Shown: positions 1-64,000 of the stretch, in pieces
How the letters are laid out: each line of letters begins with the position of its first letter
Position numbering within the stretch: position 1 is the first letter of the stretch
Position numbers and translations under genes: made by a program
The notes under the pieces: model-generated
Databases searched by the model: none
The model's input: only the letters and a program-made list of their open reading frames with translations
Told to the model about the DNA's origin: nothing
Assembly (NCBI GenBank): GCA_021292105.1
Contig: CM037870.1
Span: 19,499,424-19,563,423, forward strand
Reading direction: 5' to 3'
Origin: Anadara kagoshimensis
Taxonomy: Eukaryota > Mollusca > Bivalvia > Arcoida > Arcidae
Length of the DNA stretch: 64,000 nucleotides

Positions 1-380
1 TACAACGAAGTAGGCTGCTTGCAAATAAATTGTTGACTCAGGGATATTGCAAGCTTAGGCTTATCAAGGCCCTCAAAAAGTTTTATGGCCGTCATCACAG
101 TATTGTTGATAAGTTTGATGTCTCTGTGTCCAGGATTGCCTTGGATATTTGACATCTCATAGTTCCATGTTCCTTTCACACAATTTTGATTACACACGTG
201 GTGGGTGTAGCTATGTTACAACAGGAGGTGCTTACCCTTCCGGAGCACCCGGCCTCACTTCCCTGGTGGAAGTTCACGTGTCTAACCTAACTTGTCAGTT
301 CCAAAGTTTTTACTTTGCTTCTGGATTGTGATTCGGAAATGGATTAGTATGTTTGTTTTTGATTACGACCATCATATTTT
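1..380 (+). mobile_element. 3' end of a retroelement-like repeat, coding tail plus conserved 3' UTR
   Basis: Positions 3-150 read as an open frame ending in a stop (LLTQGYCKLRLIKALKKFYG...), which resembles a retroelement polyprotein C-terminus. The following 200 bp (GGAGGTGCTTACC... to GGATTAGTATGTTTG) recurs at 12975-13105, 40615-40990 (minus), 41955-42075 (minus) and 56020-56200 (minus). The copies share the same 3' edge and differ in 5' extent, as expected for 5'-truncated reverse-transcribed copies. The family was not identified. The upstream part is outside the window. Confidence 0.5.
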
Positions 381-682
381 GAATTACTGTACTACCTTTA
401 TTGTTTCACTGTTAATCCAAAGTGTAAATCGCGAGATAGTGTCTTATTGAATTGGTTTGGGGTTGACAGTTGACAATAAAGATTGTTTTACATTATGTTG
501 TACAATTGTTCTGGAGACGGGTTTAAATAAGCTTGTGCTTGTTCCTGAATCCAGTTTACGGTTTGTTTCGTATTGTTTTATTTACTGATGGATAAATATT
601 GTTTAAATTATTTATTTATTTAATTATTGAATTTACCGTATTTTACCCCGTTTTCTTCTTAATATGTCTTTTAAGACCAAAA

Positions 683-713
<31 letters not shown>

Positions 714-1736
714 AATAAATAAATAAAATAAAATAAAATAAAACAGATAATATGTTCTATATAGTTTTTAGCTATTATCTATGCTATTAATAGATTGATT
801 TCGCGGAAGGCTCGTTCAGGAAGTAAAAATCAGTTTATGTCATGTTGCAGTCCAGATCAAATATTTCATGTTAACAGTAGCCGCTGTTACATTTTGATGG
901 TTAACCCGCTGAAACATAGAGTTTGGTGATCAGATACTGAAATGGCATGGGTAAGTTTGCACAGGAAATTTGAATAGGCTCAGAAATTTGTGAAATACAT
1001 GTAATACAATTTACTTTCCGACGGTCGGTCAGCAGATTAAACATACTGAGTATATATTGATTGATTGGTTTTGTTATTTCATCGTCGCTACCACTACAGT
1101 TATTGGAAATGAGATTTTCACTATGGACCATTTTGTTATTTTTTTTCATAGATTTTCAAAATAATATATAGACCATTCTTTATATTTCAACATGTAAAAG
1201 TTTTATCAAGTAACAGATTAATAGGTCATCTCCATTGGCAATGTGCCAAATGATCCGTGTTCCCTTCCATTCTCAGTCACTGTACTTTTTGTTGCTGTTG
1301 AATGTTGCGTTTATTTTAGAAGTAAATATATGATTTTAAACAAATGTTAAGATTTTTTAATTGACCAGTGTGGGCGAAACTTTTGGAGTCAGGGCAAATG
1401 TGCTCAAAGTCCATCAAGAAATTTAAATCTTGTTTAAAATTGTTTTTATTTGTATTTAATTCTATTATATATGTAATATTATAATTTTTAATGGCTAAAA
1501 CAGTTTAAATTAAATCTACATCGGAAGTACGGTTTCAAATAGGGAAGAAATAGGAAGCGATAATATTTTATTGATCACGTCTCGTCACCTTAGCTTAGGT
1601 CAATGTCGGAATTTCTACTTTCGTTTTCGGTACAGAGTTATGTCCCTTAGCGGAAACTCCACTTCAGCATTTTGTCATGGTGAAATAAGTTTTCTTTTCT
1701 TTTAGCGGTTTTAATGTTCAATTTCAGAGTTGAACA
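331..1736. other. Gene-free stretch upstream of the MIB-PARP gene
   Basis: No coding region is supported. It contains an (AAAT)n microsatellite at about 678-742. A pyrimidine tract with AG (about 1688-1704) just before the proposed exon 1 could be a splice acceptor, so the true transcription start may lie further upstream. Confidence 0.4.
678..742. repeat. (AAAT)n microsatellite
   Basis: About 65 bp of AAAT units, with a short AAAAT section near the end, seen directly. Confidence 0.9.
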
Positions 1737-4700
1737 ATGACTGAGAAGGTAATATATTTGTCATAAACCGAAATTATTTTAAAAGTCGCCTATCTGAACT
1801 TGATATCTGAAGGTGACTTATTAATAAGTGCCAAGTCAGTCTGAACACAAGGAACTGAAACAGTTTTAACAAAAAGTACGATAGAATCATTATAAAACAA
1901 CACATAGTGATTTATAGTGATTTGATCGTATTAAAAATAATAAATAACAGAATCATTTGGCCTAAGTGTGTGTTGGGATGCCAACCCAAGTTAGATGCCA
2001 CTGTTATTGGTTTTTAGGCTGTGATATTTTATCATGTTTATTTCTGAAATAAAGTTGGTTAATGTTCAAATAAAAACTGGTGCCAGTGACATTGTTGGAA
2101 AAGGGACTTTCATAAATGAACAAGTTTTGTTGGTGCAGTACACTGCCACCCCACCCCGCTTGGAAAGAATAAATTTTATACATTCTTAAAGCTGAATATT
2201 ACAGACTTTTGTTCTCTCGTGAAAAGTTTCAATTGATTGAGCTGAGATTTATAGAAATTGGATAATGATAAACTATTGCAATGCATTTTTTATTTTCTGC
2301 CTTTTAAGAAAGAGAGGGAAATTAAGTTCAGCTTCTGTCCCTCCAGACACTTCTTGTCCTAGGATAAGTCTCCAAAATTATAAAACACCATTTTACAAAA
2401 CTTGATGATAGCATCAACACTGGCCAGAGATGTACATGTATACCATTTTTCAAAGTTTTGCTGATTTCCTGTGTGTTATGGCCCTTTGACCATATCTGCA
2501 AATCAGAAAAGGGTATGAACTGATGGGTGATCCTAAATCACTGAATTTTCTTGTTAAATTTTATTTCAGATGAAACCAGGTATGAGAGTGGTCCGAGGAC
2601 CAGACTGGAGTTCAAAGAAGCAAGATAACGGGGAAGGGTTCTTAGGAACCATCATATTTGTACCTAAAAAGGGATCCAGTGACAACAAAGTTACTGTAAT
2701 ATGGGACTCTGGAAGGGAGCTTCGATATCGTGCCGGCCACGATGGAAAATGTGACCTCAGGGTATTTGATTCTGCTCCTGCAGGTAATTAATATGATCAG
2801 ATGACAATTTTATTGTATTTGGTGGTTGAATTTGGTCAACATTTGAAAATTTGAAAATATAGGTATAGCACTGCAATTCATCAATTTAGCTAATTGCTAA
2901 TTTTTTTATATTTTTATGAAAATAGCTTTTGGCTTATGTTTAAATTATTTTCTCCCATATTCTTTCATAAATTTATTTAGAATGATGACAAAATTTATAT
3001 AAGTGCATGCAGTAAACTTCAGTTCTATGCTGCAATTTGTTCAGTCAGATTTTGGCGTTATAAAGAGATTTGGCAGTAAGTTGAGGTAAAATTATAAAGA
3101 AAAATATGAATGAAATAGATTTCTGGATTTCGCTGTTGAAAGTCATGTATTTATAAAAAATTTGATTTGTCAAATTGCAGGGAAATGCAAAATGCACTAA
3201 TTTAATATGCCAGTCGCATGCATTCTTTGTTGTGTCATACATGCAACTTTGAAAACCCCTGACAGCTATAGTAATAGTTTCTCCTATGCCTTATTAGGGG
3301 TGTAACGCTATGCCAAAAATCATATTGCAATATACAGCAGAATTTCTAAACTGTACTGCAGATATGTAATGACTATGTATACAGGTGTATCTTTTTTGTT
3401 TCTAGAACAAACACTTACATTCAAATTATAAAGAAACATTGATTAATTTTGCAGTACAAATGTATTTAATAGTGAAATCAGATCCTATTTGCACGATTTT
3501 ATTGTATCAGAAGTTTCAGAACATTACGATATTTGAAATTTGTATCACAGTAATTAATTGAAAGCCTATTAAACCAGTTTTACCAGTATGTCGGTAAATC
3601 CTTACACCTCTATGTTTTATATTTCAGGAATCATTCACAAACACATAACGTGTGATGAGTGTAATGATACACCAATCAAAGGTATGAGGTGGAAGTGTTG
3701 TGTCTGTGTAGATTTTGATTTGTGTACAGTGTGTTATATGAAGGGAAAACATGATTTAAACCATGGTTTTGTAAGAATGGAAATGGACCAATCAACTGCG
3801 TAAGTTAAAATTTATTATTTTTTTCCTTTTTTTTTCACCGTCTGTTGTGCATTGTCCACAATATGTTAACATTTCACATTTTAATCATTTCCTCCAAAAC
3901 TACTGGGCCAAATTTGATGAAACTTACTGACTATCATGCCTGAGTGAAGGGCTTTAAGATTTGCACAAATGAAGGAGTTATGTCCTCTTGTTTATTTATC
4001 AGTTTTTTTCAATGTTTGGGGCCAAAAAACATTTGAACTGTCTATGTAGTCCTTTCAGTAAATTTACTATTGGATTCACTGTGTTTTTGTAAAATTACTA
4101 TGTGCATCTTGATTTCCATGAAATTATCCATTTTTTTCAATGTTTCGGTTCGAAATTTTTCAGCAAGTTTTACACATTTTGGATGTGGTACTATTAGATG
4201 TCTGTGAAATATCAGAACTACATACTGAAACAGTGCAATAAAATATTTAAATTTTTAGAATAAAATTTTGAATATTTTAGATATCCAGTTCCTCCTAGAT
4301 CAAAAGCTACAAAAAAGGCTACAGCTAAAGGAGTATTCCCAAATGCTGAAGTGATGAGAGGACCACATTGGAAATACAAAAATGAAGATGGTATTTAGAA
4401 TTAGTTACAGTCAAACCTGTCTATAAAGACCACCCAAGAGAACCAATAAAAGTAACCTTAATGGGCAGGTGGCCTTTATATACAGGTTCAAATAATATGA
4501 ATTAAGAAAAATTGGGATACATTTTTACTGGATTTTATAAGCAGGTGACCCTTATATAGAGGTGGCCTTTCAGGCAGATTGAACTGTATTTTAAATTTTA
4601 TGATATATAAGATTCATCATGTAAGTCCATCCATCTGTCTGTTTGTCTGTCCATGTAAAATCATGTCCAGACCACATCTCATAATGCTTTGGACAACCGT

Positions 4701-7700
4701 CTTAAAACTTCACATGAATAATCTTCATGGTCCAAAGGTGTCATATTGGAAAGGTCAGTGTCGCATGAAAACATTAGTTTTTGTAGATGGGGGGGGGGGG
4801 GGGGGGGTCTAATTTAACATGCACAGGCCTCTGATAAAGCAGCACTCAGTCACCAGTCTTGACCAAGATGAAACAGTTCAATGATGAGTGGAATTTTTTT
4901 CACACTCTGTCCAGTGCCAAGTAGATTGTAGATTATTTTTCAGACGTCACCCTTCATTCTGGTTAAATTCGTGAAGTTGCCAAAATGTGAATAAAAATAA
5001 AATAAAATAAAGTAAAAAAACTTACATAAAATAAAACATTGTATCTATGTGCTAATTTGCAACTTATTGGCACCGAGTACTTGGCAAGAAGTTTTGAAAA
5101 AATTATCCAAGCTCTGATGGATTATATTAAGGGACCATCAGTTGCAACTTATATTTAGATGTGACATGGTATTGGCCCACTATAGGGACATTGACCGCAC
5201 CACTGGTCATCATTTTGCCATTACATCTTATACCATTGCACAATGGAGTTTTCCAGCATACCATGTGATCAGTACCCTTTAATATTTATGTGGAACATTT
5301 TTGGAAAACCTTTACATCGAAATTTCCCGGAGTTATGTCATTTTTATGAGAAAATGTGAATGGCTGCAATTCCAATGGAAATGGGGTATTACATGGTACA
5401 CTGGCGAACCCCATTACAGTGTTTGACCACATGTTCCCACTAATCGATTATAATGTTGCACGCTTGCTAATGTTACACATTTTTATACTAACAGGAGGTG
5501 AGGGTGAAGTCGGCAAAGTTGTTAAGTTAGTAACATGGAACAACAACTCATACAGGGGTGGTGTACAGATAAAATGGAAATCTATGTCAGATATTAAGAC
5601 GTTCAGACTTGGCGGGGAAGGATGTGTGGATGTTATTTATACTAGAGTCACGGAGAACGCTTCAGGCGGCAATTACTATCCCGAGCATCTTCCACGTGTT
5701 GGTATGTAGAAAATCATAATACAAACTTCCATACCTCAAATACCCTGGAATTTGAGTAATCAAAGTTCTACTGTACAGTAAATGTGCTTAATTTCACCAG
5801 ATCCAATTTTTGCGTTTTTGTAATTTCCGACATTTTTATGGGGTCTTAATATTGGAAACTATTTTTATGAAACTGACTATAAGATAGAGAATTTATATTA
5901 TGTATGGTTTTTACCAGTGATACAATTTTTTTTGGAAAATTTTGAAAGCAAAGAAAGAAAGTTAGTACATGTACAATGCAAAACTATACTAACAGTTTGT
6001 GATCCTTAAAATCAATACTGGTACCACTAGTTGATGCTGATTTTAATGAAATATGGTTCAAAATTTAGTCCAGTTTTGAACATAACGGTCAAAATTCTTT
6101 CACTCACTTGGAGACGATCAGTTCTGGGATGATAGAGGAAACCAGAGGACCTGTAGGAAGCCACATACCTTTGGCAAATAGATTGAAAAACTTTTTCACA
6201 CAAGGACCTGCCAGAATGGGATTCAATGGGGTTCGCCACCATACCACGTGATCAATACCTCTTAACGTGCGTGCGGAACATTTTGGAAAACGTCAACATT
6301 ACAAATTCCCGGAATAACGTTGTTTTTAAGGGAAAGCGTCATAGTGTGCGATTCCATGTCCATTGGAAACAAGCGTTTCACAGACATGTTAGAAGGTATC
6401 ATGTGGTACAGCAGTGAACCCCATTAGTGTATTAGTATTTCTGATTTGTAAATTTATACAATATCATCATAATAAAATCAAATATACCAAATCTTAGTAT
6501 TTCATACTATGCTTTGCAGTCATTTGTCTGTTTGCAAAACACATAGTTCGGAATATTTCATGAATAGACCTTCTACTTTCAGAAGAATGTAGATATAATT
6601 ATGAAATTTCATACTGACCTCTTGTAACTAACCATAAGTATGAGGGAAACTAGCACCACCAAGGCCTTTTAGAATAAAATGGTAAAATTTTGAAAGATAA
6701 CTTTGTGCTCACATTATGAAGGTGCGAGAATGATTAAAACAATTTAAACATTTTACAGATGTTGTGAGTCCAGGAACTGTACCACTGAAGCCAGGAGACA
6801 AAGTCACAGTAAATTTAAGTTTAGATCACTTAAAGACGCTACAAGATAATGATCTATATGGTGGGTGGGATGATGGAAAGAAACAGGTAATTATGTAACC
6901 ATAGTAACAGGAAAGGGAAAACATTGACAAAACTTGAACTTGAACAAAGGTCCTTTCCAATGCTAGAAGGAACTATCTTTTGAGCCTCCCTTCCTTAGTA
7001 ACAGGAAGGGGAAAATGGATTGACCAAACTTGGACTTGAACCCAGGACCCTTACAAATACATTTACTACTGTAGGAACCACTGTGACTGTGACAGTGAAA
7101 TTCTCTTTATATCCATAGAAAATCAAATAAATTTGAATAAAGATTGATATTTTTCACTTACTTGTACCTAGTCGTAACAGGAAATCTGTATGCGCATCCG
7201 CGATTAGCCCAAAATATATCTGCATAGGGAAAAACGTTGGTGCTATGGGGATTTAACTTGTTAAAAAGTCATGCAAATGGCGGCTTCTGTTGCGCATATG
7301 ACGTAAAACGTCACCAAGGACATCACTTCCGGTGTAAACATCGCCATTTTCGCATGTGTTAAATCCCTATACCGCCAACATTTTCCTTTTTACAGACATA
7401 CTTTATGACAATCGCGGATGCGCATACAGATTTCCTGTTACGACTAGGTACAAGTAAGTGAAAAATATCAATCTTTATTCAAATTTATTTGATTGTCTAT
7501 GGATATAAAGAGAATTTCACTGTCACAGTCACAGTGGTTCCTACAGTAGTGGGATGTTCTACTAACTTCAGTTACCTTTTGAGCCTCCCCTCCTTTGTAA
7601 CAGGAAAGGGAAAGATGCAATGACTTGAACCTGTGACCTTCTCAATACTTATTGAATGCTCTATCGACCTGCACCACTTGATCACCTTTTAGCCTGCTCC

Positions 7701-10700
7701 TCCACTTTTCTTCCTTCCCTTTTCTTTATTTACCTACCGTGAATTGAAACAACCAGATTCAACTCTGGGACCAACTTGTAGATTGGCAACTTTAAGGGTC
7801 ACACCAACCCAAAAATGTAAAAGGAATGGGAAAAATGCAGCAGCTAAATCCAGGACATTTCCAATACTAGCTGAATGCTTAAACAACTGAGCTACCTATC
7901 CACCTATTAACACTAGTCTGCCACAATTAAAATGCACTTGTCACCAAGGAGGCCGATTTTGTGACATATCATCTAACCCCTTTATAAATTGCTGTCAAAT
8001 ACTCTAAAAAGAAGTGAAGTAATGGTGTTTTACACCATTTTTGCTGCTGTTTTACAATTTTATTTTACAGTTTAAAAACAAAAATTTATTTAAAAGCATA
8101 CCAGTAATTTCACAAGAATTGGAAAAATTTTCAAAACCAACCAAAAATTCAGAAATAGAGGCAAAACGCCTCTATTGTATATACATGTATATACAATATG
8201 AGAGTTTTTGCCTCTATATCCTAATTTTGTATTTTCTGATAAATTTTTGATTTCTTTGAAAATTTGTTGGAAAATTAACTTTTTACTATGTAAGTTTTTG
8301 TTTGATTGGTTGATTGAATGGGGTTTTACATCCTAGTCAAGAATATTTGACTCATATCGAGATGTCACCAGCTATAGGTGAAGTGGGAGAAATTTTGACC
8401 TTTGTAATGCACTGAGGGCAATGTGCAAGAAGGTTTCTTTAACATGCCATGCCTGCAGTGACACAAGACTTAGGTTTCAGAAGTCTCTTTCAAAGGACCC
8501 TGTGACTTTCATTTCTAAATACCAATTGCTTGGTGAAAGAACAGTCGCTACCTATTTTCAATTCTTGGTCAGGGCCTGGCCAGGATTCAAACCAATGACC
8601 TCCCACATACAGAACGAGCACTATGCCAACTGAGCTCCTGTAGTGGTTGAAACCTTTTACAGAATTACTAAAAGATTTTTTTGGTGACCTTTAACTGATT
8701 CAATCATTACTGAAATTTTTATGCTGTGGCCTAATGGATAAGATGTCAGTCTTCAAATCCAGGGTCTCTCACCGCTGTGAGTTGGAGTCCCACTCGGACC
8801 TCATGTGGGAAAGTGAATTTTCCTTGCCATTGGCCTTTACTGATTCACCTGGTATCAGTCTAATGGACTGGGGGAGTGGTACACTTGTCTGCATTGTACT
8901 GACTCTGTTAGCTGGCACAGTAAAGTCGCCCTGAGTGTGCACTAGTACTAGACAGACCATACGACACACTCGCACTTCACATGCATACATAAAATTGTTC
9001 ATAGATTAATCCATAGAGATCAATAAAATAGTTCTTATCGCGAATAGCTAAAAAATTGCTGATGCGACGTTAAGCAACATTCAACCCACCAACCAAATGA
9101 AAATTTTTATACATGATTCTATTGTAGTGTGTGGAGGAAACAGGGACACTTTTACAGTTGTTGTATCAGGACAAGACAGCAAGAGTTCAGTATGAAGACA
9201 CACAGATATGGCTACTCAACCGACAAGCCCTAACACTGGTATATTTCAATAAATTCATCCTTCATGTAATTACAGTCAAACCTGTCAATCTTTGGGTAGA
9301 GTAGATATGTCATTGGCTATTAGTATTTTGATCATGCAAATGGTCGGGAAAAAATGGATTTCCCATTTGGGGTTCATTCATTTGGGTGACACTTTTGAAA
9401 TGACATCCCAATTTAGTAATTACTTCTTTTTAATATTATTATTTATTCCATTGTTAGATTATATATATATTCTTTATTCATATAAGTATTTTTAGCTCGA
9501 GGCTCATGTTACAATCATTTAATAATTAATACAATTTTTGCATGTGTAAGATGGCAGACTTCAATGTAGTAATTATACAGGGTTTACACTTGATCATACA
9601 TTCTAAGTAACTTTTATACCAAACTTTTTATATATCTGTCTCGCAACATAAATGACAAATAAGCATATTTTCCAATATCATAAATAATGGACATATTGGG
9701 TGTTTTCATAATTTCATAGAAATCATGATATTTAGACAAGTATATATCAATCATACACTCATGCCTTATATCCTTATAAAGTTGACAAAAAATAAAAAAT
9801 GTACTCCGTTTTCTACCTCGTTTATATCCTGAGTTAAACAATATTTGCATAGCCTATTTTCCCTTATAATTTTTTCACTTCTACCCGTTTCTATTTCGAG
9901 ATTATGACTCGACACTCTAAGATTATATAAATAGTGCTCATGCTTGAGGCAAATATGGAGGATTGTCTCCCAAGCCAATTGGCTAAACTAAAAAATGGAA
10001 AAAAGCGTTCTCTTTTATCTTTTATTTTAACATTGTGGAATAATGACTAGGAATAACATTGGTAAGGATGTTTTGGGTACCGTAATCTTGATCAGAATTG
10101 AGGGCTATACAGGGACAGAAGTGGGATTATGGATTACAGAGATGTGCAATATATATTTGGACACTTTGTAAAATCCTTCTTTGTTTCATATAAAACCTCA
10201 TATTTTAAAAAAATTTCTCATAAATTTATTTCTTGGTCAGTTTCCATGAATTTTTCACTGTTAAATGTACAATTTGTTGAAGTGTTTCTTAAAAATAATA
10301 AGAAAAGAAAATTTCATTGTTTTTAATAGATAAACATTTCAAATTCAACGGAAAATTTCTAAAATTGAAATCTATTATATATATTCATGCTTCCCATGGC
10401 TGTTAAAAATTTACCATGCTGTTCACCTTATGGTTTCTTGACTGTTAAAAGACGGACATATTTTGGAAGTTATTGGAAGAAACTACAAGAAATTTTACAT
10501 TTAACAGTGAAAAAATCATGGAAATTGACCAAGAAATAAATTTTTGAGAATTTTTAAAAATATATGGTTTTATATGAAAAAAAGAAGGATTTTTCAAAGT
10601 GTCCGAATATATATTGCACCACTCGGTATTTTGTAGTTTCCATTAGCTTCAGTGCTTAGTGGTGAATTTTGCATTATCACATGGCAATTCAAACAATATG

Positions 10701-12791
10701 ATTGTTTCATCTCACATGATTACAAATTGACCAACAAAAGTAAAAAAATTTCTATGAGGTAAAAAAAAATGTGTTTTAATTTTTTTCAGCAACATAGCTT
10801 TAAAGAAAAGGAAGTAGTGAAAATATTAAGTAGCTACAATGCAGTCAAAGATTTACAAGAAGGACATGGTGGATGGAATGACGATATGAAATCAGTAAGT
10901 TTTTTAATGTTGCCATGTTCTAAGGCCAAAAAATTATTGGCTGCTTTCTGGCCAAGCACTTGCATTTTGAAATGAACAGTCATGGGGTATTTCTGAAAAG
11001 ACCTTTATAACCCTGTGTACCGTGCCATGGTAGGCATGACACTTTAAAGAAAAATAACCCTGTGTATCATTTCATGGTACACATGGCAAACTAAAAAACC
11101 CTCCCTGTACACCATTCCCCTGAGCACCCTATAGCTAGTATTTCTGCTACTTCACCTATAGCTGTGGCATCTCGATATAAGTTAAATATTCTTGACTGGG
11201 ACATAAAACCCAACTCAATTTATTAATTAGCCGATTTGATGGTGTTTTACGCCCAAATTTAAGATTATTTTGCTTTGTAACAGTGAAGGAAGCGGGAGAA
11301 CTTGGAGAAAGCCACGCCAGCAAGCAAACTGACACACTCTCTTACACTAGGATCTGCTAGCGGAATAGGATTTTTAATTAGGTTATGAAAGGTACTATGA
11401 TCTGTAAGCCAACAAAGTTGCTATATCACACCCTTCCAACCACTGCATTAGCTCAGTGGGTAGAGTGCTCGCTCCGTAAATGGGAAGTCATGTGTTTGAA
11501 CCCTTACTGGGTCTGACCAAAGACTTGAAAGTGGGTAGTGATTGTTCTTTTGCCAAGCCCTCAATATTATGAAATGAAAGTCATATTTTTTCTGATGGGA
11601 ACTTAAAATAAACATAATTGCCACCAGCAAAATTTCTGCACCTTAGCCTATAACTGGTGATGTCTCGATGTAAGTTAAATATTCTTGCCTGGGACATTAA
11701 AAACCATTATTTAACTCAACTCCTATATGCAAAATACATGTACCTGCCTATAGACTTTTAAACAATGTTAACTTTAGTATAAGTAAGTTCATAATCATGT
11801 GATTGCATAAGTCAAATGCTGTGTACTCAACTCAACTCTACTCGCACCCTTCCACTTGTAATTGTAATCAATGGTCATAACTATGCAAGTAACTAGTAGT
11901 CAGTAGTTGATTATGTAACCATGGTAACAGAAACATAGGAAATGAACATTCAATCATCAACAGTTCAATAAGTTCTAGAAATATTATTTATCTCATTAAT
12001 TATTAGTTCTAGCTGATGTCACAAACAAAATGTTGGCAAATGAGGCTGCAAAGTTATTTAGGGACATTATAACAAGGTTTTACTGTAAACCAACTTTTAT
12101 TTATGGCTATTAATTTCCGCACGTCACAATCATAAAACAATATGTGACTATGAATTTTCACGTTTTAATTAAATACACCAAAGAAATCATTAAAATCTTT
12201 ATTATTTAAGGTTTGTGACAATATCAATATATTTCCGAGATTTTACTGTCCTAGCGAAATATCCGGAAGTAAATACTGTATAGTTGCTTTTATTCACTGA
12301 AGATTTTATTTCACTATATTTGTGATTTGATTAACAGCGTGAAATTAAATACCAAGTGAATATTTTCTTGTAGCATTCATTAAAATTTGACTTCCATTTA
12401 ATATTGATAATTCATACAGAAAAGTGTTAACACCGGCCACTGTACCGCAAAAATTTTATAGCCATGAATAAGTTTTAGTGTCTGAACTGTGAAATTTTAT
12501 CCCTGTAGAATTAAATAACTATACAGTATTCTGTGAATAAAGTTTGGTTTATAGTACTGTATTTTCATTGTGTTTTGCTACAGGTCATTGGCAAGATGGG
12601 CCGTATCATCAAAAAGGACCCTGATGGAGATTTAAGAGTTAAAATAGAAGACAATTCATGGATATTTAGTCCTGTTTGTTGCCAGCCTGTTGATGACCCC
12701 AAAGTTTCAGATAAAGTTCCACAGTTAACTGCATCTGATGAAGACACTGATGATGAGTCAATGGGTGGATCTGTTGGCTCTGGAATGAATG
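1737..12791 (+). CDS. N-terminal MIB/HERC2-ZZ-MIB/HERC2 and Mib-repeat exons of the MIB-PARP gene (exons 1-9)
   Basis: Exon 2 encodes the first MIB/HERC2 domain, with the family hallmarks VVRGPDW, GEGFLGT and YRAGHDGKCDLRV. Exon 3 encodes a complete ZZ finger with ligands C84, C87, C99, C102, C108, C111, H117 and H121. Exons 4 and 5 encode the second MIB/HERC2 domain (VMRGPHW, DGGEGEVGKV). Exons 6-9 encode SH3-like Mib repeats, seen as GDKVTV, two copies of GGW followed by D, and IGKMGRI...DGDLRVK...W.F.P. In Mind bomb proteins these N-terminal modules contact the ligand tails. Residues 404-412 form a short acidic linker before the ankyrin block. All exon junctions have GT/AG borders and compatible phases. 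Confidence 0.88.
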
Positions 12792-15700
12792 GTAAGATGT
12801 TTCTGCAAGAAGTGATATTCTGTGGCAATCCTAGTTTGAAAAAAATAAAAGTGGAGTGAATTGAGTGGATTTATGGAGTTTTAACAACCCCATTTAAGAT
12901 TCTTTCACTTATATCGAGACTGTCAGTTCATGGACTGAGCTTAGGAAAGTCAAATTGACTGTTTTAACCTACTACTCTTCCAGAGCACCCAGCCTCACTT
13001 CCTTGGTGGAAGTTCACATGTCTAAGCTGCGTTGTCAGTTCCAAAGTTTTTTTTTTTGGATTGTGATTGGGACATGGATTAGTATGTTTGTTTTTGGTTA
13101 TTTACAAATCATAAATTATAAATAATAGGAAAGAACAATCAACAGACTGTGTGTGGAGGTTTTATTAGATCTACTAGTTTCGCCGGTAAAGATCCTATGT
13201 CATCAGGATAGTTACAATAAAGTTATAAGAGCTAAGGTGCAAAAGTTGGTTGACTTAATGTCACTCCAACAACAAATTAGCACAACCATGACTTAATGTC
13301 ACTCCAACAACAAATTAGCACAACCATGACTTAATGTCACTCCAACAACAAATTAGCACAACCATGACTTAATGTCACTCCAACAACAAATTAGCACAAC
13401 CATGACTTAATGTCACTCCAACAACAAATTAGCACAACCATGACTTAATGTCACTCCAACAACAAATTAGCACAATCATGACTTAATGTCACTCCAACAA
13501 CAAATTAGCACAACCATGACTTAATATCACTCCAACAACAAATTAGCACAACCATGACTTAATGTCACTCCAAAAACAAATTAACACAATCAGGGTGTTG
13601 GTTCACCTCACTATCGGGTAATGTACAAATCATAAAATCATAGTCAATCAGATAAAGTTATATGTAGAACCTATTTTAAAACTTTGTAAAGTAAATTTTT
13701 TCATAATCTTGATGAAACAGATAAAATAAATAAAGTTGGCATATCTTGTTGGCACAGAACAGTCTAATTACTGATTTACAGCCAAACCTGTCTTTAAAGG
13801 CAGCCCTAGGGAACCAGTTAAAGTGGCCTTTAAGGACATTTGGCTTTTATATACAGGTTCAAATGATTTCATAAATATGAATAAAGAACAATTGGGATAC
13901 AGTTCTACAGGCAATATTTAACATTACATGAATACAAAATAATGATGTTATGGTGCTTAAGAGATTTTTTATATCCCTCGCTTAAAAAATGGGGGGTATA
14001 TAGTGATAGGGGTGTCCGTCCGTCCTTCCGTTACACCTTAGGGTACCTATCTCTCATCCGCAACTTCTCCTAAACCCTTCAATGGATTTTCATGAAACTT
14101 TCACACAATCTTTGTGATATAATGTAGATGTGCACCTTCTATTTAAAAATTTTATCCGATGGATTTTTTTTTTATGTGGGGGGAACAGGGGGTATTTTTT
14201 GTGAGCTTGTGGCTGGCTCACAGTTTTTCTAGTTTTAAAATGGCCCCTTCTAAAAATCCAAGATTAAAAACTATATTTTTTTTCTTGTAGCTGTGGCGGA
14301 ATCCATTGCTCAGCTGTTTGTAGACATGTTGAGAGGTGTACCAGGTGTAGACCAGGGGAAGGAGAACATAGTACAGGCAGCCGCTAATGGTGAACTTGCT
14401 GTTGTTCAGGCTGTATTGAAAGCTAATCCCGATAAAGTAAGTGTACCATATTTTAACTGTAGAAAACATTTTTAGTGTGAAAAAAAATAAAATTGCCATT
14501 GTGACATTGTAGCTTGGCAACTAATCCCGATAAAGTAAGCGTACTATATTTTAACTGTAGAAAACATTTTTAGTGTGAAAAAAAAAAAAATTGCCATTGT
14601 GACATTGTAGCTTGGCATGCTAAAAGACCCTCCCTGCATATTGCCTTGAATCCACTGCTATTCCTTTGAAGGAAATGGTTTTAAAATAGAATTAATGCTT
14701 ATTATTAATATTTCAGAATTATAAGAGCATTTAAAAACAAAATTTATAATCACAGTGATTTTGTTTGCTTAAAAGTACTACCAAATAAAGGTAGTTTCCC
14801 CTTGGGAAAAATGGCTGAAATTTACCAGTTTGACCACTTAAATTACAAAAAACAACAGTAATACACTGATTCTAGCAAATCAATTCTATGGGTAGTTGTC
14901 CTTATTCACAAAGTCCAGATACTGTTACAATATAACATCATTGCAATGAGTATTGAAGCAATTTCAAGCATTTCATAATGCAGTTTGCTGTATGTCAGAA
15001 GTTTAATTTTCCCAATCTTAAAGGCAAAAGGTAGGTTTTAAGAAATGTAACAAAACCACTGAACTGACCAAAAGCATTAAATAAATCTTTTACAATGGAC
15101 AGCCATGATGATCAGCAACAGCATTATTGGGCATGGCCAAATGTCGTTCATTTCAATCAAAATGGATACAGATGATTTTTTCTTATTCACTAAAATAAAA
15201 TTGAGAGAATTTTACAAAATTTAAAATTTTAGGTGGACCAAGAAGTGGAGGGTAAATCAGCACTACAAATTGCCTGTTACTATGGTCACAAGGACATTGT
15301 CAACTTCCTGTTAGACAAAAAAGCAAATGTAAACAAAACTGATTTAGAAGGGGACACACCTGTTCATTATGCTACATTTGGGTAAGGTATTCATATAGGC
15401 AAACAACATTGACCTGTCCCCTTGACCTTTTATTAGGAATATTCATATAGGATGATCTACTCAATAAATGGGTAGTGTTAAGATTCAGTTCCAAGTTAAT
15501 ACATACACAGTCCATGTGCCTACTCTATGAAGTGAGTACCACTCATGATGTAACGGATGAAATGAACACCTGAGTTTCCTACACATAAATGAACTTATCT
15601 AAGATAAATATTTAAATTAAAGGTCAAACAGACAGGTCAATGTTGTTTACTTATACTGACGGCATAAGTTCAGTAAAATTCTGATAGAGATCTGATATGG

Positions 15701-18556
15701 CATATGATATTGATTTCACCATGTTTTATTCTGTTTGTCATATACTTGCATTTTTACCATTTAGAACAAATACATGCATTACAGACATTTGTTCAGAATA
15801 TCACACAAACTTCAACTTGGCGACAAATAAACTAAAATTCATTCCTCCAAATAATTCCATTTGCATAATATTCCTTCCCAAGTGAACCTTTATAAGGCGT
15901 AGGGATGTCGTCAGATGATTTTCTTACTGATACAGTGATTAGATCTATTTGTTCTGAGTATCCGGTCTGTCTGGTGATATGACTTTTCCAACCAGGCGCA
16001 TGCAGTCAATAAAGCCATGTTATAAAAGTCATATTACACACATGTAATATCACTCATGTTTCCTTGGTTAATAACGTCATACATTTAGCGTAACATTTTA
16101 TGATTTCGGTATTTTAGCTTGCATGACTTGTGGTTTTGTAGCCATTTTTGGCTGTTCTTGTTATATCTGAGAAAACACTTTACAGCTACAAAAGAATCAA
16201 GGTTTCTTATATTATACAATAAACAGAATCTTACAATCATAGCTCATTGCATAAAAAAAAAATAACCACGGTAGCTCAGTTGGTAGAGTGCTCGCTCCGT
16301 AAGTGGGAGGTCGTGGGTTCGAACCCAGCCGGGTCTGACCCAAGACTTGAAAGTGGGTAGTGACTGTTCTTTCGCCAAGCACTCGGCATTACGAAATGAA
16401 AGTCATGGTTCTTTCGGATGGGAACTTAAAATAAACGAGGTCCCGTGTCACGGTGGGCTTGGCACGCTAAAGAACCCTGCTGTATAATGCCATAAGCGCA
16501 ACGCACAGGCAAAATTTCTGCACTTTCGCCTATAGCTGGCGACGTCTCGATATAAGTGAAATATTCTTGACTGGGACGTTAAACACCATTACTCAACTCA
16601 ACTCAGCTCATTGCATAAAAACTTATTCAACTTGTGCAATAAATTAAGTACAGTAAAACCTTTTATTAATGCCCCTCCTTCATAACTTTACCACTTCCCT
16701 TATCACCACACTATTTTGAAGTCCCAAAATCCATTTTGTTTATGTTTTTCTTTATTGGCCTCCCCCAATTTATCTCCAAACCCCTTTATAATGCCAAAAT
16801 TTGACTGAACAAATGGTGGTGATGAATTGTGGTTTTACTGTATTATATGATCACTCATGCAAGATCCTCTATATATTACTGAGGTTTCAAATGTGAAAAA
16901 TTAACCAGTGGATATTTGTAAAATTGCCTCAAAAATTGGTAAATATTCATATACATGTACTTGTACTTTGCATTAGGAATATGGCTGAATTTGCACCAAA
17001 AATGTGAAGCAGAATATAATCTGGGGTCAGGAATATTTAAGTTACAGACAAAGTAAAAGTGGCCTTTATGGGCAGGTGGCCTTTATATACAGGTTCAACT
17101 AATATAAATAAAGAACAATGGGGATACAATTTTACTGATCTTTATAAGCAGATGGCCCTTATACAGAGGTGGCCTTTAAGGCAGTTTGGACTGTACTTTG
17201 AAAACTTAAAACAAATAATTTTTATTTTAGAAAAGAAAATGCCATTCTTGATATTCTGCTAAAGAATGGAGCTAAGAAAGATGTGAAGAATAAAAAAGGA
17301 CAAGCAGCTATCCACATCGCCGTGGGAACAGCTAGCGTGGAGTGTACAAAAATCCTGGTTGAACATGGATGTGATGTTTCAATACAGGTACATGTTTTTT
17401 ATTTAAAGGTCACCGGTCACCAAATTTATCAATTTTGTATTTTGCATTCCAATGGGTAGAATAGTCAATATTGATGTGTCTGACGGTTTCCCATGTCTTA
17501 GATTTACCTGTAATACACTAAAACCTTACCTAAACGAACTGCTTATACTCGGTAGTTTCCGACACCGCTCGTAACTTTCCGGCGACCTAATTGATGACGT
17601 ACATGGTGTTAAGCTGCTGAGGAAAGACACATTACCTATATATGTATCCATATATTACATGGGTTTGTGTGGTGTTTTGACGGGTTTTAAAGTTTGATTT
17701 CAAGTCAAAATGGTATATTTTGTGACGTTTGGAGATAATAAATCACAATGACCGATAAACATGTTTTTTCCACAAATTTCAGAACAAATTAAAGCCAGAT
17801 TTACACAAGTCCTTCATGCAGCTTTCTAATTGTTTTGAATGTATTCAGATTAAATATTACGAGATAAGTCAGGGAAATGGGAGTGGTATAATCATTTAAG
17901 ACAATTCGATTTATTATGAATCAATTCAGTCAAATAAATAGATTTTAAACAATTTTAATTTTCAAAATTAATTTAATTCCGTAATTCATTCAGTTCACAC
18001 GTTCAAACAAAGTCTTCATGCCCTGTTCAAATTAACCAATCTCATTTAACTTTAATTTATTCGATTTTCAGAATCCATCAAAAATGACAAATAGCATTTA
18101 CTGGGTATATCATAAAGATAATCACACGTGTCAATTAATGTTGCATATTGTAAGGTAAATTGTTGATTACAGGTGGTAGATGTCTACTTCTAAACAGGAT
18201 GCTTCCCAATGGACTGTAGCATATTGATAATCTCTTAATTACTGGTATCTGAGGGGTGTAAATCACACTTTGAATACTATTAATTTATTGTGAATAAAGT
18301 AGAGAAAGTTACACTCGAGTTTTGAGTCCTTAATTAGTTGAGCATAATCTCACTGGTATTACATTTTGACAAAGTTCTTTTCATCCCATTAAAATTAAAG
18401 CGTAATAAAGTTATTATATGAATTTTTTTATCATTTTTTGTATTTCATCATGAAAACAGTGAAAATAAATGAGAATTAGAATTCTGATCAGTACTCCATC
18501 GGAAAATATCAACAAATATTTTTTTTAAATTACCCACTGACGTAAACTTCAATTTC

Positions 18557-18592
<36 letters not shown>

Positions 18593-18795
18593 ACTTACTG
18601 CAAATAAGGAATAAGAAGCTATTGAATTGAAATTACTTTCATATTTAAGTAATCCTGGGATGAAATATTTTAATTGAGAGACAATAAGAAGTTATTTTTT
18701 AAACCTGTATTTTGATATTTTCGCTGTACAAAAAAATGCAGGTCTTGGATCTAGATTCTATCCGAAATGTGTCCTGTTGATTAATTACATGGGTA

Positions 18796-18838
<43 letters not shown>

Positions 18839-21800
18839 CATTGATTTTAATCTAACTTGAATGAAATTAAAAATGGGACACTTTCTAAAACAAATATATA
18901 TTAAAATCAATTTGAGGTCATAATATGGCTGTACTAGAGAGAACAGATTTTTTTAAAAAAAAAAACAAAAAATTGGGTTCTTTTTATTATTCCTTCGGAT
19001 AAAAATAAATAAATAAGTAATTTAATTAATTAATTAATTAATCAGAGATATGTAAAGATAATTAAAATGATATTAAATATTAATGAAAATTAATATGAAC
19101 AATATTTTAAATAAAAAATGGAAATTGGGGTTCTTTTATTATTTGTTGTGATAAATGGATATAAATAAATAAAATAAATAAATAAATAATAAATAAATAA
19201 ATAAATTATTATCAAAAGAAATGTAAAATTATATTTTGTAAAAGTATTAGTAAATAGTATATCATACTTAGAGCAAACACAAATATAGTTTTTTTTTTCC
19301 TTATTTATTTCTTATTATGTTTATTTTTTATTAATTTTTTTCTGCTGAAGTCAACTGAAAGACCCAATGCTAAAAATAAATAAATATGTAAAAACAATAG
19401 AAGTTATTTCCGATAAATCTGGGTAATAAATGCAGTTCACTATACAAGCTTCATTTACTAAATAGCTGGGATAACACCTTCTGCGTCACTTCCGGTTTTG
19501 TGCCCTTTTACTACCAAAGGGAGATAACACAGTTTTTCAACAGTTTCAGGACTTTAATTTACGCTGTAGAAAAGGATAGAAATGATTAAAAAATGTTATT
19601 TGTGGCTAAATCGACTTTTTATGATGTAATCTTTCGGAAAATAATACTAAAAAAAATTCGGTTTTTGGTGACCGGTGACCTTTAACCTTCCTTTCTGCCA
19701 AATTAAATTTTGCAGCAGTGTTGGTAGAAAAGTTTATAATGTGAATTAATATGATATTAACAATAGGTTATGATGTCACATGGGTTTTCTTAGGGCTCTA
19801 CACCATTATGAGGGATGTCTTGTAAATATGAATTGACTGTGTGTGGGATATGGAAATCCATGCACAAAACAATTTTTGTATATTTCTGTATAGACAGAAA
19901 AAAATTTTCAATCAATTCTAATAGTGTAATTAATTACAGAATTCACTGAAAGACGACTGTGAAATTGTAATCTATTCTTTGAAACTGTAGAATTTAAATG
20001 ATGTTTCATTAGGAATCAAAATTATGCTGTTTCACTTTCTAATGACATCACATTGTTGATGTTGACAACAATGTGTAGGTTGTTTGCATCTGGTACGGAA
20101 TTGGTGGCCAAGTCGTTCAGCATTGGCAGCCAAGTAGATTGCCTTAGGTTCCCAGTAGTTTGCCATTTGCGGCCAAGTTGTTTGCCTTAGGTTGCCAAGT
20201 AGTTTGCCATTTGCAGCCAAGTTGTTTGCCTTAGGTTGCCAAGTAGTTCAGCATTGGTGGCCAAGTGGTTTGCCTTAGGTTGCCAAGTAGTTCAGCATTG
20301 GTGGCCAAGTGGTTTGCTTTATGTGGCTGAGTAGTTCATCATTGGTGGCCAAGTGGTTTGCCTTATGTGGCCGAGTAGTTCAGCATTGGTTGCCAAGTGG
20401 TTTGCTTTATGTGGCTGAGTAGTTCAGCATTGGCAGCCAAGTGGTTTGGTTTAGGTTTTCAAGTAGTTCAGCATTGGTGGCCAAGTGGTTTGGTTTAGGT
20501 TGTCAAGTAGTTCAGCATTGGTGGCCAAGTGGTTTGCCTTAGGTTGCCAAGTAGTTCAGCATTGGCTGCTGAGTGGTTTGCCTTAGGTTCCCAAGTAGTT
20601 CAGCATTGGTGGCCAAGTGGTTTGCCTTAGGTTGCCAAGTAGTTCAGTATTGGCAGCTGAGTGGTCTAAAGCTTAAAGTGCCTCACCACTTAGGTATAAA
20701 ACACATTCTGAGCTGGTTCCAGTGTGAGAGTAAACATGCATATCAGTTTATTTGCTTGTCGAAGGTCCGTGGTTTTCTCAGGGCAATCTGGTTTCTTTCA
20801 CTATTTCTGAACTGACTACTGCTATATAAGTGAAAAATCTTGACTGAGGCGTGTAAAAAAAACAAAAAGAAAAAAAAAAACACAAGACAGAAAAAAGAAG
20901 AAGAAAAAAACACCAACTAAATATGGTTTAAAGATTTTACCTATACCTGTAAAGAAATAATATTTCAACCAATTAAAAAACTGTATTTGTGTAAAATTTT
21001 AATTTTTCAGGATGGCGACAAGGACACAGCAATGCATGATGCAATAGTACAAACAGAAGGACAACCAGCCATATTGACAGCCGTTCTGACTGCCCCAACT
21101 GCCGACTTTGGTACATTAAATGGCAAAGGTTTCAATGTTCTCCAGTGGGCAACTTTAAAAAATAATAACCAGTTAGTATTTATACAGTCAAATTTGCCTC
21201 TATGGCTCAGTGGTAGAGCGTCTGGCTCAAGAAAGGGAAATTGTGGGTTTAAACCTTGGCAGGGTTACATAACAGACTAAAATTTGAGATATTGCTTCCA
21301 GTAAACCACAACATATTGAAAGTTATTTCTTATATTTACAATATCAATTGACATTTCTGTTTAGAATTTTCAAAAGTCCAATCATTTTAGTATGACAAAA
21401 TACTGGTCATCATTTCTCATTAGCTGATTGTGTCAGTGAATAGAAGAATACCATTTATCCCTGCCAAGAATTTAGCTCCGCCTTCTTTGATGTTATTTCA
21501 TTCCTTCTATGATGTCACAATAAACAACCTCAACCAAAATCAGATTTGACTAGAGGTTGACATGTCATGCTAGTTTACTGAAATGTTAATTATTCTTGAA
21601 TATAAGTTTATGTAAGAAAAAAGTCAGTGAATGTAAATAGTAGTGTTAAGAATTGATGTATCACTGACCACGCCCACAATGTTTCGACAAATGCCTGGCA
21701 TGCTTGAACTACACGCAAAAAGAACAAAAACTTGGCCTGAATAGCGCCATTTAATGACATCACTGACACTAGTACGTCATTAGTTGCGGCCTTTGTCAGA

Positions 21801-24800
21801 ACATTGTGGGCGTGGCTGGCGATACATCAATTGTATTTTACTTACTGTAAAGGGTATTATTTTCACGGGGTGAAAATTTTGCGATTTCTGAATTCTGACA
21901 TTTCCGGTGGGTGTAATTTCCACATTACCAATATAAGTGTGTGTAAAATCTGTATACTATGTTGTCAATTTCACGCGGGGAAAAATTTAGCAGTAATATC
22001 TTTAGCGAGAAATAAGCGAAATTTTTACCCATGCGAAAATTTCCCCCTTTACTTAAATTGCATTTTAATCCGTTTCAGAGCTGTAGAAGTTGCTGTAGGA
22101 AGAAATAAGAAAATTATAAATGATCACATGAACCAAGGTTTTACCGCCCTCCATGTCGCTGCAGCAAATGACTATGTGGAAATATGTAGTATTCTTGTGA
22201 CAAAGGTAAGGTGTTAGGGCACATTCCAAAATCCTAAACATAGAGGAGATCTTGCTGTCTCTGGCTAAGGACGAGCATGGGTACATTAGCAAAGTCAAAT
22301 CCAGTGGTGTGGTTAATGTCCTGTTGATGGGCCCACCTGCCCCTCTAGGTTATTTTGTAATCGGTGCTCCCAAAATACACTTATAGAATATATACAGTTT
22401 AACTTGCCTTAAAGACCACCTCTAAATAAGGGTCACCCGCTTATAAAGGCCAGTAGACTTGTATCCCAATTGTTCTTTATTTTATATTATTTGAACCTTT
22501 GAAAAGCCACCTGCCCTTAAAGCCAGTTTTACTGGTTCCCTTGGGTGGCCTTTATAGACCAGTTTGATTGTATATAATAACTTATAATACACCTTCTCTG
22601 TGATGCTCTGTCTTTGGCAGTTGCCCTTGCTGATGCCCAGATCTTTCATCCGAATTGCGTTCTTTTCTTTCTCTGTTGTTCTGTACAATTTTGTTTTTGG
22701 CTGACCTTCAGAGATGTGCAAGAAATATTCGGACACTTTGTAAAATTCTTTTTTTTTTATATGAAGACATGTATTTTTTAAAAATTCTCAAAAATTTATT
22801 TCTTGATCAATTTCCATGAATTTTTCACCCTTAAATCTAAAATTTTTTGTAGTTTCTTCCAGTAATTTTCAAAATACTGTCCGTCTTATAACAATCAAGA
22901 AAACATAAGTTTAACAGCATTGTAAATTTTTAATAGCCATGTGAAGAAACATGATTTTATAGTAGATTTCAATTATACAAATTTTCTGTTGAATTTGAAA
23001 TGTTTATCTATTAAAAACAACGAAATTCCCTTTTCTAATTATTTTTAAGAAAAACTTCAACAAATTTTACGTTTAACAGTGAAAAATTCATGGAAATTGG
23101 TATTTAGCTCTTAAGAGACAGTTCTAGTTGTTCATTCCTCTATAAAAGCATGAAACAGTTCAAATTACGTTGTCAGGTGAGCTACAGTGTTGTTTGATGA
23201 CTGTTTTTATTTTATATTACCCAGGGGCAGGCAGATATTAATGCTCTCGATGACAATAAGCGTACACCATTAATAGTTGCCGTATCACAGACACACAAGC
23301 GTACAGTGGAATTTTTAATCACATGTGGTAAGAATTCATCTTCAGTTTTGTAATGTAGAACCATAAATATTCTCCAGGTTAAACTTCATTATATAAGACA
23401 CCTTTAGTAATCCTTTGGCTTGTATGGACTTGTTTTCTCTTTGCACTGCCTTGCAAGTGTCAGCGAGAATTTAGAATTTTAATTTTTCCAATCTTTAAGG
23501 CAGAAGACAGTTTTTAAACAGTGTAACAAAATCACATGTAAAATATATTAGGTTCAAGCAGACAGGTCAGTGTTGTTTTAGATTATACAACATTTTGTGT
23601 AAATGGAACAGTTTCATTTAATGACAATAGATGTATCGCCAGCCATGCCTTTTATGTCCTGACACTGGACGCTAAAACAGTACCAAAGCAGCGTCATAGC
23701 AATAAACGATGTACTAGTATCAGTGACGTCATTAAATGGCACAATTCCGGCCGAGTTTTCATTCTTTTTGTGTGTAATTCAAGCATGCCGGGTCTTTGTC
23801 GGAACATTGTGGGCCTGGCCGGCGATACGTCAATTGTGTAAACATAAATTTTTGTAAACATGGAAACCTGAGTGACTACTTCAGAAAATATGCATTTACA
23901 TTTCTTTTTTATTTAAGATAAATAAGACACCTCTACAGATTATATGTTAGGCAGTGTTCATTCTTGGTTTCATTCAGAAGGAGCTATTTTCAAAAACTTC
24001 TAAAACGCTGTAACATCACTTTCATGTACAGTCTTACCTGCCTTAAAGGCCACCTCTATATAAGGGTCATCTGTTTGTAAAGGCCAGTAGAATTGTATCC
24101 AAATTATTCTTTATTCATATAATTTGAACCTGTATATGAAGGCCACCTGCTAATAAAGACCACTTTTACTGGTTCCGTTGGATGACCTTTATAGACAGGT
24201 TTGACTGTAATGTTTAATATGGCCCTCTGAGGCCTTAATAATTGGGTCATTCGGCAATATATGGGAATTATGGCCCCATGGCCCCATCTAGAATGAACAC
24301 TGATTATGGGTATAATATCCTCTAAAACAAACATTTAACCTTTGAACTGTCTAGAAATGGCGTTAATAGTGCTATAACTTCCATTGCCATGCAAAGCAAA
24401 CTGAATAACGCATGCTAGCCAATCATGTGTATAGACAAAAGCATGAACAGAGATTTTTCTGACCTTTTTGGGAAAAGGACCTTGGGATGAAATTGGGAAA
24501 ATGCTCAACAAAAATGTAATTTTGGGAAAATCACAACAACATATTAAAAATTCTAGACCACTAGAATACTGGTAATTGAACAAATTATATCGGTGTTCAC
24601 AGCAAAATAGCGATGTCTTTTGTCTCTATATAAATCATCCAGCAAAATGTGGGTTAATATAGATTAAAATCGTTATCAGAACGAGATATCCTCCGAATAT
24701 AATGTTGATGATCTTGTGAAATTTTTTTTCTCAAAAAATTGATAAACATAGCTAATTGGGAATTTTTTACTACAGAATTGGGGAAAATGTATGTTTTTTT

Positions 24801-27800
24801 GCATTGGGAATGGGTCCCTTTACCGGACCCTGTGGATACCCAGAAAAATCCCTGATGAAATGTAAATATAGTCCAATACTGTAAAAATAATTACTTTCAC
24901 GGTGTACTAATTTTTGCTTATTCCGCATGCATTTATTTTGTGCAAAAATCAATACAGAGCGAAAATTATATTATGCTTATAGTAATATAGTGCACACGAA
25001 AATATAACTACGCTATTATATGTGTAAATTTTCTATACCGCGAAAATATATACACGCGAAATTAAATGTGTTTACAGTAATTACATTTGGTCACAAACAG
25101 AGTTTCATATTATAAAACATCACAAATGTAAATACATGTATAGTTTTTGGTTCACCTAAATCGAAATAACTTTACTATTGTTTTACAGCTTGTAATGTGA
25201 ATGTTAAAGATGAAAATGGAAACACAGCTCTACATATTGCACAGCTGAAGCAGACTCTTCCGAAACAAGTAAAAATATAACATTTTATTCCTTGGCATCT
25301 CTGTCTGCCTACATATCATCTTCGCTCTCACTATGTACCACTATGACAGCTCAGTGGTAGCATGCTCACTCGTTCTATATGTGGGAGGTTGTGGGTTTGA
25401 ACCCCGGCCAGGTCTGACCAAGACTTGAAAATGAGTTTTTTAGTCAAGCACTCGGTATTTATAAGGTCCACAGGTATTCACAGGGTCCTTCGTTACAGAC
25501 CTTAAAAATATAGGTCCCCTGTCACTGCAGGCATGGCACGTTAAAGAACCCCACCTCACATTGCACAGGTAAAAAAATTTGCAATTTTACCTATAACTGC
25601 TGAATCTTCTCTGCTTTATTTCATCGATGATAGATTTTGAATTTTTCATTTTGCAATAAATCAACATTTGTGATTGATTTTGATATTGGGCCATCATATT
25701 TACAAATTTAACAAAGACAGCTTTGGTGGAAACTAGACAGAGATGCCATATCTGCTTTTGTGTCTCTAAAGCATTTACTTCCAAACATCAATACTAATTT
25801 CACATTGTTGCATCGCTCTATAAGTGTACAAAAAAGCCAATCAGTAGTAAAGCTTTTCTGACAGTTTTAGTACTGTAAACACATTTTGGCACTGCACTAA
25901 TTTTAGCGATTTTTTCTCTCTTTGATGAAACATGCAGAAGCAATTGTATTGCAATTCCCCTGACAGATAATTGGGCTCATGACCCTTGATGTGTTTCAAT
26001 TTTCCCGCAATATTACATCATGTTCCACACAGGGAGTCACATGTTTGTGTGTCATACGCCGATCTTGCATGGCTGAAAACCCTATCTAACACGAGCAGAT
26101 ATTGAGAAAATAGTGCCAAGTTACAAAATAGTTATTAAAAGAAAGGATTGTAAATATAAGAAATGACATTTCTGCTCATGGTACCTCAAGGGGTAATGCA
26201 AGATAGTGTGGCATGTGTCAAATTTAAAATGAAGGGCTTTGCCCTGATCAAATTTGGCATGCACCACACTATCTTGCATTACCCCTTGAAATAACATGAC
26301 CCGAATGTCATTTCTTAAAATTTGCCTTTGTTTTTAGCTTGTACAGTTAATGGGAGTCAAACAAGATGAAGATGTTAGTACACAGATAATATGTCGTCTT
26401 ATTGAGGCTCAAGCTGACATCTATGCAAAGAACAATAAAGGAGAAACACCCATTGACTTGGCTCCGGATTATATGGTCAAGGAGTTTATGAAAAAGTAAG
26501 TTAAGCATGAACTTTAATCAGAGACTTAGATAAGCAGGGGCCAAGTAGCCAATTTCTCCTGTATGGGGTTCTAAATTTTACACTTCAGCTACCACTGCGG
26601 TATCTCAGTTGGTAGAGTGCTCGCTTCGTAAGTGGGAGGTCGTGGGTTCGATCTCTGGCCGGGTCTGACCCAAGACTTGAAAGTGGGTAGTGACTGTTCT
26701 TTCGCCAAACACTACGAAATGAAAGTCACGGTTCTTTTAGATGGGAACTTAAAATAAATGAGGTCCCGTGTCATGGTGGGCTTGGCACGATAAAGAACCC
26801 TGTCATCAGCGCAATGCCCAGGCAAAATTTCTGTACCTTTTGCCTATAGCTGGCGATGTCTCGATATAAGTGAAATATTCTTGACTTGGATGTTAAACAC
26901 CATTACTCAACTGAACTCACTTCAGCTAGTTATCACTATTCTGACTTCTTTTCTGACATGATCTGGGTTCCCAATTAAGAAAAGTTGAGCTTTATCCCTG
27001 CTAATGGCAACATCGTATTTACCACCCAATCATGGTTTACACAACCCTAATTTCTATCACTTCACCTATCATTGGTGACATCTCAATATAAGTGAAATAT
27101 TCCTGACTGGGATGTAATACCAAATCAATCAATCAATCCACTCACATATACATGTAGTAATATAGAATCTTACACTGGTAACAGGGTAAGACAGAGATAT
27201 CTCAAATGAGGATGAATATTTTCGTGTTCAGAACGAGCTTTAGCTATATTTTCCTATATTTTTGTTACTGGTAGCTTCATGAATTCAGAATTGGGACATT
27301 TTTCCCGTATTTAGTACATATCTGAAGCAAGATTAACATTTATGTATTTTTAAAGCAGTAAGTGTACATTGCAGTTGCCAATGTTTTATGTTTATTAGTA
27401 AAAGGAATAAAGGGAATCGCTGAAGGGGAGGAAAGAAGGTCATGGATGCATATTTTATGTGTAAACTCTTTAAAAATATTCCTATAACTTTATTGAAAAC
27501 TCCTATAATTTCCTATAAAACTCCTATAATTTCCTATAAAACTCCTATAACTTCCTATAAAACTCCTATAATTTTGGCCCCCATATTCCTACTTTGCCTA
27601 TATTTTTGGACCCCAAAATTGGTAGCAACCCCTGCGAGTGGATAATCAAAGCCCTTTTAATATGCTAATATTATTTGAAAATCAGTAATTTAATACCTAT
27701 CTGTTTTGCAGATTAGCGGACCAATCCAAAAGACCAGATACTTTTGGCAAAACCCAAAAGGGAATACAAATACCGTCCAATTGGTCTCAGATGGACAAAA

Positions 27801-30333
27801 CACTCCAGTTTCAGTGTTTTAAACTAAACATGTCAAACGGAATGGAACAGATTGAATACAAAAGTATTGAGCAGAAATTTCACAAAACATTGCCACAGGC
27901 GAAGATACTACAAATAGAGAGAGTTCAGAATATGCATCTGTGGGAAGTCTATTGCTTGTAAGTATTGTCATACCCCGAGGAGTATTTAGGATTCACCATG
28001 TCTGTCTGTCTCTGTCCATCCGTCTGTCTCTGTCCATCCGTCTGTCTCTTTCCATCCGTCTGTCTGTCTATCTGTGTGAAATCCTGTCCAGGCCATATCT
28101 CATAGCTGCTTTGGACAACTGTCATAAAATTTCACACAAATAATCTTCATGGTCCAAAGGTGTGTCATGACCTTGAACCAAGGTCATATCAGAAAGGTCA
28201 AGGTCATGGGAAAACATTAAATGCTTGGGACGGGGTGTATTTGGGTCTCAAAAGACAGTTCTAGTTTTAAAATGGTAGCTGTAAATCGGAGAATGATACA
28301 TTCACCAAGCACTTGGCATTTATAAAATGGAAGTAATGTGGTCCTTTGACAGAGACTTTAAAATTCGATACCCTGCAGGTGTGGCACATTGAAGAACCCT
28401 CCCTGCACATTGCCCTGAGCAAACTGCAAAGGTAAAAATTTCTGCCACTTGACCTACATGTATATAACTGGTATATCTGGTGATGTCTCAATATAAGTAT
28501 TGCTTGTAAGTATTGTTTTAAAATGGTTGCCATAAATCAGAAATTGATGCACTTTGCATAAATTTATAAAATGAAAGTCACAGGGTCCTTAAGAAGACAC
28601 CTAAAACATTGATACCTGACAGGTGTGGCACATTAAAGAACCCTCTTTGCACATTGCAAAGGTAAAAATTTCTGCCACTTCACCTATAGCTGCTGATGTC
28701 TCAATATAAGTCTATTGCTTGTAAGTATGGTTTTAAAATCGTTCCCTTAAATCAGAAAATGATACATTCACCAAGCACTTGGCATTAATAAAATGGAAGT
28801 CACAGGGTCCTTAAGAAGAGACCTTAAACATTGATATACGGCAGGTGTGGCACATGTACATTGGTGAACCCTCCCTGCACTTTGCCCTGAGCACACCGCA
28901 AAGGTTAAAAATTTCTGCCACTTCACCTATATAGCTAACAATGTCTTGATTTACTAGTAAGTGAAATATTCTTGACTGGGACTTAAAACTATTCACTTAA
29001 GCGATCCAAAATTTAAGTTTTTGGAAAATAAAACGTTCTTGAATATTTCATTTTGATATTCATGTACAGTACAACATGTTTATAACGAAGCCTTGGGGAC
29101 TCTAACTTCGTTGTAAAGCAACTATGTTATACAGTAGACCTACCTATAAAAGCTACTCTAGAGAACCAGTGAAAGTGGCCTTTATAGGCAAGTGGCCTTA
29201 ATATACAGGTTCAAATAATATGAAAAAAGATCAATTTTGATACAATTTTACTGGCCTTTATAAGCAGGTTGCACTTATATAGAGGTGGCCTTTAAGGCAG
29301 GTTGGACTGTATTATAATAAATAAATTTATATAGAGTAGCTGTCAGGCCCAATACTTGACTTTGAACTATCCATGTATTCGGTGTGAGTGTGTTTGTTAT
29401 ATTTGTGGTTTACTGTAATTCATTTCCATTTGACCTGACTGCTAAGATAAAAACATGTGTACTTAATTAATATGACGATTTTTACGAAAATTAACAGAGG
29501 TGAAAATTTCCCAATTTATAGTATGCTGTTCTTCTTGAATAGATGTACAATTTAGAAAGGGGCCTTGCACTTTTGTCCCAAAACAATAATATTATCCCCG
29601 TCAAAAACTGTCTGTGGGCCTACCTGGCCCGTCTTTTTTTAAGTCAAAGTTGAGTTTTGAATAAATCCAATTTTGACTATTTCTAATTAACATTTTTTCT
29701 TTGACTTAATACCAAGGTTTTGAAGTAAAATTCCTTAAGTTTTATAATTGTCAATCAAATTTTGGAAAACATGGCCTGCATTTCCCAGGCCTTGGCCAGG
29801 ATGACCCCACCCACCACATTTCTAGTTTGAACCCTGCTGAGATGTTCTTTAGCAAATAAGATTACTGATTAAAAACAGATGTTATTGTGATTTTGATGTT
29901 GTCTTTTTATAGAACAAGAAGAAATATGGAAAACAGATTGGGTCCGGGGTTTGTTAATGAGCAGGAGCTTTATCATGGGACTGTTCCAGAGATTGTCGAA
30001 AATATCTGCAAAGAAAATTTTGATTTCCGATTGTCAGGCGATCGTGTCGGAACTTTATTTGGAAGAGGAGCCTATTTTGCTGTGGAATCGAAATATTCCG
30101 ATCTTTATGCCAAGCCTGATGAGAAGAGACATAAGTATATGTTTGTGGCAAAGGTGTTAGCAGGAAAGGTTTCCCTAGGGCACTCGGAGCTCAAACGACC
30201 GCCACCCATCAATCCTAATGATAAGCATTCCCATCTGTATGATGCTTGTGTAGACAATGTTTCCAATCCAAAAATCTATTGTGTTTTTGACAAAAACCAG
30301 TATTATCCAGAATACATAATTAAGTACAACTAA
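1737..30333 (+). CDS. Mind bomb-like protein with C-terminal PARP (ADP-ribosyltransferase) domain instead of RING fingers
   Basis: I joined 19 exons by GT/AG sites and phase: 1737-1748, 2570-2783, 3628-3799, 4281-4390, 5495-5701, 6759-6886, 9128-9238, 10790-10894, 12584-12791, 14291-14436, 15233-15381, 17231-17387, 21011-21171, 22079-22205, 23225-23327, 25189-25268, 26338-26495, 27712-27957, 29913-30333. They total 3015 nt, giving 1004 residues plus TAA with no frame break. Domain order: MIB/HERC2 about 5-76, ZZ finger 84-121, MIB/HERC2 about 151-238, Mib repeats about 239-390, acidic linker 404-412, ankyrin repeats about 448-782, PARP catalytic about 805-1004. The first 780 residues follow Mind bomb E3 ligases, which bind Notch ligands; the RING fingers expected next are absent. 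Function is inferred: mono-ADP-ribosylation of a target chosen by the MIB/ankyrin part. The start is the weakest point: exon 1 gives only four codons, and the Met at 2570 is a reasonable alternative. Further 5' UTR exons are possible. Confidence 0.87.
4407..4590 (+). mobile_element. CAGTCAAACCTG short inverted-repeat element, copy 1
   Basis: It starts TACAGTCAAACCTG and ends near GATTGAACTGTA, about 185 bp. The inside is rich in GGCCTTTATA and its complement, so the whole element folds back. Intact copies are flanked by TA, which suggests a Tc1/mariner-type non-autonomous element. Other copies: 13778-13910, 17045-17202, 22391-22575, 24030-24212, 29130-29312, 32806-32972, 34191-35330 (expanded), 46024-46209, 55566-55740, 55800-55864, 60076-60500 (interrupted), 60502-60668. 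Confidence 0.75.
5236..5421. mobile_element. AATGGGGTTC inverted-repeat element, diverged copy
   Basis: The ends resemble AATGGAGTTTTCC...TACCATGTGATC and ACATGGTACACTGGCGAACCCCATT. Related copies: 6217-6426, 51128-51315, 58198-58400. About 200 bp each, no ORF. Confidence 0.6.
6217..6426. mobile_element. AATGGGGTTC inverted-repeat element
   Basis: Left end AATGGGGTTCGCCACCATAC, right end TACAGCAGTGAACCCCATT. Terminal inverted repeats of about 30 bp surround a core containing CCGGAATAACGTTGTTTTTA. Confidence 0.75.
7066..7549 (+). mobile_element. 484-bp foldback element (CTACTGTAGGAACC), intact copy
   Basis: Both ends carry long inverted repeats of more than 120 bp: CTACTGTAGGAACCACTGTG at the left and its complement at 7530-7549. 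The repeats continue through TGTATGCGCATCCGCGATT. There is no ORF. TA flanks are consistent with a mariner-type MITE but the palindrome makes the exact edge ambiguous. Another copy of identical length is at 52138-52621. Partial or diverged copies: 34877-35251, 35925-36413, 43950-44610. Confidence 0.85.
8290..8650 (-). mobile_element. tRNA-headed SINE, family 1, inverted copy
   Basis: The reverse complement begins with a tRNA-like head (GAGCTCAGTTGGCATAGTGC) and ends with the family tail (ATATTCTTGACTAGGATGTA). Confidence 0.7.
8724..9105 (+). mobile_element. tRNA-headed SINE, family 2
   Basis: The head GTGGCCTAATGGATAAGATG is tRNA-like. The body includes GTGAATTTTCCTTGCCATTG and ACACTCGCACTTCACATGC, and the end is GACGTTAAGCAACATTCAACC. 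A second copy is inverted at 44690-45235, interrupted by about 170 bp. Confidence 0.7.
9540..9980 (-). pseudogene. Reverse-transcriptase-type retroelement C-terminal fragment with frameshift
   Basis: The minus frame from 9978 reads SSHNLEIETGR...CKYCL...VHFLF, a pattern common near the C-terminus of invertebrate non-LTR element polyproteins. The match continues in another frame from about 9810 down to 9614 (CQLYKDIRHECM...YLSFMLRDR). The two parts are out of phase, so the copy is broken. In intron 7 of MIB-PARP. Confidence 0.5.
10127..10622. mobile_element. GGTGCAATATAT foldback element, about 0.49 kb
   Basis: The left arm GTGCAATATATATTTGGACA...AAAATCCTTCTTTG and the right arm (complement, ending GTCCGAATATATATTGCACC) pair over roughly 200 bp each. 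No ORF. Partial copies at 22712-23102 and 59893-59945. Confidence 0.8.
11440..11722 (+). mobile_element. tRNA-headed SINE, family 1
   Basis: A-box-like TAGCTCAGTGGGTAGAG is followed by a B-box-like GTTTGAACCC. The body is the usual family body and the tail reads TATTCTTGCCTGGGACATTAA. In intron 8 of MIB-PARP. Confidence 0.75.
12975..13105 (+). mobile_element. Short copy of the 3'-end retroelement-like repeat
   Basis: It matches 240-365 of the window, starting at GAGCACCC and ending at the shared terminus GGATTAGTATGTTTG. It lies in intron 9 of the MIB-PARP gene, next to a minisatellite. Confidence 0.55.
13252..13593. repeat. 38-bp minisatellite, nine units
   Basis: GACTTAATG starts recur every 38 bp from 13252 to 13556, nearly identical (unit contains TCACTCCAACAACAAATTAG). 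In intron 9. Confidence 0.95.
13778..13910 (+). mobile_element. CAGTCAAACCTG element, truncated copy joined to another repeat
   Basis: It begins TTACAGCCAAACCTG and keeps the GTGGCCTTTAAGG core. The 3' part is lost and the sequence runs into a piece of the CAGTGTTCATTC repeat family (AACATTACATGAATAC). Confidence 0.6.
13965..14245 (+). repeat. Dispersed GTCCGTCC-type repeat
   Basis: It contains GTCCGTCCGTCC, then a TTTCATGAAACTTTCACACA core and TTTTTCTAGTTTTAAAATGG at the end. Related copies: 4605-4812, 27967-28275, 53130-53328. The core recalls a repeat common in mollusc genomes. Confidence 0.6.
14291..26495 (+). CDS. Ankyrin-repeat exons of the MIB-PARP gene (exons 10-17)
   Basis: Eight exons encode about nine ankyrin-type repeats, residues about 448-782. 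Repeat cores are visible as GKSALQIACYYGH, GDTPVHYATFG, GQAAIHIAV, GFNVLQWATL, GFTALHVAAANDYVEI, KRTPLIVAV, GNTALHIA and GETPIDLAP. The last repeat ends close to exon 17, at the place where Mind bomb proteins pass into their RING region. Repeat order and spacing follow Mind bomb rather than tankyrase, which also combines ankyrins with a PARP domain but has far more repeats plus a SAM domain and no MIB/ZZ modules. Intron 12 (17388-21010) is the largest of this block and holds a 2.3-kb transposon and a minisatellite. Confidence 0.88.
14423..14618 (+). repeat. 98-bp tandem duplication containing the exon 10 donor
   Basis: 14423-14520 repeats as 14521-14618. Each copy has CTAATCCCGATAAA directly followed by GTAAG, so the last 14 exon bases and the donor are duplicated in the intron. 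Confidence 0.92.
14770..15063 (+). mobile_element. Dispersed 0.29-kb repeat (AAGGTAGTTTCCC type)
   Basis: It matches 39496-39790 along its length (AAGGTAGTTTCCC, CACAATATAACATC-like core, AAATGTAACAAAACCACTG end). Partial copies lie at 23455-23535 and at 47543-48730, where a hAT-like element interrupts it. Confidence 0.65.
15396..15652. mobile_element. AACAACATTGACCTGTC inverted-repeat element
   Basis: Left GCAAACAACATTGACCTGTC, right GACAGGTCAATGTTGTTTAC. A second copy lies at 40122-40364. A half copy lies near 23550-23582. Confidence 0.75.
16267..16606 (+). mobile_element. tRNA-headed SINE, family 1, best-preserved copy
   Basis: Head with A box GGTAGCTCAGTTGGTAGAG and B box GGGTTCGAACCC. 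The body contains AAGACTTGAAAGTGGGTAG and GGCACGCTAAAGAACCC. The tail is GAAATATTCTTGACTGGGAC plus an ATTACTCAACTCAACTCA end. About 340 bp. Similar tails recur through the window as fragments (10990-11218, 27053-27135, 37905-38100). Confidence 0.85.
16648..16848. mobile_element. Small element with ACAGTAAAACC ends
   Basis: Left TACAGTAAAACCTTTTATTA, right TGTGGTTTTACTGTA, about 200 bp with no ORF. In intron 11. Confidence 0.55.
17045..17202 (+). mobile_element. CAGTCAAACCTG element, 5'-truncated copy 30 bp before exon 12
   Basis: It retains GTGGCCTTTATGGGCAGG to GGCAGTTTGGACTGTA. The missing part is the left inverted repeat. It ends about 30 bp upstream of the exon 12 acceptor at 17230. Confidence 0.65.
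17407..19681. mobile_element. 2275-bp element with AGGTCACCGGTCACCAAA ends flanked by TTAA
   Basis: The terminal inverted repeat AGGTCACCGGTCACCAAA is at 17407. Its complement TTTGGTGACCGGTGACCT ends at 19681. TTAA flanks both sides (17403-17406, 19682-19685), as with piggyBac-type insertion. The interior is very AT-rich with (ATT)n at 18559-18590 and (AAT)n at 18797-18836. No transposase frame is visible, so it is non-autonomous. Confidence 0.82.
20090..20670. repeat. 44-bp minisatellite made of two 22-bp half-units
   Basis: GTTGCCAAGTAGTTCAGCAT and GGCCAAGTGGTTTGCCTTAG alternate about 13 times with substitutions. In intron 12. Confidence 0.9.
21653..21834. mobile_element. Short inverted-repeat element with CACGCCCACAATGTT arms
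   Basis: Left TTGATGTATCACTGACCACG, right GGCTGGCGATACATCAA. The arms pair over about 35 bp. A related copy lies at 23628-23842, on the other side of exon 14. Confidence 0.75.
22391..22575 (-). mobile_element. CAGTCAAACCTG element copy
   Basis: Inverted copy in intron 14 of the MIB-PARP gene, from ACAGTTTAACTTGCC to CCAGTTTGATTGTA. Confidence 0.7.
22560..22712 (-). pseudogene. Non-LTR retrotransposon 3' tail fragment
   Basis: The minus strand reads ATEKEKNAI-like then KDLGISKGNCQRQS, matching the tail at 49275-49530. It is embedded between a CAGTCAAACCTG element and a GGTGCAATATAT element. Confidence 0.5.
22712..23102. mobile_element. GGTGCAATATAT foldback element, missing one end
   Basis: It starts GATGTGCAAGAAATATTCGG and continues to GAAAAATTCATGGAAATTGG, where it stops before the terminal arm. 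Confidence 0.65.
23628..23842. mobile_element. Short inverted-repeat element related to 21653-21834
   Basis: It starts GATGTATCGCCAGCCATGCC and ends GGCCGGCGATACGTCAATTG. It shares the TGACGTCATTAAATGGC core. Confidence 0.7.
23951..24302. mobile_element. hAT-like MITE (CAGTGTTCATTC) carrying a nested element
   Basis: Ends CAGTGTTCATTCTTGG and TCTAGAATGAACACTG. A CAGTCAAACCTG element occupies 24030-24212 inside it. In intron 15. Confidence 0.7.
24030..24212 (-). mobile_element. CAGTCAAACCTG element nested in a hAT-like element
   Basis: Near-complete copy (ACAGTCTTACCTGCC to GACAGGTTTGACTGTA). It is inserted inside the CAGTGTTCATTC element that spans 23951-24302. Confidence 0.7.
25343..25610 (+). 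mobile_element. tRNA-headed SINE, family 1, diverged
   Basis: Head CAGCTCAGTGGTAGCATGC and B box GGGTTTGAACCCC, then the family body ending near CCTATAACTGCTGAATC. In intron 16. Confidence 0.65.
26155..26318. repeat. Foldback sequence 20 bp before exon 17
   Basis: The arms AAGAAATGACATTTC...GGGGTAATGCAAGATAGTGT...AAATTT and their complement pair over about 75 bp, separated by a few bases around GGGCTTTGCCC. Confidence 0.85.
26590..26928 (+). mobile_element. tRNA-headed SINE, family 1
   Basis: CACTGCGGTATCTCAGTTGG head, GGGTTCGATCTC B box, full body and CATTACTCAACTGAACTCA end. In intron 17. Confidence 0.8.
27712..30333 (+). CDS. PARP catalytic exons of the MIB-PARP gene (exons 18-19)
   Basis: Exon 18 starts inside a Lys codon completed from exon 17 and encodes the N-terminal half of a PARP fold (FQCFKLNMSNGMEQIEY, RVQNMHLWEVY). 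Exon 19 encodes the C-terminal half. It has the nicotinamide-site HGT (H886), GTLFGRGAYF (Y919), the YSDLY segment and a terminal YPEYIIKY. The third triad position is I986, in the NPKIYCVF segment. H-Y-I is the pattern of the PARP7/10/11/12 group, which transfer single ADP-ribose units; chain-forming PARPs have Glu there. The exon 18 start has no initiator context, which argues that this is a fused domain rather than a separate PARP gene. Stop TAA is at 30331-30333. Confidence 0.9.
27967..28275 (+). repeat. Dispersed GTCTGTCC-type repeat in intron 18
   Basis: A local (CTGTCTCTGTCCATCCGT)n run is followed by CATGGTCCAAAGGTGTGTCA and AGACAGTTCTAGTTTTAAAA. It lies directly after the exon 18 donor. 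Confidence 0.6.
28276..29000 (+). repeat. Tandem copies of SINE tail plus exon 18 donor sequence
   Basis: A unit of about 220 bp occurs three times. Each has GATACATTCACCAAGC, a GGTAAAAATTTCTGCC segment and an AATATAAGT end. Two unit junctions (about 28494 and 28711) carry TATTGCTTGTAAGTAT, the same as the exon 18 end and donor at 27950-27965. Confidence 0.8.
29130..29312 (+). mobile_element. CAGTCAAACCTG element copy in the last intron of MIB-PARP
   Basis: It runs from TACAGTAGACCTACC to GCAGGTTGGACTGTA, with the usual internal GGCCTTTATA tracts. Confidence 0.7.
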
Positions 30334-30682
30334 ACAGTTAATACATTGTTGACTTCAGTTGACATTTGTTGACAGCAGTTGATTTCAGTTGACATTTGTT
30401 GACATTGGTTGACAGCAGTTTTATTTAACTAAAAGAAAGACAAAAATTCATTGATTGGTAAAGCCAGGTTGAAGAAACCTTGCATTTATATCAAGAACCA
30501 GTACATATGCAGTTTTCATTCTAGAAGTGGCCTTGTGGCCATTGATCCATTATTTTGTCAAATGAATTCTTTGGCATGGCCTTAGTCGGCCATATTTAAC
30601 ATAACATGAATGCAAAAATATTGATGTTATGGCATTCTAGAGAAAAGCTTTATTTAAAATCCCCCCTCTGAAAAAATCCTAG

Positions 30683-31614
30683 AATAAACACTTCATGTGT
30701 ACTGGGTATATCTGGAAATTCAGTGAATTAAAAACGCATTTTAGCTCACCTGGCCAAATGTGAACAGGGATATTTTCATGATGCACTATTTTCAACCTTT
30801 ATATTTCCATGTTAATGTATGCATGTTGTGGTAATTATCTATGTCAGGTGAGCATTAAGGCCCATGGGCATCTTGTTAGTTGATACATGTCAAAAGCTCC
30901 TCATTATAATCCTACCTTTGGTACCACGGGAAAATTTGGTGGTATAACGAGGGTGGTGATAGAGTGAGTGAAGAAAAACCTCTAAACTTGTGTTCATACA
31001 TGTAATGACACAAAAGACTTTTTTTCAGATGCATTCAGTGTAAATTCTTACCCCTTTGAAAAGCACTTTTAGACTGGGCAATAACATACAACAGGTTTCT
31101 TCTAAACAACGACATAACTTCCATTTTTTTTAAATGTTGAGTGCTTGGCAATAGAACAGTGCTATTTATTTTGAAGGCTTGGTCAGACCCAGCTAGGATT
31201 CTAATCCCAGCTTCCACATGCAAAGGGAGCTGAGCTCTCTACCCACTAAGCTACAGTACCAAATTGAATTCCATGAATGGAGAATGGCCAGATCTTGTGC
31301 TATTCATATGTACCCAACATTTAAATGACATCCATGTCTTTTTTTACTGGATTTATGAAATATAATGACTATAAGCAAAATAGGTATTATGTGGGAAAAT
31401 CCAATGATCAGATTCCATTGCCAGTGGAAATATGACTGTGGTTCCAGAAATTTGATGGGCATCATGTGATTCACAGGTTATCACCTTTATTTTTCATATA
31501 TATATGCATATGGTTTTCTTTTGATTTTACACACTTAATTTAATCATTTTTCACCTTTATTCCTTAACGGACTGTAATTTGGGAATGTTTTGCGCAATCC
31601 TCAAGACAAATAAA
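30683..31614 (+). terminator. Candidate polyadenylation signals of the MIB-PARP gene
   Basis: AATAAA hexamers occur at 30683-30688 and 31609-31614, about 0.35 and 1.3 kb after the stop codon. Just after the stop, 30345-30420 holds short imperfect repeats of the type TTGACATTTGTTGACAGCAG. Which signal is used cannot be decided from sequence. Confidence 0.35.
31150..31262 (-). mobile_element. tRNA-headed SINE fragment, inverted
   Basis: Reverse complement GTAGCTTAGTGGGTAGAG head followed by GGGATTAGAATCC; the body is truncated. Confidence 0.55.
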
Positions 31615-32439
31615 ATACAATATTTTGGATTGATTTTTATTTTTTTTTTGAGTTATATTACTCTCACAGATTTGCATGAAAATTTCTGATTCATAGCACC
31701 CTCTTTATCACTTTTAACATCATGCATAACTTTTTTGTCTACATAATGCCGCATTGCAAACTTCCATTGTCATAATGATTTTAGAATGCACTTATTCTGT
31801 GCTGGTAAAAACAGTGCCATACTAATTATATAGAAGACAATGCTTAGCTTTAGTAATCACTATGTGTATTCTGTGCCTTAAAAATTACTTATATATTGGA
31901 TGATTTAAACCTTGGTTCTGTGCCAGGCGTGTTTCTTTTAAATTCTCTATATTTATTAATTTATATAATTATGATTTATTTATTTATCTCTTAATATTAT
32001 TTTTGTTATATTTGAAGTCAAGCTGCAAAATTTTTCAGAAAGTTTGTTGGTTTGCTTCCATAAGGTTGGTAGTTTTTCTTTTGGTACTCTGGTTTTCTCC
32101 TCTAAAGTGATAGAATCTTGACTGGGACTAAAACTTCATTATTTGTCCACTCCTTGTGAAACCAGAAGGGGACCCGTTTCAGTTTTCTAGACTTTTTTCC
32201 TTTATTTGTTGAGATATTGGATTCATATATAGTATGTACCTTTAAATAGTTCACTTACATGTCACATTTCGATGTAGCCTCGTTTTCAATCGGCTTTCAA
32301 GTGTTCACTTTTGTAACAGTTTTGGGTAGTGGACACAATTCTTGTTTTATTAAGCAGATACATGACAATACTAATATATAATTATGGTAGTTAACACCTT
32401 ATTGGAAAGACTTAACCCAGTTGATTAACATTGCTTGCT

Positions 32440-32722
32440 TAAAGTAAGTTGATTTTAGCTTATAGTAAATTAGCTTTAGCTGCATGGAAGCAAAATTTTA
32501 CTTACAGTCAGTGGGCTTTAGATGAATGTAAGCAAACTTTTACTTAAAGTAAATGTGCTTTTGCTGACAGTAATTGAACTTTCGTTCTCAGTAAGTTGTC
32601 TTTAGCTTACAGTAAGTGAATTTTAGCTTACAATAAGTGGTCTTTTGCTGACAGTAATTGAACTTTAGCTTATAGAAAGTTGACTTTAGCTTACAGTAAG
32701 TGAATTTTAGCTTACAGTAATT
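32440..32722. repeat. Minisatellite of TTTAGCTTACAGTAAGTGAA type
   Basis: About 12 imperfect units of 23-24 bp with alternating TAGCTTACAGTAAG and TTGCTGACAGTAAT cores. Intergenic. Confidence 0.85.
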
Positions 32723-32805
32723 CTTGCTGATACTGTGCTTAATGTTCCTGACATCTGTGATAGTGATACAACCTTGTAACTGACTGTTTTAGCTCATTAA
32801 CCTTA

Positions 32806-32972
32806 TACAGTCCAACCTGCCTTAAAGGCCACCAGCTTTTAAAGGCCGGTAGAAATGTATCCCAATTATTCTTTAATTGTATATTTGAACCTGTACATAA
32901 AGACCACCTGCCCATAAAGGTCACTTTTACTGGTTCCCTTGGTGTCCTTTATAGACAGGTTTGACTGTACAT
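32806..32972 (-). mobile_element. CAGTCAAACCTG element copy, intergenic
   Basis: It runs from ACAGTCCAACCTGCC to GACAGGTTTGACTGTA, about 165 bp. Confidence 0.7.
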
Positions 32973-33537
32973 GTACATGAATTTACAAAAAAATAAATAA
33001 AACTCAAATTTTACAATGATTGAAATTAATTTTTTCAAAATATGATATACTTCGGTCAATATTTAGCTCACCTGGTCAAAAGGCAATATTATTTTACTAC
33101 TGTTGATTACTTTGAATTCGCTAGTATCGCATTCCATGTGCCAACCCCAAAGTCACCAATATTTATATATAAATTCGCATCCACAATCCATGTGAATATT
33201 AAAATTCACAATCAATAGGCAATTATATCTTAAGTCTTGTCATGTTATATATAGTTTAAACAGTCATTGCCAGCATGTTTTAAAATTGGCTTTTTAATTT
33301 TTGCAATTCTGGGAATGTTCATGTGATATATGAATTCACCACCAAGATTTCTTGTGCAATTACACATAATTAAATTCCTAATCCTAATAAATAAGTAATC
33401 TACAGTAAATGCAGTAACCATTATGCTGAATTCGTGTGTTAAACCAATCTGGTGCTATAAATCTACTAATTCTTTTTTTTAATTCAAGTTAACACCTGTG
33501 ATTGTGTATTAATTCAGGTTTTGCCAATAAAAATTGG

Positions 33538-33830
33538 GAAGCGCGTGGCCTAGTGGTTAAGGCGTTGGACTCATGATTCGAAGGTCGTGGGTTCGATCCC
33601 TGGACCGGGCGATGTGTTGTGTCCTTGAGCAAGAACTTAATTTCACGTTGTTCCAGTTCACTCAGCTAAAAAATAAATGAGTACCAGCAAAATGCTGGGG
33701 GTTAACCCTGCGATGACCGGCGTCCGATTCAGGGGAGAGTCTTGTACTCTCAGTCGCTTAACGCCACAGAAACCGGGATAGGCTCCGGCCTGATGGGCCT
33801 AATGGCTCGGGACAGACTTTAACTTTTTAA
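33538..33830 (+). mobile_element. V-SINE-like element (RUDI type of molluscs possible)
   Basis: The tRNA-like head GCGTGGCCTAGTGGTTAAGG has B box GGGTTCGATCCC. The central part TGTCCTTGAGCAAGAACTTA resembles the V-domain of V-SINEs. The end is a short TTAACTTT repeat. Assignment to RUDI is from memory of the family type and unverified. Confidence 0.55.
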
Positions 33831-34192
33831 CTTTGCCAATAAAAGGAGACTGTAAAGCTTGTGAGTTTCATAAACCATTGGGACTGTTTTCGTTATATGT
33901 ATTTTGGTATGCTTTTAAAGATTACATGTTAATAAGTGTGAAAATTAGTTGAAAATGTGTTTGCCTTCATTACTGGTATGTTTATAATTATACATGTAAC
34001 TTATTCTATAAAACACAATTCTGTTTCTTTTATAAATTTGTTTTTCATTAAAATTAATTTGCAAATAAAAACATATATATATATATATATATATCTAAAT
34101 TTAAATTGCTGTTCTTTATTTTGTTTGTTTTATATTCATATAGGAGTGGAGTAATGGAGATTTATATCCCTGTCAAGATTCTTTTGCTTGTA

Positions 34193-34876
34193 CAGTCAAA
34201 CCTGTATATAAAGGTCACCCAAAGGAACCAGTAAAAGTGGTCTTTATGGGAAGTTGACCTTTATATACCAGTCAAATCTGTCTATAAAGGTCACCCAAAG
34301 AAACCAGTTAAAGTGGTCTTTATGGGAAGTTGACCTTTATATACCAGTCAAACCTGTCTATAAAGGTCACCCAAAGAAACCAGTAAAAATGGTCTTTATG
34401 GGAAGTTGACCTTTATATACCAGTCAAACCTGTCTATAAAGGTCACCCAAAGGAACCAGTAAAAGTGGTCTTTATGGGAAGTTGACCTTAATATACCAGT
34501 CAAACCTGTCTATAAAGGTCACCCAAAGAAACCAATAAAAGTGGTCGTTATGGGAAGTTGACCTTTATATACCAGTCAAACCTGTCTATAAAGGTCACCC
34601 AAAAAAACCAATAAAAGTGGTCTATATGGGAAGTTGACCTTTATATACCAGTCAAACCTGCCTATAAAGGTCACCCAAAGAAACCAGTAAAAATGGTCTT
34701 TATGGGAAGTTGACCTTTATATACCAGTCAAACCTGTCTATAAAGGTCACCCAAAGGAACCAGTAAAAGTGGTCGTTATGGGAAGTTGACCTTTATATAC
34801 CAATCAAACCTGTCTATAAAGGTCACCCAAAAAAACCAATAAAAGTGGTCTATATAGGAAGTTGACCTTTATATAC
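34193..34876 (+). repeat. Nine-unit 76-bp tandem array made from the CAGTCAAACCTG element
   Basis: Unit starts (CAGTCAAACCTG or close variants) fall at 34193, 34269, 34345, 34421, 34497, 34573, 34649, 34725 and 34801, an exact 76-bp period. Each unit is the left half of the short inverted-repeat element (inverted repeat, GGTCACCCAAAG, TGGGAAGTTGACC). The tenth start, 34877, runs straight into the 484-bp foldback element, and the right end of the host element reappears at about 35260-35325. Confidence 0.92.
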
Positions 34877-35251
34877 CAGTCAAATCTGTATGCACATCTG
34901 CGATTAGCCCACAATATATCTGCATAGGGTAAAATGTTGGTGCTATGGGGATTTAACATGTTGAAAAACCATGCAAATGGCGGATTCTGTTGCACATATG
35001 ACGTAAAACGTCACCAAGGACATCACTTCCGGTGTAAACATCGTCATTTTCGCATGTGTAAAATCCCCATGCCGCCAACATTTTCCTTTCTACAGACATA
35101 CTTTATGACAATCGTGGATGCGCATACAGATTTCCTATTATGACTAGGTACAAGTAAGTGAAAAATCTCAAACTTTATTCAAATTTATTTGATTTTCTAT
35201 GGATATGAAGAGAATTTCACTGTCACAGTCACAGTGGTTCCTACAGTAGGG
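34877..35251 (+). mobile_element. 484-bp foldback element, copy lacking its left end, inside a 76-bp array
   Basis: It starts abruptly at AAATCTGTATGCACATCTG and keeps the right half through CACAGTGGTTCCTACAGTAG. The junction with the ninth 76-bp unit is direct. Confidence 0.8.
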
Positions 35252-35924
35252 TAAGTTCTACTGGCCTTTATAAGCAGGTGACCCTTTTATAGAGGTGGCC
35301 TTTAAGGCAGGGTGAACTGTATCTAGGTTGTCAGTTCAGGAATGTTGGGAGAAAATGGAATGTCTGAAGAAAACCGCCAGCAAGTGATCTGAAAACTTGG
35401 CATGCAAGGATCTGTCCAGAGTGAGATTCAAACATAAGCATTGAGAGGCCCTTTGATTAATAAGCACTTGCCTAAAACCACTTGGCCACTGAAGTCCCTC
35501 TCATTGAAAACTTTTCCTATCACCGACTAGATGGAATGTCCCTAAGAAAGCTGAATCGGTTGGAATAGCTAGGAGCTTTACACCCAATCCAAGAATATTT
35601 CACTTGTATGAAGGCAGTCAGTTCTGGAAGGAAACCTAGTGCCAAAAGAAAACCAATGGCTTCTGTAACAGAACTGCAAACTAAGATCTGCCCTAGTGGT
35701 ATTCAAACCTAGATGGCAAGTGACACTTTGATCAGTTCACTGGCACTTAGACAACTTTTCTCCAAATTATTCTGTGTCCCTGTGTTTTTAAATTTTGTAT
35801 ATAAATCCCAACCTTACTTAAAAGGCCATTTCAGAAGGCCATTTCGATGGCTTTTATGGATATTATACACCCTATTCTAGAAACGAGAACTGTTATGGTA
35901 AGGTGTTGTCTGTTCATCCATAAT

Positions 35925-36413
35925 AATTACTGTCGGAGCCGGTCTCTTTGTGACAGTGAAGTTACACTTTTTTCCATAAAAAAATCAAATGAATCTGAAT
36001 AAAAATTTATAATATTCACGTCACTGTACCTAGTCATAACAGGACATCTGTATGTGCATCTGTGATTAGCGTAGAATATTTCTGCACAGAGCAAAACATT
36101 GGTGCTATGGGGATCTAACATGTTGAAAAATTAGGCAAATGGCGGACCCTGTTGCGCATAGTGACGTAAAACGTCACCAAAGACATCACATTGGGTGTAA
36201 ACATCGTCATTTTCATCATGTAAATCCCAATAGTGCCAACATTTTCCTTTCTACAAAAATACTTTCTGACAATTGTGGATGCGCATACAGATTTTCAGTT
36301 ACAACTAGGTACAAGTAAGTGAATATTATCAATTTTTATTCAGATTTATTTGATTTTCTATGGAAAAAAGTGTAACTTCACTGTCAAAAACAGACCAGCT
36401 CTGACAGTAGTTT
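35925..36413 (+). mobile_element. Diverged copy of the 484-bp foldback element
   Basis: The ends read ACTGTCGGAGCCGGTCTC and ACCAGCTCTGACAGTAG. The body retains the TGTGCATCTGTGATTAG and CAAATGGCGGACC segments. Confidence 0.7.
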
Positions 36414-37164
36414 GGCCTACTCCTCCAACACCAATGAACAAGGCAGTACAATAACTTTTTTTTGGCATTTGTCCTTTCGGACAGAGAAACATTTCAAACA
36501 AATATTCAATTTGTCCAGACACAAAATTAACTTATCTGACTTGTACATTATTTCAGTGCAACTTTATTTTTCATTTTAAATCTTGTAATATATCTTAATC
36601 ATGTGACTGAAATCACTGACTGTGTGTGTGTGTGTATAAATTAAAACAAATTTGACTACATACTTTGACTATTGAATCAGATTTTAATTTTGAATATCAA
36701 CTTTAGAAATTCATTTATTACAAACATTGTATCAATTATACCGACAAAAAACGATCCTGGAACTTGTTTACATTGACGATAACACCCAACTGGACAAATT
36801 GATCTATAATCAAGTTTTAAATTTTACTTTTAAAATAATGCACTTGTCTCATTGCAAACAATGTTAATTATTATCCTCTGGCTCTTACCACTATGCTTTA
36901 ACACATCATCCTCTATTTCTCAGAATAGCCCCACATCTCTTACCATGATATCTTGTAACACAGAATACATGTATTAGGCATCACCTTCTTGCTCTTAGAA
37001 TAATCCCACATCTCTTGAGATATATTTTAGCATAGAATGTTGAGCATTATTCTCTAACTCTTACAAAAATTTGAACACATCATCTTCTAGCTCTTATAAT
37101 AATCTCGCATCTCTTAGAACGATATGTTTAAATGCAGAATGTTATACACTAGACTCTTCTTATG

Positions 37165-37701
37165 ACATATCAATCATGTATCCATGGTACATATATACGA
37201 TGCTTTTAGTAGTGTCACCAATTTTGCCATGACAACCACATTATCCATTGTATATAATGCTTTTCTTGGTGACACCAATACTGTCATGGCAATCACAGTA
37301 TCCATAGTACATGTATACAACTCTTTAAATAGTGACACCAATACTGCCATGGTAACCACAGTATCCTTGGTACATGTATACAAAGCTTTCAGATGAGACA
37401 CCAATAGGCCATGGCAATTACAGTATCTATGGAACATGTAAACAGAGCTTTTAGTAGTGACACCAATACTGCCAAGGCAACCACAGTTTCCATGGTACAT
37501 GTACTTATGATGCTTTCAGTGTTGACACCAATATTTCTATGGCAACCACAGTATCCATGGTACATGTAAACGGTGCTTTCAGTAGTGACACAAATATTGT
37601 CATGGCAACTGCAGTATCCATGGTACATGTATCAGACCTTTCAGTAGTGACACCAATATTGCCATGACAACCACAGTGTATATGACAGTTTCAGCAGTGA
37701 C
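37165..37701 (-). repeat. 63-bp minisatellite in the presumed PIGP 3' UTR
   Basis: ATCCATGGTACATGTA-type starts at about 37180, 37243, 37300, 37363, 37425, 37488, 37553 and 37615 give a period of 57-65 bp. The array ends 10 bp from the PIGP stop codon, so it would form the beginning of the 3' UTR. Confidence 0.85.
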
Positions 37702-37710
37702 ATAGCGGGT

Positions 37711-38156
37711 CTATAAGTACAGTTGTTTATTCACCTCTGAAATGGACATATCTGTAATTGGGGGTATACTCTCCTTGTCAAGTTTTCTGTCTCCTGGTTT
37801 TATTGCATAGGAATCTGAAAAATTAAAATTACAGAATGGTAAGTCATATTTATACAAGAGTTTAATGCTTATCTCAAAAACAACATTTTACATAAACATG
37901 TGAAAACCGAAATCAAAGTCACAGGGTCCTTCTTTAAAAACCAATGTCCCCCGTCACGGTAGGCATGGCACATTAAAGAGCCCTTCCTGCCAATGCCCTA
38001 AACAAAGGTTAAAATTTCAGTTAGTTCACTTATAGCTGGTGACATCCTGATATAAGTGAAATGTTCTTGACTGTAATGTCAAATCCTATTCAATCAATCA
38101 AGTAAGACTGTTGGGGACACCTATAGTGGTAAAGACTGCTGACCATGGAATCAAAT

Positions 38157-38202
<46 letters not shown>

Positions 38203-41200
38203 CAGAGACAGAGAGAGGGGATGTACTGCCAATGTCAGTCTCTTAACATAAGTCACTGGCACCAGGATAAGCAATGACTTGATGAACTTATCTATAGATT
38301 AAGTCAAACTTTCTTTTACTACCGCTGTATAATAACAAACATTAATGGGAAGAAACTTTTGCTATGTTGACCTTCTTAACTATTTTGCGGCAAGAAATTT
38401 TCATGGTTCCAACCTTAAGAAAAGCGTACCAAGGGGCATAAGAAATTTTCGCTGTGAAGATGCATTAGCGGTTCAAGAGTAACCACTAAAATTGTGAATA
38501 TTTTTCCATGGGAAGGTCTCTTCTTATACAGTATGTTAAAAATACAAGAAACCACCATCCTGAAAAGTGGAGAATGGTGTTGTTAAAAAGTGGATACAAG
38601 CGGTAATCAGCAGAGTTCTAATATTATTCGGTGATTTCCCTAAAATTTTTAGCAGGAGGTAGATTGACTAAATCAACACGCCAGGAGTCAAGGGGGCCGC
38701 CTAGGCCAAAAAAAATTCTTCTTAAGGCAATTTTATGAATTCCAACTGGCCAATTTGGAGTTCTATGCAGTCAAATATGCCTGTTGTCAGCTCTTAAGGA
38801 AATCACTACCGTAGTTTCGCCAGAGTATTTCTGAAGAGGCCAGAAATGTTTTGGCAAAACTAGTCGATGATTTAAAAGTAGAAATATATTGGTAACTAGT
38901 GTTGAGATCTAATTTATTTCTTGAAAATTCCTACAGTATGTAATAGCTTACTCACCTGTAATGGTATTTATAGAGGTTAGTGGTGCTGTATTCAGATATA
39001 TTATTCCCATGTACAGAGGATATGCCAACAAGAAACTGACACAGAAGTAAACTGGCATAGCAACAGCCCAATACCTGAAGAGAAAAACATAAATACAAAA
39101 TTGGACTTGTAATGACACAATATCTGAAGAGAAAACAAATACCAAATTGGACTTGAAATGACCCAATACCTGAAGAGAAAAACAAATACCAAATTGGACT
39201 TGTAATGACACAATATCTGAAGAGAAAAACAAATACCAAATTGGACTTGTAATGACACAATACCTGAAGAGAAAAAAGTACCAAATTCGTAGAATATGAT
39301 GGGGGGGGGGGGGGGGGGGGGGATTTGTCGCGATATGCCGTTTTTAAGTCCATTTTTAAGAACAAACATTTTATGTTTAATTTGATACAATAATTTTTTA
39401 AAAATAAAATATTTTATGTCTTATATGTCTTATGTCTAATTCTTGTAATGTTGTACAAAGTAGTTTTATCAAATTTACAACCAGTGATTTTGTTGGCCTA
39501 AAATTACTACCAGATAAAGGTAGTTTCCCTAAAGAAATGGCTAAATTTTTCCAGTTTGGCCACCACAAAAAATTCCCAAAATGACAGTGATATACTGGCA
39601 AATAAAATCTAGTTGTCTTTACCCACTGATAAAATAGATATTGTCACAATATAATATCTTTACAATGAGGATTCTAAGCTATTGTAAGCATGTCAGTCAT
39701 TATGCAGTTTGTTGTGTTTCAGAACTTTAAATTTTCCCAATTTAAAAGGCATAAGGTAGTTTTCAAACAATGTAACAAAATTACTACCAACATAAAAAGT
39801 CTTAAACAACTAACCCCTTGGTAATCTTAACTTTGCAGTTTTGCAGAAGAAAATTTTAAATTGGTTTACAATGATTACTGATCAAATGCAGGGGTATGAC
39901 AAAAAAGCTCTTAGACCTTCTATACTGATAAATCTAACACATAATACTTACTTTTGTGGCCAGTATGTTAAACCAACTGCATGAAGCCATTGATCAGGTA
40001 CATATGCCCAAATTATATAAATACCTAAAATCAAAACCATTAAGAATCATTAGTGTTTTATCAGGGACATTCAAAATTCATTGTTGTCAACAAAATGTTT
40101 TTATTTTTAAATATTGGTATAGGCAAACAACATTGACCTGTCCACTTGACCTTTGATTTAAATATTCATTATGGACGAGTACATTTAAGTAATAGGAATC
40201 ATGCATGTACATTTCATCTACATGATGTGATTTTTTATCACAGACATTGTGTATATGTATTAACTATGAATCCTAATGCTACCTATGTAGTGGGTGGACC
40301 CTCCTATATAAATATTCCTAATGAAAGGTCAAATGGACAGGTCAATGTTGTTTACACATGCACATATTATATTTTGCATCTGTTATGTACTCAAAAAATA
40401 TTATTATAAAATTATTACTTTGGTGGGTGCCCCATTCAAAGGCAGGGTCCTGTTGTGGGCGCAATTTGTAATGTAAAAGCTAGTTACACTGAAAAATTTC
40501 CTTTTCTGGACGCCATTTGTAAAGCGAGTGCTCTATCCATTCGCCTAAAAGGTATCCCATATGCGAGACAGTAAAAACGTCTCTTAACCTGTACATATTT
40601 TATACTATACATCAATAACAAACATACTAATCCATGTCCAAATCACAATCCAGAAGCAAAGTAAAAACTTGGAACTGACAAGTTAGGTTAGACATGTGAA
40701 CTTCCACCAGGGAAGTGAGCTCGGGTGTTCTAAAAGGGTAAGCACCTCCTGTTTAGCTAGCTACAACCGCCACGTGTGTAATCAAATTTGTGTGAAAGGA
40801 ACATAGAACTATGGGACGTCAAATATATCCAGGACAATGCTGGACACAGAGACATCAAACTTATAAACAATATTGTGATAAAGGCCATCAAACTTTTTGA
40901 GGGCCTTGATAAGCCTAGGCTTGCAATATCCCTGAGTCAACAATTATGCCATGCAGCTATCTTGCTACATATCACTCCATGCTTTTATGTGTTATATTAA
41001 ATATCTTTGATAAATATGTATGTGTCATTAACATGTTCGTTTATGATTTCATGGTCATTATGTTAATTCTGTTTATCATGATTTGCCATAAACTACCACT
41101 GCGGTAGCTCAGTTGGTAGAGTGCTTGCTCCGTAAGTGAGAGGTTGTGGGTTTGAACCCTTACCGGGTCACACTCGACTTAATATTGGGTAGTCACTGTT

Positions 41201-41639
41201 CTTTCACCAGGCACTCAGCATTACGAAATTAAAGTCACGATTCTTTCCAATGGGAACTTACAATAAACAAGGTATCCTGTCACAATAAATAACCCTGCTG
41301 TATAACCATCAGCGCAACACACAGGCAAACTTTCTGCACCTTCGCCCGATAGCTGGTGACATCTCGATATAAAATTAAATGAAATATTCTTGACTGGGAC
41401 GTTAAACATTATTACTCAACTCAACTGATTTGCCTTAACCAATTTATGTAATTGAGTTTGAGCAATAAACTTTATTATAAGGATAATGATAAAGAGATGT
41501 TTTAATGGCAGAAATAAGTGCCAGTGTAAACAGTCTTTGACAGGATAACTAGCCTACCAAATATAACAAACGCCATCAAGTACAAAACAAATCCATATAT
41601 AGCTCTCTCTGGTGTTGGAGATGGTGAATGTTCTGTCAT
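37711..41639 (-). CDS. PIGP: Phosphatidylinositol N-acetylglucosaminyltransferase subunit P
   Basis: Four coding exons on the minus strand, in transcript order 41639-41558, 40024-39952, 39074-38956 and 37814-37711, total 378 nt and give 125 residues. All junctions are GT/AG and phases agree. The protein has two hydrophobic segments: about 14-36 (AIYGFVLYLMAFVIFGIYII) and about 60-80 (MPVYFCVSFLLAYPLYMGII). Between them is the PIG-P signature [22 protein letters not shown]. The tail ends with IPPITDMSISEVN, matching the conserved C-terminus of the family. PIGP is part of the ER complex that adds GlcNAc to phosphatidylinositol, the first step of GPI-anchor synthesis. The length fits (human form 134 residues). 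The Met at 41639 is chosen because upstream sequence shows no homology; 5' UTR exons were not identified. Intron 2 holds a tandem array carrying extra copies of the exon 3 acceptor. Confidence 0.93.
38158..38220. repeat. (GA)n microsatellite
   Basis: About 60 bp of GA units with a few C interruptions, in PIGP intron 3. Confidence 0.9.
39075..39280 (-). repeat. 47-bp tandem array duplicating the PIGP exon 3 acceptor
   Basis: On the minus strand each unit contains TTTTCTCTTCAG followed by GTATTG or ATATTG. The true acceptor AG is at 39075-39076. Four copies have AG at 39124-39125, 39170-39171, 39217-39218 and 39264-39265. Confidence 0.92.
39301..39322. repeat. Poly-G tract
   Basis: About 22 consecutive G. 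Similar tracts occur at 4791-4807, 46751-46761, 49790-49807 (after (GT)n) and 53284-53293. Confidence 0.9.
39496..39790 (+). mobile_element. Dispersed 0.29-kb repeat in PIGP intron 2
   Basis: Same repeat as 14770-15063, beginning AAATTACTACCAGATAAAGG and ending AATGTAACAAAATTACTACC. Confidence 0.65.
40122..40364. mobile_element. AACAACATTGACCTGTC inverted-repeat element in PIGP intron 1
   Basis: Same 20-bp termini as the copy at 15396. The core shares GTACATTT..ATGATGTGA pieces only weakly. Confidence 0.7.
40615..40990 (-). mobile_element. 3'-end retroelement-like repeat copy in PIGP intron 1
   Basis: The reverse complement matches the window start from the coding tail to the conserved terminus. 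The coding frame has an in-frame stop before LLTQGY and ends a few codons later than the copy at position 1, so it is a decayed copy. Confidence 0.55.
41093..41428 (+). mobile_element. tRNA-headed SINE, family 1, in PIGP intron 1
   Basis: CACTGCGGTAGCTCAGTTGG head, GGGTTTGAACCC B box, body slightly deleted, tail TATTCTTGACTGGGACGTTA. It is antisense to PIGP. Confidence 0.8.
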
Positions 41640-41954
41640 TTCTGCCACTGTTGTTTGTGATAGTGGTATGTCGTAGTTGTTGTAAACCGTACCTATCAAG
41701 ATTTACCCATGTTTGGTATAACAACCGTCCCCTAGGTCAGTTTCACATTACTCTTTTTCCAGAAATTGAAAATGTTTCCATAAAACTATCAATAAAATGA
41801 ATTTAAAATGCACTGACCTAACCAAATTATATTTTTCAATGAAAGCATCGTTACTCGGTTCTCCTGCACGTAGAGAAATTTTGGAAATTTTTTTAAAAAT
41901 TGATAGTTTATACACCGGGTTTACTCAAAAAATCCGGTTATGGTAAAAAAAAAT

Positions 41955-42075
41955 CAAAAACAAAAATATCAATCCATGTTCAAATCACAACCCTAAAGCA
42001 TTGTAAAAACTTTGAAAACTGACAAATTAAGTTAAACACGTGAACTTCCTCCAGGGTACTGAGCCTGGGTGCTCA
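41955..42075 (-). mobile_element. Short copy of the 3'-end retroelement-like repeat between PIGP and NDUFB5
   Basis: The reverse complement matches the terminal 120 bp of the family (tract around GAAGTTCACGTG and the AAACATACTAATCC-type end). It lies in the head-to-head intergenic region. Confidence 0.5.
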
Positions 42076-42567
42076 GGAAGACGGTAATGGCAATTTAATT
42101 AATGCACAATAAACATTAAAACAATCACAAGAAATATAAAATTACAACCGGACAATAGTAATGTGTATAAGTATCTCTTTATTTCATATTGTTATATACC
42201 GGCGGTATATTGAACTGTGAGAATCTAAAAGTACAAAATCAATTCAGTCAATTTCTCAAGAAATTCCTGACATGTAGTGGAAATGATAGTGATGTGCTTA
42301 TTATTAGTCTAATCACCACTTATACATAATAGAAAAGACGAAATTGTGCATTGCGTCAGGTGAGCTATATAAAAAAATAAGTAAATACCGGTAACTGAAA
42401 ATTCGATATAATGTAGACAGGGTGAATACCTGGCGTAGAATGAAGATAACATTCACGAAAGCTAATACTACCCGCGTTATTCACCTGTGAAATCATTCTG
42501 TATACTAGTATATATGTGTCTATTAAGACAACATTTCCCGCTTTACTTCGAAACTCGGGAAAATAAA

Positions 42568-42612
<45 letters not shown>
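42568..42612. repeat. (ATT)n microsatellite
   Basis: About 14 ATT units in the PIGP-NDUFB5 intergenic region. Confidence 0.9.
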
Positions 42613-42847
42613 GATTTTATTGCCTATTCAAGTCAGCTTTTACGGTTTGCAATGCATTAGAATTGTTTAATACTGTTGACACCACCCTGTGTTCTGCATA
42701 TCACCACTACATAAAATTTAATCATAAGTATGAAGGATGTATTCCTTTGTTACAATAAGTCCAGGTAAGTTGTATCTGTCGTTTTAGGGAACGGAACTTA
42801 AAACGGTTATTTTTCATAAGGTGTCGTTTTTGTAGGGTACGCCTGAA

Positions 42848-42897
42848 CCGGAAGTTTAGAGTGAGACGTCCCGACCTCTGCGGAGAGAAAGGACACG
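42848..42897 (+). promoter_or_regulatory. Probable NDUFB5 promoter/5' UTR with ETS-type site
   Basis: CCGGAAGT at 42848-42855 is the ETS core bound by GABP (NRF-2), a known activator of nuclear OXPHOS genes in animals. It lies 42 bp before the ATG. A CRE-like GACGTC core is at 42866-42871. The segment is locally GC-richer than its surroundings and lacks a TATA box. The divergent PIGP gene begins 1.26 kb away, so a shared promoter is possible but unproven. Confidence 0.45.
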
Positions 42898-45800
42898 ATG
42901 GCTGTTTTTAGTTTGCTGCGTCCCTCGTTACAGAGGAATATGAGAGCAGCAACTCTAATAGTCACAAGGAATAATCAACAGGGGTTCCTTGTAGTGAAGA
43001 ACATGCAAAAAGGTAATTCGTGAATGTTTCTTAAGGTAGCACATTTGAAGTTGTGCGACACCCCCTCGGAAAATAAACTGTTCGTTCAGATTTTTATTCG
43101 TTTAACATAACGGTGACATATTTCAAGATAAGCTTAACATATGATTTTAATCATTATCCTTATTGTCAGATCCTGATAAAATCAAATCATATCAGTTTAC
43201 CGAGTCATGACCCCATGCTATGGTTGTATCGTCCATTGTCCTGTAACAGGAAAGAGAAAAAATACAGGGTCGGACCGGGGATCGAACCCAAGACCTCTCG
43301 CACTATAGGCGAGTGCTCTACCACTGAGCTACCCAGACCACTACATTCCTCCCTTCCTTTTTTTTCGATTCAAGGGAGTTGAATCGAAACCACCAGCTTC
43401 CACCCTGGGACCAACCTGTTGGTCGGCCACTTCCCAGGGTCGGACGAGCCCCTAATATTGTAACAGGAAAAAGAAAAAATGCAGGGTCGGACCGGAATCG
43501 AACCCGGGACCTCCCGCACTATAGGCGATTGCTCTACCACTGAGCTACCCAGACCGCTACAGTCCTACTGACCATTTCATATATCACCATATAGATTTTA
43601 TTTAAAGGTCTAACTACACTGCAGTAGCTCAGTTGGAAGACTGCTCGCTCCGTAAGTGGGAGGTCATCGGTTCGAACCCGATCAGGTCTAACTTGAAAGT
43701 GGGTAGTGACTGTTCTTTCACCAAGCACTCAGCATTATGAAATGAAAGTCACGGTTCTTTCGGATGGGAACTTAAAATAAATGAGGTCCTGTGTCATGGT
43801 AGGCTTGGCACAATAAAGAACCCTGCTGTATAGTGCCATCTCTCCAATGCACAGGCAAAATTTTTGCACCTCTCCTATTGCTGACGACGTCTTGATATAA
43901 GTGAAATATTCTTGACTTGGACATTAAACACCATTACTCAATTCAACTCATTGTCCTACTGTTCAAGTCACCGTATTTGTGTCTGTGAAGTACGCTCTCT
44001 TTCCATAGAAAATCAAATAAACTTAAATAAAAGATTGATATTTTTCACTCACTTATGCCTAGCCATAATAGTAAATCTGTGTGCACATCTGCAGGGATGA
44101 AGCTTAATTATTTTGAGTCAGGGGCCCAGCTCACTTCAGAAAAAAGTAGTAATAGTAATAAATAGGTAAAATTTGTAAATAATTTTTAGGGACCCAGACT
44201 TATTTTTAGGAGATATGGGCTACTGGGCCCCTGATAATCTTAATCACTAATCTGTGATTAATGTAGAATATCTCTCTACAGAGTAAAACATTGGCACTAT
44301 GGGGATTTAACATGTTGAAAAAAAAGGCAAATCACAGATCCAGTTGTGCATATGATGTAGCGTGTTGCCAAGGACATCACTTCCAGTGCAAACATCACCA
44401 TTTTTCACTGTGTAAAATCCCCATAGTGCCTACATTTTTTTCTTTCAACAGAAAAGCTTTTTTTGTTTTTTTGACAACCATTGATGCGCATACAGATTTT
44501 CAGTTATAGCTAGGCACAAAGTTAGTGAACAATATCAATGAAATAATCCAGTTTATTGGGTTTTCTATGGTAATAAAGCATAATTCACTGTCACAAACAC
44601 AATGACTTGGGCAATAAATTGCTGATGTAGTATTAAACAATACAATTTAAAAGCAACTCTGCAAACCAACCTTAAATGTGGTGTTGGTTGGTTAAATGCT
44701 GCTTAACGTTGCACCAGCTATTTTTTAAGCTATTCGCGACGAGAACTATTTTATCAATCTCTATGGATTAATCTATGAACAATTTTGTGTATGCATGTGA
44801 AGTGTGAGTGTGTTGTATGGTCTGTCTAGTACTAGTGCTCACTGAGGGCGACTTTAACATGCTAGCTCACAGAGTCAGTATGCCGCAGACAAGCGTATCA
44901 CTCCCCCTGTCCATTATACTGATATCAGGTGAATCTGTAAAGGCTAATGTTTCCATTCCTGGTAGCCAAAATCGCCATTGGCTACTAATTTCTAAGGAAT
45001 TCTTTCAAAAAGTAACTTAATTTAGCAAATTTGTGGAAAAATACTTCAAAAAGGACTATATTTTCACAAATTTTGGAAATTTGGCTATTAATTATTTTAA
45101 ATTTATGGAAACCTAGCTAATGGCAAGGAAAATTCACTTTCCGACATGTGGTCTGAGCGGGACTCAAACTCACAGCAGTGAGAGACCCTGGATTTGTAGA
45201 CTGATGTCTTATCAATTAGGCCACCGCAGCCTCTCTTAAATATGGTGTTATTGACTTATTGTTAATGACTTTATTAATTTGTCTTTTTTTTATCCTGCAG
45301 GTGGTTCAAGGAGCTTTTTTAAAATGTTTGATAACGTTGGTACATTTACACCTAACAGAAAGATGATTGTTATGCCAGCCAAATATATTTATAATGTATT
45401 TTTAGACCAGTGTGTAAGTATAGATTAACTTAAAATTTTATTTTGAAATTGCCGTCTAGTGCCAAAGATTTTGTATTAAATGTATTAAATAACTACAGAA
45501 CTTTAAAAGGTAGCTTATACTGAAATATCAACTTCCTCCAATTCAATTCGAGTGAAGAGCAATGTTTTTGTACTGTCAAAGAGCACAATACATTGATCCA
45601 GTGTTGTACGTTTGTTGAAAAATGACTTCTCAACGTTGTGGTTAAGTTATGAAAGTGACGTGGATCAGAAAATATAATTCAGATTCTTACAACTGATTTT
45701 GTAAAACTGACTCTCAAAATTTACCCATACTTACTCCTAGTCTCAGAAAAGGGTAGGCAAGTATGTATTGGTGATTTTGATTATCAGGAAAGGTAACATA

Positions 45801-48800
45801 GCTTGTAGATTGTCAAAACTTACTGTGTATATTGTAATATTTATTTATATTTTTCTGTTTCTTTTTTACAGCACTTTTTCTTTTGCTTGGGAATTTTACC
45901 AATAGTTTTAACAGTAACTTGTGCTAACGTATTCATAGGTAGGTGATGTATAGTCTAGATACTTTTTGTCTTTCTCACAACTTGTTGATGATGGTATATT
46001 TTGAGGAGTATTCAACATTTATATACAGTCAAACCTGTGTATAAAGGCCACCCAATGGAACCAGTAAAAGTGGCCTTTATGGGCAGGTGGCCCTTATATA
46101 CAGGTTTAAACCTTATGAATAAAGAACAATTGGTATACCGTTTTACTGGCCTTTATAAGCAGGTGACCCTTATATTGAGGTGGCCTTTAAGGCAGGTTTG
46201 ACTGTATTTTGACACGGATACAAGAATTTTTAGTGCACACACACATACAAACTTTCTTACCCATTCCACATATACACACCCTATCACCCATCCATACCCT
46301 ACCACAGGTACACACCCATGCCCTAGCACACACATGTACAGAGAGAGAGAGAATGAATTTATGGATAGTATATTCAGAGAAATAAATAAAAATATGAATG
46401 TTTACAGATGGATGATGATGATGATTGAAGCTCAATTAAGGTTGTAAGGCCAAACTAAAAAGTGTTTACTGTTTTCCAGCTGACCCTAAATCTTTTTTCC
46501 ACCCTCTTGAACAATTTTATGTGTAATTTGTAATTTACAAATTTATAGAATGTTTCTGAAAGAAGCATGCAGCAACACAACAATGATAAAGATAATAAAT
46601 TAGTATAAGTTTTTACCAGCTGATTTTTACATGAGTTTTAGTAGATTTTGTATTAGTTTTCTTTTTACAAAATTTCCTCTTAAGATTGCAAAATATGTGC
46701 ATTCCCAATGACCAAAAATTTTCAGAAAAAAAGTGAAACACTGACTATTTTGGGGGGGGGGGGTGAAACCTGAAACACATATTTTTTTGTTTGCCCTAAT
46801 GTTCTAGGTCTGGTCAATATTTGTAATAAAGATTAGATAAATAAAAGAAGTTTGGTTTATAGATAATGCATGATACATTGTTTCTGAATCTACCACTAGG
46901 GTAGCTCAGTCGGTCAAATTCTAGCTTGGTATGTGGGAGATTGGCGTTTGAATGCCAGCCAGGGTCTGACAAAGATTTGAAAATAGGGAGTGGCTATTCT
47001 TTCACCAAGCACTCTGCATTTAGAAATGAAAAAGTCATAGGGTCCTTCGGAAGACTTATGCCCTGTGCCATGGTAGGCATGCAGAGTTAAAGAACGGTTT
47101 TAAAAACCTCTCTGCACATTGCCCTGAGTGCACTGCAAAGGTAAAAATCCCTGCCACTTCACCTATAGATGGTAATGTCTTGATATAATCAAAATATGTT
47201 TGATGAGTGCATAAAACTTTATTCATTCAAACAATCAATCAATTATCAATTCCTTGTGAATCTAGTTGTTTTAAAATTTGTTTCCGTATCTTTGATATTT
47301 TCAGGCCAGGCTGAGTTAAGAGATATCCCTGAAGGTTATGAACCACAAGAACATGAATATTATAAGGTACGGTATAGTGCTTATACTGTCATCTATAAAT
47401 CACTAGAGTTCCAATGTTCAACAAGTTTCCGCACAAGACCATCCAAGGAACATATTTTTGATTTTGGAATTTAATTTGATTTCAACGTATTCAAAGTTCA
47501 AAATAGAATGAGTTGTAATAGGGAGGGGCTTGATGCATTTTTTTGTCCTTGCCCACAAAATAACAGATGCTGTCTAGGGCTGTCACATTTAAACGTGTAC
47601 ATGCTACTGTTTCATGTCAAGCTCATAAACGTTTACAAATTTTCGAACCGTTTATAGATGATGTAATTATTGCCCCTTAAAACAGCCCTAATAACGCCCA
47701 TTTTCATTAATTTGGGATTCTTTTATTTATCAAGGGTTGCATCTTGGCTGATAAAAAGTTTGATCGTTTTGAGGTCCGGGTAGAAGCTAACAGGCAAAAT
47801 GCACAAAAAGTAAAATGTAATTTATGCTCAATTCTAAATTCATATAATGGAGGCGGTAGCGGTACCGGTACCTTGAACAATCATGAAACATAAGCATAAA
47901 TCTATAAACACTGTAGTACTGATCAAGACCGCAATATTAACGACAAACACTCACTACATTTAATGTCCGATAAAGAGTTTCTATTACACTTGCCCGGATG
48001 TGTGCACCAGATCTCCATCCTATAAATATTGTTGAGGTGACGGTTTCAAAGCGTTCGTTTCTGCATTAAACAGTGTCCACGAATCTCCCGGCAAATTTTG
48101 ACTTCATTGAAATAGACTGACTATTTTTTTGTACAATATTTTTGTTAATGTCGAATAAAATTATTTTAAAAATACAATACTTTTTCTTTTACAAGATAGT
48201 ATGAGTCTTAAGACTGTTCTTAAAATGCCCCGTGACACGCCATTCTGAACACCTCGTATTTCGTCATATGATAATTATATGTGGAAATCCCTGCACACAC
48301 CAGTACATATAGCTTGATACGATATTTAAAAGAACAAATGTTCTTGCTGGTAATTCTACACAATTCTAAATGTCATTTTAAAATATTTTAATTACAGTAC
48401 GATTTTGTCACAGTCTTTATGTTTGCATTACCGTATAATCCGTATTACTACAGTAGGTACAACACAAATTATGAACAAATGAAGTCCCTAATTGACATTA
48501 AGTTACGATTAAACGGCACCGTTTCGGTTACACTGGTCTGTGTAAACGTTTACAAAATTTTGTAAACGTGACAGCCCTAATGCTGTCACAATATAACATC
48601 TTTGTATTGAGGATCATAAGCTATTGTAAGCATGCTATTATGCAATTTGCTTTTTGCCAGAACTTCAAATTTCCCAATTTCAAAGGTTGAAGGCAATTTA
48701 AAAAATATAACAAAATCACTGGCCCAAAAACTAAAGGCTTAAAACTACTCGAGGATTTTATTTATGAATATGAGTAAATTCAATTTTTTCTACCTACCTA

Positions 48801-51800
48801 CCTACTTAAGCTCTTCGCTCCAGGTGGAGCATAAGGTCAATACAAGATTTCACCATTCAGATCTGTTCTTTGCCTTCGTCTCAGCCTCTCCCCAAGTCAG
48901 CTGCAGATCTTTCAGTTGACCTTCTACAGTCCGCCGCTATGTTGTTTTTGGCCTTCCGCGAGGTCTTTTCCCTTTCTACATGATTCCAATAAAGGTATAC
49001 TGGTACAAGTGCAATATACATAATACATATTGTAATACAGTTATGCAATTCTGTAATATATCCTAATCGCGGTATGATATTTGGCATTTTGTTACATCCT
49101 TAGCAAGGTGCCATGCTTTATACTTAATTTTTTCTATTCTAGGGTCCTATTCAAAGATTCATTGCAAAATGTCAAACATCTTATCAGGAAAGATACGAGA
49201 AATCTCTGCATGCAGTATATGAGGAACAGAAAAAAAAAGAATTTAGGTAAGCGTTAGCACAGTAGATTATTCTCACCTCTCACCTCACCTATCCTCTTCG
49301 TGCCCACTGGCACATAAGGCCCCAATACACCTTTTCCCAGATGCTCTGTCTTTGGCAGCTGTCCTTGCTGATGCCCAGCTCCTCCATCCCAGTTGTGTTC
49401 TTTCTGTCTCTGTTGTTCTGTGCCATGTTGTTTTCGGTCGACCTATTTTCCTCTTTCCTTCTGCATGTTCTGGGTGCCATGTTATTGCGGTGGTACAGAT
49501 CCTGTTGTTTTTCATTCTATATACATTGCCATTCCATCTCCATTTCTCTATTTTACAGTAGATTATTAACCATGCTTTATTAAGGAAATGAAGTCAAAGT
49601 TATTTCACTTACCATAATGGGTTGGGGGTGATTTACAGATCCTTACTTACCTTACCAGCAGGGGAGGCGACAGGAGTTAGCATTCCTCATTCCTACCGTA
49701 ACAGCTGGTGGTCATTCTCAATTGCATACCTACCATAACAGCTGGGGCATATTCCACACCTACAAAACCATAATGTGTGTGTGTGTGGGGGGGGGGGGGG
49801 GGGGGGGTTGCCATGCCACACCTACCATTACAGCTGAAGTCGTCTTCCATGCCATACCTCCCATAACATTTAACAATCGGTGTCATTTTTCATAACAGCT
49901 GTGACCATTTTACAAGCAACATTTACCATAGCAGCTGGGGCCATTTTCCATGCAATACCTTTCAGGTTTGTCCATTTTCCATGTCATACCTACCTTAAGA
50001 GCTGTGACCGGTTTTCCATGCAACACCTTCTATAACAGCTAAGACCCGTTTTCCATGCCATACCTACCATAAGAGCTGTGATCCGTTTTCCATGCAACAC
50101 CTTCTATAACAGCTAAGATCCATTTTCTATGCCATACCGACCATAAGAGCTGTGACCTGTTTTCCAATGCCATACCCACTAAAACAGTTTGGGGATTTCG
50201 TGTTTTAATAAAGTCGTGTTAGAAGGAGCAAACTTTGACCAGGTGACAAAAATTGTCCCAGGAACGGGTCAAGCAGCACTGGGGTTTGAACCTTTCGACT
50301 TTAGGTCACTGCTGTATCATGTGATACCCCTTAATGCTTGTGCCGAACAATTATTTCCATTGGATATGGAATCATATCTAGTTTAACACCTATCATATCT
50401 GTGGCCATTTTCCATGCCCTACCTACCATAACAGCTGTGGCCATTATCCATAAGATTTGTGACCCAGTTATATGGAATCATATCTAGTTCACATTTTCCT
50501 GTTAAAACAACATTATTCCAGGGATTAGTGATGTAAATGTTTTCAAAAATGTCACACACAAACATTAAGAGGTGTTGATCACCTGTTCATTTTTTGCAGG
50601 TTTTCTGATCTTAAAGAATAAAACCTATTTCTAAAATATTCAAAATTTTACAATGCACCTTTGCATTATGGGTAAAACATCTTTCCAACCACTTCACATG
50701 GCACTGTATAGATTTTATATAAAGCTTTTACTACACTGTGACCACTGCAGTAGCTCAATTTGTAGAGTTCTCCCTCCATTAGTGGGAGGTTGTGGGTTCA
50801 AACCTGGTCGGGTCCGACCCAAGACTTAAAAGTGGGTAGTGACTGTTCATTGGCTAAGAACTTGGCATTAAGAAATGAAAATCACTGTTTTTTTGAATGG
50901 GAACTTAAAATAAACAAGGTCCTGTGTTACGGTAGATTTGGCATGATAAAGAACCCTACTAGTACTGTAGAATGCCATCAGCGCAACACTCATGCAAAAC
51001 TTCTGCATCTTTACCTATAGTTGGCAACATCTCAATATAAGTGAAATATTCCTGACTGGAACGTTAAACACCATTACTCAACACAACTCTAACTATACAA
51101 TAAAGGGAGGGTATGCCAAAACTATGGCCAATGGGGTTTGCCGCTGTACCACATGATCAATACACGTTTAAGAAAACGTCAACGTCACAAATTTCTGGAA
51201 TAACGTCGTTTTTGCGGGAAAACATCAAATTGTGCTATTCTATGTCTATTGGAAACAAGCGTTTCGCAGACACATTAGAAGGTATCACATGGTACAACGG
51301 TGAACCCCATTACTGTCATTTTAATATTTATTTTGATAGTACCATTACCATGTGACCAGTTTCAGATAATTGAATATCCTTCCTCAGAGACTGGATTGTA
51401 ACCACTATGGTAGCTCAGTTGGTAGAGTGCTCACTTGATATGTAGGAGGATATGGGTTCGAACAGCAGTTGGGGCTGTCCAAGATCTGAACATAGGTAGT
51501 GTCTGTTCTTTGGCCAAGCACTTACATTTAGAAATTTAGAAATGGAAGTCACAGGGTCCTTTGGGAGAGACCTTAAAAACTGATGACCTAGGTCACCACA
51601 GGTGACCTGAGGCACCTTGAAGAACCCTCCCTTCACATTGCTCTGAGAACACTGCAAATGTCAAAATTTCTGCCACTTCACCTTTAACTGTTGACATAAG
51701 TGAAATATTCTTGACTGGGACATAAAACCCCATTTAATCAAAAACCTCCCTGCACATTTCCCTCAGCACACTGCAAAGGTCAAAACGTGTGCCACGTCAC

Positions 51801-52796
51801 CTATTGCTGTTTATGTCTCGATATAAGTGAAATATTCTTGACTGGGAAGTAAAACCTCATTCAATCAAAGACCTCCCTGCACATTTCCTTCAGCAAATGA
51901 CAAAGGTCAAAATTTGTGCCATGTCACCTATAGCTGTTTATGTCTCGATATAAGTGAAATATTCTTGACTGGGCATAAAAACCCCATTCAATCAAAAACC
52001 TCCCTGCACATTTCCCTCAGCACACTGCAAAGGTCAAAACTTGTGCCACATCACCTATAGCTGTTTATGTCTCAATATAAGTGAAATATTTTTGACTGGG
52101 CATAAAAACCCATTCAATTACCTTAATCAATCAGAGACTACTGTAGGAACCACTGTGACTGTGACAGTGAAATTCTCTTTATATCCATAGAAAATCAAAT
52201 AAATTTGAATAAAGTTTGATATTTTTCACTTACTTGTACCTAGTCGTAACAGGAAATCTGTATGCGCATCCGCGATTGTCATAAAGTATGTCTGTAGAAA
52301 GGAAAATGTTGGCGGTATGGGGATTTTACACATGCGAAAATGATGATGTTTACATCGGAAGTGATGTCCTTGGTGACGTTTTACGTCATATGCGCATCAG
52401 AAGTCGCCATTCGCATGGTTTTTCAACATGTTAAATCCCCACAGCACCAACGTTTTTCCCTATGCAGATATATTTTGGGCTAATCGCGGATGCGCATACA
52501 GATTTCCTTTTACGACTAGGTACAAGTAAGTGAAAAATATCGATCTTTATTCAAATTTATTTGATTTTCTATGGATATAAAGAGAATTTCACTGTCACAG
52601 TCACAGTGGTTCCTACAGTAGATTCTATACCAATTATGTTTTTTATTTCAGACTATTACAAAGGAAAGTTAAAACATTGCAAGATAACAGAAATGATTAT
52701 AAAGGATGGTACTTTATGCCTGGGGAGCTACCAACTGTGGAATACACTAAGATTAAATCTAATTTTCATGATGACACTGAGCGGTTTAAAGTTTAA
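42898..52796 (+). CDS. NDUFB5: NADH dehydrogenase [ubiquinone] 1 beta subcomplex subunit 5, mitochondrial
   Basis: Six exons (42898-43012, 45301-45413, 45872-45938, 47305-47366, 49143-49246, 52652-52796) total 606 nt and give 201 residues plus TAA at 52794-52796. The Arg-rich, acid-poor N-terminus (MAVFSLLRPSLQRNMRAA) looks like a mitochondrial presequence. A single hydrophobic segment lies at about 77-98 (HFFFCLGILPIVLTVTCANVFI). It is followed by the family signature GQAELRDIPEGYEPQEHEYYK and then a charged helical tail. This is an accessory subunit of the membrane arm of complex I in the inner mitochondrial membrane. Human NDUFB5 has 189 residues, so the length fits. The start is set by the presequence and the context CACGATGG. 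Introns carry SINEs, a hAT-like element, retroelement tails and a 484-bp foldback element that ends 30 bp before the last exon. Confidence 0.95.
43240..43560 (-). mobile_element. SINE with two tRNA-like heads in tandem
   Basis: On the minus strand two tRNA-like segments occur (about 43265-43345 and 43475-43558). Each has GGGTAGCTCAGTGGTAGAG and GGTTCGATCCC or GGTTCGATTCC. Both lie beside TGTAACAGGAAA repeats. Diverged relatives without clear heads are at 6890-7060 and 7560-7880. Confidence 0.6.
43613..43950 (+). mobile_element. tRNA-headed SINE, family 1, in NDUFB5 intron 1
   Basis: CACTGCAGTAGCTCAGTTGG head, GGTTCGAACCC B box, full body, ATTACTCAATTCAACTCA end. Confidence 0.8.
43950..44610 (+). 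mobile_element. Diverged foldback element with an insertion, NDUFB5 intron 1
   Basis: Both halves match the 484-bp family (CTATGGGGATTTAACATG; GATGCGCATACAGATTTTC). About 150 bp of unrelated sequence (44095-44245) interrupts the left arm. Confidence 0.6.
44690..45235 (-). mobile_element. tRNA-headed SINE, family 2, interrupted copy
   Basis: The reverse complement matches 8724-9105 at both ends. Sequence between about 44955 and 45125 is extra. It ends about 65 bp before NDUFB5 exon 2. Confidence 0.65.
46024..46209 (+). mobile_element. CAGTCAAACCTG element copy in NDUFB5 intron 3
   Basis: A well-preserved copy (TACAGTCAAACCTGTG to GGCAGGTTTGACTGTA), close to a consensus for the family, about 186 bp. 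Confidence 0.8.
46898..47192 (+). mobile_element. tRNA-headed SINE, family 1, diverged, in NDUFB5 intron 3
   Basis: GGTAGCTCAGTCGGTCAAATT head, then AAGCACTCTGCATTTAG and the CCTATAGATGGTAATGTC tail. Confidence 0.65.
47575..48579. mobile_element. 1005-bp hAT-like non-autonomous element with perfect 8-bp target duplication
   Basis: The ends are TAGGGCTGTCAC and GTGACAGCCCTA. ATGCTGTC flanks both sides (47567-47574 and 48580-48587). Inner inverted repeats extend around GTAAACGTTTACAAA. There is no long ORF. An 8-bp duplication fits the hAT superfamily. It sits in NDUFB5 intron 4 inside an older dispersed repeat. Confidence 0.88.
48795..48985 (-). pseudogene. Non-LTR retrotransposon 3' tail fragment, decayed
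   Basis: The minus strand encodes pieces of the usual tail (RKAKNNIAADC, STERSAADLGRG) with stops. It ends with a TAGGTAGGTAGG simple repeat, as typical 3' ends do. Confidence 0.5.
49275..49530 (-). pseudogene. Non-LTR retrotransposon C-terminal tail
   Basis: The minus frame reads ITWHPEHAEGKRKIGRPKTT, then TTETERTQLGW and DRASGKRCIGALCASGHEED. This is the characteristic C-terminus of LINE-type polyproteins (GKRKRGRPK...W...ALC). It is 5'-truncated, in NDUFB5 intron 5, and has a LINE-like GTGAGAGGTGAG end. Confidence 0.65.
50743..51090 (+). mobile_element. tRNA-headed SINE, family 1, in NDUFB5 intron 5
   Basis: CACTGCAGTAGCTCAATTTG head, GGGTTCAAACC B box, full body and CATTACTCAACACAACTC end. 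Confidence 0.75.
51128..51315. mobile_element. AATGGGGTTC inverted-repeat element in NDUFB5 intron 5
   Basis: It runs from CAATGGGGTTTGCCGCTGTA to TACAACGGTGAACCCCATT, with the same core as the copy at 6217. Confidence 0.75.
51403..52130 (+). mobile_element. tRNA-headed SINE with tandemly amplified tail
   Basis: A family 1 SINE (head ATGGTAGCTCAGTTGGTAGAG) runs to about 51735. The tail unit follows three more times (about 51745-51860, 51865-51985, 51990-52120). Each copy has CTCCCTGCACATTTCC, AAAGGTCAAAA, CTGTTTATGTCTC and GAAATATT..TTGACTGGG. The unit is about 120 bp. Confidence 0.8.
52138..52621. mobile_element. 484-bp foldback element immediately before NDUFB5 exon 6
   Basis: Intact copy with the same length and termini as the one at 7066-7549; the central part is in the opposite orientation. 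Its right end is 30 bp from the first base of the last NDUFB5 exon, leaving only a short host-derived pyrimidine tract. Confidence 0.85.
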
Positions 52797-53377
52797 CATC
52801 ACAACCTATGGGCAAAATGACACTGACAAGATTATAGAAATTCAACAAGTTGTTATTGTAAAATTAACTGCCTTGCAGGACATTTTAATTTCAGGCATTT
52901 ATATGATATACCATAAAACACAGTGTTTATGATAGAGGTATGAAATTCTCTTTGTGGTGTTATATTTTTTTTGTCATTCTGACAATATGGATTTACATGT
53001 AGAATACAAATTTGCATTTTCTTAGAAATGTGCAACAAGTGTTAAGTCTACCAAGTTGTAATTAACAAATATTTGAAAAAGGTTCTAGTTTGTCTTATTT
53101 TTATATAAAACCTCAACCCCCCACCCCTGTTACTAGTTTGAGGGGGTATATAGGAATCAACTTGTCTGTCTGCCCATGTAAAATTGTGTCCGGTCAATAT
53201 CTCATAATTGCTTTGGATAACTGTCATAAAACATCACTTGAATAATCTTCATGGTCCAAAGGTGTGACATTTGATCCTTGTTGGGGGGGGGGGGTGTATT
53301 TGGCTTTCAAGAGACAGTTCTAGTTTTCTTTAGTTTGATGCTTTAAGCTACCAAAATGCTTTTTTTCAGACAGATGC

Positions 53378-53700
53378 ATATCCCTCTATATGCTTCATAT
53401 GTGAGAGGTCGTGGGTTCAAACCCAAGTGTAGTCTGACCAAGACTTTAAAAGGTAGTGACTGTTCTTTTGCCAAGCACTTGGCAGTTAGAAATAACAGTC
53501 AGGAGGTCCTTCAAATGAGACCTTTAAGACTGATACACCATGTCACCGCATTTGACTGGCGAGACATGATAAAGAACCTGCACATTGCCCCAAATGCACT
53601 GCAAAGGTCAAAATTTCTGCCACACCACCTATAGCTGGTGACATCTTGTTATAAGTGAAATATTCTTGACTGGGACCCAATTCATTCAGCCAATCATCAA
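53378..53700 (+). mobile_element. tRNA-headed SINE, decayed head
   Basis: Only GAGGTCGTGGGTTCAAACCC remains of the head; body and tail (GAAATATTCTTGACTGGGAC) are clear. Confidence 0.65.
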
Positions 53701-54025
53701 TCAATTCTCAAGAACAAGTAACCCAATGGCAATGAAACTTGGCATGAAGTTTCGCGTTTCTAGGCCTTTCAAAGCTGTTATGAAAAACAATAAGATACTT
53801 AAGGGTTTTACCTGTTCGGGTCACTTTTATGTAACTGTGGTCTTCAATGCAGGTCAAGGTTAACTAGTTATGTTTCAATTATCGCTGATGATTGTCGGTT
53901 GTTGTCGGAGCAGCCATCTTAATAATCGATCACAAGATTAACAATCGATCATTAACGAGTAGTTTTCCGGAACATTGACAAGTCCATTTCATTTTGGTTT
54001 TTGTTTCTAAAACAATTTGCCTGAC

Positions 54026-54287
54026 AGCGATTAGGGCCCTGTTTCACAATTATTTCTTAGCTAAGATTTTCCTTGACTTAATTTTGCAAAATTTCAAAAC
54101 TTTATAATTTTGTTAATTTCCAAGATATTCAGGAAATTAAGGTGTCATTTTTAAGGTCACTTCTAGATTAAAAATTTGCATTTGGTTTATTGCAGTATTT
54201 CCAAAAAGTGATTTCTAAAATTGGCTAAATTTAAGTTAAGGAAAATCTTGGCTAAGGAATGATTGTGAAACCGGGGCTAGATATTGT
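54026..54287. mobile_element. Foldback element with GGGCCCTGTTTCACAA ends
   Basis: The left arm GGGCCCTGTTTCACAATTAT continues CTTAGCTAAGATTTTCC. The right arm, ending GATTGTGAAACCGGGGC, is its near complement. A related copy is nested at 60190-60441. Confidence 0.75.
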
Positions 54288-55273
54288 TATTTGTATCCAG
54301 GGAACATGAGCTTTGGAGTTTTGGAGGTAACTTCACCATGCAAGAACAAAATTAGAAAAAAAACATATGGCTCTTAAACACAAATTTGACTACCAGTATA
54401 AGTACTTATAATGATATTAGCAGGTTTATTTGTTAATAAATTTAATTCTGCTTTGTTTCAAACATTTTGATTGGTCATATTTTTCTGGTTACGTTTGCAT
54501 GAATGGATTGCTGTCAGCAACGTCATCTTATTATGGATGACACACAAAGCTATTGGAATTTCTACACCATAGCGATGCTATTTTTTACTTGCTACGGCTA
54601 TATTGTTATTAATAAGATAAATTGCACTGATGCAATTATACATTTAGACATATTTTCAGTTCATGACAAAATGTTTAAATGTTTTACAGCTGTTACAATG
54701 ACCTTGAATGTAGGTCAAGGTCAACAAGCTTTACAAACATAGTAGAGCATCATGTCCTGATGCTATATATGAAGTTTAAAATTCCTAGTCCTAAAATGAT
54801 TAACGGTTTTAATATTCAAGGTCACTGTGACCTTAAATGAGGATCAAGATCAACCAGCTTTGAAAACTTGAAAGGGCTCAGGCCTAAAAAATCCCTGTCA
54901 GGCTGCTAAGTATCATTACAGTGGATCTACTGGTTCTGGACAAGAAGGTATTTAAGAGAACAGTTAATGACTGAAGATGGATGACAGCACCATTTAATAG
55001 CTGACCTTGAGCATTTGCTCAGGTGAACTAACAATAAACTGAGACCACTGATCATCTCAACAGTAGAGTGGACAAGTTATGGATACTAGTTTCTTGCACC
55101 CCAGATAGAAAAATCCATAAAAAGAGAGGTGCAAGATATCTCCATCTTGTACTCCCATGTGCAAGATAGCCTACACACCGTTTTTCCCGCAAAATTTTAT
55201 CAACAAAATCAGAGGGGTATCGAAAGTTGAAATTGATGTTAAATTGAAAAAATTGTACTTTCTGGTGCAAGAA

Positions 55274-55435
55274 ATAGAATCAATCACTACTTGTAGTGCC
55301 AGATAAGGAAATCTCAACACTCGTTCTAATATATTTGCTCCAGAACTCGGCAAGCCTCGTTCTGGACCAAATATATTAGAACTCGGGTTGAGGTTTCCCT
55401 ATCTGGCACCACAAGTAGTGATAGATTCTATTAAT
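55274..55435. repeat. 160-bp near-perfect palindrome
   Basis: ATAGAATCAATCACTACTTG on the left pairs with CAAGTAGTGATAGATTCTAT on the right. Pairing continues through CTAATATATTTG and CTCGTTCT. Short central loop. Intergenic. Confidence 0.85.
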
Positions 55436-55565
55436 AATGGCAAAATTATATTATATTATGGCAGTGTTTATAAACACAGGAGAGACTATTGTACACAAAA
55501 GGGCATTATTACCATGTTATTATACATTCACACCTTAATGTGTTTATTTGTCAGTATCACCTTTA

Positions 55566-55864
55566 TACAGTCTATAAAGGCCACCCAAGGGAAGCAGTAA
55601 AAGTCACCTTTATGGGCGGGTGACCTTTATATAAAGGTTAAAATTATATGAATAAAGATCAATTGGGATAGAATTCTACTGGCCTTAATAATTAGGTGAT
55701 CCTTATATAGAGGTGGCCTTTAAGGCAGGCTGGACTATATATAGAAGGTAAATGTATAGTAATAGAGCCCTTATAGAATTTTTTATGGGATACATGTTCA
55801 TTTCATTTTGAATGGCTGTTCCATCAAATATAGAGGTGGCCTTTAAGGCAGGTTTAACTGTATA
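55566..55864 (+). mobile_element. CAGTCAAACCTG element plus a second right end
   Basis: One copy spans about 55566-55740. A separate right-end fragment (GAGGTGGCCTTTAAGGCAGG to ACTGTA) lies at 55828-55864. Confidence 0.65.
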
Positions 55865-56019
55865 TCCCTATTTACATTATATAGACTTTTCCATCTTTAT
55901 AAACTCTGCAAACAGAAGAACCCATAAACATAATCCATGTTGTTCTGCAAAACTGTTAATGGATATTGATAAAGTGGTTTGCTAGCAAACCCCATAAATA
56001 TTGCATTAAAATCGATATC

Positions 56020-56200
56020 AAAAACAAACATACTAATCCATGTTTAAATCAAAATCCCAAAGCAAATTAAAAACTTTGAAACTGACAAATTAGGTTCAAC
56101 TTCCACCAGGGAAGCATGGTTAGGTGCTCCTGTTTAGCTGGCTACACTTACCACATGTGTATTTAAAATTTTGGGTGAAATGAACATGGAACTATATCCA
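56020..56200 (-). mobile_element. Copy of the 3'-end retroelement-like repeat
   Basis: The reverse complement matches the conserved 3' UTR, including the AACATACTAATCCATG edge and the CCACCAGGGAAG segment. Intergenic. Confidence 0.5.
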
Positions 56201-56879
56201 GATTAATCAAATGTCATATCCAATTAAGAACATTCTTAATCCTGAACAGACAAGATGGGTGAGATTAAAAACACAACAGGAATGCTTGTGTGGTGCTGAA
56301 GATGAAAGCCATTTTGGAACATGTTTATTGAAAGAGAAATTTGATTTTACATCCTAAAAAATATTTCACTTATATTGAGGTGTCAACAAAATCAGTGTGT
56401 AACTGAAGATTAGTCTAAAATTCTATGCTGAAAATATGCATGTACATTCCATTTCATCTAGGGGCCTTGGTAACTTGGAGATCTAAAGCCTCTTAAGCAT
56501 CAAAAGGTACCTCTCACTACATATGTTCAAATCCCACCGGGTAGATCCTAGTGCGAGAAAAGTTTTCAGTTCACTTGCCAAAGTTCAGTTGTTCTCTTCT
56601 GGAACTCCTATTTCCTCAACCTTCATAGAACTGGCCGCCTTGATATAAATAAAGAAATATTGATGGGACATACAACACATCAAATCCATTCCAATTTTTT
56701 TTAGTAGATTTAAGTCTCAATTATCTTGTTTTATTTGGGCAGCTTTTAGTACATAAATAATTTTAAAATTTTTCATTTTTCATTTTTTTTTTATATTTTA
56801 ATAATACCTATAGTTACATTATTAAAATACAAGTAGTATACATGGCAGTTAAATAAATCAAGAACACATTAAAATCATA

Positions 56880-57520
56880 AAACTTCAATAAATAACCAAT
56901 CAAATCTCATAGAAAATCAATCAAATAGTTCTAAAACAATTGTCCAATCAAACCATTCTCACATAGTTAACCAATGAACTCGTTCTCAAACAATTAACCA
57001 ATCAAATCATTTTCAAAACAGTTAACCAATCAAATCATTTTCACATAGTTTACCAATCAAATTATTCTTGAACCATTAACCAACCAAATCATTCTCAAAC
57101 AGTTGATTTATATCATTCTCAGACAGTTTATTCAATTCTACACATGCACTCATTTTTGTTCCAATTCTTATTTCCTCACATGCACTCATTTCAATTTTAG
57201 TTAAATACATTTAGATCAATTCCCCACTTGCACTTGTTTCAGTTTTAATTCTTATGAATAACAATTTTAATTCTAATGCATTAATTCAATTCCACACAAA
57301 CACTCATTTCAGTTCCAATTATGACAAAATAATTCAATTCCACACAATCATTTCTATTCAAATTCTGGTGAAAATAAGTCAATTCTACAGATGCAATCAA
57401 TTTTAATTTTTATTCTAATAAAACATGCACTCACATCAATTTCATTACAAATGAAAATACTTAATAATTTAATTTCACACTCATTTCAATTCTAATTTTA
57501 ATGAAAATAATGAAAAAATG
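56880..57520. repeat. Two adjoining imperfect tandem repeats
   Basis: 56880-57125 repeats ACCAATCAAATCATTCTCA-type units. 57125-57520 repeats CACATGCACTCATTTCAATT-type units of about 35-60 bp. Confidence 0.7.
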
Positions 57521-57722
57521 CATATGAATGTGAAAACTGCTCTGAAAATATAACACAGTTAACATGTACCTCTTTACATATCAAATCCATAATCATGACA
57601 ATACCATTTCATTTGCATATATTAAGAATGAATCTATTTAATAAGTAACCATTTAAATTTATAACATCTACAGTAAACATCTACAGTAAACAAAGTGTCC
57701 CACAACAAGAACCCACTCATTG

Positions 57723-57915
57723 CAGTGTTCATTCTTAGCATTTTTCAGAAAAAAGGGTCATTTTTATATATATATCTAAAAACCTAGAACACTGTAGTGT
57801 CAATATTTTTGCATTCATGTAATGTTAAAAATGCCCAACAAGGCCTTAACAATGGGACTGTTTGGCAAAATAATGGATAAATGTCCCCATGGCCCCTCTT
57901 CTAGAATGAACACTG
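57723..57915. mobile_element. 193-bp hAT-like MITE (CAGTGTTCATTC)
   Basis: Ends CAGTGTTCATTCTTAG and CTAGAATGAACACTG. Flanks ACTCATTG (57715-57722) and ACTCATTA (57916-57923) match at 7 of 8 bases. Relatives: 23951-24302 (interrupted) and fragments at 13900-13970 and 30515-30645. Confidence 0.8.
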
Positions 57916-58197
57916 ACTCATTAACACAAAGCCAAAAACAATCATGGCCCCTTCTAGAATGAACACCTAATTATAAAAACAGAGCCAAAACCAATCATTA
58001 ACACAGCCAAAAATAAATACTATCAAAATCACACAGCCAAATTTTACAAAAACATCCATTGTAAATTAGGAGGGCCTAGATGGGCATATGATCTAAAGCA
58101 TAAGCATGTGCCATTTTCCCTCAATATATGTGAAAGAATCTTGACTCGAGCATAAAACATCATCACGCCACTTCTTGCTCCTTTTTTTTTACATATA

Positions 58198-58400
58198 ATG
58201 GGGTTCATTGCTGTACCACCCAATCAATTCCATTAAGCATTTGTGTTTTAAGTTTCCAAAAACATTGACTTGGCAAAGTCCCGGAATAATGTCTTTTTAA
58301 CGGGGGAAAATCATCTTATGCGATTAAATTTCCATTGCCAAATAAGTTTTCCAAACAAATGTTAGAGGGTATCAGGTGGTACAGCAGTGGACACCATTTG
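58198..58400. mobile_element. AATGGGGTTC inverted-repeat element, intergenic
   Basis: It runs from AATGGGGTTCATTGCTGTAC to GTGGTACAGCAGTGGACACC and shares the CCGGAATAATGTC core. Confidence 0.7.
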
Positions 58401-59075
58401 CACTATAAAATTGTAATGATTTCAAATTAATGATGCAGTATTAACTCGTCTGCTATTCATTACTATAACAAGTTGTATTTCATTGCACATTATTTTTAAA
58501 ACTCATATAAGCATCACAAAAAGTGATGTAAAAAATAGATATCACATGCAATCAAACAACTATGGAATGATTATTCACGAAAATAATCAACATTTACCCG
58601 TGTATGTCATGAAAGCAATACACAGGATGGAGTTCATGTGCACAAGGATATTTGCCGCATGTGTTCTTCGACAATAAACCATGGGTAAATGTTGATCATT
58701 TCAATTCTAACATGACTTGAATAAACATTAAGTATAACAATGTGGGTATTTTATTTCGCTCTCTTCATGCTTATTATGAAGGAAAACACAAGTCATGTTA
58801 GAATATATATTATTCATAAACATGAGATCATACATCACATGTTATTTTTATGTGTGTGTTTACTTTTTTCAACAATATCTAAATAGAAATAAAATATAAA
58901 ATTGAAAGAAATTTTTTTTTTTTGCAAAATAATTTGCAAATGCACCAAATAAAATACTACCATAAAGGGACTAAAGGGACTCGCAGAGAAAACTTAAAAT
59001 ATCACAAAAACAAAGCTATCAAATATAAATGGTCTGCACATTGGCAGACGGGCCATGTGTTAAATGTTAATCTAC

Positions 59076-59101
59076 AACAATCATCATCATCATCATCATC
59101 A
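59076..59101. repeat. (ATC)n microsatellite
   Basis: About eight CAT/ATC units. Confidence 0.85.
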
Positions 59102-59204
59102 CCAAATATAAATGTCTCTATATTCAATAATCACATTAAATAAAGACTGTATAGTCTCATCCAACATTTCTCTCAGTCTAATCATGATTTACTGTAAATT
59201 TATT

Positions 59205-59560
59205 CATTTTAACATGTACACATTTTAGCATGTATCACATTTTAGCATGTACCATTTTTAGCATGTATCACATTTTAGCATGTATGAATTTTAGTATGTA
59301 CACATTTTAGCATGTACACATTTTAGTCTGTACACATTTTAGCCTGTACAAATTTTAACATATACAAATTTTAGCATGTACACATTTTAACATGTACAAA
59401 TTTTAGCATGTATCATTTTTAGCATGTACCAATTTTAACATGTATGAATTTAAGCATGTAAAAATTATAGCATGTACAAATTTTAACATAGACGAATTTT
59501 AGCATGTACCAATTATAACATGTTCAAATTTTAGTGTGTACCCATTTTAGTGCATATTAT
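59205..59560. repeat. 17- to 18-bp minisatellite (ATTTTAGCATGTACAC)
   Basis: About 20 imperfect units of ACATTTTAGCATGT over 350 bp. Confidence 0.9.
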
Positions 59561-60075
59561 AATTTGGGTTAATTCACATGACTCTCATGGATTACCTTGT
59601 GTGTTTTGATCTTATTTAATTCCCATTGGATTTCATTAGCTCTACTTTATCATAGCAATCTCTAAAATGAGTATAGCACTAAAATTAATATCCTTACAGT
59701 ATTTCATGAACTTGAAAATCAAGAAAACAATTTAGCAATTTGATCACAATTGCTACATGGAATGTGATTTTTAAGCTAACAACTTAACCGGTTTATTAAC
59801 AACAGATCTAAATCTGTCAAACAGTAATAAGTGGTGCCTAACACAAGGTAACAAAAATGTGTGTGCTAAAATATACAGTAGCTGCACAGAGTGGTGCAAT
59901 ATATATTTGGACACTTTGTAAAATCCTTCTTTGTTTCATATGAAGAATGGATCAGGTGAGCTAAAAATTAAAATGATTAAGAACATTTTCTCCTTAACAA
60001 AACGAAAATCACATAAAATATATCACAAAATGTCTTTAAATTGCTCCAACTCCACACTGTAAAAGAACAAATATT

Positions 60076-60500
60076 TACAGTCAACCCTGCCTTAAGACAA
60101 CCTCTATATAAGGACCACCTGATTATAAAGGCCAGTAAATTAGATCCAAGTGGTCTTTAATCATGTTATTTTAGCCTGTATATAAAGGTCACCTGGCCCT
60201 GATTTCATAATCATTTCTAACTAAGGGGTTCCTTAACTTAAATTTAAACAACCCTTTTTTAGAACTGAGAATAAATATTTTTGACTAAACCAAAAGCATC
60301 AAATGATGACCGATCTTGAGAATAACACCTTAAATTTCTGAATATTTTAAAAGTCACAAAATTACCAGTATTAAGGTTTCAAATTTTCAGATTTAAGTTA
60401 TGGGAAGTCTTAGCTAAGAAATGATTGTGGAACTAGGGCCTGCCCATAAAGGTCTTCACTAGTTGTCTTGGATGGCCTTTATAGACAGGTTTGACTGTAT
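60076..60500 (-). mobile_element. CAGTCAAACCTG element interrupted by a foldback element
   Basis: The left end (TACAGTCAACCCTGCC) is at 60076 and the right end (GACAGGTTTGACTGTA) at about 60500. Between about 60190 and 60441 an unrelated palindromic element is inserted. Confidence 0.65.
60190..60441. mobile_element. Foldback element nested in a CAGTCAAACCTG element
   Basis: Ends GCCCTGATTTCATAATCATT and AATGATTGTGGAACTAGGGC. The same family as 54026-54287; it splits the surrounding element at GGTCACCTG/CTGCCCATAAAGG. Confidence 0.7.
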
Positions 60501-60501
60501 A

Positions 60502-60668
60502 TACAGTCCAATCTGCCGTGAGGACCACCTGCTTATAAAGGCCAGTAGAACTGTATCCCAATTGTTCTTTATTTTTATAATTTGAACCTATATGTAAAGG
60601 CCACATGTCTATAAAGGTCAATATTACTGGTTCCCTTGGGTGGCTTTATAGACAGGTTTGACTGTACA
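60502..60668 (-). mobile_element. CAGTCAAACCTG element abutting the zinc-finger gene stop codon
   Basis: Copy ending about 20 bp from the stop codon of the minus-strand zinc-finger gene. It contains TTTATT (AATAAA on the minus strand) near 60569, so it may supply the 3' UTR and polyadenylation signal. Confidence 0.65.
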
Positions 60669-60687
60669 TATTATATATGTTATAATA

Positions 60688-63600
60688 TCATCGACTAACA
60701 TCAGATTGAGGGCTATCTGGAACTTTATACACAGCCTTGGTATTTAGTTTTAATTTTTTGGGTGATTTCTTTCCACTAACTCCGACTCCCACTGACGCAG
60801 CACCGGGTACAACAAATTCTTTAACATCAACATTTTTACCTTCTGGAATGCAATTGGATAATTTGGAATTGTTTCCTAACTTCTTGTCATCAGCTTTTTT
60901 TGGTGTATTCGATTTTTTGCCATCACCATGTTGATTAGTATTCACGCCCATATTCAGATTTTTCAAATCCATTTTTTTAACAACTTTCTTTTTGGAATTA
61001 GGAGAAGAGTCAGAATCTTTTGGAGAATTAAAAACGTCTACTTTTGCACTTTTAGTATTTCCCATTTTGCATGTTCCAGCTGGATCAGGCATTCCATTCT
61101 CCATCTTCGATCCTGTTACAGTTTTTGCATCTGTAATTTGTTTTTTTACTTTGCCAGGTTTCTGAACAGCAGTAGTTGTTACTTTGCTTGGACTAATGGT
61201 TTCAGATTTTTTATTTGCATCAGACTTTTTAATTGGACTTTTCTTGCTAGGGCTCTCTTCAGATTGGTTATTTTCAAGGCCTAATTTCTTGGTTGGAGTG
61301 ACTTTGGATTTTTTAATCTCAATCACTTTTTGCTTCTCATCCAATGCTAGATTTGAGGCACTTAAACTAACACATGGAATGAGTCTGACTTGGCCTTTAT
61401 TCTTGGCCAGTTTTGCTCCTGTTGCAATATAGGGCTGAAACTGGTTAGGCGATACTTTAGGGTCACACATAGCGATCTTTTTCAAAGATGTGTAGCATCC
61501 TGTTTCAGTAGAAATTGATTTACTCACAATTTTCTTTGTTTTCTCCTGTTCAGTTGAATCATCAGGTATAGCAGACTGACTATTGTTTTTCTTCTGTTTA
61601 GGGGCTGTAACTTTTTTAACACCTGATAAGACAGACTGCAAATTTCTGCGAGCTGCTTGAATGTCCGACACTTGATCGAGGTTTTCACTGGAACTTATAC
61701 CGCTTGACCCAGTTTCACTAATTTTACTTGGTGAGGTCTTTGAGGTTGAACCCTTATCCCCAAGTGATTTGACCAATTTGGAATTCTGAACAGATTGATT
61801 TGAACTTTGACCTTTACTAGCGACATCTGGTGATCCGAAGTCTGATATGGAGACCTTTTTCTTTTTTAGTGAAGCAGATTTTGTTTTGGAAGAAGATAAG
61901 GCTTTTGGATTCAAAACAGTCACCGAGATATTTCCGTCAAAGAAATTAACTGTTTTCATATCGGCAGATTTAGAATTTTTAACTTTCACTGTCAGAACTT
62001 TTGGTGACAGTGATATTTTCTTCGGAGACGGCCCTTTGGAATCTGATCCTGGACTTTTACTATCAGATTTATCTACCAACTTTTTAGCACATTTCATTAA
62101 ACTATTCTTTGCCAGCATCTTTTTCTTCTTGGTTGGTTTTATAGTAACTAATACCGAATTTTCCTCCTGGTTAGATTGTACTACCCTGACTTTTTCATCT
62201 GTACCAAATTCTTGATTGTCTGTTGTTTGATTTTCATCAGTAGCATTCACAGATGACACAACATTTTTATTTTTGTCGGCATCGTCTTCCGTTGAAACTT
62301 TCCTTTTCTTTATTGTTGTCCACGAATGACCTTTCCGTCGTAGTTTCCGTTTGACCCCTTTTGGCCATCCTCCTTTCTTAGTATTTGCTTGTTCAATATC
62401 CACAGATTTGCGTAAAGATCGATCTTCGTCTTGCTGTTTAAGTCTGACCATCATCAACATTTCTTCTCGTCTTTCATCATCCCCAAGGCAACCGTTTTTA
62501 ATTTTCTCCTTTTTCACAAGACAAAAAGCCTTATAATGGTTCATCAATGTTTTTGGATATGTAAATCCTTTATTACAGTATAAGCAGACATGCTTCAATT
62601 TCTTATGAAATGTTTCGTTAACTTGGGATTTCATCACTTTCAAATCTTTAAACCTTTCCTTTCGATCACATTTCTTGATATGTCTTTCTAGCAATGATAT
62701 AGTCTTGAATTTTACTCCGCAGCCATTGCACTGGTGCTTGTCTAAGAGTTCTGTAAGTTCACGGCGGCGGACATGATTTCCCGGATTGTATCTGAGATCA
62801 ATGCTCTTGCCACGTTTTTTCAATATTTTTACGGGGCTACATTCCGGAGTATCTGGGATACTTACAACTTTTCTCTTCCTACATCCCATAAATCTTCGTT
62901 TCTTCACTTTCAATCTGTTAAAACCTTGACTTCCTGTATTGTCACTTTTACTTGTTATGATTTTTGCGAAACCATTCCCATTTTCTGACACTTTTTTATC
63001 TTCACTTTCAAAACTCTCAATTTTCCTAAACCTTCTTCTGTATTTTCGTTTCGGTTTTTCTTCGGTGAATTCTTGGACCACAGGTTTTGGGGCACAGTTA
63101 ATAATATGAATCCGAAGTCTGTCCACATTTTTAAATGTACTATAGCAGCGAGTGCAGGTGTAGTTACTTTTGTCGATCACGGGTTCCAATGCCTTACCCG
63201 TCATGCCCAAAACTCCTATATTACAGGGTTCGGCATAATACAAATACTCAATCTCATGACCCTCTTCAACTTCCAAATGATGACAATATATTGAGGGGTG
63301 TTTTTTAATTTGGTGCCGGACAAGCAGGTCATATTCACGGAAATGTTTGATACATACAGAACAGACATAGGATACCTGCCCATGCTTACCGAAGGCAATT
63401 GTGTCATAACTATTTGCATGTTGAGGACTATGCATTGGTTTATCCAATTTCTCGCCACTAGCTAAGGGCAAGTTAATACTTTTTCTCATTTCTTCACTTT
63501 TTATTGCACAAACGGTAGACAAAATATCCAAACTTGAATTTTCACCAAAGTTTTTGCCAGGGCTTTTGGAAAGTTCCAGTCCCTTTAAAACAGAACTTGT

Positions 63601-63999
63601 AAAATCTGGATCATCGGAATCTAAACCAGAATCAGAGGACAAGTTCATAAGCAATACCCCAGAACTTCCGCCATCACTGTCGTTATCATCATCTTCTTCA
63701 GTGTTGTCAATCTGATTTACGATATTCAAGACATTAGCATTGGGTACGATTGGACATGTATCATTTATGACTACTGTTGACCCCGATAGTAAATTTTTGT
63801 CCTTGCAAATGACACCCTCCTTTGAGAATTGAACATTACATGTTTCATCTATTTTCACTTTGCATCCAGTTTTCCCACTTTTTAATTCACTCGAATCTTT
63901 CTTTAATTCACTATTTTTGCATCCTATTTTCTTACATTTCATTTCACTTGAGTCTCCTTCCAATTCACTATTTTTGCATCCTATTTTCTCACATTTCAA
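60688..63999 (-). CDS. Lysine-rich C2H2/C2HC zinc-finger protein, 5' end beyond the window
   Basis: A single open frame of 1103 codons plus TGA (60688-60690) runs off the right edge, so the N-terminus is missing; there is no convincing start at the edge. Four zinc fingers lie in the first half, numbered from the edge: about 209-232 (CSVC...HQIKKH, C2H2), about 279-301 (CTRC...HIINC), about 421-443 (CNGC...HIKKC) and about 470-493 (CLYC...HYKAFC). The last three have Cys as fourth ligand. Basic stretches such as KRKYRRRF and KKRRF look like nuclear localisation signals. The C-terminal 600 residues are low-complexity, rich in Lys and Ser, with many SPKK/SPSK motifs that suggest DNA or chromatin contact. 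The first 45 residues contain imperfect repeats of KCKKIGCKNSEL. The ortholog was not recognised; nuclear DNA binding is inferred. Confidence 0.85.
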   Translation of the reverse strand: MKCEKIGCKNSELEGDSSEMKCKKIGCKNSELKKDSSELKSGKTGCKVKIDETCNVQFSKEGVICKDKNLLSGSTVVINDTCPIVPNANVLNIVNQIDNTEEDDDNDSDGGSSGVLLMNLSSDSGLDSDDPDFTSSVLKGLELSKSPGKNFGENSSLDILSTVCAIKSEEMRKSINLPLASGEKLDKPMHSPQHANSYDTIAFGKHGQVSYVCSVCIKHFREYDLLVRHQIKKHPSIYCHHLEVEEGHEIEYLYYAEPCNIGVLGMTGKALEPVIDKSNYTCTRCYSTFKNVDRLRIHIINCAPKPVVQEFTEEKPKRKYRRRFRKIESFESEDKKVSENGNGFAKIITSKSDNTGSQGFNRLKVKKRRFMGCRKRKVVSIPDTPECSPVKILKKRGKSIDLRYNPGNHVRRRELTELLDKHQCNGCGVKFKTISLLERHIKKCDRKERFKDLKVMKSQVNETFHKKLKHVCLYCNKGFTYPKTLMNHYKAFCLVKKEKIKNGCLGDDERREEMLMMVRLKQQDEDRSLRKSVDIEQANTKKGGWPKGVKRKLRRKGHSWTTIKKRKVSTEDDADKNKNVVSSVNATDENQTTDNQEFGTDEKVRVVQSNQEENSVLVTIKPTKKKKMLAKNSLMKCAKKLVDKSDSKSPGSDSKGPSPKKISLSPKVLTVKVKNSKSADMKTVNFFDGNISVTVLNPKALSSSKTKSASLKKKKVSISDFGSPDVASKGQSSNQSVQNSKLVKSLGDKGSTSKTSPSKISETGSSGISSSENLDQVSDIQAARRNLQSVLSGVKKVTAPKQKKNNSQSAIPDDSTEQEKTKKIVSKSISTETGCYTSLKKIAMCDPKVSPNQFQPYIATGAKLAKNKGQVRLIPCVSLSASNLALDEKQKVIEIKKSKVTPTKKLGLENNQSEESPSKKSPIKKSDANKKSETISPSKVTTTAVQKPGKVKKQITDAKTVTGSKMENGMPDPAGTCKMGNTKSAKVDVFNSPKDSDSSPNSKKKVVKKMDLKNLNMGVNTNQHGDGKKSNTPKKADDKKLGNNSKLSNCIPEGKNVDVKEFVVPGAASVGVGVSGKKSPKKLKLNTKAVYKVPDSPQSDVSR

Positions 64000-64000
64000 T

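Follow-up and report, generated by a model that had tools for sequence, protein, structure and literature searches.

A Mind bomb-type recognition half joined to a predicted mono-ADP-ribosyltransferase domain in the bivalve Anadara kagoshimensis

Gene structure at the locus

The window, the 64-kb stretch of DNA analysed here, corresponds to C14:19499424-19563423 in a 1.115-Gb assembly, and positions below are counted from its first letter unless a contig is named. Its forward strand carries, at 1737-30333, a gene of 19 coding exons that we call MIB-PARP. When rebuilt from the raw sequence, the joined exons amount to 3015 nt and form a single open frame of 1004 residues plus a stop, with GT-AG borders at 18 of 18 introns. 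The model was read from the genomic sequence with splice sites picked by eye, and its 12-nt first coding exon (1737-1748, encoding MTEK from the first ATG) is based on the ATG, the donor, the frame and an identical sequence in the second copy of the gene described below. As judged from this model, MIB-PARP is an intact gene.

According to the gene model and Pfam, exon 2 (2570-2783) encodes the first MIB_HERC2 domain, exon 3 (3628-3799) the ZZ zinc finger, exon 4 (4281-4390) a linker and the start of the second MIB_HERC2 domain, and exon 5 (5495-5701) that second domain. Each of the two Mind bomb SH3 repeats is divided between two exons: structure matches place the first and second parts of repeat 1 in exons 6 (6759-6886) and 7 (9128-9238), and Pfam together with structure matches places those of repeat 2 in exons 8 (10790-10894) and 9 (12584-12791), the latter also encoding an acidic linker. 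Exon 10 (14291-14436) supplies a linker and the start of the ankyrin region, which Pfam follows through exons 11 (15233-15381), 12 (17231-17387), 13 (21011-21171), 14 (22079-22205), 15 (23225-23327) and 16 (25189-25268). The last ankyrin repeat lies in exon 17 (26338-26495), which ends in phase 2, as does the last ankyrin exon of a RING-bearing relative (relative C, below). The fusion point is the phase-2 intron 17 (26496-27711); in relative C the corresponding intron is followed by a RING exon. Exon 18 (27712-27957) encodes the N-terminal part of the PARP catalytic domain, and exon 19 (29913-30333) the catalytic core with H886, Y919 and I986, followed by the stop.

Two details of the exon borders were also observed. 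Retention of intron 17 would bring a stop directly after the ankyrin repeats (26494-26500), so that a short form without RING and without PARP could easily be made. A 98-base tandem duplication (14423-14617) takes in the last part of exon 10 together with its donor and leaves a second copy of this donor inside intron 10. Elsewhere in the window, an open frame of 1103 residues on the reverse strand (60688-63999) runs off the window end and has only weak C2H2 zinc-finger matches, and an exon of an NDUFB5/SGDH-like complex I subunit (Pfam 1.2e-08) lies on the forward strand at 47184-47474.

Domain architecture and predicted catalysis

The encoded protein consists of MIB_HERC2-ZZ-MIB_HERC2, two Mind bomb SH3 repeats, an ankyrin block and a PARP catalytic domain, in this order. 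The underlying Pfam matches, MIB_HERC2 (6.9e-37, two stretches), ZZ (5.9e-10), SH3_15, the 'Mind bomb SH3 repeat' (1.6e-23, two stretches), Ank_2 (8.3e-45) and PARP (1.1e-23, residues 831-1003), all exceed the curated cut-offs of that database. Judged by eye only, the ankyrin repeats number 9 to 10, close to the nine or so of an earlier reading. Compared with solved structures, the N-terminal half matches MIB1 4xi6 (E 1.6e-76, residues 8-387) and also the MIB1 fragment 4tse. For the last 223 residues the best match is PARP12 2pqf (E 1.4e-41), followed by PARP15 and PARP14; PARP13 is among the matches as well, and the tankyrases are far weaker, tankyrase-2 being the best of them at 5.8e-9.

No RING finger appears in the Pfam table of the protein, and a RING pattern applied to all six frames of the window had 0 matches; the same pattern does detect the RING of relative C, and it would miss a RING interrupted by an intron. 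Among the 149 RING places listed genome-wide (150 of 543 candidates scored), none lies inside the gene. WWE was found neither in the protein by Pfam nor in the window, and CCCH, macro, SAM, WGR and PRD domains are likewise absent from the Pfam table of the protein. The original prediction, made from the sequence of the window, had read 1004 continuous residues across 19 exons and had described a Mind bomb-type protein with this domain order, in which the RING fingers were missing and the catalytic half had been exchanged for a PARP domain. The raw-sequence rebuild returned the identical length, Pfam and the solved structures confirmed the architecture, and Pfam together with the six-frame pattern agreed on the lack of a RING.

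In alignments with PARP12 and PARP15, H886, Y919 and I986 fall on the catalytic residues. H-Y-I or H-Y-L, rather than H-Y-E, is the pattern of mono-ADP-ribosyltransferases, which attach one ADP-ribose per site. A mono-ADP-ribosyltransferase is thus the likeliest identity of the protein, as predicted from the H-Y-I alignment. The human PARPs of the PARP12-like group add a single ADP-ribose unit, as stated in the available text of a review (PMC8066025). The same text describes PARP13 as inactive (PMC8066025), and since PARP13 is also matched by the PARP half, the PARP end might be catalytically silent and the protein a decoy or scaffold of the PARP13 kind. We consider this very unlikely: H886, Y919 and I986, as well as the HGT, GxGxYF and YPEY motifs, are kept both in the window protein (A) and in a diverged paralogue (B, described below), and A and B are more conserved in the PARP core than in the ankyrin block.

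A diverged paralogue and a second copy

Searches of the genome for the PARP and MIB_HERC2 families converge on 20 kb at C14:41.52-41.54 Mb, where the matches lie on the same strand and in the right order. Paralogue B, read at this place, has 18 coding exons and 960 residues and is 39% identical to A over 1012 columns; Pfam finds two MIB_HERC2 domains, ZZ, two SH3_15 repeats, ankyrin and PARP, ordered as in A. Intron phases agree in 17 of 17 introns between exons 2 and 19, a comparison that is not blind, the splice sites of B having been chosen by eye with the phases of A known, and in which the open frames leave little freedom. Identity between A and B is 62% in the first MIB domain (61 columns), 38% in the ankyrin block (329 columns), 40% in the N-terminal part of the PARP domain (80 columns) and 54% in the PARP core (131 columns).

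When the Mind bomb halves of eight sequences, five of which fill just 125 to 295 of 400 columns, are placed in a tree, A and B form a group (UFBoot 89 and 91 in two cuts) and have long branches. The tree of the PARP half, with seven sequences, likewise groups them (UFBoot 96). Phylogeny of both halves, suggested earlier as a check, groups A with B in each half, in trees that are small, unrooted and drawn without human MIB2, PARP7 and PARP11. Since both trees unite A and B, one fusion with duplication afterwards would be the simplest account, and it is well supported by these sequences.

A second copy of MIB-PARP itself starts at C14:17476217 and extends to 17502048, about 2 Mb away, with all 19 exons and splice sites kept. 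The two coding sequences differ at 37 of 3015 nt, comprising 30 synonymous and 7 amino-acid differences (dS 0.047, dN 0.0030), and sequence constraint acts on the gene between the two copies. The PARP exons are identical (0/246 nt differ in exon 18 and 0/421 in exon 19, or 0/667 together), and dN/dS is not computable there. The DNA around the copies aligns in long pieces at about 88-97%, with many indels. Since part of the flanking zinc-finger gene (61500-62700, near the other end of the window) is also present twice (97%, C14:17533388), and several other genes are likewise paired, some of them inverted, the second copy is likely to be the other haplotype and not a new gene. Such paired genes on one contig look like haplotypes placed side by side by the assembly.

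These loci bear directly on whether MIB-PARP is one gene. Its model was built from genomic sequence alone, and intron 17, whose retention would truncate the protein directly behind the ankyrin block, holds two AATAAA/ATTAAA motifs; an in-frame ATG at 27791 (residue 810) in exon 18 precedes the Pfam PARP start at 831 and is a possible separate start. On these grounds, the model could in principle have merged a Mind bomb gene lacking a RING with an adjacent PARP gene, or could reflect an assembly join. However, the joined order is repeated in the second copy and in the diverged paralogue B, a single open frame runs through 18 of 18 introns, and the ATG at residue 810 falls within a stretch already aligned with PARP15. 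Moreover, neither the protein nor the window contains WWE, whereas two PARP genes of this genome have WWE in their upstream exons. We therefore regard the two-gene reading as extremely improbable; the second copy and paralogue B together led us to reject separate genes, and they also rule out the assembly join of two loci that the original prediction had named among the things that would refute it. The fusion is real, as the same fusion is kept in the genome as an old second gene.

Other Mind bomb genes in the genome

The genome also has the separate canonical mib gene whose presence had been raised as a question: at C4:1.914 Mb lies a mib1 whose N-terminus is 90% identical to human MIB1 (165 columns), and three RING matches follow on that strand some 50 kb downstream. 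A second Mind bomb gene, at C14:33.04 Mb, is 56% identical to human MIB1 and is followed, some 40 kb downstream, by two RING matches; in both genes the RINGs are assigned by position only. Relative C, at C14:14.56 Mb, was partly read and shows matches for 13 of the 16 exons from 2 to 17. It is 48% identical to human MIB1, and its RING exon, with one RING match, comes after the last ankyrin exon. The corresponding value for the Mind bomb half of A is 43% (222 columns). Two more Mind bomb-like genes are found in tandem (48.16 and 48.18 Mb) at C14:48.157-48.182 Mb, with copies near 50.0 Mb; neither has a RING or PARP match nearby among the matches listed (for RING, 150 of 543 candidates scored).

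Origin of the fusion

The intron phases on both sides of the fusion point fit together. The last ankyrin exon of relative C ends in phase 2 and its RING exon starts in phase 2. A WWE-PARP gene at C14:1.755 Mb, read by eye, has a WWE exon (Pfam 5e-11) that ends in phase 2 and a phase-2 intron that joins its two PARP exons. The window gene has the same phase 2 at both junctions, from the last ankyrin exon to the first PARP exon and from there to the second. With phases matching in this way, a two-exon PARP module could replace a RING exon and leave the frame unbroken. Probably the RING exon or exons of a Mind bomb gene were exchanged, across a phase-2 intron, for the pair of catalytic exons from a PARP12-like PARP gene, and duplication after this single fusion gave rise to A and B. 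The phases are observed and the route is one that we infer from them; exon shuffling is the likely origin of the fusion, and the matching phase-2 introns make the gene a clear candidate for the exchange of a catalytic domain by this means.

WWE exons upstream of PARP genes were confirmed by Pfam at L046:1782-2000 (5e-11) and L047:9203-9433 (1.1e-11); two other upstream exons taken as WWE by eye were left unconfirmed by Pfam (0.34 and 0.15). In a full-protein search, with 46 of 690 candidates scored, all six places listed for the PARP core (residues ~863-1003) are on C14, and the search with the PARP family gives matches across many contigs.

Discussion

Each half of MIB-PARP has well-known relatives. 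The Mind bomb E3 ligases, MIB1 and MIB2, have the same MIB_HERC2-ZZ-MIB_HERC2 unit, two SH3 repeats and ankyrin block in the same order; unlike them, the window protein has no RING that we could find and carries a PARP catalytic domain instead. With the PARP12-like group (PARP7, PARP10, PARP11, PARP12, PARP14 and PARP15) it shares the catalytic domain, the H-Y-I residues and the two-exon phase-2 structure seen in the WWE-PARP gene of this genome, but it is without WWE, CCCH and macro domains by Pfam, and its N-terminus comes from Mind bomb. Accessory domains vary among the members of that group. The tankyrases (ankyrin-SAM-PARP) also place a PARP catalytic domain after ankyrin repeats, yet the window protein lacks SAM by Pfam, scores 1.4e-41 with PARP12 against 5.8e-9 at best with tankyrase-2, and has I as its third catalytic residue, where the tankyrases have E.

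Ankyrin repeats are also combined with PARP in the clade 1 ankyrin PARPs, namely PME-5 of C. elegans and ADPRT3 of Dictyostelium, and ankyrin PARPs are reported from Naegleria and Monosiga in the available text of two PARP family surveys (PMC4245714, PMC2964712). As far as that text goes, clade 1 members carry WGR and PRD, neither of which Pfam finds in the window protein, and no Mind bomb part is mentioned for the ankyrin PARPs (PMC4245714, PMC2964712). Identity as a tankyrase or as a clade 1 ankyrin PARP was rejected by domains and structure scores. The U-box-macro-PARP of Dictyostelium, in the accessible portion of PMC2964712, likewise unites a PARP with a ubiquitin-ligase part in one protein; there, however, a catalytic U-box has been added to the PARP, whereas the window protein keeps the recognition half and lacks the RING. 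The word MIB is absent from the available text of both surveys (PMC2964712, PMC4245714), as is 'mind bomb' from that of PMC4245714, and a full-text literature search, judged by titles and the starts of abstracts and set to papers rather than animal protein records, returned no description of a Mind bomb-PARP protein. A known recognition module and a known catalytic module thus appear to be joined here in a combination that is new, stable and duplicated, and the product is probably a targeted ADP-ribosylating enzyme of a new kind. Judging by its domains, it should work as a targeted PARP and, because the search for a RING failed, not as a Mind bomb ligase.

How would such an enzyme act? In our preferred reading, to which we give a probability of roughly 0.55, MIB-PARP is an intact mono-ADP-ribosyltransferase with the client-recognition half of Mind bomb, and its clients are of the TBK1/NEMO kind. 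Its MIB/ZZ/MIB, SH3 and ankyrin modules would hold a client that is also held by the Mind bomb ligases, the PARP end would put ADP-ribose on it where Mind bomb adds ubiquitin, and Mind bomb signalling would thereby be rewired or opposed. Innate immune signalling proteins such as TBK1 and NEMO are proposed as the likeliest client class. In the available parts of the literature, MIB1 and MIB2 are reported to modify TBK1 with K63 ubiquitin once an RNA virus has infected the cell (PMC3445589), TBK1 is mono-ADP-ribosylated by PARP7, and NEMO is modified by PARP10, which prevents its K63 ubiquitination (PMC8066025). For the antiviral role that the original prediction had allowed for, these sources therefore speak for each half separately, and the joint role is what we infer. 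Against the sharing of clients stands the divergence of the Mind bomb half (43% to human MIB1), in the course of which the ancestral clients may have dropped out.

Even so, those clients of Mind bomb that act in innate signalling would seem a better fit than Notch ligands. The MIB-ZZ-MIB unit and SH3 repeats of MIB1 bind Notch ligands. Both are complete in MIB-PARP, and the solved MIB1 fragments 4xi6 and 4tse match them, so that the protein might bind Delta/Jagged tails and ADP-ribosylate them or compete with Mib1, as the original prediction had proposed. Yet the recognition half is only 43% identical to human MIB1, against 90% for the mib1 of the same genome, and A and B sit on long branches of the Mind bomb-half tree; the Notch job thus probably stays with mib1. 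This argument is weakened, and is not specific to MIB-PARP, in that the RING-bearing relatives have diverged as well (48% and 56% to human MIB1). We now take ADP-ribosylation of Delta/Jagged to be the weaker reading and rate it as quite unlikely. A role as a direct defence effector, whose recognition half would bind pathogen proteins or pathogen-modified host proteins and whose PARP end would mark them, also strikes us as unlikely. The PARP half is nearest to PARP12, viral proteins are ADP-ribosylated by PARP12 according to the available text of PMC8066025, and several Mind bomb-like paralogues occur on one chromosome, but the pattern between the two copies is purifying and not diversifying. 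One scan of viral contigs with six peptide patterns, which reach close relatives only, gave 0 matches.

Returning to the preferred reading of a mono-ADP-ribosyltransferase on Mind bomb clients, a more far-reaching form of it is possible, and we put it forward tentatively: a stable family with a swapped modification, in which shared clients receive either ADP-ribose from MIB-PARP or ubiquitin from Mind bomb, would amount to a switch encoded in the genome. Targeting and catalysis are usually hard to separate in E3 ligases and PARPs. The present case is a natural swap experiment, with one recognition half and two catalytic ends that coexist in one genome. Provided that clients are shared, MIB-PARP would separate the signals that need Mind bomb binding from those that need ubiquitin, and it would offer a tangible example of ubiquitin and ADP-ribose crosstalk.

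Repeats in the window

A dispersed repeat of about 190 bases occupies 34193-34889 and is scattered elsewhere in the window, for example at 22389-22572, 24023-24209 and 29127-29312; by eye, a 76-base tandem array resembles an expanded piece of it. Rfam reports four tRNA matches, at 16265-16335, 33544-33607, 43268-43338 and 43485-43554, at least one of which falls inside a dispersed repeat. All four are probably tRNA-derived short repeats.
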